Of a DNA stretch of 64,000 bases, positions 1-64,000 are shown piece by piece (position 1 is the stretch's first letter; each line of letters begins with the position of its first letter). This DNA comes from Liolophura sinensis (taxonomy: Eukaryota; Mollusca; Polyplacophora; Chitonida; Chitonidae). A model generated the notes under the pieces. It did no database searches. It was not told the origin of the DNA and was given only the letters and a program-made list of their open reading frames with translations. Location of the stretch: NCBI RefSeq assembly GCF_032854445.1, contig NC_088296.1, forward strand, positions 5,810,435 to 5,874,434, read 5' to 3'. Both the position numbers and the translations under genes were made by a program.

Positions 1-287
1 AGATTCCCGGGTCGGCGTAAACTGCCTAGCCAGGTACCACAGAGATTAGCTCATCGCCGGAGGTTGGGATGCCGTCGTCACCAGAGAAGAACGATACTTG
101 CCCAGTCAACAGACCCTAGACTCAGGGACGAGACCAGGCCTTCCCGATCAGGCATTGCGTTTCATCCGGAACGATAGGGCGTGGCCAGCCCTGAAGATAT
201 CGTCTAACTGTTTGTAAATGTTTATATTTTTAGATATTGATTTGTTGTATATGACTCCTTTCATTCTAGTAAACTTTTGAATTTACC

Positions 288-382
288 GTAGGAGGAAACC
301 AACCGAGGCAATCCGCAGGTTGCTACCACATCTTCCCACGTTGGACCGAAGAGGAGGCCAGCATTAGCTGGACTTGAACCTG
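288..382 (-). mobile_element. SINE-1 internal fragment
   Basis: AGGAGGAAACCAACCGAGGC, CAGGTTGCTACCACATCTTC, CCAGCATTAGCTGGACTTGA. Confidence 0.7.
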
Positions 383-399
383 CATATATTTTTTCAGGT

Positions 400-750
400 A
401 TTTCGCCAGCTATCACACTGTCGTCGCTGCTCTGTTTGGCTCTCTGTGCTGTAGGTCTATCACACTGTCATCGCTTTTCTGGATTTACTCTTTATGCTGT
501 ACGTCTATCACACTCTCGTCACTTTTCTGGATTTACTCTCTATGCTGTGCGCCTATCACACTGTCGTCGCTGCTCTGTTTAGCTCTGAATGTTGTACGCC
601 TATCACACTATCATCTGTTCTGGTTTGGCTCTCTATGCTTTACGTATATCACACTGTCGTCGCCGCTCTGGTTCGGCTCGCTGTGCTGTACGTCTATCAC
701 ACTGTTGTCCCCGCTATGGTTTGGCTTTCTGTGCCGTACAGCGTTAATTA
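400..750 (-). repeat. Dispersed repeat C with a 47-bp module tandemly expanded about 7-fold
   Basis: TCTATCACACTGTCGTCGCT and GCTCTGTTTGGCTCTCTGTG recur every 47 bp. The same module occurs 1-3 times in the family C copies elsewhere (for example 42310, 51960, 55200). Minus orientation relative to the 42310 copy. Confidence 0.85.
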
Positions 751-934
751 TATTACATTCTAACATACCTCAAAAAGTTCCAAACTAAATGTAATGATGA
801 GCGAAGTGTGTTCAAATTGACAGTCTATACACAGTTGCCTTATAAGGATGGCATCAAACAACAAGCATCTACATATTACATCTGGGTATAAGCTCAACAT
901 GGGAAACGATACGTTTTTCAACGTTCTCTTACTT

Positions 935-1170
935 CTAACCCCTCCAAAAACTGCGGATTGCTGGTATTGCTAGCAAACGATGGGAGTGAACAGCTTGTAC
1001 TCCATGATGGCAGACATTTTCCGTGATACAGGACTCAACCGGTACACAAACCACTGTCTTCGCGCCACTGCACCCACTGTTCTGAGAGACGCGGGTCTTG
1101 GAATACATTGCATAATGTCCGCAACTGGCCACCAGAACGAGTCCAGCCCGAGGTGTTCCATACATCTAGA
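935..1170 (+). pseudogene. Tyrosine-recombinase (DUF3504/Crypton-like) relic
   Basis: The plus-strand frame MGVNSLYSMMADIFRDTGLN RYTNHCLRATAPT followed by IMSATGHQNESS resembles the C-terminal part of the DUF3504 tyrosine-recombinase-like domain found in KIAA1958-type proteins and Cryptons: YTNHSxRAT (the HxxR box) and xxGH. An in-frame TAG at 971-973 interrupts the WYxxxPxG-type segment upstream, and no Tyr follows where the nucleophile is expected (SSPRCS). It is therefore a decayed mobile-element or domesticated-gene fragment. The frame stays open to 1444, but I see no similarity there. Confidence 0.65.
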
Positions 1171-1699
1171 GGTCGTTGTTTTATTCCAGTCGTCAGATAC
1201 CTCTGTGACTTGTGTCAGCGCGCCTGATTCCATAGCTACCGTCACCAAGACACAGAGTGTGACCCGAGTTGAAAAAGTTGTAGGCCTGAGTCTGCCGAAA
1301 TGGGCTCCACATGATTATCAAATTGTCGACAACGCTACCATCTTAGAAAGCACCTTTCAACTCAGCTTCAACAGAATCTACAAGTTTCTCCACGAAATAA
1401 ATCGTTTACTTCTGACGGTATTTTTTATTAATTATTTGACTTAAAATCATCATTCATCTGTCGTGGCCAAAGTGTTATGTTCAAATTTTAGAGTTCGAAC
1501 TGACATGTAGAGGTGCCGGCAGAAAATGTGCATTTATTGGTCACGTGCCTCGTTCTGATTGGATGATATATTTTCCATCCATTGCATTGGCATGGACTTC
1601 ATAACAACGCAACGAAGACTTTCACATATTAACAAAAAGGAGATTGGTTGTTTTCTGTGTTATCCCCCCCCCTGTCCCCTATTGGCTCCATTATTTTAT

Positions 1700-1868
1700 A
1701 ATGGTATGTCTGCAGCATCCTGCGGATGGTCGTGGGTTTCCCCTGGCTCTGTCCAGTTTCCTCCCACCATAATGCTGGCCGCAGTCGTATAAGTGAAGTA
1801 TTCTTGAATACAGCGTAAAACACCAATCAAATAAATAAATAAATAACCAATCAAATAAATAAATAAAT
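1700..1868 (+). mobile_element. SINE-1, 3' part
   Basis: CCTGCGGATGGTCGTGGGTT, CCACCATAATGCTGGCCGCA, GCGTAAAACACCAATCAAAT, (AAATA)n. Confidence 0.85.
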
Positions 1869-2797
1869 AAATCATAATGTTATGCTAAAATAAAACGTAG
1901 TTATTCTCACTACTAAAGTAATAATTTCTATAAAACTCACTCAAAATAGTCACTAGCGGTCGAATATCGACTTTTGGAGTCAATTTTTGAGATGAACCAG
2001 TGCAGTACTTTGGCTCCTACTCTCCGATAAAGTAATCCAGTAAGGGCTGCTTTACACAGATTATTACAGTTACCAAAATTAGTTAACAGTAGTTAAAACC
2101 AGAATAGATATAGGAAAAAACAGTAAAATAGCATCATAACATATATAAACAGGTCTAATGCAGACATGACCAAAGGAAGTAGTGCACATAATGTGAACAC
2201 TGTGCCAACAACATGGTCGTCACGAGTGCGGGAAGTTGGGAAGCATGAAAAACAGGCAATTTAGGTATTTATCACTTATTTTCTTCTGTTTTTCAAGTGC
2301 ATTTTATTTAGAATTCTATGAGAGTCTTTTTGGTCCAAGACGGAGTGTCCATGCTACACACAAGCACGGTTCATGCAATACGTAGTACATGGGTATCACA
2401 ATATAGTGTTACATTACCACATTTACTAATCATTGTTTAAATCCACCACTGCCAGTATGCTGGACTTAACATCATTGGTTCAAAACACAGGCATGGAACA
2501 GAGCGCCAGAGATTCTTATGGCTCTGTTCATATTTACTTAGAAGAAACTTTTACTTGCGGTAAAAGTGTGACAAAAGTGCCGGTAAAAAGTACAGGCATG
2601 TTTGAACTTTATCGTTACGATAGTTACAGAAAAACAGAACATAACTTGTCACTTGGCCTATTAAACCTTTCTAGAGAATCCTAATGAGCATAGCAATGAA
2701 AATGAAAATGAACAAAAGTTTTAGAGGAGGTCGTGGATAGCAACTAGGCACTATTTTAAAGTCGTTAGATTAGTCGTTTTGGAAAAGATGTTCTCAG

Positions 2798-3155
2798 ATG
2801 CCCAGGGGAGTGAGTGAGTGCTCGGGGTTGAACGTCGTATATAGCAATTTTTCAATCACATGACGTCGAGTCCTTAGAGTGCCCAGATAGCACATTTGGC
2901 AGAGTGTCCGCAGAGTAGATCCAGGGTCATTCCTGGGACGGATCACTCCTAAGACATTAAAGGAGGAAGTTGTACCTTCTTCTTTTGGCGTTCAGCACTA
3001 AATAAAAGTGCAATGACTGGCTGACCCGTATCAGTGTAACGGCTTGCTTGCCTTCGTTAAGTCGTCTCAGAGAAGCAGCACTAGATAAAAGAAGGGTGAA
3101 AATCCCTCCTGCAACAAGTAGGCATGTTACACGTACATACACTATAAGGATTGCT
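2798..3155. mobile_element. Two SINE-2 pieces in opposite orientation
   Basis: 2798-2880 reads forward as GAGTGAGTGCTCGGGGTTGA and TTTTTCAATCACATGACG. From about 2880 the head CCAGATAGCACATTTGGCAG starts a plus-orientation copy running to ACTGATACGGG-like sequence (reverse form GACCCGTATCAGTGTAACGG) and ending near 3155. Confidence 0.75.
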
Positions 3156-4538
3156 TCTCATTGCATGGTCTCGTCCTAATTTCGTATTTAACATACTTTC
3201 TTGTTGTTGTTTTTTGTTGGTTTATTTTTTGGTCTGTGTTATTCGTCGTTTTGGGAATTGATTGATTATTCAAATGGAACTGGTATATTGGTTGAGGACT
3301 GGTGAACGAATGTCTGTTTGCATATGCACAGAAGCATACACTGAAGTGAGTTTCTATCCTTGTTAGCAGTGTGGAAGTCAAATGATGGATAAAGGGTAGG
3401 TTACCTCAGTGAAACTGAAATATATTTATCTTCATAAGACAACCAAATAAATAAATATGTGACAAATATGTCTATTAGACTTTTATTTTCGCTCCATATT
3501 ACACATAGCAGGACAAGTTAATGACAGACCACCAAGTGTGCTCGACAGCAAAATTCACGTACGATGTCCGCGTGGTTGCCATGTTTGGTATTAGCATATC
3601 TTGTCAATTATTGACTGAAATTCATGTTTTTTCAACATTTTTAATACAAGTTCGCCAAGTTCTTGACTCTCCCAAAATAATATTTCCAAGAAAAATAAAA
3701 AGGACTTCTTGGATCAGAAGTGCCTGAAATTTTCCACCTATACTCTACCGTGAATTTATTAAGTCACGGTACTTCGGCCTTACTGAATAAAAATCCGATC
3801 TTAAGCTTGCCAATAAACGACAGAACAGATTTACACATTGTAAGGTTTATGTGTTATACATCAAGACCACCGTTCAGCAAACTAAACCTTTAACAGCACA
3901 GCCAAATAAGTTTGAGTAAAAATATTTTTCTGGTTACCGTCGATCTTCAAACAGCAGGTTCAAAACTCTTGCCCTTTTTAATCGAGAATGCCTTTTTGGT
4001 AGGATATCACAATTAAATCAGCCATCTTTTCTGTGACCGTGTAGCGTTTAGGGGTACATAACCGTTATATACCTCTGATTCAGAGATCGACAGAATTGTG
4101 GTGGGATTTTGCAATTCACACGTCATCTACGTGACGATCAACCCGAGAACATTGCCACTTGTGATACAAGTAGTATGGGAGACAGACAACATGTCTCAAG
4201 TACACTGCTTTTGAGATCACAGCGCTTATCAGAACAACAATCAACTGTGATATATATAATCCAGTTGTGTTTCAGATTTTGACTTTGAAATGCGACTCCA
4301 GGTTTGCTACTGGAGTATACAGTTCTCCCTGCGATGACCGGAAGCCGTCGACTCCTTCTTCATTTCACCATATTCGAGCTAGCACGTTACTACAGAGATA
4401 CATTTAAGTATCGATAATGGTGCGGAATCATATGTATGCCTGCTATATAAGAGATGAATGTGCTATAGCGCAGTATTTGTTATTTGAATAACGAATCTTA
4501 AGCCAGCGCGGATTTCGTTGTTTTAACAACGAAAAAAT

Positions 4539-4806
4539 GGGCCTCGTGGCTCAGTTGGTTATTGCGCTAGCGCAGCGTAATGACCCGCGAGCCTCTCATC
4601 AATGCGGTCGTTGTGAGTTCAAGTCCAAGCTCATGCTGGCTTCCCCTCCGATCGCACGTGGGGAGGTCTGCCAGCAACCTGCGGATGGTAGTAGGTTTCC
4701 CCCCAGGCTCTGCTGGGTTTTCTCCGTGGCCGCCGTCGTATAAGAGAAATATTCTTGAGTACGGGCAAAAACACCAGTCAAATAAAATAAATAAATAAAT
4801 AAATAA
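4539..4806 (+). mobile_element. SINE-1, full length (tRNA-derived)
   Basis: Head GGGCCTCGTGGCTCAGTTGG (A box), GTGAGTTCAAGTCC (B box), body GGCCGCCGTCGTATAAGAGA, tail (AATA)n. Resembles the MetaSINE-type mollusc SINEs as I recall them; not searched. Confidence 0.88.
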
Positions 4807-5986
4807 ATGTAAGCCTATTTGGGGGAATTCCCCGCGACATGTATCTTGATAAGCTGCTTCCAGCAATGAAACACAGGTGCACATCGGCTGTTGCATAAAG
4901 AACCTTTACCCACACAGTGCATCCATGACAAAATTCTTCATCACCCTGGAAACCCATTGGCAGTAAGTTTGTCTAAACTTGCATGCTGATAAGGCATACT
5001 AGTAGGAATAAGGCTAGTTTAATGTGCATTTCAGCAGTTTAGGCGAGACAAGGCGAGGAGTGTCAAAAACTAGCGTCGGTAAAAGGCGTGGTTTTGCAGT
5101 GCTTACTACACTGAATATACAACTGTCTGTCGCCTCAACGAATTCAAATTTTGTGACACCCCCTACTAGTCTCGCGAGAACTCCCGAGACTCCTCCAATA
5201 CTATAACAATTGTATAGCTCTCTAACATGAAACGAAATGATTAATCGCCTGTTGTCTTGACCTCGAGTCTCTCAACTTTCTATTGGCAGTCGGCACCCAT
5301 ACAAGCCAATCTTTTGTCAAAATCGCCGTATTTGACGGACTGGCTTTTCGAATAGCTGACTTTCAGTTTCACTATTTAAATGTTGAAATTTATCAGTTTC
5401 CTTCAGTTCTCTTGTCCGAATCTCACGTGTTGTTAGATCACATGACGTAAACTGTCCTATAATATTTTGTGTGCCGGTATGGATTTTCCCTGTCTTCCTG
5501 GCATTTGATTGACTCTCCGATAAATGGGTCACGCAGCTTTTTTTCACAGAGAATCAAGTTTTACTTATGAGCGGGTGACTCGGACTCGGTATGAATAATA
5601 GGCAGCTGATACAGTATCAGATACATGCTTATCTTAAGTATTTTGTAGAATCATACTCTTCTGTTACGTCATTAAAGTTCACCTTATTAGTGAAGAAGAC
5701 AAGATTTTGGTATCATTTACATATTCAGTTCATACCATTTCAAGGGCGTAGGCAGCAAAGGGGGCGGGGGAACAGTAGGGGTTACTATCCTAGCTAACCA
5801 GGCGACAGCCCTGGGCTCTGGGATGACGGAGCAGCCTTAGATTTAAGACAAAATTTTAATTATTTAATTTTGTATGTTTCTTTCCGTCTTATTTTTCTGA
5901 AATTTGTTGTACAATAATTTACCCAAAATTTCTCATAAATTACGTTGCCTTGTGGCGTAAACTTTTTGTGAAAGTTGCCCTACCAT

Positions 5987-6215
5987 TAATGCAACAGAAA
6001 TGTCGACATGACGTCATTGACGGCATGCAAGAGAAATGTCGGTTTGACATCATTGGTGGCATGCAAGAGAAATGTCGGTTTGACATCATTGGTGGCATGC
6101 AAAAGAAATGTCGGTTTGACGTCACTGGTGGTATGCAAGAGAAATGTCGGTATGACGTAACTGGTGGCGTGCAAGAGAAATGTCTGTATGATGTCACTGA
6201 CAGCATGCTGTGCAT
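5987..6215. repeat. 36-bp minisatellite, about 6 copies
   Basis: GAAATGTCGGTTTGACATCA with TTGGTGGCATGCAAGA repeats every 36 bp. As 36 is a multiple of 3, it is open on both strands (for example MQEKCRFDIIGG). It lies in the gene A 3' flank and no promoter or homologue is evident. Confidence 0.9.
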
Positions 6216-6575
6216 AATAAATGTAATCAATAAAGACAACGTTAAAATTACAACACTACAAGGCACGTAACTCAGTGAAAAAAGTCTGGATAACTATAAG
6301 TGAAGATGTTTTAGATACAGCTTTAATGCATTCATAAGGCGTTCACCAATCAGTTAAATGGATCACATTTTAATTCTGATTGATTGGCTTGCCACGTCCC
6401 GCATACCTTCCATAATGTTGTTAGCAAGTGAAAGTAAAACCAAAATGTTAACTATTACACATGCAGTGGTGCAAACAACGGCAAAACAATAATATAATTT
6501 TGGTTACATCTTCACTGGCTTGAAAAGAATTCTAGAATGAACGTGGAAACGTCACAAAACAAAAAATTAGAAGTT

Positions 6576-7573
6576 GTCCTCCATATATGTGTATGATGTC
6601 CTCCATATATGTGTATGACGTCCTCTATACATGTTTATGACGTCCTCTATATATGTGTATGATGCCTTCCATATATGTGTATGACGTCCTCCATATATGC
6701 GTATGAAGTCCTCCATATATGTGTATGATGTCCTCCATATATATGCATGATTTCCTCATACATGTGTATGACGTTCTCTATATATGTGTATAATGCCTTC
6801 CATATATGTGTATGACGTCCTCCATATATGTGTATGGCATCCTCCATATATGTGTATAATGTCCTCCATATATGTGTATGATGTTCTCCATATATGTGTA
6901 TGACTTCCTCCATAGATGTGTATAATGTCCTCCATATATGTGTATGATGTTCTCCATATATGTGTATGACTTCCTCCATATATATGTATGATGTCCTCCA
7001 TATATATGTATGACGTCCTCTATATATGTGTATGACGTCCTCCATATATATGCATGACGTCCTCCATATGTGTATGGCGTCCTCCATACATATGTATGAC
7101 GTCCTCCATATCTGTATTTTATGTCCTCCATATATATGTATGACGTTCTCCATATATGTGTATGACGTCCTCTATATATGTGTATGACGTCCTGCATATA
7201 TATGCATGATGTCTTCCATATATGTGTATGGCGTCCTCCATACATATGTATGACGTCCTCCATATCTGTATGTTATATCCTCCATATATATGTATGATGA
7301 CCTCCATATATGTGTATGATGTTCTCCATATATGTGTATGACGTATTCCATATATGTGTATAATGTCCTCCATATATGTGTATGATGTTCTCCATATATG
7401 TGTATGACGTCCTCCATAGATGTGTATGATGTCCTGCATATATGTGTATGATGACCTTTATATATGTGTATGATGTCCTCAATATATGTGTATGGGGTCC
7501 TCCATATATGCGTATAATGTCCTGCATATATGTGTATGATGTTCTCCATATATGTGTATAACGTCCTCCATAG

Positions 7574-7667
<94 letters not shown>

Positions 7668-8205
7668 GTGATGTGCTCCATATATATGTGTGAAGTCCTC
7701 CATATGTATGTATGACGTGCTGCATATATGTGTATGACGTCCTCCATATATGTGGATGACGTCCTACATATATGTGTATGACGTCCTCCATATATGTGTA
7801 TGATGTCCTCCACATCTTTTTGTTATGTCCTCCATATATATGTGTATGATGTCCTCCATATATATGTGTGATGTTCTCCATATATGCATATGATGTCCTC
7901 CATATAAATATGTGTGATGTCCTCCATATATGTCTATGGTGTCCTCCATATGTGTATATGACGTCCTCCATAGATGTGTATGATGTCCTCCATATATGTG
8001 TATGATGCCCTCCATATATGTGTATGATGTCCTCCATATATATGTGTATGATGTCCTCTATATATATGTGTATGATGTCCTCCATATATGTGTATGATGC
8101 CCTTCATATATGTGTATGATGTCCTCTTTACATATGTGTATGCTGTCCTCCGTATATGTGTATGATGTCCTTTATATATGTGTATGATGTTCTCCATATG
8201 CATGT
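6576..8205. repeat. 22-bp minisatellite with internal (TA)n
   Basis: About 70 copies of GTCCTCCATATATGTGTATG AT, interrupted at 7581-7666 by a pure TA/AT microsatellite of about 85 bp. It starts just past the gene A poly(A) candidate. Because 22 bp is not a multiple of three, all minus frames cycle through the same 22-residue pattern, which explains the long apparent ORFs. Confidence 0.97.
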
Positions 8206-8237
8206 AAGTTTTTTGTGGTCTTTTTACTGATGCCTAC

Positions 8238-8243
8238 TTTATT
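8238..8243 (-). promoter_or_regulatory. Possible polyadenylation signal of gene A
   Basis: TTTATT on the plus strand reads AATAAA on the minus strand, about 140 bp past the gene A stop and just before the 22-bp array. Position fits a short 3' UTR, but the motif is common in AT-rich sequence. Confidence 0.45.
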
Positions 8244-8381
8244 TTCGTTTTCTTTTCGTTTAAACTTATACTCTAGAGTCTCATTTTATCAAACTATAAT
8301 TATTATAGTATTGTCATATTACATTTAAATTGCAATCGCTTACACAGCCAAACACAGAAAAAAAAGAGCAAAGGACAAGTG

Positions 8382-8522
8382 TCAAGCGCCATATCCATGC
8401 TCATCAAACCATCTTCCTATTGCCTCAAAGTTGTTCTTCATCCACTCTATGTTACTTTGTGTCGTTACGATAGAGTCCTCGAGATCTTTCGCACCCGTGT
8501 AGTCGCCAATAAACCTTTTAAG
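8382..8522 (-). CDS. Gene A exon 21: C-terminus and stop
   Basis: Residues 947-992 and stop [23 protein letters not shown], then [20 protein letters not shown], matching the final NxxWxxxNxxxVxxWL helix of M1 enzymes. Acceptor TATTCAG|CTT. Confidence 0.93.
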   Translation of the reverse strand, partial: LKRFIGDYTGAKDLEDSIVTTQSNIEWMKNNFEAIGRWFDEHGYGA

Positions 8523-11500
8523 CTGAATATACAAGAATTGAAAGGGAAAAAAGTAGTCAGGATTTATTGACAAAGATGGTGTTAATGAACATTCATGGTG
8601 AGTTTAAAAGGAATGAAATGTAATATAGTTAAAACCGTACAGGATAGAGAGTGAAACCAGGGCAACGACGACAGTGTGATAGCTGGCAAATTGTCACATG
8701 TAATTGGTGAAACATGGCCTCTTGTCAGTTTACCTCAGTTAGGATTTCGTTTTAACTGTTCACGTAACTAGCAGCAATTTATACCCCACCAAGCCCTATG
8801 GCTTAAGCAGAAATAGGTAAAACAAAATGCTGTGATGTTAATTGCAATTTATAGACCTCACTTGTCTAAAATTACCGAAAGTATTGTGTTGTAGAGACAA
8901 TTTTTTTTCACGATTTAGTGCCAGTGAGATGCGTATACCTCAGTTTCAAAACTTATGACACATTGTACTTTGAAACTGGTAGACTCAGTATAAAAGTCAG
9001 TATAAAAGTAACAGGGAACTCATAAATTTTCCCGCCTTTCACAAAATGGCGCAAATATAAGTACCAGTCTCGTTCTTGCGTGTATTGCGTGTATGTTTTC
9101 ATACACACTTAAGCATGTTCACGGTTAGTTCTTCAGCGTTACAGAAAAAAAACTATGTGATTTACTTCGACTTAAACCTCTTCGTGCGTCCTAGCCCGAT
9201 AGTGTCTCCCACTGAAATGTATTCTACAGAATTCCCACTATTTCAGTGATTCTCTGCCAAATGGCATACTTGTTTTATTTATTCATTTGTCCATTCCTTA
9301 GAGAAACGATCAATACACTGAGTCTCAAGGCTCACTGGCAGTGTCAGACGATTTCTCGGTTGCACGATTCTGGACAGACTGTTTCTGTACGTACACGATT
9401 ACGTAAATGCACCGCGGTTCCTCTGGGATCTTCAGATATCCCTAGTTTTTTTTGGATTAGTGACATAAGTGGCCCCATTAACCAAGGGCAAGAGAGCGTT
9501 CAGGTGACTGGATGAGTGAGTTAAGTGACCTCTGTATGAAGGTCATACGAAGGGGTATGAAGGGACCGCCCAGGCGTGATGAGAGTTACGTAACGTCGCT
9601 AAAAGCCGTTTGTCGCGTTAGTCCAGGAGTATGGGAGAGCAATGACCTCAGAACATTTACTTGACTGGAAATATTTTTTTCTTTGGAAAATTTATGTTTC
9701 AAATCCACTTACGTTTCGAAGGTCAAAGTCTGTGTTGAAAGCTGTCTGAAACGTGTGTTTGAACAGCATGTATTTCGTACCTCCTCTGAAATACATAAAA
9801 GAACAAAACAATAAAAAAAGGTATCTCAAGTAAAACATCACAGTACACGGTAATCGTGGACATGTGTGTTCTCAGACATGAAGGTAAAACAGCACAGTAC
9901 ACGGTAATCGTGGACATGTGTGTACCCAGACATGAATGTAAAACATCACAGTACACGGTAATCGTGGACATGTCTGTACAAAATATCACATTACACAGTA
10001 ATTGTGGACGTATGTGTGCGCCCAGGTGTGGGGGCGAAACATCACAGTACACGGCAATCGTGGACGTGTGTCTGCGCCCCGGTGTGTGGGCTAAGTATCA
10101 CTCTACACGGTAGCCGTGGACGCGTGTGTACGCCCAGGAGTGAGGGCAAAACATCACTGTATACGGTAGTCGTGAATGTGTGTGCGTTCCCAGGTGTGAG
10201 GGCAAAGCATCACAGTACACGGTATTCGTGGACGTGTTTGTACCCAGGTTTAAATGTAAATTATCAAAATACAATATTATTATTGTCTACATACTTGTAT
10301 ACACTCAGATAAAAAGGCGAATGATCCCAACATCACAACATACGGTAATGTTGCACCTGCATTTGTGCCTCCAGATTTCGAGGCGAACGCTTTAAGCATT
10401 AGTCAATAGAAGCGGTGGGACTGTTTACGGACAACCATGTCAACGAACAGAGGGATGACCGGACGGATGGAGGGACGGAGAGATGTCTAACAATTCCCCT
10501 GGACAAAATTGTGCCAAGTTGTTGAACAGGAAACCGAACAAAGTACTTACGACAACTTTTCCCAGTGTTCTTGAATATAACGCCAGAGAAGCGGTTTGTT
10601 TTCCGTCGAGCACCGCTTCGCCATGGAGCGTACTATGATTCGCTGAAGCACCGAGTCATCCCTCAAGCTCCATGATAAATATCTAAAACAGCAAGCACAC
10701 ACGTAACTTTCAAGGAATTTACATATTTTTCCACTCTCAGTTTGTTGGGCAGGAGAGGAAAAGGAGTTTATGACGCTCACTTAGCCGTTTGCTTAAATTT
10801 AATTTTTGTTTACACCAATATGTATGTGGGAATGCTCGTTTAGCTTACCAAAGGTCAGGTGCTTTAGCACGGACACTCCGGTATCCTCCACATAGATCAA
10901 AACATCGCTATTGGCATGTGTAATTTTCGTAATATTATCTCCACATTTCGGACGAATACTTCCTTAAACCTGTACACTTAGAGCACTATTGAGACACATC
11001 TAACAAATCTATGCGTCGAAACAGACATTCGTATACCAGCCGTCAACCAATAACGTTCCAGGTCAATACTCGAAATGCCAATCCCCAAAACGACGTGTAG
11101 CACAAACCACCAAAGATAATTTATCGATACGTACATACGTTCAGTTTGGTGTCTTGTGCTGGAAATATTGACCTTTACTGCAAAATATTTGTGAGACCTA
11201 TTCTCTTAATAACTAACAATAGAATCCTTAATTTTAAACCGTTCGACCAGTCAGAAAACGTTTTCATGTAACCTTTAGTCGATGTGAGACCATTATCACT
11301 GTTGCCAGAGGCGGTGCGTTTAAACCGCAACGGAGATAGTGTCTGAATGTCCTTGAAAAAGTATAAAAGGTCAATCCAAAAAAAGAGTTTTACATAAAAA
11401 TAGGGAGATCTCGTACCAGTTTGATGAAATTGCACAAAACTATCAGGAACAAAATCAGACCAGATGAATTTACCTCAGTTAGGCTTTTATTCGAACTCTT

Positions 11501-14500
11501 GACGTAAATGCATGCAGCCCACACGATCATTAGCACCAAGACTTAGGAAGAATTAGGTACAAAGAATGCATTGGATAAGATAAAAAAAATGTATTGATGT
11601 TAACTGCTTACTTGAGGATAATCCAAGGCTGTGTAGTACAGCCTAAAGCCGATATGATCCTTTCTTGCTCGTCGCTCTCGTTGGACTTCTGGTACATCTG
11701 GACTGCGAAGTCCCATTCCTGCAGGTCACCGTGAGCTATAGCGGTACAGTACACCACATCTCTATAGTTCATCGGTACTCTGTCAACAAGATGAAACAGA
11801 AGTGGAATCTTTACACAGTTATAGCGGTACAGTACACCACATCTCTATAGTTCACCGGTACTCTGTCAACACGGTAAAAACAAAGGAACAGAATTATCAC
11901 ACAGTTATAGTGGTACAGTACACTACATCTCTATAGTCCAATGATTCACTGTTAACACGGTAAAACAGAGGCACAGATTTACTACACAGTTATAGCGGTA
12001 CCGTACAACACATCTCTATAGTTCAACGGTTGACTGTTAACACTGTAAAAACAGAGGCATATAGTTATTACACAGTTATAGCGGTACAGTACACCACATC
12101 TTTGTAGTTCAACGGTTGACTGTTAACACGGTAAAAACAGAGGCATAGATTTACTACACAGTTATAACGGTACAAAACACCACATCTCTATAGTTCACCG
12201 GTACACTGTCAACACGGTAAAAACAGAGGCATAGAATTATTCCACCGTTATAGCGGTACAGTACACCACATCTCTATAGTTCAACGATTCACTGTTAACA
12301 CGGTAAAACAGAGGCATAGATTTACTACACAGTTATAGCGGTACAGTACACCACATCTCTGTAGTTCGCCTGTTCATTGTCAAAACGGTAATGCAGATAT
12401 GCAAAATTAGTACACAGTTACAGTGGTACAGTTCAGGCCTCTCCAGCTTGTATCATGTCTAACTCGTACTTCAATCAAGTACAGAGTGATCCAGATTTTC
12501 AAAGAGAACAGACAAAGTACAATATTCCACTACACGGGAGATAAACCCACCCAACGTGCTCTGGTACACTTCACACCTCACAACACTCGAATAACAACTA
12601 AAAAATCAAAATGGGAGTCAAATGGTCAAAAGTGAGTGTCATGTCTTCACTATAATCTCTTCCACTACGCAAATCTCAAATCAAATATCAAATCAAATCT
12701 CAGATTAAAATGGTTTCTAAGTATGACAGACAAACAACCAAACCCATTTATACATCTACATTATTAAAAGTCAGGAAGAATAGCCTGTGCCAGAACGTTC
12801 TTCTGCAGGCTAGTCAAACTGTTGTGTGCTGAAGTGAACAAGCTTTACAAAAGCATGCAACTCCACAAAAGCCCAATTACAAAAGCCACAACCAAGGCCC
12901 TAGAAGTCAAGGTACCCCTGTGTAACAATTACTCAGTATTAATGCATCAAAACCAAGCCAATTAATACACAGATGGATAGCGGTACAGTACACAACATCC
13001 CTTATGTACCCACTACATTAGGTAGAAACACTTGTATGCTGGACATACGATTCTCTATTAGGCTTGTTCATATGTTCATGAAAACAGAAGGCATGATCAC
13101 AGTGCTGATTTAATGTTGTATCGACTTTGACGACAAGTATGTGAATGCTTCTGTATTGCAACAACTCGTCAGACCGGGGCCTCACAACTCGTCAGATTAG
13201 GGCCTCACAACTCGTCAGATTGGGGCCTCACAACTCGCCAGATTGGGGCCTCACCACTGGTCAGACTGGGGCCTCACAACCCGTCAGGTTGGGGTCTCAC
13301 AAATCGTCAGATTGGGGCCTCACAGCTCGCCAGATTGGGGCCTCACAACTCTTCAGAATAGGGTCTCACAACTCGCCAGATTGGGGCCTCAGAACTTGAC
13401 AGATTGGGGCCTCACAACTCGACAGATTGGGGCCTCACAACTCGACAGATTGGAGCCTCACAACTCGACAGATTGGGGCCTCACAACTAGTCAGATTGTG
13501 GCCTCACAGCTCGCCAGATTGGGGTCTCACAACTCCTCAGAATGGGGTCTCACAACTCGCCAGATTGGGGCCTCACAACTCGACAGATTGGGGCCTCACA
13601 ACTCGACAGATTGGGGTATCACAACTCCTCAGAATGTGGTCTCACAACTCGACAGATTGGGGCCTCAGAACTCGACAGATTGGGGCCTCAGAACTCGACA
13701 GATTGGGGCCTCACAACTCGACAGATTGGGGCCTCACAACTCGACAGATTGGGGCATCAGAATAAGCAGAACATTTTAACTTATATCATGTATATGGCGG
13801 CCTGTGTTATGGGTTTATTAAGTCGGTGTATCCTTGACTAAGATAATTTATGAAGAACTTGCCAAACATGATATAGGAAGTTTTGCAGTGATGTCATAGC
13901 TGCTCTGAGCCAATCATCAACACAGCCTTTGGTCACATAATCAGCATACTGAACGTCATAAAACACCAATCAGATGAATAAATAGAATACGCAATGGAGC
14001 AATTTCAACTAAGGAGTGATGACCTATAATAAAGTGCTAATTGCTTTTTTAATACAAAATGAAAACTTTAGCCTTAAGGTAAGATGTATTTTCCGGAATG
14101 GGTAATCTGAATGTGTATAGCCTTCAAGTATGACAGTTTCATTTGTCCATGTGTACCTGAGCATTAAGAAATGGGCAATATTCAAAAATGGGCAATAGTA
14201 AGAAATTCAGAGAATTTCGCGCATTTTGCCCCATTTTATTTATCACTACGTTCTCCTTGTGAAGATGCTCGAAGCTACGAATACTGACAAACAACTCACG
14301 GGTTAACTGTGTCATCTTTCATCCAGGCGGAGAAAAGCTTTTTCGCCTTCGTCACACATTCTGGTATGCCATAGTGACACGCCTGCGTCAATATCAGGTT
14401 CTGAAACAAACTATAATCCATACTCCTTACAGCGCATGCGCCGCACTCTACCTTCGCTTGCATCACTGTCACCACCAGTAAATTTTGCATATAAGTCTTG

Positions 14501-17500
14501 GGCAAAGCCGAGGGCACTCGGATAACGGTAAGATATTTGTATACCAGCCGTCAACCAATAATCGCAAGGCCAATTCCCAAAGTGACGTTTAACACAAGCA
14601 ACCAAAGAGCTAAGAAAGTATATGACGTTCAAAGTTAGGACGAAATCATGCAAAAATAAGAGTTTAACCGGTGTCAATGACGAAACCAGGAACAGATGAC
14701 AAACACGAATGTAAGTGATCCTTTGTCTGGTGGTATAAGCATACCCATGTATATATTTATTAACTGTGATCAGAACACATCATTTGGAGTAATTCTAGAC
14801 AAGTGACATCTACTAAATTAACATTAATACCACTAATTCTGCTAGAGGTGCTAGAGGCCTGGAAAGTTGATTCTGTTTAAGCGTTTACATAAATAGTTAA
14901 GGTAAACATAACTGAGGTTTTACGGTGTCCGAATAGGCTGGTTTCATCGCTTACGTGGGACTATTCATCAACTAGCACATTGTCGCCTCTGCACTATATC
15001 TTTTTGTTTTACTCCCCATGCTGTGGTTTTATGCATCCTATTAATACTTAATATATGTGCAGTCTTCTAAGCTAAGGTGAGCACTACTGACATCTAAAGC
15101 AATTAATATCGATGAATGCAGACTGCAGGTCTTCGTGAGGATATAAATGACGGGGCTACGTAATCGCGCTATAAATGCAAACGTCAAACTTGTCTTGTGG
15201 TGGCAGTGATGTAGAGCTAGCGTAGTTAGCTTTAAAAGAAACGATAACAAATAATATAACTTCAGTTATTTCAAAAGAGACGTAGAAACAGGCCGAAAAG
15301 GCCATGGACATTATTTTCTGACGTGCTTAGTAACTCTATTCATCAACTTTTAATGACGAATTTTTAAGAGGCAATAAGATTAGCCATGTTAGAGCAACGG
15401 GAAACACGATGTCGCGTCCCGCGGTATCCCACCATCATAGAAGTAAAAAGTAAAACAGAGCCCGGATGAAGTTAGCGGAAACAGCAGCGTTCTTGGGCTA
15501 TAGAAATAACTCTCGCCTGATTGGTTACAACTGATAACATGGCGTGGCTGTCGATTGCCTCAATGTAGGGTAAAAGATTTTGTTTTCTTTCAACTGCGAA
15601 ATCACGGTTGTGCTACGGGCACAAAAACAAAAGGTTATGCTTTTTACATATAATTTATAATTTATCGATGCATATATATAGATTTGGTCTAGTGTTGACC
15701 CAATCACCACTTCCGTTTTATTCTGTGAATAATATTGTCTAAAGAATTCTATGCCCGCCATTTTTCATGTTTCTGGTGTACATGTCCGTGTTTTATATGA
15801 AAATAATTCCGACTGTCTAACGTTTGAGCAGGTACGAGTTATACTGAAAAGTTTGAAAGTCTTGTCAAGCGGATACAAGGTATCACGTAGTGATAAGAGT
15901 GCGAGTGATGTCCCCTTGATATTACTAAGTACCGATCCCAACTGATGACATTGAAAGATCCCTATTTTGATCGAAAACATACGTCAAAATTTTGATGACT
16001 ACTTTCTCACAAGGCGGGCAAGGTAAAAATTTTAGATTGATAGCTTGGAACTCTTGCGCGGAAGCTAAACCTTGTGGTGGGTCAAAGCCAAATTAGATGG
16101 TTACATATTTAAGATTATCCCACAAACAGGCATCTACGAGTGTGAAAACATATACGAACTATTTAATTTGTAACACTGTTTGTCATTGAATTCTGTCATA
16201 CTATAGTTGTTACGGGCAAAAGAAGAAAAAAAATTATGACATTTCATCTCAGGACAAGTTGATATTCTCCAGGTTACATACAGCGTTGGCGGCCAATGTA
16301 TTTGTGTCATCGGTACAACGTGAAACACGTATAAAATAATTAAACAAACATTTGTGTCATTGTAATTCAAGGCCTTTGTCCAGCACTTTCCGCTGCTACT
16401 GCCAGTTCTAGGGGAGGATGCTACTTTTGTTATTCCTGCTGTTTTTGTTGTTGTTGGACTTGGTGTTTTTCGAGTTCCTGATTGCTGGGTGTATTTTTGA
16501 AATGCGCATATGCAGTTGCATTCGAGGGAGCACGTATTGGTATAAGTTGTAAATATGTGCAGTACAGACGCTCGATTGCTACTCACGAGTCTAAATGATT
16601 TTGTTTGTTTCCCCAGCCAGTTTTGAAATACTGTCTTCGAAGGAGTGACCTCATAAACATCTGCAAAAAGAAACTAGTTTGTCACAACAGAAAGTATTAA
16701 AATTACAATTGCTGTCATTTTTTTGTTCTCACGCGCCAAAGGAAAAGGCACAAATCCATCAAGAAGTCACCAATAACACAACAAATTTATCTAAAAGAAC
16801 GTTATATGCCAAAATAATTTGATTATATAATGTCATAATAACATAATACAAGACAATAAAATTCATATTTAATTCCATTTAGAGAAAAAGATTAACTAAG
16901 ATTTCAAACAAATTAAACCTACAACACAGAACGCAGTCAGAAACCAAGCAGGGATCCGGGGTAAACCCACGGCAATCTGCAGGTGGCTGTCAGACCTTCC
17001 CACGTACAAAACAACTCGAAAATAAAAAACAAAACAAAAAAAACAAGGTACACGAGAAATATGTCGATTTGGATAAGTATCTGTATTTGTAGTGAAGTGC
17101 CAGATACAAACAACCGACCTTTGGCAAGCTACTGACGAATTTACCCCATGTAATGTACAGATATACACACCATGGTACTGACGAATTTCCCCCGGTGTGG
17201 TGTACAGATATGCACACCAAGCTACTGACGAATTTCCCCCGATGTAACGTACAGATATACACACCATGCTACTGACGAATTTTCCCCCATGCAATGTACA
17301 GACACACACACCATGCTACTGACGAATTTACCCCCATGTAATGTACAGATATACACACCATGCTACTGACGAATTTTCCCCATTTAATGTACAGATATAC
17401 ATTCCATGCTACTGACGAATTTACCCCCATGTAGTGTACAGATATACACTCCATGCTACTGACGAATTTCCCCCATGTGATGTACAGATATACACACCAT

Positions 17501-20500
17501 ATCGCTGGAAGACAAGGGGAATTCATTGAATGTTAGACAGAGCAAACGATCACAAGAGTTAATTGTCACCAAGATCCCAAAAGCCGCGAATTGACAGATG
17601 ACCTGTCCAAGGTCGGATTTGAACCCGCACCTGGTGTATCCTGATGATTGAATGACAAGCACCTTAATTTCTTGACCACGGCCCGCTCCTTCCTAGCTAG
17701 ATAGTACTTGGATTGTCTGAAGGGGCAACTATGCTAAATAGTTAAAAACCATGATCACCCTTACCTGGAAAGAAGGATACAGAGTTGTTTGAGACAGCAT
17801 GTGGCACGCATACTGAAACTCCGAGACAACTGCTCGCCAGGGGATGTAACTCTCTTCGGCCTGCAGATATTGTGAAGCATTCAAAGCAGTCTCGGCGTCA
17901 AGTAATCCAGACCTTGCAATAAGACACACAAGCATTCTACAGCATGGCAAAAAGTAACACAAGCCAGCTAATCAAATATTAGCCATATCAAAATATCATA
18001 TCGTACTGTATGGACGAAGTGAAGTTTCAGTTGGGCCGCACCAAGTTACCCCCTGGAGATCATTCTCTCGTTTGATAGGTGCGTTTTTAAGATTAAGCTG
18101 TGGTTAGGTGGGGCGCCAGAAAACGGGTAATGACAAGTTTCAGTGTTAAAGAGGCAGAAGGTAGTTGACGATCTAGAGCACGTTAATCCAGTTGGAGGTA
18201 ATTTAAAAATCTTGGCTCTAATCCAATACAAAAGACAGGTTCCGTCAAATATATATATTCTACCTAAACTGAAAATCCTCAAGTTTTAAGATCATTTAAG
18301 ATCTCTTGACATTTCTGAGACTCTCAAACGCTGGTATCTTGTTTTTTCACATTCTGTTGCCTAGAAAATATTTTTCGCTGTCGTGACATAACCTACATAC
18401 GGCATGATTTAATAGGCGAGGTCCCAATTCTCGTAGTTTCATGAATCTAAAACTAATTTTGCGTTACGTGATAGTCACTGTTGTATTCAAAGGGAAGTAA
18501 TTCAAAGCCCGCCCATTCAGAATATTTAGCTGTGTTAAAAGGGGGGAAAGTGTCACAAGACGAAAACGACCCCCCCTCCAAAAAAAAAGGTGCAAAACGG
18601 AAATAATTTTGTTGAAAATATATCAAAAGGACTGGAAGAAAATTTATTCTATAACTTGAAATGGTACCAAGTTATAAATATATACGATGGATGGTACACA
18701 TTAAATTAGATGACAACAAGTAATTTGATGAGCTGATTTTAAGTACAAAGATGGTGGGAATAAAGCCCAATGGACTTGTTCTGTCCCGCTGAAACACTGG
18801 TATATCAATGAACAATATTATAATAATGGCGGGGCCTCCGTGGCTCAGTTGGTTAGCGCGCTAGCGCAGCGTAATGACCCAGGAGTCTCTCACCAATGCG
18901 GTCGCTGTGAGTTCAAGTCCAGCTCATGGTGGCTTCCTCTCCGGCCGTATGTGGGAAGGTCTGACAGCAACCTGCGGATGGTCGTGGGTTTCCTCTGGGC
19001 TGTGCTCGGTTTCCGCCCACCATAATGCTGGCCGCCGTCGTATAAGTGAAATATTCTTGAGTACGGCGTAAAACACTAATCAAATAAATAAATAAAATAA
19101 ATACAATAATGGTGAATAATGTAGTATACATTTCCTAGAGTGAGCAGTAAATTGGCTTAATTGCCAGTACATATTAACAATGTGTTTCAGATCGTTTGGT
19201 TGAGAAGATATTCCCTTGAATGTGACTGGATAATTTGGAATGAATGATGCAGTCTATTCCATTCGCCAGGACCAGAGAACCTTTAGACATTATTTCCCAG
19301 AACAATCAAACTATATGATCGATGCAAATTTAAATGCCGGATCCTTGTAGATAAGTGGTGGGTATCAGACCGTTTGCGGAACAACTGACGTAGTAATAAA
19401 AGAAGGAAGTCGTTATTGTACATGAACTTGGGACAAAGGACAAGGCATGAGAAGAGGTTGATATTGGCAAGATAAAGTATTTTGTAAGACTTGAAAATAG
19501 GGGCTTTACCGCCAAGTCGGTGTGATGCGGATATAACACTGAGAGCACGCTCAATTCGGTTTTATGCGGATATAACACCGAGAGCACGCTCATTTCGGTG
19601 TGATGCGGATACAACACCGAGAGCACGCTCAATTCGGTGTGATGGGGATATAACACCGAGAGCACGCTCAATTCGGTGTGATGGGGATATATGACCGAAG
19701 CACGCTTTTGAAGAAGCAATAGCCGTTTCAGGTGTGTGGTGTACGCATTTACCCACAGGGGATTAGTATACGACAAATAAAGGTATATGAGAGAATAGTG
19801 GGGAATAAGCAATGTTTTCTTATTTACTGAGTCTCCGTGGCTCATTTGGGTAGTGCGCTAGCGGAGTGTATGACCGAGGAGCCCGTCACCAATGCGGTCG
19901 CTGTGAGTTCATCTTATGCTAGCTTCCTCACCGACCGTAAGTCGGAAGGCCTTGCAGCAACCTGTAGATGGTCGTGAGTTTCCCCATAATGCTGGCCGCC
20001 GTCGTATAAGTGAAATATTCTTGAATACGGCATAAAACACCAATCTAATAAATAAATGAACAAATATTTATATGAAACAAGACAAGGCTTGCGTCGTCAG
20101 TAAATAAGATAAACTTCAGTAATTCGGGTTACGCTGTGATACCATTTATATAAAATCAAGAAAAGAACAGGTCCATGTACAGGACCATGTACACTAGGGA
20201 TCTAGTACAAGACCGAATACCCTCATAGTTTACAACCTCGGTGCGGGCTGAAATGTATCTCACAAACCACTTATTTATTTATTTATTGATTTAGTTATTG
20301 ATTGATTTATTTATTTGATTGGTGTTTTAAACCGTACTCAAGAATATTTCATTAAACCACTTATTAGTCAAAAGGGAATAACTTGAAGGCAAAAAAATCC
20401 ACACAAAAAATGAAGTATACACCAGATGAAAGACCAATAAAAACAGTCCAGGGAAAAAGATGGATATAGTTTTTCTTGGAATTTTTCTAATCGAGTAAAA

Positions 20501-23500
20501 TTGTGTTAATAGAACAGGTTCTACGGTTGTCTGTTGTGACCCAGAAGTTATCAATTACGTCATATTTATACTTTTTGCCTGAAATAATTCGTTTTGTTTC
20601 ACAGTCAAATCGGCGGATGCATTCATAGATCTATATGTATATTCATTTTGAATGATTAAACATAGCAGTTTAGTGTGTTTTAAGTAGCAAAAAACCTTAT
20701 GTGACGTCACTGGCCCCATTGTGATCAGAAAAGATTTTTTTTTTTTTTTGATTGGTGTTTTACGCCGTACTTAAGAATATTTCACTTATACGACGGCGGC
20801 CAGCATTATGGTGGGTGGAAACCGGGCAGAGCCGGGGGGAAACCTAAGACCATTCGCAGGTTGCTGGCAGACCTTCCCACGTACGGCCGTAGAGGAAGGC
20901 AGCTTGAGCTGGTCTTGAACTCACAGCGACCGCATTGGTGAGAGGCTTCTGGGTCATTACGCTGCGCTAGCGCGCTAACCGACTGAGCCACGGAGGTCCC
21001 CGATCAGAAAATACCACCATAGAATACAATACCCAAATGCTTTAACAAACTGTACAAAAAAAATAAGTCCAACTATTTTCCTGGACAGATTTTAATGATC
21101 TTTCATCTGATAATGCTTCATTTTAGTTTTTTCTTTGCATTGAATGCGCAGTTCAGGATGTGGCATGATATATAAAACTACAACAATACCTCATCAGCTT
21201 CTTTCTTAGTGCTTAAAAATGGCTTTAAACTACAGTTTTCCTAAGTCAGTGGTCAGTACAGTCAGACCGGGAATTAAGTAGCATACCGCGGTGATGTCAA
21301 CAGTAATAGTTGGCAAAAAAAGCTTTGTTGAGGGGAGAGCCCGAATTCGGGAGACTAAGTTGGTTCCACGTTCCCAGTATGTTTATCAATGACGTCATTT
21401 CCGCACATTTCCCACCAGTGACGGAAAATATGTATAGTAAGAGATTGGTTGCTAAGAAACACAAATATCCCTAAAAATGAAGAAAAATCTCCTTTTTGGC
21501 ATATCTTTCCTCATTTTCGTTAAAGTCATGTTCTTTGTTTTGTAGTACATTTCATGTATCTTTTAAAAATAAATGCTACAGCTAATATAACTACTATTTC
21601 TGTATTAGAATTTTCCCAACGGAGTATAGTATTTTAAAATATCAGAAACGTAGTTTGTGGGTGAGTGAGTGCTTGGGGTTTAACGTCGTACTCAACAATT
21701 TTTCAGTCATATGACGAGAAAGTAATCCTTAGGGTGCATGTACCTCTTTGCTGCAGAACGGATTTCCACCGCTCTTTTATTTTGTGCAGCTTACCGAAGG
21801 CAAGTAAGCCGCCCCACCCGAGCCATTATACTGATACGGGTCAACCAGTCGTTGGTCTATCTATCTTCATGCTGAACGCTAAGCCAGGAAGTTACAACTT
21901 CCTCTATTAAAATCTTAGGTGTGACTCGATCAAGGATTGTTCCTGGATCTACCGCTCTCGAAGTGGACGCTCTACCAACTGTGCTATCCGGGCCAGTTTA
22001 ACACTTGTTGTTTGTTGGGAATCAGAAGGCATCATTGGCGTCATATACATGTACGTATATTTTCCCTTAAAATTAAGGCCCATTCCCCGAATGCATTCAT
22101 AGCTCTATATAAACGTGCTTTTATAATGCAGTAGTCTAACACATCGTGAGAGATAATGGCCTGGTTAGAAGTCACCAGTCGAAATATAGCCAAGAAGAAA
22201 TCGATGGTCGAAAATTACGATGTTTAGCCGTTTTCCTTAGCGGAGTTTTATCCTGATCTACATAGATCTTCGCTGATTTTTATGTAGGTCGAAGTCGTTC
22301 TAGCCATAGCTAAAACGGCTTTTAGCGCCAGGGGTAGATGCACAAGAGGCAATCAAAAGGCGGAGCCCGTTCCGTCCCCCTGGCGGGTCCCCTCCCCCAA
22401 CCATGTTCAGTCTTCACGTAAACACTTACATAAACTTGGGGCAATGTACGCCGAAGCGTGTCTGCCTACATAAACAATCATGTACGCCGGACGGCGTACA
22501 TGGATGCACGTGGAATAACCCCACAGCTTGTCCTATAACTGCACAGAGATCAGCGTATATAATATTCACTGTTGTAAGCTTGTGTTAGCTTAGGCCACCA
22601 AGTGCACAAGTCTATCTATATACCGGGATGTTTACACAGTCGCAGGCATACGCACACCCTCGATTCACCTATATCCGGTATTGCACAACAGACCACAACT
22701 TGCTATTTTTATTTCGAGGATTACAACTAGCAATTGGGCATGGGCGCCTAGCATAGCCAAGCAGCTACAAACAACAGCCAAGCAAAACCAAGCAAAATCA
22801 AGCAGCTAGAAAGCAAAAATGCGCAGTAGACGAGACTTTTTTGGGTTGGGTACCAGAACGCAACATGGAGCCCCAAGGAAGCGGAAGTTGGCAAAAGCAG
22901 CAAAAGAGAGCCCACTAGCAAGCGGAAACGAGCGAGAACGCCATACAGCCCGCTGTCAGGCACAAGACAGACCCTCGGTCCCAAACTCGAAGCTTTTGGT
23001 CGGCTTCTTTATAGAGGCAAGCACGCTAGAGAACAGCTCCGAATTGGAGTCAAGCGTGGTGGGTGTATAGCCAGGCACCATGTATCCAGTCCGCAGACGA
23101 GGGCAGACCCGTTCGAGCTGTTCCAAAACCAGGCTTCGTCCTCAAAGCAGGAGTGGACCTCAATCGAAGCCCTTTTGCTTTGTCACAGGCTTCGATAAAA
23201 GCCAGGCGGTCTTTTTTCTTCTGCGGGGTAGTCCGCTCCTCGCCCAGACGGCAGAGTTTGGGAGCACGTTATCGCCACAGCGCCTCGACCCCTCCCAGGG
23301 GTCCACCTCTTTCTCGAGAAAGAAGCCGTGTGTTGGCGTTTTCACGTCCGTTGCTGACTTTTTGCCTTCGTCGGTTGGGACTAGGACGAGGATGGTTCTT
23401 ATGTATATATATTTCGACGCCCTGGTCGAGGCGAAGCGTGTGCAGGTGTATTCCCAAGCGCCAAGTCGGATGCTTTCATTGTGTCCATTTGGCTTCGGTG

Positions 23501-26500
23501 GTGGGGCATCCAGCAGAGCGGTTTGAGTCTCCAAGCGTTGGCGCTTTGGCCTGCTTCGGCCAAGGCTTGTAGGGTGTCCTTTGGGGGACTGGGGCAATGG
23601 CGACGAGTCATCCAGGCAATTGGTTCCAGGTGATGTGGTAACCCTCCTTTGTATGGAAGAGCCTGTTCAGCTCTACCACGATCTCCAGCCCGGCGCGCCT
23701 TCCTGTTACAAGTGGAGGGAGCCAGAAGAGCGTCTTGTGCCAGCTGGATTTTTCGGCTTCAATGTCTTCGGCGCACCCTTCCAGCACTCGCTCTAGGCCC
23801 TTCGTTGCCCACGCAGCCTTTGTTGTGGTTTCGTCGCCCTCTGTGCACTGCAAGACAGCCAGGGGGCTTCTGGAGACGTCGCCCGGGCTGTGGTACCTAG
23901 GGACGGTCCATCTGCGGGCCCCGCCTTTTGGTTGTCCATTGTGCATCTACCTCTGGCGCTAGGAGCCATTCTAGCTGTAGCTAGATGTATGTAGCCGATC
24001 GCGCTTTGAAGTACATAGGATTGGCCCAGGTTGAACACAGGCTTGGAGCCTTCAAGGGGACGGAGGGGCTCCCATTCAATTTATAATGAACAGGGCCTGG
24101 GAGCCCCCAGGGAGGACGGAGGGGCTCCCAGCCTGAGGTGTGCCAGAACCGATAGAACATATACTAACGTTTAAGTTGCTTCTCTTACCTTTATGTCTGG
24201 AAAGGGTTCAGTTGTTTTGAATGAGTGAGGGAGTGCTTGGGGTTTAATGTCGTACTTAACAATTTTTCAGTTATGTGACGACGAAAGAATCCTTAGAGTG
24301 TATGTAATGTTCCTCCTTCTAGCACGCTCTTTTATCTGGTGCTACAGGAGTGAGACGACTTTCTGAAGGCAATTAACCCGCACCCCCAAGTCATTATATT
24401 AATACGGGTCAACCAGCCGTTGCACTATCCCCTTAATGCTGAACGTCAAGTAAGTTACAGCTTCCTACTATTTTAAGGTATTGGGTGTGACCTGACCTAG
24501 GAGTGACCCTGGATCTACCAACCCAGTTGTTTCGAATAAAATACTTTATTTCGTCTGAAGTACGGTATGTAAAAATGCACTTTCAAAAACACATTCTCCG
24601 GCCATAAGTGGGAAGGTCTGGCAACAACCTGGGGATGGTTTCCCCTGGGCTCTGTCCGGTTTCCTCCCACCATAATGATTGCCGCCGTCGTATAAGTGAA
24701 ATATTCCTGAGTACGGCGTATTTGAATAAATAAATCAAAAGCACACAGCTTTTGTTATAACGCATTAATCGAACTTTTCAGAAAATGTTAAGTGGCACTA
24801 TGTGTAACGTGGATGAATTAGTGAGTCAAGCGTTGTGTGCGACTGGAAAAATGCTGAACTTTAGGCGAAATACTCTACCTGACAAAATTCCAGACATCAT
24901 TCACAATCTGAGCCCGGTTTTCAACGGAGAAGACCTGAAAAACAGTTTTTGTATTAACAGTATTATCGTTAATAGCAATTACAATTTCTAAATATAGCAC
25001 AGATCCTAGTGCTAAAATTTGGCTGAGATTACTGCGGGTTTCGAACCAGAGACCTCAGAGTCAGGCACCAAATCGCCAACAATACATGTCAACCATCTAG
25101 ACCGCTCGACCAACAGGCCTTCCAAAATAGAAGGTAGTTGACCGGCAGGCTTTACAGCGAATATGCATTACCCTCTGATGATTTTTGTATTATTTAAAGA
25201 AAAAAAAACACATGGTAACAAACAAGACAGTACGAAAAGAGTAAACACTTACTAAAGAATATCGCCTGAAATAAAAATAAAAAACTGATAGTCTGGGAAA
25301 GCGCCTTCTAAACCGAAGATTCGAAAGGCTGCAAATGTGCACTAAGGAATTACAAACTTCCTATTCTGTCAAAAGTGCCTGCCCACGCTGACTTCCGTAC
25401 GTGGGAAGGTCTGCCACTTCCTGTGGATGGTTGTGCTTTTCCCCCGGGTACTGCCCGGTTTCCTCGAATCATAATGATGACCACCGTTGTATTAGTGAAA
25501 TATTCTTGCGTAAGGCGTAAAACAGCAATCTAATAAAAAAAAATGAATCAAAATTTCCTGTAATCTTGCAGCAAATTTCATTGTAAAACGTAGCATTGCA
25601 TTCCGGAGTAAAGTACTGTATAAATTGGTTAGCATGCTTGGGTTGTACTATTACAAAAATAATAATGCATGTTTATAGCTTTGTGTCACAGCAAGGAAAG
25701 ATGTTCGTAAGCAAACTGGTTGTTGTTTTTGCTGTATCATAATTTTACCAGTGTATATATAGGTACTGACGTTGGAATATGACGAATCTGATTGTGAAAT
25801 TCTTATGCTACGACACATGCGCCTTGCTACTTTACCACGTGATCCTCTTTAAGCTGACCAATCAGAGCGTCCCAGTTGTCTGCCTCATAGTTGACCCGGT
25901 AAAACCCGACTTGCCGGACATTGCCGATCACCCAACTGTTATTGCTCCAAACAGGTATGAGTTTACTATCACATATTTCAACTGAAAAGAGTAACCGCCA
26001 ATGTCAGCCATAGAAATACTTCACACATCATGTGGATAATAAGCGAATTATAAAAATTGCACTTTTCACAACCGGTGAAACACAATTCAAACGTAAATTC
26101 CCAAAGACTGGCTTCTTTATATAATAAACCTAGCAACACAATTTCTTAAAATTCAGAACGTAGTACACAACACATTTATGTTTAAAACACTCAAAAAGTC
26201 AGAATTTTATTAAAATATCAAGCTATGAAGCAAAGGATCCAATTTGCTCGCTCACTTGACACATTCCATCACTAGTAATAGTAAAATGATTGAAGTGGAG
26301 TAACTTACCTTCTTCTTCATTCCACCATAGAAGTGTAGTTCGGGAGGTGTTGAAATCTTTTACCAGATTTGTGGTAAAGGTAAAGGGAATGTCCCATTTA
26401 TAGCTAGAACAACAGCAACGAGAAAACTATCACCCCTAAGAGATGAAAACACCCAACCACTTTGTACTGGAGGGGAAATGTCAAATTTATAGCTACAACA

Positions 26501-29500
26501 ACAACAACGAGAAAACTATCACCGCTAAGAGATGAAGACACCCAACCACTTTGTACTGGAGAGGAAATGTCAAATTTATAGCTACAACAACAACAACGAG
26601 AAAACTATCACCGCTAAGAGATGATGACACCCAACCACTTTGTGCTGGAAGGGAAATGTCCCATCTATAGCTACAACAACAACAACGAGAAATCTATCAC
26701 TGCTAAGAGATGAAGACACCCAACCACTTTGTGCTGGAAGAGAAATGTCACATCTATTGCTACAACAACAATAAAGAGAAAACTATCACTGCTAAGAGAT
26801 GAAGACATCCAACCATATAGTGCTGGATGGGAAATGTCCCATATTTAGCTACAACAACAATAACGAGAAAACTATCACTGCTAAGAGATGAAGACACCCA
26901 ACCACTTAGTGCTGGAAGGGAAATGTCCCATCTATAGCTACAACAACAACGAGAAAACTATCACCGCTAAGAGATGACGACACCCAACCACTTTGTGCTG
27001 GAAGGGAAATGTCCCATCTATTGCTACAACAACAATAACGAGAAAACTATCACTGCTAAGAGATGAAGACATCCAACCATATAGTGCTGGAAGGGAAATG
27101 TCCCATCTATTGCTACAACAACAATAAAGAGAAAACTATCACTGCTAAGAGATGAAGACATCCAACCATATAGTGCTGGATGGGAAATGTCCCATCTTTA
27201 GCTACAACATCAATAACGAGAAAACTATCACTGCTAAGAGATGAAGACACCCAACCACTTAGTGCTGGATGGGAAATGTCCATTCTATAGCTACAAAAAC
27301 AACAACGAGAAAACTATCACCCCTAAGAGATGAAGACACCCAACCACTTTGTACTGGGGGGGAAAGGTCCAATTTATAGCTACAACAACAATAACGAAAA
27401 AACTATCACCCCTAAGAGATGAAGACACCCAACAACTTTGTACTGGAGGGGAAGCATCCCATTTATAGCTACAACAACAATAACGAAAAACTATCACCCC
27501 TAAGAGCTTAAGACACCCAACCACTTTGTACTGGAAGGGAAATGTCAAATTTATAGCTACAACCACAACAACGAGAAAACTATCACCCCTAAGAGATGAA
27601 GACACCCAACAACTTAGTACTGGAAGGGAAATGTCCCATTTATAGCTACAACAACAACAACTAGATAACTATCACAGCTAAGAGATGAAGACATCCAACT
27701 ATATAATGCTGGATGGGAGCTGTCCCGTCTATAGCTACAACAACAACAACGAGTAAACTATCACCGCTAAGAGATGAAGACACCTAACCACTTAGTGCTG
27801 GAAGGGAAATGTCAAATTTATAGCTACAACAACAACAACAACAACAACAACAACGAGAACGCTATCATCCCAAGGAGATGAAGATACCCAACCACTTATT
27901 ACTGGAGGGGAAATGTCAAATTTATATCTACAACAACAACAACGCAAAAACTATCACCTCTGAGAGATGAAGACACCCAACAACTTAGTACTGGAAGGGA
28001 AATGTCAATTTTATAGCTAAAACAACAACAACGAGAAAACTTTCACCATTAATGGATGAAGACACCCAACCACTTAGTACTGGAGGGGAAATGTCAAATT
28101 TATAGCTACAACAACAATACCGAGAAACTTTCACCCCTAAGAGATGAAGACACCCCAACCACTTTGTACTGGAGGAGAAATGTCAGATTTATAGCTACAA
28201 CAACAATAACGAGAAAACTATCACCTCTAAGAGATGAAGACACCCAACAACTTTGTACTGGAGGAGAAATGTCCCATCTATAGCTACAACAACAACAACG
28301 AGAAAACTATCACCGCTAAGAGATGACGACACCCAACCACTTTGTGCTGGAAGGGAAATGTCCCATCTATTGCTACAACAACAATAACGAGAAAACTATC
28401 ACTGCTAAGAGATGAAGACATCCAACCATATAGTGCTGGAAGGGAAATGTCCCATCTATTGCTACAACAACAATAAAGAGAAAACTATCACTGCTAAGAG
28501 ATGAAGACATCCAACCATATAGTGCTGGATGGGAAATGTCCCATCTTTAGCTACAACAACAATAACGAGAAAACTATCACTGCTAAGAGATGAAGACACC
28601 CAACCACTTAGTGCTGGATGGAAATGTCCATTCTATAGCTACAACAACAACAACGAGAAAACTATCACCCCTAAGAGATGAAGACACCCAACCACTTTGT
28701 ACTGGGGGGAAAGGTCCAATTTATAGCTACAAAAACAATAACGAAAAAAACTATCACCCCTAAGAGATGAAGACACCCAACAACTTTGTACTGGAGGGGA
28801 AGCATGCCATTTATAGCTACAACAACAATAACGAAAAACTATCACCCCTAAGAGCTTAAGACACCCAACCACTTTGTACTGGAAGGGAAATGTCAAATTT
28901 ATAGCTACAACCACAACAACGAGAAAACTATCACCCCTAAGAGATGAAGACACCCAACAACTTAGTACTGGAAGGGAAATGTCCCATTTATAGCTACAAC
29001 AACAACAACTAGATAACTATCACAGCTAAGAGATGAAGACATCCAACTATATAATGCTGGATGGGAACTGGTCCCGTCTATAGCTACAACAACAACAACG
29101 AGAACGCTATCATCCCAAGAAGATGAAGATACCCAACCACTTTTTACTGGAGGGGAATGTCAAATTTATATCTACAACAACAACAAACGCAAAAACTATC
29201 ACCTCTGAGAGATGAAGACACCCAACAACTTAGTTCTGGAAGGGAAATGTCAATTTTATAGCTAAAACAAACAACAACGAGAAAACTTTCACCATTAATG
29301 GATGAAGACACCCAACCACTTAGTACTGGAGGGGAAATGTCAAATTTATAGCTACAACAACAACAACGAGAAACTTTCACCCTAAGAGATGAAAACACCC
29401 AACCACTTTGTACTGGAGGAGAAATGTCAAATTTATAGCTACAACAACAATAACGAGAAAACTATCACCTCTAAGAGATGAAGACACCCAACAACTTTGT

Positions 29501-32500
29501 ACTGGAGGAGAAATGTCCCATCTATAGCTACAACAAACAATAACGAGAAAACTATGACCGCTAAGAGATGAAGACACCCAACCACTTTGTAACGGGGGAT
29601 GGGGGGGGGCGGGGGGAAATGTCCAATTTATAGCTACAACAACAATAAGGAGAAAACTATCATCCCTAAGAGATGAAGACACCCAACAACTTTGTACTGG
29701 AGGAGAAATATCAAATTTATAGCTACAACAACAACAACGAGAAACTATCACCCCTAAGAGATGAAGACCAACCAACCACTTTGTACTGGAGGAGAAATGT
29801 CAAATTTATAGCTACAACAACAACAACGAGAAACTATCACCCCTAAGAGATGAAGACACCCAACCACGTAGTACTGGAGGGGAAATGTCAAAGTTATAGC
29901 TACAACAACAAGAACAACAACGAGAACACTATCAGCGCTAAGACATAAAGACACCCAACACTTAGTACTGGAAAGGAAATGTCAAATTTATAGCTACAAC
30001 AACAACGAAAAAACATTCACAATTAAGTGATGAAAACACCCAAGCACTTAGTGCTGCAAGGGAAATGTCAAATTTATAGCTACATCAACAACAACAACAA
30101 CGAGAACGCTATCACCCCAAGGAGATGAAGACACTCAACCACTTAGTGCTGGAGGGGAATGTCAAATTTATATCTACAATAACAACAACGCAAAAACTAT
30201 CACCGCAGAGAGATGAAGACACCCAACCACTTAGTACTGGAAGGGAAATGTCAAATTTATAGCTACAACAACAACAACGAGAAAACTTTCACCATTAATG
30301 GATGAAGACACCCAACCACTTAGTACTGGAGAGGAAATGTCAAATTTATAGCTACAACAATAATACCGAGAAACTATCACCCGTAAGAGATGAAGACACC
30401 CAACCACTATGTACTGGGGGGGAAATGTCCCATTTATAGCTACAACAACAATAACGAAAAAACTATCACCCCTAAGAGATGAAGACACCCAACCACTTAG
30501 TACTGGAAGGGAAATGTCAATTTTATAGCTACAACAACAACAACGAAAAAACTTTCAACATTATTGGATGAAAACACCCAACCACTTAGTACTGGAAGGG
30601 AAATGTCAAATTTATAGCTACAACAACAGTAACGAGAAAACTATCACTTCTAAGAGATGAAGACACCCAACCACTTTGTACTGAAGGGGAAATGTCAAAT
30701 TTATAGCTACAACAACAATAACGAGAAAACTATCACCCCTAAGAGATGAAGACATTCAAACACTTTGTACTGGATGGGAAATGTTCCATTTATAGCTACA
30801 ACAACAAAAACGAGAAAACTATCACCCCTAAGAGATGAAAACACCCAACCACTTAGTACTAAAAGGGATATGTCAAATTTATAGCTACAACAACAGCAAC
30901 GAGAAAACTATCACCGCTAAGAGATGAAGACACCCAACCACTTTGTACTGGAGGGGAAATGTCCAATTTATAGCTACAACAACAACGAGAAACTATCATT
31001 CCTAAGAGATGAAGACACCCAACCACTTTGTACTGGAAGGGAAATTTCAAACTTATAGCTACAACAACATTAACGAGAAAACTATTACCGCTAAGAGATG
31101 AAGACACCCAACCACTTAGTTTTGGAGGGGAAATGTCCAATTTATAGCTACAACAACAATAACGAAAAAACTATCACCCCTAAGAGATGAAGACACCCAA
31201 CCACTTTGTACTGGAGGGGAAGTGTCCCATTTATAGCTACAACAACAATAACGAGAAACTATCACCCCTAAGAGATGAAACATCCAACCATATAATGCTG
31301 GATGGGAAATGTCCCATCTATAGCTACAACAACAACGAGAAAACTATCACTCCTAAGAGATGAAGACACCCAACCACTTAGTACTGGAAGGGAAATGTCA
31401 AATTTATAGCTACAACAACAACAACGAGAAAACTATCACCGCTAAGAGATGACGACACCCAACCACTTTGTGCTGGAAGGGAAATGTCCCGTCTATTGCT
31501 ACAACAACAATAACGAGAAAACTATCACCGCTAAGAGATGAAGACATCCAACCATATAGTGCTGGAAGGGAAATGTCCCATCTATAGCTACAACAACAAC
31601 AACGAGAGAACTATCACTGCTAAGAGATGAAAACACCCAACCACTTAGTGCTGGAAGGGAAATGTCAAATTTATAGCTACAACAACAACAACGAGAAAAC
31701 TATCACTGCTAAGAGATGAAGACACCCATCCACTTAGTGCTGGAAGGGAAATGTCCCATCTATTGCTACAACAACAATAACGAGAAAACTATCACTGCTA
31801 AGAGATGAAGACATCCAACCATATAGTGCTGGATGGGAAATGTCCCATCTATAGCTACAACAACAGCAACGAGAAAACTATCACCCCTAAGAGATGAAGA
31901 CACCCAACCACTTTGTACTGGAGGGGAAATGTCAAATTTATAGCTACAACAACAACAACGAGAAAACTATCACCCCTAAGAGATGAAGACACCCAACCAC
32001 TTTGCACTGGAGGGGAAATGTCAAATTTATAGCTACAAGAACAACAACGATAAAACTATCACCGCTAAGTGATGAAGACAGTTAACCACTTTGTACTGGG
32101 GGGGAAATGTTCCATTTATAGCTACAAAAACAATAACGAGAAAACTATCACCCCTAAAAGATGAAGACACCCAACTACTTTGTACTGGAGGGGAAATGTA
32201 AAATTTATAGCTACAACAACAATAACGAGAAAACTATTACCGCTAAGAGATGAAGACACCCAACCACTTAGTACTGGAGGGGAAATGTCAAATTTATAGC
32301 CACAACAACAACAACGAGAAAACTATCACCGCTAAGAGATGAAGACATCCAACCATATAATGCTGGATGGGAAATGTCCCGTCTATAGCTACAACAACAA
32401 CAACGAGAAAACTATCACTGCTAAGAGATGAAGACGCCCAACCACTTTGTACTGGAGGGGAAATGTCCCATTATACCTACAGCAACAACAACGAGAAAAC

Positions 32501-35500
32501 TATCACCGCTAAGAGATGAAGATATTCAACCACTTAGTGCTGGAAGGGAAATGTAAATCTAAATATTTAGTAATTAACTACAACAACAACCAGAAAAGCG
32601 GCATTATTCTTATACTTGTACATTTAATAGAGTGAACAAATCTAATCACATGTTTTGGGCAATGAGAAATTAATACTACTTAATACTAAGGAAATGAGAA
32701 AATATTACCGCTAATTTTTAAGACAATGGACCACTGTAAACCCTTAGCTTCAAATCGGTCAGAAATAGTATTTTCAGTACATGAACCGCAATGATGTACA
32801 TATCAGATGGGAAGACAGCACAGCATTTTTATTTATTATAGACCAATGACACTTAATTAACATCACTGCATACTTGTTTTACCTCATCCTGTCTAAGCCA
32901 TGACGGTGCTAGGAGGGCGTCTAAATTGGCACAATTTAAGCATATATACGCACAGTTGGAATAAAACCCTAACTCAGGTATATTACCAAGAGGCCGTATT
33001 TCATCGGTTACGCGTGACCATTCATCAACTATCACACTGTCGTCGTTGGTCTGGGTTTACTCTCTATGTTCTAAGGCTTTTATATACGACAGTTTTACTA
33101 CTTGCCCGTACGGCGACGAGAAAGTCTCGCTCTCCTCTTCCTTCTCATAGAGAACAAACCGCTTTTGAGAAACAGTGATGGAATGGTTGGCTGATCGTTT
33201 TACTGTCACTACGGGGTAGTTCATCTGGAAAAGCCACGTGGCCAGGATGTCTCGCACTGGAACCCCGTGATCGGAACTCTGCAATGAATATCTTATAATA
33301 TATTAACAAAAGATCCCATGAAGGGAACCTTCTGTGGTATTGTGTATTCATAATAAATTAATAAAAAATGTATGAAAACCCCTTATCCAGACACCTTGTA
33401 TATGTAAATATATAACTGGTAATTAAAAGAGTTAAAACTCTCAAATGAATACCTATTGCTATGCTGTCCGAAGATGGGTATCTGATTTCTTGGGAAACGA
33501 TGACCTGATGTCCTGTAACACGTCCACGTGGTGTAGCATTGCGAAGCCTGAATGATGCATGCCTGTAAATCATTCGACCGACCGACCGACTGACCGACAG
33601 ACAGACAGACTCAGCATATCCAAGAGCTTAAGATGGAGTCAATTCACCCCACCTGGTAGATTGGAGTTGGTTCTGAGTGGTTTAGGAAACGACTTTAAGA
33701 TTTTAATTCCCAAGCATACTTAAATCGTATACACGAACGCTTACGACTCGTACTAACAGCGGCGTTAATTTATTTATTTACTTGATTGGTTCTTTATGCC
33801 GTAGGCTACTCGTTTTACTTATACGACCTCGGCCAGCATTATGGTGGAAGGAAACCGTGAAAAGCACGAAAGAAACCCACGATAATCCGTAGGTTGCTGT
33901 CACGGTCAGGTTGGGTTGCGTTGGATATTCAGCTCCCGTGTATGTCGAGCTTAAGGCTGAAATATGTATACCTAACGTTCGTTATTTAATTAATTTATTT
34001 GATTGGTGTTTCGCGCTGTACTCAAGAATATTTCACTTATACGACAGCGGCCAGCATTATGGTGGGAGAAACCGGGCATAGCCCGAGCCGATTTGAGTCG
34101 CGTAGTTATTTCGCACATGCGAGTGCTTACGACCTAACACAAACGTCAGATAGAGAACCCGAGCATGAAGAGCTTTGTGAAATGTTATGTAACTGAAAAA
34201 TCTTGCATAAATTCTTATTAGAGACAAAGGTTGAGACGGATTGTGTGTGTTTTCTGGCATCATTTCCTGTCTCATCACCGTGACCCCTGAGACCTCGGCG
34301 TTCTTCAAGATTTCTGTACAAAATTTGCTAACGGCAAAGATGATGTAAAGTGAAAGGTAGAGAGCGACGCATGTACTGTAAGGAGTATGATGAGGTGAGG
34401 GTGATATGAATACCTAAAAAACATTTACCTTGACAAGGGGCCTATTTGTATGACGAAATGAAACGCTGCAGCTCAGTTTGAGGAAGTTACCTCTCAAGTT
34501 TGATGAATTATTGCCTTACTATTGCAAATCATAATTTTTCTGCTTCCAGTCTTTGACTTGGCCTCTTATGAGGTTCAAAGCCTTATATGGTTAGATCGGT
34601 TTTGTGGTTGGAATCTCCATACGACGAATTAATCCTCAAAAAAGAATTTGTTTTGTAGTTATATCGATTTTGTGGTTTGATCGATTTTGTGGTTAGATTG
34701 GTTTTGTGGTTGGAATTTACATATGACGAATTAATCCCCAAAAGAGATTTTGTTTTGTGGTTAGATCGATTTTGTGGTGAGATCTATTTTATGGTTAGAT
34801 CGATTTTGTGGTTGTAATCTTCATATGACGAATTAATCCATAAAAGAGATTTTTTTCAGTTGTTAGATCGATTTTGTGGTTAAATCGGTTTCGGGGTGGA
34901 ATCTCCATGTAACGAATTAATCCACAAAAGAGATTCTATTTTGCAGTTAGATCGATTTTGTGATTTAATCGGTTTTGTGGTTGGAATCTCCATATAACTA
35001 ATTAATCCACAAAAGAGACAGGACTGCGCATGACGAGTCAGTAACTTGCTAACTTGTTCTCCCTGTGGACTGGATACGTCGTCTTGCAACTAAGAAATTG
35101 ACACCACCATATAGGCCTAAATGAGCAAGCAGTCAGTCAACCAAGCAGTTGGGATGAGAAACAAGAACATTTTTCCTCTGTTTAAAGAAAAAAACTTACC
35201 CCTCGTGCAGCCTCGAGTGCCTCTGCAAAAACACTGTGTGTTACAGAGCCGTAGACATTGGTCTTCAGATAGGACTGCAACTCAGACAAAACTGTTGGAT
35301 CAACTGATTATAGTTTCAAGTGATGGACCACAGGAGTTAATCGGAAGAAAGTCATTTTGGAAAAGCTATATTTTGATGTACGTTGATGCTACAGTCTGGA
35401 AATTATATGCAAATTCTTAAGCCAAAAATTTGATTTCTGTGCGTATGGCCGAGATTTTACATGATTGCACGTGGCTATATGTTAAAACAATGTCACACTC

Positions 35501-38500
35501 AACAGTCACGCACAATCGGAAACAACTGTCAGTTAAAGGATAAGAAAACATAAAAACGATGCCAAAAAACTTATTTCCCTTTATGGTAATATTTTTGCCG
35601 ATTTTTATTTCAGGAGTAAAGGGTATCTGAAAAATTTTGTATGGTGCATACTTGGGACCACTTTTTCATATTTATCGTCGTTGGACAACAGTGTTGTTGA
35701 CACGGATGCGATGCACGCGTAATAAATTTATTTGAATGTAAATTTGTTGTTTACATCGAAGGGTATCCATTTAATCTGAATTATAATAATAATTATGAAT
35801 ATATTAAAACTATATATATATATGATCAAAATCCAGGTTGAACAAATTTATTAGTTGCAAAGACCAAAATCTAGTGCAAATATAATTATTAATCATATGT
35901 TCCATTCTCATTTATAACATTATTGCACATAGACTACAACTGCCAAAAGGCGGTTCCACGTACCCACCATACAAAAATTATTTCCAAATGTCTTTTTCTC
36001 TTAAAAGAAAACTGGAATAAACTACTGAAGATCACATTTACGACTACTTTTTTGGCGCTCTTTCATCTGGACTTCACCTTTAACGTTATGGCCCATGACT
36101 AAGAAAGGTATAACGCTATGGGGGATGTCAAGGGGAGATAATTCAGCATTATAACCCATTACGGAGTGACAGAGCCCACTGAGTTGCACCAAAGAGTTAC
36201 ACTCAGATGGCGCTAAGCCTGTCTGGGTCATGAGCTAAAACGGAATATTCCTACCGTCCAAAAATGTAGATGTCTCACATGTCCAATGCAGGAAATATTC
36301 CTGACGATGGCATATATGTGATGTCGAAATATTGAGTTATAGAAATGAAACAACAGCATTCTTCGTAGTTATACTTACACAGAATATATAGGTAAAGAAG
36401 TAGAAAGGCTAACAAAGATATACACGGCACTACTTTCTCAAAAAAGGAACGCCTAGGTGGCACATTGTGGTGGACACGAGATGTGGATATAACCCTTGAC
36501 TTGTGACCTAGTTCCATGGCTCCATTAGCGTATCTTTATTTTATAATTTTTCACTCTCTGCCTCTTTCACATTGTAATTTAGGCTGAACATGACAGCCCA
36601 TTAGAAGAAAACACCACGAATAACATAACATAACCTGTTATTTTGGAAGAGGGATGGAAATAGATCTACATAATGATAACTCTGTAAATCAACATTTAAT
36701 CGGGAATTCTTACGAGGCTGTGGAATGTGTCATGTTAAATCAACCGGAATCGCTCACCCGAATCGCCTGTAAGAACGCATCCTCTCCCAGGAAATGTTGA
36801 AACATACGCAGAATGGAAGCTCCCTGGTAAAACAACAGTGTGGAAAAACTAAGTGAAATTAAATCTGAAATGGTGAAGAATATTTTCTCTTATTTGAAAC
36901 AGAGTTAGAATAAAACAAAAACAATTGGGCCTTTTGTATTCGAAAGATAATAACGTTAATAATACCTAGAGGTAGAATGCCCAATTGCTTTATTCTATTC
37001 AATCATATCTCCATCTTCCATGGTTCCCTTCCGCCATAATGCTGGCCGCCGTCGTATAAGTGAAATATTCTTCAGTACGCCAATCAAATAAATAAATCAA
37101 TCAATCCCAGGCCAGTCTCACTGTTTGTAGGGCCTATAGGTAATAACAAGGGCCGGCGACACTCACGTGGTCATTTTGCACTGAATAACGTTAATTGAAG
37201 ATCACATGTCTTGTCCATCAATTCAGCTGTGAACATTATACGTGGAAAAGTTAGTCAGAAATTTACCAAAATATCAGTGGTTTTCCACGGGACTACCCAC
37301 GGTTCTTCACCGATGAAACTCCATAAGTAAAAACTTCTTGAGCTTGTTGAACAACAATCAAATACATATGGTTGCCCGTCTTCACCGCTATATAGGATTG
37401 ACCTTAAAAATAAGATCTGCAACGAATAGTCTATAATTGCCAATCTGAAAAGGAAAAGAGCAGAAGTATGTTCCAGTAAGCATGGCATTTGCTTTCATTT
37501 TACTTGTGCAAAAAAAAATTTCCTGACATATACAAAAGGTTGGGACATATGTGCAAGTAAAACTGAAGCTATTACACAACCTTGTGTAAATGTATTTCTA
37601 CACGGCCCCAACAGAGCTGGGCATATGTACAAATGAATAGTTACAGAATAAATACCAAACTAATTGGCCGAAGAGTGATTAAAATTCATACTGAAACATA
37701 CGGCATACCTTTTTTGGCCGAGCAGAGATTACAAGACATAATAAACAATACAACCTCCATTTTTTGGCCAAGGAGAGATTGCAAGTCATAATGTACCGTA
37801 CGGCATACCCCTTTTGGCCGAGGAGTGATAACAAGTCATACTGAACCAGACGGCATACCCTTTTTGGCCGAGGAGAGATTACAAGTCATAATGAATCATA
37901 CGGCATACCTTCTTTGGCCGAAGAGCGATTACAAGTCATACAGAACGTGCAGCAAACCCATTTTTGGCCAAAGAGTCATTACAAGTCATACTGAACGTGC
38001 GGCAAACCCATTTTTTGGCCAAAGAGTCATTACAAGTCATACTGAACCTGTCGGCATCCCTCTCTTGGTCGAGCAGAGATAACAAATCATAATGAGCCAT
38101 ACGGCATACCTTTTTGGCCGAGGAGAGATTCCAAGACACAGTGAACCGTACGTCATACCTTTACATAGGGCAGAGAGTCGTAGATATTTCGAATCTTGGA
38201 GAGTGTATCGACAGGAAACTTTAGCGGATGAGATGTCTTTCTGTTATCTTTGTTAAAAGCGTCTTGTAACTGGTTAACTATCGTTAGTTGGTGCTAAAAC
38301 ACAATAGAACAAGCCAGATTTTTTTATTTATTCATTTTTTAAAAAGTAACTGGTGTTTTATGCTGTACTCAATAGTATTTTACTTATAAGACGGCGGCCA
38401 GCATTATGGTGGGAGGAAAATGGGCAGAGCCCGGGGAAAACCTACGACCATGCGCAGGTTGCTGCAAGACTATTTCACTTATAAGACAGCAGCCAGCATT

Positions 38501-41500
38501 AAGGTGCATGTAGGAGGAAACACGTAAACATGGGAACTTACGACCATCCGTAAGGATGCTGGCCGGATTGGTGTGAGGTTCCTGCGCCATTTCGCTGCAG
38601 TAGCACACTAACCACTCGGCCACGGAGCACCACTCCCTCTTGCCTTTCGAGTCATCACGTTAGCGCAGAACTGTCCATAAGCGGGATAAAGCCCATGGCA
38701 TTTTATGCAGCTGCGTGCTTCAAGGCTTCACATTTAAATTGACAGGCTAGAAACAGATTTGCTTTTTGAGATCTTGTAACTAACAATGTTGAATAGGCAG
38801 TGACACCTAGATGTGGTTTTTGTGAGACCGTCAGCCGTTTTTAGTTGAGGTATAATTCCTACCATCAGTTGAATTTAAATATGGTTTTGTTTATGTTTTC
38901 CACACATTATGGAACATAATCGAGAGCTAAAAATTTATTTACTTATTTATTTCATTGTTTTTTACGCCGTACTCAAGAATATTTCACTTATACGACGGCG
39001 GCCAGCAAAATGATGGGAGGAAACCAGGCAGAGACCGGTGGAAACCCACGACCATCCGTATGTTGCTGACAGACCTTCCCACTTACGGCCGAAGAGGAAG
39101 CCAGCATGAGCTAGACTTGAACTCATAGCGACCGCACTGGTGAGAGGCTTCTGGGTCATAACGCTGCGTTAGCGCGCTAACCAAGTGAGTCACGGAGGCC
39201 CCTGAGAGCTGAAACATACATTTGCAATGCCGGACAAAAACGTCAACCAGGTACATGAACCTTCGCTTTTTCGATCAAGGGGAATAACCTACCATTTTCC
39301 AATCTGGATGAAAAGAGTTAACTCCCGTGTTGTGGAAAAAGTCAGCAAAACCTTCATTCAGCCAGATGTCATCCCACCATTCCATCGTGAGTAGATTGCC
39401 AAACCACTTGAAGCAAATGAATAAGCGATAAATTGAATGGTTAAACAGTAGTTCTGAGATCTGTTTTATTTCTTCCAGCTTACTATTAATAAATATAAAT
39501 AGCCCTCAACATGTCAAGCACGTATATGTAGAGTATAAAACGCGTTACTTTTAATCCAAGAGTTTATCTGACTTACTAGTAGATACTAAAGACCATAACA
39601 TCACAATAAGCACAAATGAACACAGAAATGAACAGTAGAAACTCTAAGCAACTACTGTGAAGAAAAAATGATCTTAAATTTGGTAAAAGCAACATTGTCC
39701 ACCCTGGCAACGGAGTCACGTGATTAGATAATGGCGGTTCGCGAAGTCCATATCCTGTCCGATTGTTTTCGAGGGAATGACAGAAACAGCGACAAAGAGG
39801 AGTGATAAAGGTCGATATGAAACACAGAGGTTCACATTACATCAGTCAGATCAAAACGTCGGTGAACACGCAAACCACCTACTTAGTCATCTTTGTGTAA
39901 GTGATTTCGCTCATTTTAAGCGGTTTTGTCTTGCTTGTGAGGATTCGCTGCCACCAAAGGTTAATGTGGGCGGTTAATGGGGAAAACTGATGGCGTCTTG
40001 CATTCGAACAAGTTTTACTTGAAGAATGTGCGTAATATTTCTTCTAAAATCTGAAAGCTGGTGGACCGACTGTTTATTTGTCGCGGGCAATGTAATCTTT
40101 ACTTCCTGGAAGTTGTCTATAGGTGGAGCTCTTGAACTCGTGGGGTTACGGCAGTAAAACCCTTCATAGTACCGCATATAGTATCGAGCGGCGTATGTGT
40201 ATAGCCTATGTACACGTTCTGAAAAATAATCTACCACGTGTGACAGTGTAACAGAATGCATTCTGTTATAGCAACAGATTATTCTGTTACAGCAGCCGAT
40301 TTATTCTGTTAAGTATAGCACATATATTCTATTTAGTCAACATAAGATTGTATAAGACCAACGGGATATGACACAATGCTGTGTCATAAGAACGGAATAC
40401 ATTCTAACATCTCTCAGCCAGCTGTCATGTAACAATACATTGTATGTTTATAGTTGTACATTTCTTAGCGCGGCTTGGTCACGTGACGTGTTCATTTCAG
40501 TCGTAGCCGGGAAGTCTAAATATGGAACATTTTGTAAATTTCTAGCCAATCAGTTTCGATTGACAGATGCTTCTGGAAAATGACCGTGTTTATGTTTTTT
40601 CTTTGCTCTTTCTCGAAATCACAATATCGATGACAATATATAAGGCGGCAGATTTGTAGGCTTAGGAAGGTCATTGATAGCTATAAACAGAGATAAACAG
40701 TGATACGACAGTGATAGTTGGAGAGACATAAGCTGCTTTTGACGGAGTTACAGACGATGCATCACAGCTATAGTTAGAAGAAATCGTTTGTACCACTGGA
40801 GTGGAAAAGCCGGTGTAATTTGGATCAGCCGGACCAAGACTAACGGGTGATTGCTGGCTGACATTCTGCTGTTTGTGAACTGAGATTATCGTGTATATAT
40901 TAACTACTTGCTGGAGGATTTGTGGTCTCGATACCAGCAGAGTATCAACCTCCCTTCGTAAGACGAGTCGGAGGATTCAACTGTGTTATGGTTGGGGGAG
41001 ATCAAAAAACTGTGCCAGTAAAGAGGAAACGGACATCCCGAAACAGGATTGGAATATTCCAGGGCCGATTAGACAACGAAAGAAAGTCAAGTTAAGGACT
41101 GTAGCGTAACTCACGTCTGAAGTATTTGTACATACGAGTAAGCTTCAGTCATTTATTGTAACATATATTATGTATCCTTTGCATTGCTATTTGTAGTTTA
41201 ACTCATTATGTTCCTTTTTGATTTATTATCTTGTTAAACCAACCATTTAAGTGTTTGAAAGTGTTACTCTGTTTGACCCATGTTAGGCTCGTTATCGGGA
41301 ATTGATTTTGGCTTATTATACCGATACCCTAACACAACAGACCTTCTGCTTAGATATTACATTTTTTGAGTGTGACGAGTGGGTTCTAAAGTTGTTTCAT
41401 TGACGTTATAGCTGGGATGCTGTTAATTTAGGATGGTCCCTCACCTGATGTACGATTTCGTGGGAGATAATTGAGGCTCCTAGCTCATGGGCCCGCGTTG

Positions 41501-44500
41501 AAGTTACGCCTGGCTCGACCAAAAACTTTTTCTCGTCATACAAGATCAACCCCCAGTTTTCCATCCCTCCGTACACGAAGTCGGTCAGGGCAACCATATC
41601 TGAAACAGAGAAAGGTACGAGTTAGACCAAAATCGGCCTAATTTATAGGCCTAATGCCTCGCAGGATGTTTGTCTCTCAACTCAACCATGTTTTTTATGA
41701 GTCTTAACTTAATGACAAGTGGCCGATTCCACAAAGTCATTTCTCACTTAAGTCAAAATTTAAAACCTCTTCACAATGTTTACTTTGTGATAGTGGATGT
41801 TGAAATTTGGACACAAGATAATATCGATGGGGTGAACAACATTTTAATTTCTAAAGCCACAAAATGAGTTTTAAGCCCTACTACCTTGCTCTAGCTGTCC
41901 ATGAAGTCCTTGCCTTCATGGACTCGCCCTGCCACTATAGAAGGCACGGTATATGTACGCTCAGCCAATGACCCCTCGTCGTCACATGACTGAAAAATTT
42001 TTAACTACGACGTCACGCACACAATGTGTCTACTACGTCACAAACCTAGTTTAGGTAAAGAGTATCTGATTCTGTAAAACTCCTCAAAGTAATCCAGAAC
42101 GTAAACTGCCAGTCGTAGAACGTAATCTGTCTTCCCCAGAAGTTCCGGACGGGTCCACACTCTGATCTGAACAATGACAAAAATATCAACAACAACAACA
42201 ACCTAAGCAACATCAACAGGCCGTACAACAACAACAACAACAAATGCTTTGATTTGACACACTCATTTGGTGATAACGTCACGACACAGACGGACGACAC
42301 CATGCTATATAATTAAAGACTTACAGCACAGAGAGTGAAAAACCAGAGCAGCAATGACAGTGTGAAAGCTGGCAAATGGTTACATATAACCGGTGAAATA
42401 AGGCCACAGAACAGAGAATAAGGCCAGAGCAGCGATGACAGTGTGATAGCTGGCAAATGGTCACACGTAACCGGTGAAATACGGCCTCTAGTCACTCTTC
42501 CTCAGTCAGGGTTTTATTTTAAGTGTCACATGTCGCTATTCTGTGTTCTCGTGCTTCATCGTGCATAGCAAGTATCGCTCGCTTTTCCCCATGAGAAGAT
42601 GTGGAGTGGGTGGCTTCAAGATACGTTATGGAGAAAACCGCAGCCACGGCTGAAAGTGTTGTGTGCTAAATGAATATTTCACGTATACGACAGCAATCAT
42701 CACTATGGTAGGAAGAGACCAGGCAGATCGCGAGAAAAAAACACTACCACTGCCACCAACATGTGTGCTTATTATATGATACCCTTCATAAGAGGGGGTA
42801 TACCGTAGACTTATGGCAAAAAATCAGTACTGAGTAATTTTATCTATTTACCAAGAAATAGCTAAAATTATTGATATACAATAAATATCACACTGGTACC
42901 TGTAATCGTCAAAGTGTTAAAGAATTCTAAAGTTTGAAAGAGTTATACATGTAGCCTAACCCGGTTTATAAATTTCAGGGCATTTAATATCGATTTTGAG
43001 CGGAAACACGAGCGCCCAAGACGCTGATGTTTTGCGAAAGCTAATTATTTGGGCTTTCCTAAAATAACAGGTTGATTGGAATTAATGCGCCATAAATCTC
43101 CTGCATAAATCCTTTATGAAAGCAGAGGGTAGCACGCGGAATAGTGACGTCATACCTGCAGCCAATATTCCTTACGCGAGGTGATACATCGTGTAAAGCA
43201 TGATAAGACAAAAACAATTGTCTATGTTCGTCTACCATACTTTTTTCCCTCACTTACTTTAACCCTGTTCGACGTCATCGCCTCTCTGTTTGCGAACTGT
43301 GACACGACAAGCGCCAGATTATACGTGGACATCTTTGGTGTGGTGTCAAAAGTGTCGGCTGTCATCTGATTCGCTCTGCCAGACAGAAAAGGACAGCTAT
43401 ACATGCATGGGAATTGGTGAAGATAATTCAGTAGTGTCGCCCATTACTGAAGAATATAGCCCATGGAATTACCCCAAATGAGTTATCTTTCCTTAGACAA
43501 CATCCAGATGGCGCTAGGCCTATCTTGGTCACGGGCCTTAGCCGATTATTGTTTCCCACTGTCGATCAGCGTCGTACTTGAGTCAGTGGGCGCTTAGGGT
43601 TTAACGTCATATTTAACAATTTGGAGTCCCTAGGGTGCATGTACGTGTGTCCCGTTGTTGCAGGGTGGATTTCCACTTCTCTTTTATCTCGTTCTACTTA
43701 ACTGAGACGGCTTACCGAAGGCATGTAAGGCGCCTCACCCGAGCCATTATACTGATACGGGTCAACCATTCGTTGTACTCTCCCCTTAGTGCTGAACGCC
43801 AAGCAGGGAAGCTACAACTTCCTCTTTTAAGGTCTTATGGGTGATCCGACCCAGGATTAACCCTGCCTCTGCCGCCCGAAAGCGGAAGCTCTACCAAGTG
43901 AACCATCGGAGCCGGTGCTTGTACTAGAGGATATTTCACAAATGCTGGTCTGTGGGTCAGGAATACCTGACAGATGTTTGAGAAAACAAATGTCCTTCAC
44001 TAGATATCTGACCATGGTCCTGATTGAAGCCGGAGTTGATTCTAACTCCCGACCTTGGAGTTCAAGTACTGATCGGCTAACACACAGATAGTTTGAAGGC
44101 AAAAGGTCACTCTAAAATGAAGTATATATATGATGAAAGACCATTAAAATTATCCATAAAAATAGTTGGATTTATTTTTTTGGAAATTTTTCTAACCGTG
44201 TAAAAGTGTGCTCAATGATCAGATGATCAGATCAGACGGTGGTCTCTTGTGACTCAGAAGGTAACGATTACGTCATATCTATACCTTTTGCCTGAAAGAA
44301 TTCCTTTCAAGGTGAATTTGATTCATTTTGGCAGTTTGTGTGTTTCAAAGTTTCAAAGTTTCAAAGTTTCAACAAACCTTATGTTACGTCACTGCTAGCA
44401 TTGTGGCAGGAAAACTCCACCACAGAAATAAGATATTTAATTGTTTTTTCTAGGCTAAACAAACTGTAAAAAATGAAGATAAATTCAACTCAGTTTTTAA

Positions 44501-47500
44501 AATTGGACATTTTTAAATGGTCTTTTGTCTGATAATACTTCATTTTCGTGGTTTCTGTGCAATTTTCAGACACTATAACAAATGTTTAAGAGATGTCTTA
44601 GCAACATGGGCCAGAGCGAGGGTCCCAGAATTGAACCAGAAGTGACGGGTTGAATCACCAACAATAGCATGGCTCAAAGGTTCCCATTCAAGCTTGCATG
44701 TTCTCTTCACGGGTTTGCCTTTATGGAAAAAACAGGCGACATTCTTTCTAATTTGCAAGTATGTTTGGCTGGCAATTGCATTCGATCAGATTATTTGATT
44801 TACTGCCCCAGATACATGATTCAGCATGCAATAAAATTTGTTTGGTCATGCTGAGGAATTGGTCCATTTCGGTGTTTTTAATAAACCATGTGTTCTTCAC
44901 GGCGAAGGCGCCACTCACCTTTGCTCACTTCTCACTCACCTTCGCTCACTTTTGATGAGAGGAGTATTAGACAAAGCCGTATGGTCGTTCCTCCTCACGA
45001 CCGTGAGGTCAAAGGTCGCCTTGAATGCAGGCTCGTCGAAACAGGGGAAAACCTTTCTAGCGTACACAGTAGCTAACTGGGTTCCGGTCACATACCTAAA
45101 ATATTTGTTTTATTTACTTATAACTTCTAGAAAATAACACGCCTTTTCAAAACGAAAAAATGACGAACTACTTACATTCAGGTAGACCAGATTTACCTAC
45201 AGAACAAGAGAATAATGCTATCGCGCAGCTATACCTCGTAATTGGTGGCATGAGACATACAAGGCTCGCTTATACGTATCTCTTAAAATTTATCATAAAA
45301 AAGACATAATAGACTACACTATAGGCAGTGAAACAAGAACACCGACAACAGCATGATAGTTGGCAAATGGTTACACGTAAGCGGTGAAATACGGATACAA
45401 CACAAATAGAAACGACGAGAGTGTGATAGTTGGCAAATGGTCACACATAAGCGGTGAAATACGGATACAACACAAAGAGAGGCGACGACAGTGTGATAGT
45501 TGGCAAATGGTCACACGTAAGCGGTAAAATACGTCCTGTTGTCAGTTTGTACCTCAGTTTAGGTTTGATTTTAATTGTTCAGTATGTTGGAAGTCCACAT
45601 AGTTTTTCTAAGCTATTTTTTCAAACCTTATAAGCCTTGTTTCGACATCAAAATTCAATGCCTAGGGTTATAGACATTTGTGTGTCCAAATATTTATGAA
45701 TCTTTTTAAGATGTTGTATATCCAAACATTGATGTATGTTTACAAGGTGCTGTATGTTCAAAAACTGATATATTTTTATACGGTGCTGCATGTCCGAAAA
45801 TTGGTGTATTTTTATAAGGTGCTGTATGTCCAAAAATGGATGTATTTTTACAGGGTGTTGTATGTCAATGAAGCGAGGTATCTTTACACGGTGTTGTAGT
45901 CAAATAAATAAATAATTGGTAATATAGTTATATTTATTTATTTATTTATTTATTTATTTATTTGATTGATGTTTTGCGCCGTACTCAAGAATATTTCACT
46001 TATACGACGGAGGCCAGCATTATGGTTGGAGGAAACCGCGCAGAGCTTGAGGGAAACCCACAACCATCAGTACATTATCGACAGGCCTTGTCACGTACAG
46101 CAGGAGAGGATTACCACATATTTGAGCAAAGAAGGTATAAAAGAACAAACTCACGTAGTTGAGTTGTTTTCTGTATATTCCACTACGTACAGTCCTCTCC
46201 ATCCGACGCGAAGAGGTCCGGAAAACTCCATGATCACGTGATACCTACTTCCGGCTGTTAGTGTATCGTCCAAGTTCAGGATCAACAGCTGTTTAGAGTG
46301 GCTGATCTGGTAACCATGGATACGAGGTGTGGTCATGCCGTTTGTCCCCAACAGAGTTATGGAGCTGTTGACGATCATCAGATTGAACATGTTCAAGGTG
46401 ATGTTATCCGAGGCTTCTACACAATCCACTAAAATATCCACAGAGCCGCGGAAGGTGAAGTTTTTCGGGTCTTTTCCGTACATCCGTGGCTCCAGCTCCA
46501 CGCGGTAGTGTACCGGAAGAAGAGACCTCGGCAAGCGCATGTGCCTGTCGATCAGTGGAACTTCAGTCCTTGCCTTGGTTACAGAGGGCGTGGTTACAGA
46601 AGGCGTGGTTTCGGAAAACGTGGTTGCGGAATCCGTCGCTACAGTGACTTTTGGCGCTGGCGGTGGGCTTTCAGATGAGCAGTCTGGCAGAACGCCTATC
46701 AAGATAAAATGATGGGCAAATTATGTGGTTATTTTCTTTTGAGATGTTATGGATTACTTTCTTTCTTTTACCCTCCTTCCTGGCCCGGCAATGGCAGTTT
46801 AACCGCATGCGCAGAGTAAAGTTCGTTAACAGCCACTTGTTTTCCACCCATATCTGTACGTCACAAAGTTCGTCCTTATCCTGCAAAAGGTCAGCGGTTT
46901 TACACTGGCACTCCGGTTTACGGCACCTCATCATACTATCAGCCATAGTATAAGTGATAAATTCTTGAAAATTTCATGAAGCAACAATGAAATATAAAAA
47001 TAAAAATGGAATATTTCTACCCAGAAATTTGAACATTGTCAATTTTTTGTTTTCACAAAAAAGTTTAGAAAAGTTGAGCTGGGGTATATTCAACCAGGAT
47101 ACATTTCTTTCAAGGATGATGACCTATGACCTCACACAATACGGCATTGATTTATTGTTCCCACATGGCTCATCGGTTACTATTCACAATAATTGTATAT
47201 GTTCAGTGTTATTGAACAAGAAATAAATTATGTCATGATTCGGTGGGGAAAAAAAATACCAATACATGCAAGGCAGTATAAGTTAGGAATATAAACTGGA
47301 CTGTCACACAGAGAATAAATCAAGACGCATACCTCAAATTCCTTCCCTGAACACTGCGAATTTTTAACCCACCTATATCTCCCCCCATCGTGTCAGCTCT
47401 TCTATTGAAAAAAATCTCTCTTTTTGGCGGACCAGAAAAAGATAATAATAACAATAACACAATTTCACCCGATTTAGCAGCCAATAAGAAGCCCGTATTT

Positions 47501-49281
47501 CAAATATTCACATCTGATTCTTTGGTTCATTCAGGGGAAATTCGTTAACAGAATTTATTACTTTGTTTCCTTTGAACTGAAATAAAATAGACAGTCACAA
47601 GGAGAATTACTCAAGGCGCGTAAGGAAAAAATCCTTGTCTGGATAGAAGGAATTTAAGGGGAAATAAATTTACCCATCAGGAATATGTCCTAGTTCATAA
47701 ATTCCCACTTTCTGTGAGTGAGTGAGTGAGTGAAATTATGAATTTGAATGAATTTTGAATTTTATGAATTTTTCCATGCCCTGAAAAGGGATGATGCACG
47801 CCACACTTAATTGCAAGAGTAAATCTACACTACATTACTAGGGATAACACTTAAATAAACGGGATGAGGGTTGAGGTGACTCAAAATCATCTTGAATTAA
47901 CAATGCACTTGGCCACTTCATTGCAAACTTTAACTCTGTTGCCTGGAGGACACAGAATTACCTGTAATGTATGCTGGGAAATACCATAATGTGATAGCTT
48001 TGCAAACATTTGAGTTCTGACTACGTTATATATGGGATATTTTAAAAGAAAATGTACATCGGACTCATCTACATCACAAAAATCACACCAGCCAGTTGAG
48101 TGACGGTTTATTTTGGAAAGGTGTAAGTTAAGAGGTAAGACACCAGATTATAACCTGAAAAATAAGACATCGGATCGTCTGCGAGATAGGCTTACATAAC
48201 CACTGGAAATAGAAGGCTGAAATTGAAAGTAAAAACGACCATTATTCGTTGTATCCCACTCATTCTACCAAAGCGAGTAGAAGTGTGACTTGACTTATAG
48301 GCTAACGTGTAAGAAACAGATATATTAGTCAGCAGGGGCGCTTGTTTTGCCGCCTTGTCCGCTTCTTCGTTACCCGCTATTCCCACGTCGGCTGGTACCC
48401 ATGCCAAAAAAAATATCTGTCTTGAAAGTACAAGGAAGTTATCAATAGCTCCAGAATCACAGGGGGTACAGTTTGCCTAGAGTAATTCTTAATTGCCTGC
48501 AATGCCGATGGTGAATCAGAAATCCCATTTTCAGGTGAAGAAAATAAATTTAAATTTCGCTGAAACAAGGAAGATTAATTTCCTTCCACTTGGAAGCCAA
48601 TGGGAAATTATTATTTCAAATATGCGTATTTTAATTGGTTGGCTAAGGCGGGGTATATTCTGTAGTAGAATTCTTTTTCATCTTATTTTTAAATGGCCTC
48701 CCAAAAATTTAAAAAGCTATGTCTCTCCCGCGGTTTCGTATGTAGAATTAATTTTATATCAATATATTATTTCTGTAAAAATAATTTTTCTTTCTTGAAA
48801 GAAGATTGTATTTGTGAAAACAATCTCTGCATTTGCAAATAACTTTCTTGGTAAAATTGGTAATTTCCGTGGTGAAATACTATTTTCTGTGCAACGTTGA
48901 CTGGCTTATTTAGCTAATAAACTGTTGGATGTGCCGCCATGCCAGTGTGTATTTGTGAAAAAAATGCCACAATAAAATTGCAAGGGTATTACTGAGCTAT
49001 CTTAGAGTATGTGTGCTGAAGTAGAAACTCCATGCGTGTAAAGCTGGAGGAGAAAGTTTTTCCCATTACTTACACTGACACTTAAACGTCTTGTCGGGAA
49101 CGGCCAGGTAAACAATCAGCCCGGTCAACGTGGCAACACCCACGGCAAGCAGCACGAGCGCCACGCCAGTAGCAGTCGTCACGTGACAGCCTGTCTTGTT
49201 GGCTGGATGTGAAGACCCACTGTAACTCCGTACCTCACAGTCATTGGCTATCAGCTCACGAGGAAGTCTCTTGGTGGCCAT
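8382..49281 (-). CDS. Gene A: M1 zinc aminopeptidase (aminopeptidase N-like), 21 exons, 992 aa
   Basis: Family knowledge: M1 aminopeptidases remove N-terminal residues from peptides, and the N-type enzymes are type II membrane ectoenzymes. Seen here: a short cytoplasmic tail, a membrane segment at residues 36-60, a Ser/Thr/Pro stalk at about 75-115, then the M1 N-domain. The exopeptidase motif is GGMEN (392-396). The zinc site is HEIVH (428-432) with the third ligand Glu exactly 18 residues later (451, in LNEGFAD). The likely catalytic Tyr is 506 (PYVKGAS). The ERAP1_C-like helical domain follows and ends at the stop at 8382-8384. Exon lengths sum to 2979 nt, all phases agree, and 992 aa is normal for the family. 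I start at the ATG at 49281 because the reading frame above it has no other ATG. Odd points: no AG before exon 16, a possible missing micro-exon between exons 7 and 8, and a GC donor after exon 11. The subfamily (ANPEP, ENPEP, TRHDE, LNPEP) cannot be settled, so no symbol is given. Confidence 0.93.
8636..8800 (+). repeat. Dispersed repeat C copy
   Basis: AGTGTGATAGCTGGCAAATT and TCACATG, then GGTGAAACATGGCCTCTTGT and CAGTTTACCTCAGTTAGGAT. One module. Gene A intron 20. Confidence 0.8.
9713..9785 (-). CDS. Gene A exon 20
   Basis: Residues 922-946: [24 protein letters not shown], equivalent to the FxxTFxTxFDLxQL segment. Acceptor ATTTCAG|A, donor AAC|GTAAGT, phase 0. 73 bp. Confidence 0.9.
9838..10270. 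repeat. 54-bp minisatellite, about 8 copies
   Basis: CAGTACACGGTAATCGTGGA followed by CATGTGTGTACCCAGACATG recurs every 54 bp in gene A intron 19, about 50 bp upstream of the exon 20 acceptor on the minus strand. The unit does not contain that acceptor. Confidence 0.93.
10551..10682 (-). CDS. Gene A exon 19: C-terminal helices
   Basis: Residues 878-921. [39 protein letters not shown] match the RYLxxSLNxxxIRxQD...AWxFxxxNWxxL region. Acceptor TTTTAG|A, donor TTGTC|GTAAGT, phase 2. Confidence 0.94.
10980..11460. repeat. Repeat shared with the exon 16 upstream region
   Basis: CGTATACCAGCCGTCAACCA ATAA and AATCCCCAAAACGACG match 14538-14600, and ATCAGGAACAAAATCAGACC resembles 14680-14700. So the sequence just before exon 16 is not unique. 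Gene A intron 18. Confidence 0.7.
11612..11779 (-). CDS. Gene A exon 18: VVYCTAI
   Basis: Residues 822-877. [30 protein letters not shown] and [13 protein letters not shown] match IPPxLRxxVYCxAI and ALxCxxxPWLLxRYL. Acceptor GACAG|A, donor CTCAA|GTAAGC. The first 40 or so bases and the acceptor recur in each unit of the adjoining 85-bp array. Confidence 0.95.
11737..12424. repeat. 85-bp minisatellite, about 9 copies, spanning the exon 18 acceptor
   Basis: TATAGCGGTACAGTACACCA with CATCTCTATAGTTC recurs every 85 bp or so. The first copy is the start of exon 18 itself (VVYCTAI codons). The others lie in intron 17, each with an AG after a T-rich stretch (minus strand GTTTTACCGTGTTAACAG). The array edge is about 42 bp inside the exon. 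Confidence 0.93.
13160..13765. repeat. 23-bp minisatellite, about 26 copies
   Basis: Units of ACAGATTGGGGCCTCACAAC TCG in gene A intron 17. Variants at GTC/GAC/GCC before AGATTG suggest mixed subfamilies. No exon junction is involved. The plus ORFs here are repeat translations. Confidence 0.95.
14300..14400 (-). CDS. Gene A exon 17: [13 protein letters not shown]
   Basis: Residues 789-821: [20 protein letters not shown], then [12 protein letters not shown], matching the LxxACxxGxxxCxxxAxxxFxxWM segment. Acceptor GTTTCAG|AAC, donor AACCC|GTGAGT, phase 2. The intron separating it from exon 16 is only 46 bp. Confidence 0.93.
14447..14527 (-). CDS. Gene A exon 16 (probable; acceptor unclear)
   Basis: Residues 762-788: [27 protein letters not shown]. 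Length and spacing match the RYxxxLxxPLYxKLxW segment that must lie between exons 15 and 17, and 81 bp keeps the frame. The sequence just before CGT is TATCTTAC, which lacks AG; the nearest AG (14518-14517) is in the wrong phase. The donor AGA|GTGCGG is weak. The 5' side abuts a dispersed repeat that also occurs near 11030. Confidence 0.6.
14610..17119. other. Intron 15, repeat relics only
   Basis: Apart from family C at 14835-15030 and a SINE-1 scrap near 16950-17010 (AAACCCACGGCAATCTGCAG), I see no gene, RNA or tandem repeat. Confidence 0.6.
14835..15030 (-). repeat. Dispersed repeat C copy, degraded
   Basis: GTTTACATAAATAGTTAAGG, AACTGAGGTTTTACGGTG and ATCAACTAGCACATTGTCGC are reverse-orientation family C segments. 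Gene A intron 15. Confidence 0.65.
17120..17505. repeat. 47-bp minisatellite, about 8 copies
   Basis: TACTGACGAATTTCCCCCAT and GTACAGATATACACACCATG repeat every 46-49 bp in gene A intron 15. No junction or gene inside. Confidence 0.93.
17765..17912 (-). CDS. Gene A exon 15: ERAP1_C-like helical domain
   Basis: Residues 712-761. [32 protein letters not shown] and [12 protein letters not shown] match the AGxxxYxxALxLxxYLxxExxYxPW segment. Acceptor TTGCAAG|G, donor CAG|GTAAGG, phase 0. It is separated from exon 14 by a 7 kb intron with the GC-rich insertion. Confidence 0.94.
18831..19102 (+). mobile_element. SINE-1, full length
   Basis: GGGGCCTCCGTGGCTCAGTT through GCGCTAGCGCAGCGTAATGA, B box GTGAGTTCAAGTCC, body CCACCATAATGCTGGCCGCC, tail (AATAAATA). 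The best-preserved plus-strand copy. Gene A intron 14. Confidence 0.92.
19499..19700. repeat. 39-bp minisatellite, 5 copies
   Basis: GATGCGGATATAACACCGAG with AGCACGCTCAATTCGGTGT repeats every 39 bp in gene A intron 14. Confidence 0.9.
19829..20062 (+). mobile_element. SINE-1, near full length
   Basis: GAGTCTCCGTGGCTCATTTG, then CACCAATGCGGTCGCTGTGA and CCATAATGCTGGCCGCCGTC. A piece of the middle body is deleted. Gene A intron 14. Confidence 0.88.
20268..20360 (-). mobile_element. SINE-1 tail and 3' end
   Basis: (TTTA/TTGA)n then GATTGGTGTTTTAAACCGTA CTCAAGAATATTTCA. Gene A intron 14. Confidence 0.75.
20380..21180. repeat. Dispersed repeat D, copy 1 (split by a SINE)
   Basis: GATGAAAGACCAATAAAAAC, GGAATTTTTCTAATCGAG, ACCCAGAAGTTATCAATTAC, TCATATTTATACTTTTTGCC pair with 44100-44590. 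SINE-1 at 20736 interrupts it after TGACGTCACTGGCCCCATTG. Gene A intron 14. Confidence 0.75.
20736..21001 (-). mobile_element. SINE-1, full length
   Basis: Starts (plus strand) with a T run and GATTGGTGTTTTACGCCGTA, then GGCGGCCAGCATTATGGTGG, and ends CGACTGAGCCACGGAGG. Gene A intron 14. Confidence 0.9.
21655..21998 (-). mobile_element. SINE-2, full length (tRNA-derived, second family)
   Basis: Plus strand GAGTGAGTGCTTGGGGTTTA, ACGTCGTACTCAACAATTTT, TACTGATACGGGTCAACCAG, GGAAGTTACAACTTCCTC. The far end reads, on the minus strand, GGATAGCACAGTTGGTAGAG (A box) and GGTAGATCCAGGAAC (degenerate B box). Gene A intron 14. Confidence 0.85.
22330..24160. mobile_element. GC-rich insertion with inverted ends, unclassified
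   Basis: About 1.8 kb much richer in G+C than the window. The left end has CGGAGCCCGTTCCGTCCCCC and TGGCGGGTCCCC. The right end has GGGAGCCCCCAGGGAGGACG and GAGGGGCTCCCA, roughly its reverse complement; GACGGAGGGGCTCCCA is present twice (near 24060 and 24118). Both strands carry long overlapping frames as expected from low AT. None resembles a family I know (one plus frame starts with a basic [11 protein letters not shown] stretch). The ends suggest a transposable element, possibly non-autonomous. Gene A intron 14. Confidence 0.5.
22479..22502. repeat. Palindrome, 11-bp arms
   Basis: CATGTACGCCG, then GA, then CGGCGTACATG, a perfect inverted repeat inside the GC-rich insertion. A half-site-like ATGTACGCCGAAG occurs 36 bp upstream. 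Confidence 0.8.
24218..24520 (-). mobile_element. SINE-2, lacks most of the head
   Basis: GAGTGCTTGGGGTTTAATGT, ACAATTTTTCAGTTATGTGA, AATACGGGTCAACCAGCCGT, ending GACCCTGGATCTACC. Gene A intron 14, directly after the GC-rich insertion. Confidence 0.83.
24595..24738 (+). mobile_element. SINE-1, 3' part
   Basis: CCGGCCATAAGTGGGAAGGT, CCATAATGATTGCCGCCGTC, GTATAAGTGAAATATTCCTG. About 140 bp from exon 14 of gene A. Confidence 0.85.
24879..24934 (-). CDS. Gene A exon 14: [12 protein letters not shown]
   Basis: Residues 694-711: [18 protein letters not shown], the conserved NRAQxxxDxFxLA helix. Acceptor TTTCAG|GTC, donor TCAG|GTAGAG, phase 2. Only 56 bp, so single-frame ORF finding misses it. Confidence 0.94.
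25025..25125 (-). other. tRNA-like sequence
   Basis: On the minus strand, GGCCTGTTGGTCGAGCGGTC resembles an A box region and CTCTGGTTCGAAACCC a B box, about 70 bp apart. I cannot fold a good acceptor or T stem, so a SINE head or tRNA relic is more likely than a working gene. Gene A intron 13, 90 bp from exon 14. Confidence 0.4.
25390..25545 (+). mobile_element. SINE-1, 3' part
   Basis: TTCCGTACGTGGGAAGGTCT, CGGTTTCCTCGAATCATAAT, GAAATATTCTTGCGTAAGGC. Gene A intron 13. Confidence 0.8.
25836..25981 (-). CDS. Gene A exon 13: VGFYRVNY
   Basis: Residues 645-693. [33 protein letters not shown] matches the WxxxNxxQxGFYRVNYD signature of the family. Acceptor TTTCAG|TT (phase 1 from exon 12), donor GTG|GTAAAG, phase 0. 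Confidence 0.95.
26309..26403 (-). CDS. Gene A exon 12: YKWDIPFTF
   Basis: Residues 614-644: [15 protein letters not shown], then [11 protein letters not shown]. It joins exon 11 as SPYG|YKWDIPF. The acceptor is TTCTAG|C and the donor GAAG|GTAAGT, phase 1. The acceptor and first bases of this exon recur in every unit of the adjoining 6.2 kb array. Confidence 0.93.
26404..32565. repeat. 89-bp minisatellite, about 69 copies, spanning the exon 12 acceptor
   Basis: Units of about 89 bp fill almost all of gene A intron 11. On the minus strand each unit reads GTTGTTGTTGTTGTAG, then CTATAAAT and GACATTTCCC. That matches the real 3' splice site TTCTAG|CTATAAATGG and GACATTCCC of exon 12. Copies vary in the (CAA)n part and at the G/A of TTTGTACTGG. 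Long minus-strand frames through it are repeat translations, not genes. Confidence 0.95.
32930..33078 (-). repeat. Dispersed repeat C copy beside the exon 11 donor
   Basis: GAATAAAACCCTAACTCAGG, AAGAGGCCGTATTTCATCGG and CTATCACACTGTCGTCG. It ends within about 25 bp of the GC donor of exon 11. Confidence 0.8.
33106..33278 (-). CDS. Gene A exon 11: [14 protein letters not shown]
   Basis: Residues 556-612 plus two bases. Contains [19 protein letters not shown], equivalent to the MDTWTLQMGYPVVTV signature, then [20 protein letters not shown]. The acceptor is ATTGCAG|AGT. The only donor that agrees in phase with exon 12 is TACGG|GCAAGT, a GC-type donor; the nearby GTAGTA would shift the frame into a stop. 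Confidence 0.93.
33765..33925 (-). mobile_element. SINE-1 fragment
   Basis: TTTATTTACTTGATTGGTTC, CGGCCAGCATTATGGTGGAA, CGTAGGTTGCTGTCACGG. Gene A intron 10. Confidence 0.8.
33983..34085 (-). mobile_element. SINE-1 fragment
   Basis: TTTATTTGATTGGTGTTTCG, ACTCAAGAATATTTCACTTA, GGCCAGCATTATGGTGGGAG. Second copy about 60 bp from the previous one. Confidence 0.83.
34565..35010. repeat. Compound tandem repeat, about 5 copies of 77-103 bp
   Basis: GACGAATTAATCCACAAAAG and GTTAGATCGATTTTGTGGTT alternate, the second being itself tandem. Lies in gene A intron 10, about 190 bp downstream of the exon 10 donor. No junction is included. Confidence 0.85.
35200..35274 (-). CDS. Gene A exon 10: [10 protein letters not shown]
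   Basis: Residues 531-555: [25 protein letters not shown], matching YLxxxxYGNAxxxDLWxAL of the family. Acceptor TTGCAG|TCC, donor GGG|GTAAGT, phase 0. 75 bp. Confidence 0.94.
35530..35780. repeat. Dispersed repeat E, copy 1
   Basis: TTTATTTCAGGAGTAAAGGG, then CGCGTAATAAATTTATTTGA and ATGTAAATTTGTTG match 51500-51675. Gene A intron 9. Confidence 0.7.
35800..36757. other. Intron 9, no gene recognised
   Basis: Mostly unique AT-rich sequence. GATGGCGCTAAGCCTGTCTG and neighbouring bases near 36200 resemble 43505-43540 (GATGGCGCTAGGCCTATCTT), a small dispersed repeat. Confidence 0.6.
36758..36823 (-). CDS. Gene A exon 9: GASILRM
   Basis: Residues 509-530: [22 protein letters not shown], following K from exon 8 to give the conserved KGASILRML block. 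Acceptor TTACCAG|GGA, donor CGG|GTGAGC, both phase 0. 66 bp. Confidence 0.95.
37005..37108 (+). mobile_element. SINE-1, 3' part
   Basis: CCGCCATAATGCTGGCCGCC, GTCGTATAAGTGAAATATTC, then AATAAATAAATC. Gene A intron 8. Confidence 0.83.
37690..38158. repeat. 50-bp minisatellite, about 9 copies, spanning the exon 8 donor
   Basis: The unit on the minus strand is ATGACTCTTTGGCCAAAAAG, then GTATGCCGTATGG. It parallels the exon 8 end TACGACTCTCTGCCCTATGT AAAG|GTATGACGTACGG. The array begins directly at the donor and runs into intron 8. Roughly half of the copies keep a GTATG donor-like core. Confidence 0.9.
38159..38269 (-). CDS. Gene A exon 8: catalytic Tyr exon
   Basis: Residues 472-508. [20 protein letters not shown], then IYDSLPYVK, matching the SHP segment and the Y-x-K-G catalytic Tyr region. 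The chosen acceptor is AACCAG|TTA, phase 0; another AG lies 8 bp upstream but is out of frame. The donor AAG|GTATGA is the template of the 50-bp array that begins immediately downstream. Confidence 0.88.
38325..38630 (-). mobile_element. SINE-1 with an internal duplication
   Basis: GACGGCGGCCAGCATTATGG and GACAGCAGCCAGCATTAAGG show the body twice, about 85 bp apart, then a tRNA-like end with ACTCGGCCACGGAG. The array-bearing exon 8 is about 60 bp away. Confidence 0.8.
38936..39202 (-). mobile_element. SINE-1, full length
   Basis: ACGCCGTACTCAAGAATATT through GCGCTAACCAAGTGAGTCAC GGAGG. Gene A intron 7, about 90 bp from exon 7. Confidence 0.9.
39293..39406 (-). CDS. Gene A exon 7: third zinc ligand (LNEGFAD)
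   Basis: Residues 434-471. [20 protein letters not shown] completes HEXXH-X18-E with Glu 451. Acceptor TTCAAG|TGG, donor ATG|GTAGGT, phase 0. Homologues have about seven more residues (an EQF-like stretch) before the region encoded by exon 8. Confidence 0.96.
39407..40263. other. Intron 6, left part, nothing recognised
   Basis: Short frames on both strands (67 codons plus at 39777, 95 codons minus at 39974) look like chance. No motif found. Confidence 0.55.
40264..41336 (+). other. LTR-like or promoter-like block (weak)
   Basis: Begins TGTTATAGCAACAG and ends CCCTAACACA. It has a TATA element (CAATATATAAGGCGGC) near 40633, then about 700 bp without a recognisable gene and an AT-rich end. 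The layout fits a solo LTR, but no partner LTR or clear target-site duplication is seen. A short related piece may lie at 59485-59580. Gene A intron 6. Confidence 0.3.
41445..41599 (-). CDS. Gene A exon 6: GGMEN substrate motif and HEXXH zinc site
   Basis: Residues 382-433. [20 protein letters not shown] carries the GXMEN exopeptidase motif, with Gly where most members have Ala. [10 protein letters not shown] carries two zinc ligands (His 428, His 432) and the catalytic Glu 429. Donor CAG|GTGAGG, phase 0, so the next exon continues HQ|WFGN as expected. Confidence 0.97.
42046..42166 (-). CDS. Gene A exon 5: segment before the GXMEN motif
   Basis: Residues 342-381. [11 protein letters not shown], then [20 protein letters not shown] and SLPKL, equivalent to the VxVWARP and YxxYFxxxYPLPKxD segment of the family. 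Acceptor TTCAG|ATC, donor CTAG|GTTTGT, phase 1. Confidence 0.92.
42310..42545 (+). repeat. Dispersed repeat C copy, two modules
   Basis: CAGCAATGACAGTGTGAAAG and CAGCGATGACAGTGTGATAG, each followed by CTGGCAAATGGT, then CCTCAGTCAGGGTTTTATTT. Gene A intron 4. Confidence 0.85.
43258..43375 (-). CDS. Gene A exon 4: N-terminal domain ([14 protein letters not shown])
   Basis: Residues 302-341. Contains [20 protein letters not shown], matching the conserved TPxMSTYLLAFVV segment of M1 enzymes. The acceptor GGCAG|AGCG is the only one that fits phase 2 from exon 3. The donor is AAA|GTAAGT, phase 0. Confidence 0.93.
43580..43918 (-). mobile_element. SINE-2, near full length
   Basis: GGGCGCTTAGGGTTTAACGT, TTACCGAAGGCATGTAAGGC, ACTGATACGGGTCAACCATT, and GGAAGCTCTACCAAGTGAAC at the head. 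Gene A intron 3. Confidence 0.85.
44100..44590. repeat. Dispersed repeat D, copy 2
   Basis: GATGAAAGACCATTAAAATT, GGAAATTTTTCTAACCGTG, ACTCAGAAGGTAACGATTAC, TCATATCTATACCTTTTGCC pair with copy 1 at 20380. A small TTTCAAAG tandem lies at 44343-44368. Gene A intron 3. Confidence 0.75.
44910..44951 (-). repeat. Two-copy 21-bp tandem duplication of the exon 3 donor
   Basis: On the minus strand, AAGTGAGCGAAGGTGAGTGA is followed directly by AAGTGAGCAAAGGTGAGTGG. Both copies contain AAAG or GAAG before GTGAGT. Only the first donor (44940) gives an open frame; the second would include a TGA. Confidence 0.85.
44940..45095 (-). CDS. Gene A exon 3: N-terminal domain ([13 protein letters not shown])
   Basis: Residues 251-302. 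It holds the family signature [20 protein letters not shown] followed by KATFDLTVV and SNTPLI. The acceptor is TTTTAG|G and the donor CGAAG|GTGAGT, phase 2. The donor is duplicated 21 bp downstream; reading through to the second copy would give an immediate TGA. Confidence 0.95.
45330..45585 (+). repeat. Dispersed repeat C copy, three modules
   Basis: Three copies of GTGATAGTTGGCAAATGGTC and ACACGTAAGCGGTGAAATAC, then TTGTACCTCAGTTTAGG. Gene A intron 2. Confidence 0.85.
45690..45900. repeat. 36-bp minisatellite, about 6 copies
   Basis: GGTGCTGTATGTCCAAAAAT with GGTGTATTTTTATAAG repeats every 36 bp in gene A intron 2, next to a SINE tail. Confidence 0.88.
45925..46112 (-). mobile_element. SINE-1 body and tail beside the exon 2 donor
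   Basis: (TTTA)n, GCGCCGTACTCAAGAATATT, GGCCAGCATTATGGTTGGAG. Lacks the tRNA head and ends about 45 bp inside the intron from the exon 2 donor. Confidence 0.85.
46155..46695 (-). CDS. Gene A exon 2: stalk and start of the M1 N-terminal domain
   Basis: Residues 70-250. It begins [14 protein letters not shown], then a Thr/Ser-rich stalk with a TTPSV repeat, then [19 protein letters not shown], the usual opening of the M1 fold, and [13 protein letters not shown]. The acceptor is TTGATAG|GC and the donor AC|GTGAGT. By far the longest exon (541 bp). A SINE ends about 45 bp beyond the donor. Confidence 0.93.
46700..47879. other. Intron 1, left part, nothing recognised
   Basis: AT-rich, with a GAGTGAGTGAGTGAG microsatellite near 47715 and GAATTTTGAATTTTATG runs, then the LINE relic. 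Confidence 0.6.
47880..48570 (-). mobile_element. Non-LTR retrotransposon 3' fragment (RNase H and C-terminal Cys/His motif)
   Basis: On the minus strand, [16 protein letters not shown] and, in the next frame, [20 protein letters not shown] are the RNase H signatures of LINE polyproteins (WxPxHxGxxGNExAD). Downstream, [20 protein letters not shown] is the usual C-terminal CxxC...H...CP segment, with C changed to Y. A frameshift at a poly-T run near 48410 and missing flanks show it is dead. It lies in gene A intron 1, in the same orientation. Confidence 0.8.
49074..49281 (-). CDS. Gene A exon 1: cytoplasmic tail and membrane anchor
   Basis: Residues 1-69 plus one base. It starts [10 protein letters not shown] and has a 25-residue hydrophobic stretch ([20 protein letters not shown] and following) with no signal-peptidase-like site, so a signal anchor is expected. 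The donor is T|GTAAGT, phase 1. The frame is open to 49293 but through a TTG, not an ATG. Confidence 0.88.
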
Positions 49282-49739
49282 TGCATCAACCAAAGGGAAG
49301 CAGCGCTACAGAAGGCTGTCTTATTATTTTAAGGAAAACTGAATTAAACAAAAAAAACATTACGCATGTCTATACTCTGCTATCTCTGATATACTAGCAT
49401 CAGAAAAGAGTGTCGTAAACAAACCCAGTAAACATAGATATAACACACATCAAAGGCATACTGGTCTATAACACCATTTACATCAAGGCAGAATCAATGA
49501 AGCAAACACCAGTAAATGACCATTCCACCAAAATCAGAGCAGATAACGTCTGTACTGCTAGCCCATTTCATCAAGACGATTTAACTAAACAAATCTAACA
49601 AACAGACATCACACCAAATCAAGGCAGGACTAAGTAAGTTAATCAAAAGGAGTAAACAAACATTGCACCAAATCAGACCAAATAGCGCCTACACTGCTAC
49701 CCTGCTACATCAAGACTGATGTAAACAAAACCCAGACTA

Positions 49740-50060
49740 AATGAATGAATGCTGGGGGTTTTAGGTCGTACTTAACAATTTTTCAGTCATATGATGTCGT
49801 GTAGTCATTAAATGTGTATGTGCATATTACACTGCGTTGTCTTGTAACAGGGAGGTCCGTCCCACCAAAGATATACCTCCACTGAAACATCATGCCAAAG
49901 ACACCAGACATGACACTCCACCCAGTCACATTATACTGACACCGGGCCAACCAGTCATGTTTCCTTGCTTTAACCTCACAGCGCTGAGTGCCAAGGGAAG
50001 TAGCAGCAAGTACTCCGTTTAAAGTCTTTGGTATGACCCGACCCGGGTTTGATCCAGGGT
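49740..50060 (-). mobile_element. SINE-2-related element, diverged
   Basis: GCTGGGGGTTTTAGGTCGTA, ACAATTTTTCAGTCATATGA, CGGGCCAACCAGTCATG, ACCCGACCCGGGTTTGATCC. Upstream of gene A. Similar pieces lie at 55795-55910 and 61675-61860. Confidence 0.75.
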
Positions 50061-50299
50061 TTCCGGACTGGTAAACATAACCCTGACATCAACGAGAAGC
50101 TTTCACTCTAGTACAGGAAATATCAGTTTAGAAAGACTAAAACGTTACCACAGTGCAGTCTGTGCACTGCTACAGGGAAACATCAAGGCATAAGATTGAG
50201 GTGAACAAAAACCAGTAAAACTAACTATTGTTACACCAATCAGTAAATGTATTTCAATAGCAAAGATGAAATACGGTCTCCTTTCCGGGTTTTATTCTT

Positions 50300-50515
50300 A
50301 TAAATTTATTTATTTATTTATTTATTTCGGTGTTTTACGCCGTATTCAAGAATATTTCACTTATACGACTGCGGTCAGCATTTATGGTGGGTGGAAACCG
50401 GGCAGAGCCCGGGGGAAACCCACGACCATCCACAGGTTGTTGACAGACCTTCCCACGTACGGCCGGAGAGGAAGCCAGCATGAGCTCACATCGACCGCAT
50501 TGGTGTATTCTTATA
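50300..50515 (-). mobile_element. SINE-1, 5'-truncated
   Basis: (TTTA)n, GTGTTTTACGCCGTATTCAA, GGGCAGAGCCCGGGGGAAAC, GCCGGAGAGGAAGCCAGCAT, ending in the head near CGACCGCATTGGTG. Upstream of gene A. Confidence 0.87.
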
Positions 50516-51204
50516 AAGTATTGCTTATACTGTATGTAATTATTTATGTAGCACGCAGATATTTATGAATCCCTTAATACATTTGCTTAAGTGGAATTAG
50601 ATAACATAAAAATAGCAGTTTATTAGACGTCACTAATCTAGACTTACGCCAAATGAAGTGTTGTCAACACATTTAATAAACAATTAATACACCCAGGATA
50701 TGGACTGTCTTTTCTGAACCACAAACCACTGATGACGGCTTTTGTAGTACAAACTATCGTCTGTAGTAGTATACTACATACAGATTTTTGCTTACAAATT
50801 TGTACGGGAATCTTGTCAGTTTTTGGTTATGTTACTCACGAAATCAAATCGTCCGCAACTGCCAACAAAAATGGCGCCGAAACTTTCAGCTGTGAGAATA
50901 CTTTACTGTCAGAATATAAAGAAAAATGCTTGACTGAGGCAACTTTAAGACTACAAAAGTTCACAGCTGAAAGAGACCCAGTTGGAAATTGGGTTATGAT
51001 GTTATAGAAAGTGGAGCACGGCTGGAGAAAGAACAATATGCACGCCTCTCGTCTTTGCAGGGGTCAATTACACCAAACATCTGTAGAATGATGCTGATGA
51101 GCCCTAGACACTGACCCGGATCTGGTTACAACGGAATATGAAAAAGAGTAAGATTTTGTTGTTGTTGTTATCGCAGAGGACCGAGAAGTACGAGGGTTTA
51201 ATAA

Positions 51205-51445
51205 TACCATGTTTCACTGGCTCAGCTGTTAAACCGCTGGCTCGATGGGACCATCAGGTCATTGACCAGTGAGGTCGCGGGTTCGAAACACGGATTGGCT
51301 GAATCAACTGCGGCTTTAAGTGAGAAGATTTCTCATGTATCTGGCGACGATCGGTAGATTATTGCGAGTTCCTACACCATAAATTACCTGACCCCGCCGA
51401 ACAGGTGAACAATTCTTAAGGAAGGCGTTAAATGAGAAGAAAAGC
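51205..51445 (+). mobile_element. SINE-3 (tRNA-derived, third family)
   Basis: TTTCACTGGCTCAGCTGTTA AACCG (A-box region), GAGGTCGCGGGTTCGAAACA (B box), then a body CTCATGTATCTGGCGACGAT and GAAGGCGTTAAATGAGAAGA A. The spacing between A and B boxes is longer than in a plain tRNA. Single copy in this window. Confidence 0.7.
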
Positions 51446-51680
51446 TAAAAAAGATACCAAAATCAGATGAAAGAGCCTGAAATCTTGCTTGCAGATATGG
51501 TCTTTAATATTTTTTTCGATATTTTCTTTCAGGAGAAAAGAGTATTTGAAAACATTTTTGTAAGGTGGGTATTTTGCACCACAATTTTGTATACACTAGT
51601 ATCGTCTTTGCTTACTAATGCCCTAAATAAGAATGAGATGCATGTGTAATAAATTCATTTGAATATAAATTTCTTGCTTA
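51440..51680. repeat. Dispersed repeat E, copy 2
   Basis: TTTCTTTCAGGAGAAAAGAG and GTGTAATAAATTCATTTGAA with ATATAAATTTCTTG match copy 1 at 35600-35775. It directly follows SINE-3. Confidence 0.7.
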
Positions 51681-51734
51681 TTTTCAAACACATGCCTTTT
51701 CTCTTAATTATGATAATATTTATAATTGTATTAA

Positions 51735-51838
51735 AACCACTGCCCGGTTTTCTCCCACCACAATGCTGGCCGCCGTCATATAAGTGAAATATTCTTGTGT
51801 ACGGCGTAAAACACCAATCAAATAAATAAATAAACAAA
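51735..51838 (+). mobile_element. SINE-1, 3' part
   Basis: ACTGCCCGGTTTTCTCCCAC, CACAATGCTGGCCGCCGTCA, GTACGGCGTAAAACACCAAT, tail. Intergenic. Confidence 0.83.
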
Positions 51839-51959
51839 TTATTTGGTGTTTAAGATTGTCTTGAAAATGAGTCTTACGATTAATGACTTGGAACAGTCGA
51901 TTTTTTTTACTTACTTCTGCTTAAGCTATTGTGCTGAGGGGGGGGGGGGCTGTAAATTG

Positions 51960-52215
51960 CTACTATTTATGCATTTATATAAACAGTCAGAATAAAATCC
52001 TAAGTGAGGTAAATTGACAAGAGGCCGTAATTCACCAGTTACGTGTGATCATTTCCCAGCTATCACACGGTCGTCGCTGCTCTGGTTTTACTCTCTGTGC
52101 TGTACCTCTATCACACTGTCGTCGCTGTTCTGGTTTTACTCTCTGTGCTGTACGTCTATCAAATTGTCGTCGCTGCACTGGTTTTACTATCTGTGATGTA
52201 CGTGTTTAAATATAT
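51960..52215 (-). repeat. Dispersed repeat C copy, three modules
   Basis: AGGCCGTAATTCACCAGTTA, then CTATCACACTGTCGTCGCTG with TTCTGGTTTTACTCTCTGTG repeated. Intergenic between genes A and B. Confidence 0.85.
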
Positions 52216-52809
52216 TTTATGTCTTAGATTCAGTAACATCTCACAGCGCATATCTTTAAGTATTGTTTAAGAATGTTTGTCATGGACCTCAAGTCAGACA
52301 GGCAGTTTTAAAACAAACACTCTAACAACTCAGCCACATATCGCTTCAATAGCGGCTGTACCTGACGGTCGCGTGTACGGATAGATTGTATCTACTGGGA
52401 ATACCAAGTATAACTATCTTGTAAGTGAGTATGGACACTGCGCTCAGAATCTCTGGCACTCTCCGTCACAATCGTGTCTAATTCCGTTTATCCCGTGGCT
52501 AGGGGGAGGGATATTAGTCGTGTTGAACTAGATCGCCACGTTGAATGTATGAACAGTTGCAATCATAGCGCAACTTAGGTAGTATTTTGATTATCTACAA
52601 CATATAAATTAGCATGGTGAACGATTTAGATACTGATTTCAGTTCTTCACCTTGATCATTCCTTGCGTCTTTCAAACGTCATTGCAAACTGTCCACCGGT
52701 TCTGGTTGTATGAATCCGTCCTAAAGGGTTTAAAGAATCGACGCTGATTGGCTGACCGTGGAGATATGGTTTCCTGTGATAAACCCTGCTGTCCATTTGT
52801 AACGCTTGA

Positions 52810-52955
52810 AGTTATCTATTTATTTGATTAGTATTTTACGCCGTACTCAATAATATTTCAACATTATGGTGGGAGGAAACTGGGCAGAGCCCATGGAAAA
52901 ACCCACGACCCTCCGCAGGTTGTTGGAAGTTCTCCTCACGTTCGGCAGGAGATGT
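52810..52955 (-). mobile_element. SINE-1 fragment
   Basis: TATTTTACGCCGTACTCAAT, CATTATGGTGGGAGGAAACT, CCCACGACCCTCCGCAGGTT. Intergenic between genes A and B. Confidence 0.83.
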
Positions 52956-53848
52956 AACGTAAATCTACCATACCTATAATTCAACTTACGCACGCACAGT
53001 GTGGACTTGTGTGGGATTTGAACCACACAAGAAATTCTTTTCTTTTTTTTTAGATTTCTTTATATATTGTCAAGCTATATGTGAGATAAGTTTATATACA
53101 GAATAAATCTATACGGACTATATGCGGTATTCTTCCAATGAAAGCTCAACGCTGTTTATTTTAGCTAACAGCATATCGTACAATTACACCGCGAAAGGGG
53201 GCACCTGGTTATCAGCTTAGCTTCGAAAAAAAAAGTCTATTAAAGATACTGTCATATATTCGAGGTATAATTCGTAAGACAAAACTTGTTTTCAAAATTG
53301 GACGAAAAAGGGTATTATCCTATAAATTTAACAGCATTTATCGTTCACCATGGTTAGCTACGAATATTTTAGCTTGGCCTATTCCATCGGCTACACCTGT
53401 TTCATAACAACTTCAACCGCATACCGGAAAGCCCTTGCGTCATTTCGAAGACAAGCATTGGCAATCCACCTCAGCGACAGCGGATCGATTTCCCATCAAG
53501 TTGCAAAGCTTTCTTCCCTTAGTTTCCCTATCAGGAATTTGAGTGGAGATGTCTCAGGGGACAAAGATTATCAGGCTAGGCACTTTCGGGGCTGGGAGAT
53601 TTAGAAACAGTGCTGTGAAGTCAGAAAATGGAAAATTAATTGTGGGCTCTGACTTTTTGTTTTCTCTACGTGAGCTGACTTACACACTTACACACACACG
53701 CTATACCTATATTATATTCAAACTTCTTTTTCCTGTGGATGGCAGTTAACGCGAGACAGTACGGGATCTGTAGGACTAAAACAGAAATATCTGATACCTC
53801 ATGGGTGTGGGAAAATTTTATTTTTGTACTCTTTATTTTTCGCTTTCA

Positions 53849-53990
53849 TCAGGCACACGGTCCTAACCCTCCGGGCGTTGAAGGCCGATCGGATGTGAAC
53901 ACGTGACTCAGAACAGTGAATAACTGAGGGTCTTTCTGCCGGAGATTCTCGCGCATGGCATGCTCACTCGTACAAAATCTTCCAGAACAC
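53849..53990 (-). CDS. Gene B exon 7: C-terminus and stop
   Basis: Residues 266-312. CSGRFCTSEHAMRENLRQKD, PQLFTVLSHVFTSDRPS and a PCA end, then TGA. Acceptor ACCAG|G. TTTATT (AATAAA on the minus strand) lies about 15 bp beyond the stop. Confidence 0.8.
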
Positions 53991-56900
53991 CTGGTCAGAG
54001 AAAGAGATTGTTATTATAATTCAATTATATATTACATAAGTAAAAGATAACATTTTATAATCAAGAGTATGAAATGAAAACGACGAAAGATATGCCAATA
54101 AAATAAGTTAAAAATTTTGTCTTCTGAGGCATATATTTCGTAATAGCCCTGTATTTTTATGTATATTTTTCGTCAGTGGTACGGAAATATTCAGAAATGA
54201 CGTCGTCGATGGACATATTGGAACGCAGGATTAGCCACCCCAATTTAAGCTTTTACCCTCCCAAACAATGTTGTTTGACGGCTATAACCTTTGACGTCAC
54301 CCCACAAGCTACTAAATTTCCGGACTGACCTGGGGAGCCTGAAGAAAACCGTAGATTAAAGATATTTTACAAGAAACCTATGAAGATTTCTTTACTTCTA
54401 TATGTTAGACCACCTTATATACTCCGTATTACGATACAAAAACCAAGCGTTTTATATGAACTAATTAGAATAATTAGTAATCGTTAATATTATTAGAAAC
54501 AATACACGCTTGGGTGTCGTTCCACAAAGGGATTCAGGATAACATTTAATTTTAACATGTTATGTCAAGGTAGATAGTATCAACACAGTCTGCTATCGCT
54601 TCGTGTAACAGGGTACTGAACTAGAGCTTTTTGACCGATTTCCGAAAGACCTTACTCCAAAAAAAGTGTACATTGCACTACATCCGTCACACCCCCTATC
54701 AGGGAATCAGTCTAGCGCATAGCTGATTTACATATTCATTCCACCGGCGCCTGAGTGCATGTGTTCTCCGTTGAAAAAAGTCGTAGAAGCTTCCGCGAAA
54801 TATTCGAGGTAATTGCTCATGGCGTAGGAGCTACTTGTCCAGATGTGATGTGCCTTGGCGTGATTGTATGCGGCGGTTATCTGGGTAAAAAGGAGATACG
54901 TGTATGAAAATGATAAAACACATAAAATGTTTATCCTTCCAAAACAAAAATGATGTTTCATTTCTCAGTATACATAAACATTTCGAGGCCTCATGCTGAA
55001 GGCTTTAACCGGGGCGAGACCGTCATAGTTATTGGAAAAATCCCACACAATACTGATACTTCGTTTACATTAAATTCAAATTTTAAAAACTTTCGGAACT
55101 TCAGTTAGTTTCCATACGTGATGCATAGATCGAAGATTATAACACAATGGATGTTTTATTTTTTTGACATTTTAAATCTTTGATATGCAGAACGATTTAA
55201 GACGTATATCACAAAGGGTAAAACCAGAGCAGCGACGACAGTGTGATAGCTGACAAATAATCACACGTAACCGGTGAAATAAGGCTACCTGCATACAGAG
55301 TAAAACCACAGCAGCGACGACAGTGTGATAGCTAGCAAATGGTCACACGTCACCGGTGAAATGCAGCCTCTTGTCAATTTATCTCAGTCAGGATTTTATT
55401 CTAACTGTTGCAACAAGGGCTGCAACAAAATGTTGTTTCTGAGATACAGGAAAAACCTGTTTAACGTGTGTGCAACACAGAGAAGCTCCTATAGATAGCG
55501 TATATTTTGCCTGTGTATCTTGCATTTTGGACCAAAATTACAGGCAAACTTTGCCAAAGACTTGGCCTTTGTTACCAGTAGGAGACCTTTCCCGCCTAGA
55601 GTTATTAGGGCGTAAGTTGTGGCGTCTGTTTTTCGCACTTGCATGTTCAGTAACGTTCAATGAGGAAACTGGTAGTGTATTACTTGTGCGTTCAAAGAGA
55701 ACAATGGACTCGAATCGATATTCGGTAAAGTATCCCGTTAACAATTAAGTTTTGATATATTTGTTTATTTGGTTGTTCATATGAAGGCAGTCAGGGTTGT
55801 GGGTAGGGGAGTCCACGCCGCCTAAGAGCTGCCACCACTGAAGTATAGTGCTGGAGACACCAGACATGACACCGGGCCAACACTATACTGACAACGCGCC
55901 AACCAGTCAACTTTAATGTATTATAATTCATAAATCACCTGGTCCTTCCAAAAAGATGATAGAGCGTAGTTGTGGACGGTATGGGTGAACTCGTGGATGA
56001 GGATGTTATTGGTCCTGTGGTAAGGGTCGGACCGATCACACAAGATATTATCATCCAATATCACGGCTCGTTTCCCGCCAACGCCGGCTAACGTTTCGTA
56101 CTTCCGGCCGTCAAATCCACAGGTTTTCTGACAGGAACCGGAACAGCTGTCTAAAGAGGGTTAAATCAAAAGGAATTGTGGGTAAGGATAAAATGCAAGC
56201 AGTAATAAGGGTTAAGGATTCCGACGAAAACCTCTGTAGAACACAATCACAAAAGTAAAAATCTGATACTGTTTTCTCTCAGTATTAAGTAAGCTGTTAA
56301 CTCCACAATTAGAGCAAGTATTCATTATCATTTGTGGCTTCAGTTTCCGCCAGGAGCTATGACAGCGTGAAACCACAGTGGTCGGTAATCATAGTTCACC
56401 GCACCGCAGTACCGAATATGTCCTCTGTGAGCATCAAGAAGACGACTACTCATTGTCATAGTGTATTGAGTTGAACAGCGTATGAATATGCATAGTGACA
56501 ATGCGGTGAGTCAGTTAAGGAGAGAATGCTGATGATAACTGCATAGTGAGTTTTTGAGGGATGAATACTCCAGGTTACAGTGTGGTGAGTCTTTTGAGGG
56601 ATGAATACTCCAGGTTACAGTGTGGTGAGTTTTTTGAGGGATGAATACTCCAGGTTACAGTGTGGTGAGTTTTCTGAGGGATGAATACCCACAACGACAT
56701 GGTGGTGAGTCGGTCAGGGACAGAACACTCATTGCGACAGTTTTTGTGGTAACCATGTGTGATGAGTCGTCTATTGAATGAATACCTAGGATAGCAGTGT
56801 GGTGATTCGTTCAGAGATTGAATACCCACGATAACAGGGTGGGCCAGTGAGTCGACCAGGGGATGAATACTCAAGATGACAGTTTGATGAGTCGACCAGG

Positions 56901-59900
56901 GGCTGAAGGTTGACGATGACAATGTTATGAGTCGAACAGGGGCTGAAAGTGGACAATGACAATGTTATGGGTCAACCAGAGACTGAATACTCACAATGAT
57001 AATGTGGTGAGTCGACCAGGGGTTGAATACTCAAGATGACAGTTTGGTAAGTCAACCAGGGGCTAAAGGCTGACGACGACAATGCGACGAGTCCACCAGA
57101 GACTGAATATCCATGATGACAATATGGTGAGTCGACCAGGGACTGAATATTTACGATGACAATGTGATGAGTCGACCAGGGACTTCATACTAACGGTGGC
57201 AACCACGAAGTGACCGAGGACTGAATGCTCACAGTGATAATTTGATAAATCGACCAGAGACTAAATGCTTTCGATGACAATATGGCGAGTAGTATATTGA
57301 CTGAAAACTCACGGTGACATTGTGGGGTGTCCGCCAAGGACCTGTATTCAGGATAAACAGTCAGATGTTCTTCTTTGGTGAAAACCCCAGCTGTGGCGTG
57401 CGTTGCCAAACGGTCGAATATATCACGAGGCATATATCTGGTCATCTTGCTGATAATCTCAGCTGCCTGCCGAACGAAGTCAATATTAGTTAATCAAGAC
57501 CAAGATATATATTTAATCTGTATTCACATGTGAATAAATGAGTATGGACCGTGGGGTGCGGCATAAAACAACAATAACAAATAAATTATGGCTTCATTTA
57601 TTTATTTAAGTGATTGGTGTTTTACGCCATACTTAAGCATTATGATGGGGGACTCCGGGAAGAGACCAGGAGGAAACCCAGGACCATCAGTGGGTTACCA
57701 CAAGACCTTCTAACGTACGGCCGAATACATTTTGACTTAACTCCATTGCCGCCATATCGTGGTGAGTCTGTACTTGTCAGTGTTAGCGTAAATCGGTATC
57801 AACGCCAATCATTGACCGCCTATAACTAGGCGATATGTGATAACAAAAACAGTATTTTCAATAATTCTAGACCAGTCACAGTTAGAATAAAACCCTAACA
57901 GAGGTAAACTGACACGAAACCGTATTTCACCAGTTACCTGTGACCATGTGCCGTGACCGGATATCACACTGTCGTTAGTCTACTAGTAATTAGCCTTGAT
58001 GTAGCTCAAAACCTTGATGACAGATCAAAAATGGCTGCAAACCTTCTCATGGGCCGTCTCGGACACCGCCCTTGTGGCGGCGATCTCAAACCAGTATCCA
58101 CTAGAGTGTCGTGTACTCGAGATGACACCACCCTCTCCCACGTACTTGTATTTAAAGTTCGAGCCTAAACTCGCGCGCGTCGCCGGTAAGTGACGCAGGA
58201 GCTCGTGGTCACGTGTGCTATAAGCATACAAAATATTCATGTTAGATATTATTTCCAGACTATACGTGTGAAAGTTGAAAGAAAAGATAACAAATAACAT
58301 AGACTTAGCTTTTCTTAAACAGGACTGTTTTGTTCTGAAGTTTTTAGGAAGTCTATAAACGAATCCAGAATTCTACAAGACCATGGGCAATTATTAAAGA
58401 AACCTCAAAGACGATGCTGCGTCATTCGTACCCCAATCTCATATGGCTAAACGGGGAAACAGCTGCATTCTCTGGTTATAGAAATCCCTTGTGACCGATT
58501 GGCTTAAAATTGGAAAAATGGCAGCTCTTTCGATTATTTCCAAGTGTGTGATTCTGCGTGCTTTAAATGAGATATCTAAGTTATGCAACACCAGAAAATT
58601 AGAAAGGTATACTTTTGAAACTTTTCTGTGGCATACCTTATCGATGTATATCTTCATGTGGTCTAGGGTTGTCTTTTTCGTTTAATGTAATGCAAACAGA
58701 TTAACAAAAATAAAAACAGAAATATGCCTAATCACTAAAAGAGCATAAATATATACTCAAACTAGAGGTTTTCATAAGTCAGGAATCCAGCCCATATCTG
58801 ATGAATCAAATTGGTCCAAAAATAATATCCCTATATAGGCTTTATTAAAAAAATTTCCAAACATTTAACATTAGATTATATGTGTTTGTAATCAATTTTA
58901 TCATTGTTAAGGCCACAGTGTTAATTGCGGTCTGTTTTGGTTTATGGGCCCATATAGTTTTTATGATTCATATAGTTTTGAACCCTTTCAAGTCCTAATT
59001 TATGGAAGAAAGGAGTTGTGCACCAGAACATAATGTGCACAAATCTTTTATCTTAGTACTTCTTACCGTTGTGCGCAAGATTTACATGATGCACGACTTA
59101 ATTCATTGTAAAGACAACAATTTTGTCTTTTAATTTGGATGTTCTCTCTTTAACCATAATATGGACTGAATAAAAATACAATTTTTACGGCAGTTGGAAG
59201 TAGTATAATAAATAGCGTGGCCACTTTTAATAAATGAACCGCAGAAACCGCTCGAATAACAGTAGTCTGAGCCCAAATAACTTCTATATGGCGCAAAACT
59301 ACAGACTACAGTACCGCAGTGAATGTTCATAATAATGATTCAGTTAAAATAACTTACCTGGTAACATCGGTGGGCGCGGTTCTGTTATCAAAGGCAGGTG
59401 GGATGCAAAATACACCTGTAATATACAAACTTTACGCTAAAAAATTTATCTTTTAATTTTAACAGAAAGTGAAAGTTGTCTCAGAGATGCTTCAATGCAT
59501 TCTGTTATTGTGACATAAAACTGTGTCTTATTCAACATAATAAGACTATACAATATTTATGTTAAATTAATAGAATATGTGTGCTGTATTCAGTGGGATA
59601 AGTTTTGGCATGCCCCTTCCAAGCAGGAAGAAGATAAGAAACATGGCCGATGTGAAGTCACATGTGATATCCAACCACAACAACAACGCCGTCTTGTGCT
59701 CGTCCCAGTTCAAAGACCAAAAAGGGTGAAAAAAAAATCCTGTGTAGAAGAGATTCTCGAGAATGACTGATATACTTATTCGAGGGCGACCAGCATTATG
59801 GTGGGAGGAAACCAGGTACGGCCCGGAGAAAACCCACGATCATCTGCTAGTTGTAGACCTTCGCACGTATGGAAGAAGAGGAATCCAGCATGAGCTGGAC

Positions 59901-62140
59901 TTGAACTCACAGCGACCGCATTTGTGATAGGCTCGTGGGTCATTAGCGTGCTAACGCTCGCGGCCAGTGAGGAACCTATCGACAAAGAAGCTGTTCATAA
60001 CAACCCCAGATCATCAGTGCGCAGATGTCTGAATTCTGCTGTCTTTTATCAGCTAAAAAATACCCAGTACTCCGAAAAAATCAATCATTTTACTGGAAAC
60101 TAGGAACCATCCTGTTAGGTTTTTTTTAAGAAGAATGTCACAAATAGAAAGTGAATGTGTGTCATGAATAACATTAAACTCTATAAGCTTATTTTCAAGA
60201 AGACGTCATAGTGACGCCTTAGTCATTAAAAAACAAGTGACATGGGACACAGTGGAAGATATGTGTATATGTTTTATCATAGCTGCTGCCCAAGGGGATA
60301 GAACAAGACTGTTGCACTACTGCCCCCACCCATAGGCCACGCTGTATTTTTATAAGTCAAACGCATGCTTGCTTCCTCTCAGGTCGTAAGCGGAAAGGTC
60401 ATTGAGCGTTGGTTTCCTCCTGGGTACTTCCCGGTTTCCTCCCACCATAATGCTGGATGTCATCATTCTCAAGTACGGCGTAAAACATCAACAAAATAAA
60501 TAAATATATATATAACAGAATTTCCTAGCATCGAACTCTGAAGATATACTGCCGTGAAGTCATATACATGTGGCTACAAAAGATAAAGTAGATTTCATTT
60601 AAGGTTATGTTATACTAAAACCTGACAACACTTTCACATACAGCAGTGTCAGAAACGGTGTTTAAAGTGCAGTCGATCACTGATTACGTAACTAGCGCCG
60701 CCCTACTTCAAACCATAAGGTATGCTTCCCATTATCCAACCTTGCCCTGGTTTTCAACAATCATGACGTCACACCAGGAAATGGTGTCAAAAACAAGCTT
60801 GTGGAAACCTTGTGAATTAAAAACGTATTTTAACTGCATTTTTCGGCCCAATGATATGCCGTCCAACATATCACTGGGTTGAGTTTCTGGTGCTACATGT
60901 CAGTGACTAAAAACAACTTTGATAGTAAGTATTTTACAGAGAGCTACATATCTGTGACCGGTTAAAAAGAAACACACTACTGGGAATTAAAGCCGTGAAT
61001 CAAACTTTATGTCCCAATTTTACACGTGTATTAATTTGAGACGATACGGTGTTAAAATTTAAGCTTGATTTAATAATCATATACATTTTCAAAAAGCCAC
61101 TTCATGGTAAATCTATACGTAAAGAAAGGCTGGACAGGTGAATTTGGTCCTTCATCTGTTTCCAGATAAGGACATTGTGGGAAAAGGATATCCCAGAGAA
61201 TATGACCAACTAGATAACTTAGATTTAGTTAACAGAGAAAAAAAAGTAGAGCAGCGACAACTGGCAAATGGTCACACGTGACCACCGAAATACGGCATTT
61301 TGTCAGTTTATCTCAGTTAGGGCTTTATTATAACTGTTCACGTAAATGCATAAATAGTGGCAAATTACAACCTCTAGCACAATGGCTAAAGTAGAAAAAT
61401 GCACTGCAATTTGATTTATTGATTTATTGATTTATTGATTTATTGATTTATTGATTTATTTATTTGATTGGTGTTTTACGCCGTACTTGAAGAATATTTC
61501 ACTAATATGACGGCGGCCAGCATTATGGTGGAAGGAAAGTGTACAGAGCCCGGGGGAAACCCACGACCGTCCGCAGGCTGCTGCCAGACCTTCAGTACGG
61601 CCTGGGAGGAAGCCAGCATGAGTTTCTCAAAACAACTTCTCAGAACTTGTTGCCACGTTAGACGCTTAAAGGATGAATGAAAGAATGTATGGGCTTTAAC
61701 GTTACACTTAACAAACTTACAGTCATATGACGACGAGTGGTCATTAGGTGTGTGTACACATACTGTGTCTTTTCGTGCCAAAGTGCTGCTGCCACTGAAG
61801 TATCATGCCGAAGACACAAAACATGACACCTAATAAGGCCCTAATACGATGACAGTTAGATTTAAAACTGTAGGATATAAACTACGGACCTTTGGCAAGT
61901 CACTGACGACTTTTCCAGTACACACTATGTATGACAACCAAACTTTACAAAGACGGTGTTGGAAGACATGTGGTCTTCAAACAACGTTAGACTGCGCTAA
62001 TAGCCACAGCAAGCGTCATTGACCGCTTATTGTCACTATGTCAACAGGAACAGTGAGAGTGAAGAAAAGTATTAACTATAAAAGATCTTACCCGACAAAC
62101 CCACGATGATGAGCAACACACCACCTGTCACGGCCGCCAT
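53849..62140 (-). CDS. Gene B: secreted HEXXH metallopeptidase-like protein, 7 exons, 312 aa
   Basis: Seven exons join in frame (939 nt) from ATG at 62140 to TGA at 53849-53851. Seen: an N-terminal hydrophobic signal-peptide-like segment (VTGGVLLIIVGLSGVFC), a Cys-containing middle with CSGSCQKTCGFDGRKY at about 148-163, a zinc-binding-type motif HEFTH (198-202, in NILIHEFTHTVHNY), and 40 residues on NYLEYFAEA (239-247), where a Glu could be the third zinc ligand. This HEXXH...EYFAEA layout is that of gluzincin-like peptidases. Inference: a small secreted zinc protease without an obvious large propeptide. I recognise the layout but cannot name the family, and activity is unproven. The last exon adds GRFCTSEHAM and a Cys two residues before the end, suggesting disulfides. 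It lies downstream of nothing recognisable and upstream of gene A on the same strand, with 4.6 kb between them. Confidence 0.85.
54732..54880 (-). CDS. Gene B exon 6: EYFAEA exon
   Basis: Residues 217-265. ITAAYNHAKAHHIWTSSSYA, then MSNYLEYFAEASTTFFNGEH with the candidate third zinc ligand. Acceptor ACCCAG|ATA, donor AT|GTAAAT, phase 2. The frame meets a TAA just past the donor, but exon 7 fits its phase. Confidence 0.85.
55195..55410 (+). repeat. Dispersed repeat C copy, two modules
   Basis: AACCAGAGCAGCGACGACAG and TGTGATAGCTGACAAATAAT, a second module, then TTTATCTCAGTCAGGATTTT. Gene B intron 5. Confidence 0.85.
55939..56150 (-). CDS. Gene B exon 5: HEXXH exon
   Basis: Residues 146-216. 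SCSGSCQKTCGFDGRKYETL, VILDDNILCDRSDPYHRTNN, then ILIHEFTHTVHNYALSSFWK. Contains the putative zinc motif HEFTH. Acceptor CTTTAG|AC, donor CAG|GTGATT, phase 0. Confidence 0.9.
56524..57312. repeat. 41-bp minisatellite, about 19 copies, spanning the gene B exon 4 donor
   Basis: The unit on the plus strand is GACTGAATACTCAC, then GATGACAATGTGGTGAGTCG. It parallels GACTGAAAACTCAC and GGTGACATTGTGGGGTGTCC across the exon 4 / intron 4 boundary. Units at the far end (56524-56690) are more uniform (40 bp), suggesting recent homogenisation. Confidence 0.92.
57313..57466 (-). CDS. Gene B exon 4
   Basis: Residues 95-145. AAEIISKMTRYMPRDIFDRL, AGVFTKEEHLTVYPEYRSLA and DTPQCH. Acceptor CGGCAG|GCA, donor CACC|GTGAGT, phase 1. 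The last 20 or so exon bases and the donor recur in every unit of the adjoining 41-bp array. Confidence 0.87.
57597..57735 (-). mobile_element. SINE-1 fragment
   Basis: TGATTGGTGTTTTACGCCAT, AAACCCAGGACCATCAGTGG, TCTAACGTACGGCCGAA. Gene B intron 3. Confidence 0.78.
57860..57995 (-). repeat. Dispersed repeat C copy
   Basis: AATAAAACCCTAACAGAGGT, CGTATTTCACCAGTTACCTG and TATCACACTGTCGTTAG. Ends about 50 bp from the exon 3 donor of gene B. Confidence 0.8.
58043..58217 (-). CDS. Gene B exon 3
   Basis: Residues 36-94. TRDHELLRHLPATRASLGSN, FKYKYVGEGGVIS and SGYWFEIAATRAVSETAHEK. Acceptor CTTATAG|C (phase 2), donor AAG|GTTTGC, phase 0. Confidence 0.85.
58220..59357. other. Gene B intron 2, nothing recognised
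   Basis: AT-rich unique sequence without repeats or frames of note. Confidence 0.6.
59358..59415 (-). CDS. Gene B exon 2
   Basis: VFCIPPAFDNRTAPTDVT with split codons at both ends. Acceptor TTACAG|GT, donor ACCAG|GTAAGT. The Cys is probably just after signal cleavage. NRT is a possible N-glycosylation site. Confidence 0.82.
59775..59980 (-). mobile_element. SINE-1 without tail
   Basis: CGACCAGCATTATGGTGGGA, CAGCATGAGCTGGACTTGAA, CACAGCGACCGCATTTGTGA. Lacks the TTTA tail. Gene B intron 1. Confidence 0.85.
60355..60512 (+). mobile_element. SINE-1, 3' part
   Basis: CTTCCTCTCAGGTCGTAAGC, GGTTTCCTCCCACCATAATG, TCAAGTACGGCGTAAAACAT, tail. Gene B intron 1. Confidence 0.82.
61230..61395 (+). repeat. 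Dispersed repeat C copy
   Basis: AGAGCAGCGACAACTGGCAA, GGTCACACGTGACC and TCTCAGTTAGGGCTTTATTA. Gene B intron 1. Confidence 0.8.
61410..61640 (-). mobile_element. SINE-1, 5'-truncated
   Basis: (TTGATTTA)n, TGTTTTACGCCGTACTTGAA, GACGGCGGCCAGCATTATGG, AGGAAGCCAGCATGAG. Gene B intron 1. Confidence 0.87.
62092..62140 (-). CDS. Gene B exon 1: signal peptide
   Basis: MAAVTGGVLLIIVGLS plus one base, then donor G|GTAAGA (phase 1). The first in-frame ATG has GCC following (ATGG). It is short, so ORF lists miss it; it is supported by its phase match to exon 2. Confidence 0.8.
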
Positions 62141-62514
62141 ATTGGAATGATTGTCTGTAGAATAGCGCACCTATATGTACTGTGGTAGGTCAATAAGATA
62201 AGGCCTCTGTATGGAAGTCCACTGCGGTTACTCTTGCCATGGAATAGCATACAATTTAAACCCCGAGATAATTTGAGATCTCCAAAATCATTCACTGCCA
62301 CAGAATTATCTGTTAGGTGCGTGAGGATGTACGTATGAAACATTTGTCTGTTAATGAGAGTGTGCGTGTGAAACATTTACCTGTTGATGAGGATGTGCGT
62401 ATGAAATATTTACTATATTTTACGACCGAGAAAGAGTAAATGAAGTAAATAAAGCCTAATTCTCACTGGCCGGCCATGCTCCCAGCTTATAGCTTCCACA
62501 TTAACCGCTCTGTT

Positions 62515-62722
62515 TTTATTTATTTATTTATTTACTTATTTACTTATTTATTTGATGGGTGTTTTATGCCGTACTCAAGAATATTTCACCTACAGGACGG
62601 CGGCCAACATTTTGATGGGAGGAAACCGGGCAGAACCCGGGGGAAACTCACGACCATACGCAGGTTGCTGGAAGACCTTGCCACTTACGGCCGGAGAGGA
62701 AGCCAGCATGAGCTGGTTAACC
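62515..62722 (-). mobile_element. SINE-1, 5'-truncated
   Basis: (TTTA)n, TTTATGCCGTACTCAAGAAT, GGGCAGAACCCGGGGGAAAC, GGAAGCCAGCATGAGCTGG. Just upstream of gene B exon 1. Confidence 0.87.
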
Positions 62723-62724
62723 GC

Positions 62725-63173
62725 TCTGAATCGCAAGCCTGGAACTGGGTCCAGTCGCCTGCGCTGTCCTCAAAGTGTTAAAGCTGTATACGCGACGAAA
62801 ACAGTATTCCTATGATCTTAAAGCAGTTGGGAATTATCACCTCATCATGGTGGAATGAAAAAGACTGGAATGAGAAAGGCCACAACATCGCAGCCTTACC
62901 CGAAATTCCCAACTCGCTGGTGAGACCACTCTTCTCACCAGCAAAATTAAGATTCATATTTCCTTCTCTTCGTTGTTAAGTATGTTAAGACTAAAAAATA
63001 AATTGTCAGTCGCTTCTTGTTTTTCCTTTTTTTTCAGGACGATGACACAGACGGTTGACTAATAAGGCGATTAGCAAAGTATGTCCCTCTTTCGATGCGA
63101 CAGCTACTTTTGCGTTAATTTTGACATAATGATCTTTCTTTTTCATGAAAAACTAGGTGATACTAAGTCAGCA
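62725..63173. other. 5' flank of gene B, nothing recognised
   Basis: AT-rich sequence between a SINE-1 and the right-edge ORF; no promoter motif is convincing. Confidence 0.55.
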
Positions 63174-63539
63174 TCATTGTAGGATTAAAGTAAACATATA
63201 TTTGCAGCTTATGTAGTTCTGAGGAGAGCAAACTCTGAGTTCCAGTTCAGCGATTATAAGAGTACCGATCTGTATTTCTTTGCTGGAAAGAATACGATAT
63301 ACCACAGAACGATCTTGGTCCTCGTACAACCAACCAATGACCTCCGGCAACCGTCTGTCGAGTGTGTATGTGTTCTCTTCACGTTGCACTGATTGGGAAA
63401 TTAGAACACGTTTCAACTTCACCAGTGGCGACGGCGATGCACCGCCCTGCCATACATCATTAAACGTCGTTGCATTTTCATGCAGCCCAAGGGAACTCCC
63501 GTAGGTGGGGTACAGTTTGCTCAATGATAACCGCCCCAC
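63174..63539 (-). CDS. Exon-like ORF at the right edge, unknown product (partial)
   Basis: A 121-codon minus-strand frame with protein-like composition, for example LPEVIGWLYEDQDRSVVYRI and EIQIGTLIIAELEL. Its 5' part merges into the 37-bp array (the array unit contains the same GTACCCCAC block). No splice sites can be fixed and I do not recognise it. It could be an exon of a third minus-strand gene starting outside the window, or chance. Confidence 0.3.
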   Translation of the reverse strand: MGRLSLSKLYPTYGSSLGLHENATTFNDVWQGGASPSPLVKLKRVLISQSVQREENTYTLDRRLPEVIGWLYEDQDRSVVYRILSSKEIQIGTLIIAELELRVCSPQNYISCKYMFTLILQ

Positions 63540-64000
63540 AGGTGGGGTACAGCCAGATCATTGATAACCATCCCACAGGTGAGGTACAGCCTGCTCAATG
63601 ATAACCGTCATGCAGGTGGGGTACAGCCTGTTCAATGATAACCGTCCCGCTGGCGGGGTACAACCTGCTCAATGATAACCGTCATGCAGGTGGGGTACAG
63701 CCTATTCAATGATAACCGTCATGCAGATAGGGTACAGCCTGCTCAATGATAACCGTCATGCAGATAGGGTACAGCCTGCTCAATGATAACCGTCATGCAG
63801 GTGGGGTACAACCTGCTCAATGATAACCGTCCCGCTGGCGTGGTACAACCTGCTCAATGATAACCGTCATGCAGGTGGGGTACAGCCTATTCAATGATAA
63901 CCGTCATGCAGATAGGGTACAGCCTGCTCAATGATAACCGTCATGCAGGTGGGGTACAGCCTGCTCAATGAAACCGTCATGCAGGTGGGGTACAGCCAGT
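63500..64000. repeat. 37-bp minisatellite, at least 13 copies, runs off the window
   Basis: GGTGGGGTACAGCCTGCTCA followed by ATGATAACCGTCATGCA. The first copy lies in the edge of the ORF at 63174-63539. Higher-order pairs (CATGCAGATAGGG, CCCGCTGGCGGGG) alternate. Confidence 0.95.

Follow-up and report, generated by a model that had tools for sequence, protein, structure and literature searches.

Tandem repeats that span splice junctions in two adjacent genes of the chiton Liolophura sinensis

The window analysed here is 64,000 nt of DNA from Liolophura sinensis (Mollusca, chiton). It holds two genes, an aminopeptidase N-like gene (gene A) and LOC135463061 (gene B), whose exon models are a letter-for-letter match to two NCBI L. 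sinensis proteins. A lancelet origin of the DNA was rejected: a draft protein already agreed with L. sinensis at 86%, against about 40% for the following hits, and the agreement became exact when every exon had been placed. The genes, the exons concerned and the repeats that adjoin them are listed in Table 1. Exon ends were taken from the NCBI annotation together with protein conservation. Among the 25 introns of the two genes, a GC donor (GC-AG) is found only in the intron that carries array A2. At gathering scores, nothing in the window matched Rfam, and a tRNA scan in the bacterial code found no tRNA.

Table 1. Genes, exons and junction-associated tandem repeats in the window
Feature	Position	Strand	Description
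Gene A, aminopeptidase N-like	8385..49281	-	976-aa product of 20 coding exons; same sequence as NCBI protein P0001 (Liolophura sinensis)
Gene A exon 17	11612..11779	-	exonic source of A1; encodes VYCTAI stretch; acceptor 11779
Array A1	11734..12435	-	85-86 bp unit, 8.2 copies; spans the exon 17 acceptor of gene A; each unit carries 43 nt of coding sequence
Gene A exon 11	26309..26403	-	exonic source of A2; encodes YKWDIPF; acceptor 26403
Array A2	26385..32561	-	89 bp unit, 69.1 copies, 6.2 kb; spans acceptor of gene A exon 11; 16 exonic nt
Gene A exon 8	38159..38293	-	donor side: last exon base 38159
Array A3	37664..38162	-	50 bp unit, ~10 copies; includes the exon 8 donor of gene A; 4 exonic nt secure
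Gene A exon 3	44940..45095	-	donor side: last exon base 44940
Site S5	44912..44951	-	21 bp unit in two copies (1.9) that repeat the exon 3 donor of gene A; 12 exonic nt
Gene B, LOC135463061, Pfam PF07737	53852..62140	-	312-aa product of 7 coding exons; same sequence as NCBI protein P0121 (Liolophura sinensis)
Gene B exon 4	57313..57466	-	donor side: last exon base 57313
Array A4	56444..57324	-	~40 bp unit, ~21 degenerate copies; reaches the exon 4 donor of gene B; by wraparound alignment

Five of the 50 splice junctions in the exact gene models of the two genes lie inside tandem repeats. The original prediction had placed four arrays at these positions, each copying a junction, and a two-copy duplication of a donor at a fifth. 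The placements were confirmed, as was the presence of a junction inside all five, and the fifth site was recovered as described. Two 3' and two 5' splice sites had been counted; with the two-copy site, the junctions are two acceptors (gene A exons 17 and 11) and three donors (gene A exons 8 and 3 and gene B exon 4). The predicted exonic share of 15 to 42 bp throughout did not hold. The shares are secure for gene A exons 17, 11 and 3 (43, 16 and 12 nt) and good for gene B exon 4 (12 nt, in degenerate copies, with a range of 12 to about 26 nt); the share for gene A exon 8 is 4 nt. Between the two copies at S5, 11 of the 12 exonic nucleotides are identical.

The exon-intron boundary falls within the unit by TRF edges at A1, A2 and S5, and by wraparound alignment and exon-edge match at A4. 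The tracts that hold the junctions run over 11737-12432 at A1 (86-bp unit) and 26388-32558 at A2. Of the 30 nt at the exon edge, the best copy in A1 shares 29. When all 50 exon edges were compared, the repeat's own edge ranked at the top for gene A exons 17, 11 and 3 and for gene B exon 4; it was equalled by 0, 0, 0 and 1 of 500 shuffles, respectively. TRF rows alone end A4 at 57202, 110 bp from the junction, and the final stretch consists of degenerate copies (identities of 26, 31 and 26 of 40). The expected position of the gene B array at a junction is thus upheld by these copies and by the exon-edge match, but not by the TRF rows. At A3, the splice-site side is clearly repeated, but the exon side of the predicted junction copy is weak: 10 of 24 anchored positions match, and the exon edge ranks 16th of 50 and was matched by 217 of 500 shuffles.

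The coding part of the units offers a clue to the direction of copying. An alignment of 11 aminopeptidases was used (6 from the chiton or from bivalves, plus a nemertean, an arachnid, two lancelets and a marsupial). The YC encoded by the codons repeated in A1 is the same in 11/11 sequences, with the full VYCTAI in 7/11, and the Y-x-W of A2 is likewise the same in 11/11. These conserved codons show that copying at A1 and A2 ran from exon to array; at A3, S5 and A4, the exon is probably the source as well. That a mobile or dispersed repeat landed beside the exons is extremely unlikely. The window does contain a dispersed minisatellite family, with units of 48 and 70 bp at 7 and 10 places. However, the junction units are not dispersed within the window, and A1 and A2 carry conserved codons of their own exon. 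The units of A1, A3 and A4 match only their own loci (A1 with one further partial copy in the same intron), the A2 unit finds elsewhere in the window only a 21-bp low-complexity stretch, and no two of the A1 to A4 units share more than 7-mers. Because each array unit is specific to its own locus within the window, a transposed element was rejected, which bears out the original view that the shared feature is the junction.

A2 also records later events. A block of ~0.8 kb recurs 15 units apart, with 7 of nine 89-bp windows at 96-100% identity, while full copies are 82-99% identical to the unit; the block duplication is recent. Exon-type columns changed neither consistently faster nor consistently slower among copies than other columns at A1 (0.862 versus 0.819), A2 (0.832 versus 0.886), A3 (0.799 versus 0.764) or A4 (0.633 versus 0.650).

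The splice-site dinucleotide (AG or GT) is retained in 7/8 full copies of A1 and 68/69 of A2 (both counts including the working copy), in 7/9 of A3 and in 10/21 of A4. Use of a decoy copy would give a premature stop in every case tested (A1, 6/6; A2, 67/67; A3, 7/7; A4, 10/10; S5, 1/1), an outcome that is nearly trivial where decoys add hundreds of bases. In a splice-score model built from only 21 donors and 23 acceptors, 116 of 372 other AG sites in A2 equal or exceed the real acceptor; at A1 and A4, 0/29 and 0/66 other sites reach the score of the real site. Site strength by itself therefore cannot single out the acceptor in A2. At 5/5 junctions, the exon-proximal site is the one that agrees with the annotated protein; these proteins use one site per junction, take no array copy as an exon and show no new intron. 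Judging from this annotation, splicing at the arrays is probably correct.

Could the arrays be functional, as splicing enhancers, as decoys or as a source of alternative exons? Splice-like sites, counted when they score no lower than the weakest real acceptor in the model, are dense in A2 (35 per kb, versus 11.8 per kb in the other introns of gene A), and the A2 intron has the sole GC donor. Against this reading stand the premature stops from all decoys tested and the retention of GT in just 10 of the 21 full copies of A4. We regard a function of this kind as quite improbable.

Junction-spanning minisatellites have been named "mirages" in lancelets, where they occur in the globin genes BflGb6 and BflGb9 (PMC3087553). 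Mirages of Adh3 are also reported in that paper, in agreement with the original statement on such repeats at amphioxus Adh genes. Since the kind is already described, the proposal of a new class of minisatellites fails. The chiton repeats are very probably minisatellites of the mirage kind that arose in place and grew by slippage or unequal exchange, and whose decoys are tolerated. A segment of ~20-90 bp astride an exon-intron border would have been duplicated in tandem and, in four of the five cases, amplified further by these processes, with growth confined to the intron side. The copy attached to the remainder of the exon would serve as the working splice site, and the remaining copies would be decoys, spliced out with the intron. 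The arrays would be tolerated because splicing takes the exon-proximal copy. Because many A2 decoys match the real site in score, we infer that this copy is chosen by exon definition, in which a splice site pairs with its partner at the other end of the exon.

A further proposal was that splice sites are preferred starting points for tandem duplication. For the count, TRF rows that overlapped were joined by hand; arrays lying outside both gene spans were dropped, as were three arrays of period below 10 (at 44342, 45931 and 61411), giving 22 arrays with a period of at least 10 and 13 with a period of at least 20. The end of A4 was set by hand to 57324 from the wraparound alignment, and tests were repeated with the TRF end at 57202. 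Five of the 13 arrays with a period of at least 20 contain a junction, versus 0.62 expected from random seeds (P = 1.8e-4) and 0.86 from tolerated placements of whole arrays (P = 7.9e-4). With TRF edges alone, which leave A4 uncounted, the figure is 4/13 (P = 2.3e-3 and 7.3e-3 under the respective nulls); with at least 10 exonic nucleotides also demanded, it is 3/13 (P = 8.3e-3 and 0.034). For arrays of at least 100 bp, it is 3/11 (P = 0.030). The excess is post hoc, in one window picked for its pattern, and is suggestive. Tolerance alone would not explain it, because purely intronic arrays should be at least equally tolerated.

The per-position comparison shows no excess. A local near-copy (at least 19/24) was found at 3/50 junctions; among intron points the share was 24.9% for random ones and 12.6% for those near junctions, and among exon points it was 2.8%. 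A 24-mer scan within 1500 bp of the 50 junctions returned four at 17/24 or better, all of them known sites, with the next best at 16; it revealed no further low-copy junction duplications and missed A3 (15). The proposal of preferred starting points is accordingly favoured by the array counts but not by the per-position comparison. If junctions were true hotspots of tandem duplication (through internal repeats, pyrimidine tracts or transcription-linked breaks, for example), junction arrays would arise more often than intronic ones. The counts of five or, by TRF edges, four of 13 agree with this, and lancelets also show junction arrays. The post hoc count in a single window, the weaker results of the stricter counts and the per-position result speak against it, and we consider hotspots possible but rather unlikely. 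The arrays are probably neutral by-products instead: minisatellites would seed anywhere in these repeat-rich genes, those at junctions would survive as splicing copes, and the count would reflect chance and the choice of a striking window. Arrays occupy 24% of the intron sequence in the two genes, and 8 of the 13 touch no junction; these figures and the per-position result fit neutral seeding, against which stand the 4 to 5 junction arrays seen versus 0.6 to 0.9 expected under two nulls.

What is new here is the phylum (mollusc) and the scale (69 units, 6.2 kb); the kind itself is known. Because a mollusc shows this anatomy too, at several junctions and with up to 69 copies, such repeats are either convergent or more widespread than reported. 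It is doubtful, though conceivable, that minisatellites arise again and again at junctions in distant lineages, independently in lancelets and chitons, and leave ready-made splice sites beside exons. If so, these long tandem stocks of splice sites would be a lasting reserve from which introns could be gained and exon borders moved. With the long-read assembly GCA_032854445.1, an accession given in PMC11068029, and RNA from five tissues, namely digestive gland, foot, gill, gonad and heart, junction seeding of tandem duplications becomes testable genome-wide. A2 itself, with 69 full copies including the working one, puts the spliceosome to a severe natural test, in which one acceptor must be chosen among dozens of similar ones.

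Among the titles and abstract openings listed, which covered few subscription papers, none dealt with junction-spanning minisatellites in molluscs, and with the same coverage none concerned chiton minisatellites. In a term search, the main text of a comparative chiton genome paper (PMC12005716) contained neither "tandem repeat" nor "satellite." The earthworm metallothionein gene is another lophotrochozoan gene with large intronic minisatellites; the available passages of PMC12783039 place them in intron 1, and none of these passages describes them as crossing a junction. In recent human paralogs, internal tandem repeats, some of them at exon-intron boundaries, change gene structure, and the copies alter exons or may form introns (PMC2812944). 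In contrast, the annotated chiton proteins show neither a new exon nor a new intron. Intron gain by internal tandem duplication thus appears to have no counterpart here, given these proteins and the premature stops that decoys would cause.

Lancelets provide the closest parallels. The lancelet PGBD5 gene has imperfect tandem repeats of 60 and 108 bp over 5' and 3' splice sites (PMC3902484). The chiton repeats are likewise imperfect tandem repeats that include splice sites, but the PGBD5 triplication (3 x 108 bp) has far fewer copies and belongs to another phylum. Earlier reports on Adh and troponin C are cited in PMC3087553 and PMC3902484. Mirages affect both 3' and 5' boundaries, have units that differ between genes, keep AG or GT in many but not all copies and leave normal mRNA splicing undisturbed (PMC3087553). 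Their copy number differs between haplotypes, sometimes somatically, and turnover is concerted within a cluster, with boundary copies excluded; they are possibly general in cephalochordates (PMC3087553). The chiton repeats, seen at five sites in two adjacent genes of one haplotype from sequence alone, resemble mirages in that their units span junctions of both boundary types, retain AG or GT in many but not all copies and are gene specific. Unlike mirages, they have a mollusc host, outside the reported cephalochordate range, and A2 reaches 69 units over 6.2 kb, compared with 6 and 3 units in the BflGb6 haplotypes (PMC3087553).

By its sequence, gene A is an M1 aminopeptidase. Translation of its 20 placed coding exons gave exactly P0001 (976 residues, Liolophura sinensis); the draft protein from the minus strand had L. 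sinensis aminopeptidase N-like as its best match (86% identity), followed by matches at ~40%. The Pfam domains M1_N, M1, and ERAP1_C all scored above cut-off, and the best solved relatives were aminopeptidase N. Upstream of gene A, the seven exons of gene B translate exactly to P0121 (LOC135463061, L. sinensis, 312 residues). The window thus derives from a chiton (Mollusca, Polyplacophora), a lancelet source being rejected. Gene B belongs to a mollusc protein family with a PF07737-like domain, matched weakly yet above cut-off, and an HEFTH motif; among the named matches, its relatives in other molluscs are mostly uncharacterized or hypothetical. The exon models were restricted to introns starting with GT or GC and ending in AG; within this limit, 24/25 introns of the two genes have a GT donor. 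The only GC-AG intron among the 25 is gene A intron 10 (33105 to 26404), host of the 6.2-kb array A2; the donor of intron 10 reads ACGG in the exon and gcaagt in the intron.

Tandem repeats contain 5/50 splice junctions of genes A and B: the arrays A1 to A4 and the two-copy site S5. All five grew on the intron side only, as they must for the exon to stay intact. The original prediction of 15 to 42 bp of coding exon per unit agrees with the measured length at A2 and is narrowly exceeded at A1, while A3 and, at 12 nt, A4 fall short of it. The A4 length of 12 nt rests on an array end set by wraparound alignment (57324 versus 57202 by TRF, the tandem-repeat rows).

Junction repeats and other repeats and features of the window
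Feature	Position	Junction	Unit and copies	Exonic nt
A1	11734..12435 (-)	acceptor, gene A exon 17	85-86 bp, ~8 copies	43
A2	26385..32561 (-)	acceptor, gene A exon 11	89 bp, 69 full copies	16 (array edge), ~21 (alignment)
A3	37664..38162 (-)	donor, gene A exon 8	50 bp, ~10 copies	4
S5	44912..44951 (-)	donor, gene A exon 3	21 bp, two copies	12
A4	56444..57324 (-)	donor, gene B exon 4	40 bp, ~21 degenerate copies	12, ~26 (local exon-edge alignment)
Orphan A1 unit	about 12976-13002		partial	
Dispersed minisatellite family	410-739, 8636-8712, 32994-33068, 42317-42484, 45335-45533, 52025-52203, 55200-55362		48 bp and 70 bp	
Array downstream of gene A	6575-8199		22 bp, ~73 copies	
Array reaching window end	63503-63997		37 bp, ~13 copies	
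Open frame	974-1441			

Copying of the exonic part was assessed by comparing the 30-nt exon edge with the array, exon omitted; the controls were 500 shuffles and the complete set of 50 exon edges. The array's own exon edge came out best for A1 (score 28), A2 (score 19), and S5 (score 10), with 0/500 shuffles as high in each case, and for A4 (score 14; 1/500 shuffles as high). The A3 edge was not distinctive in this test, ranking 16 of 50 and being equalled by 217/500 shuffles. In an ungapped comparison with the consensus unit anchored at the junction (24 positions, 2000 shuffles), identities were 21/24 for A1, 18/24 for A2, 10/24 for A3, and 17/24 for A4; 14 shuffles scored as high for A3 and none for the others. 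The S5 comparison was 11/12 identical. A3 therefore duplicates the donor site, exon copying past 4 nt being insecure.

To judge the direction of copying, 11 aminopeptidases (chiton, bivalves, nemertean, arachnid, two lancelets, and marsupial) were aligned. Among the codons that A1 repeats are those for YC, invariant in 11/11 and lying inside VYCTAI (7/11); among those that A2 repeats are the codons for Y-x-W, likewise invariant in 11/11. Since these units contain conserved codons, A1 and A2 are derived from their exons. Repeated residues at A3, S5, and A4 are less conserved; we infer the same direction there. The exon-like GGGACA occurs in 25 of 70 A2 segments, and the variant TTGACA in 28.

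Splice dinucleotides are kept in 7/8 full copies of A1 and 68/69 of A2, counts that take in the working copy, and in 7/9 of A3 and 10/21 of A4. Use of a decoy, an extra splice-site copy inside an array, would give a premature stop in 6/6 (A1), 67/67 (A2), 7/7 (A3), 10/10 (A4), and 1/1 (S5) of those tested. By a small splice-score model trained on 21 donors and 23 acceptors of genes A and B, decoys scored at least as high as the real site in 0/29 cases for A1, 0/66 for A4, 116/372 for A2, 4/38 for A3, and 1/3 for S5. Since so many A2 decoys reach the real-site score, a factor beyond local strength must select the last copy. Splice sites are known to pair across the exon (exon definition), and the last A2 copy is likely chosen in this way, through its pairing with the donor at the downstream end of the 95-nt exon.

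Arrays of period at least 20 (n = 13) were compared with random seeds having each array's own period: 5/13 span a junction and include 4 or more exonic nt versus 0.62 expected (P = 1.8e-4), and 4/13 include 10 or more versus 0.45 (P = 6.3e-4), although these and the following P values overstate the case because the window was selected for the junction-array pattern. Placing whole arrays anywhere that keeps exons intact gave 5 observed versus 0.86 (P = 7.9e-4), or 4 versus 0.76 at 10 nt or more (P = 4.4e-3); for arrays of at least 100 bp, the results were 4/11 versus 0.82 (P = 5.8e-3) and 3/11 versus 0.73 (P = 0.030). With TRF edges alone, A4 drops out, leaving 4/13 (P = 2.3e-3 for seeds, 7.3e-3 for placements) or, at 10 nt or more, 3/13 (P = 8.3e-3 and 0.034). 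A per-position test showed no junction excess: junction-centered 24-mers had a near local copy (at least 19/24) in 3/50 cases, compared with 24.9% at random intron points, 12.6% in introns 60 to 300 bp from junctions, and 2.8% in exons. The array-count tests measure array births, whereas the per-position test measures bases covered. That junctions are hotspots of tandem duplication seems rather unlikely.

In a window-wide search, A1, A3, and A4 units matched only their own loci, and the sole match of the A2 unit elsewhere was a 21-bp low-complexity stretch. The orphan A1 unit lies ~540 bp past its array in the same intron. In contrast to the junction arrays, a minisatellite family with related units is dispersed through the window. 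The 22-bp array has an internal (TA)43 run and lies directly downstream of the gene A stop codon. The open frame contains the phrase HCLRAT...GH, which we take to be typical of tyrosine recombinases; a Pfam search of it gave no match. Within A2, 7/9 89-bp windows of 26922-27722 match 96 to 100% at a distance of 1348 to 1349 bp (15 units), the other two matching at 82% and 76%; a gapped search aligned the block pair at 92% over 1470 columns. A2 thus holds a recent block duplication, consistent with unequal exchange or long slippage.

The window probably comes from the PacBio HiFi assembly published, according to excerpts of PMC11068029, as L. japonica, a name since corrected to L. sinensis (PMC12441733). 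Its HiFi data, in the same excerpts, comprise 1,050,568 reads and 8,769,373,110 bases (14x). These totals give a mean read of ~8.3 kb, so that single reads can span A2.

The original prediction had pointed to junction-overlapping minisatellites at amphioxus Adh genes, and excerpts of PMC3087553 do relate boundary-spanning repeats at Adh3, termed mirages. As excerpted, mirages occur at both boundary types, have units of 10 to 160 bp, and differ in length between haplotypes and somatically; the data there suggest that regular splicing is undisturbed. PGBD5 and troponin C are further cases in the excerpted text of PMC3902484. The chiton arrays agree with mirages in the sequence-level features tested and are very probably mirages. 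Because these features are shared, the kind is already known; within the literature searched, what is new is the phylum of the host and how large A2 is. The chiton arrays are known in kind and unusual in place and scale.
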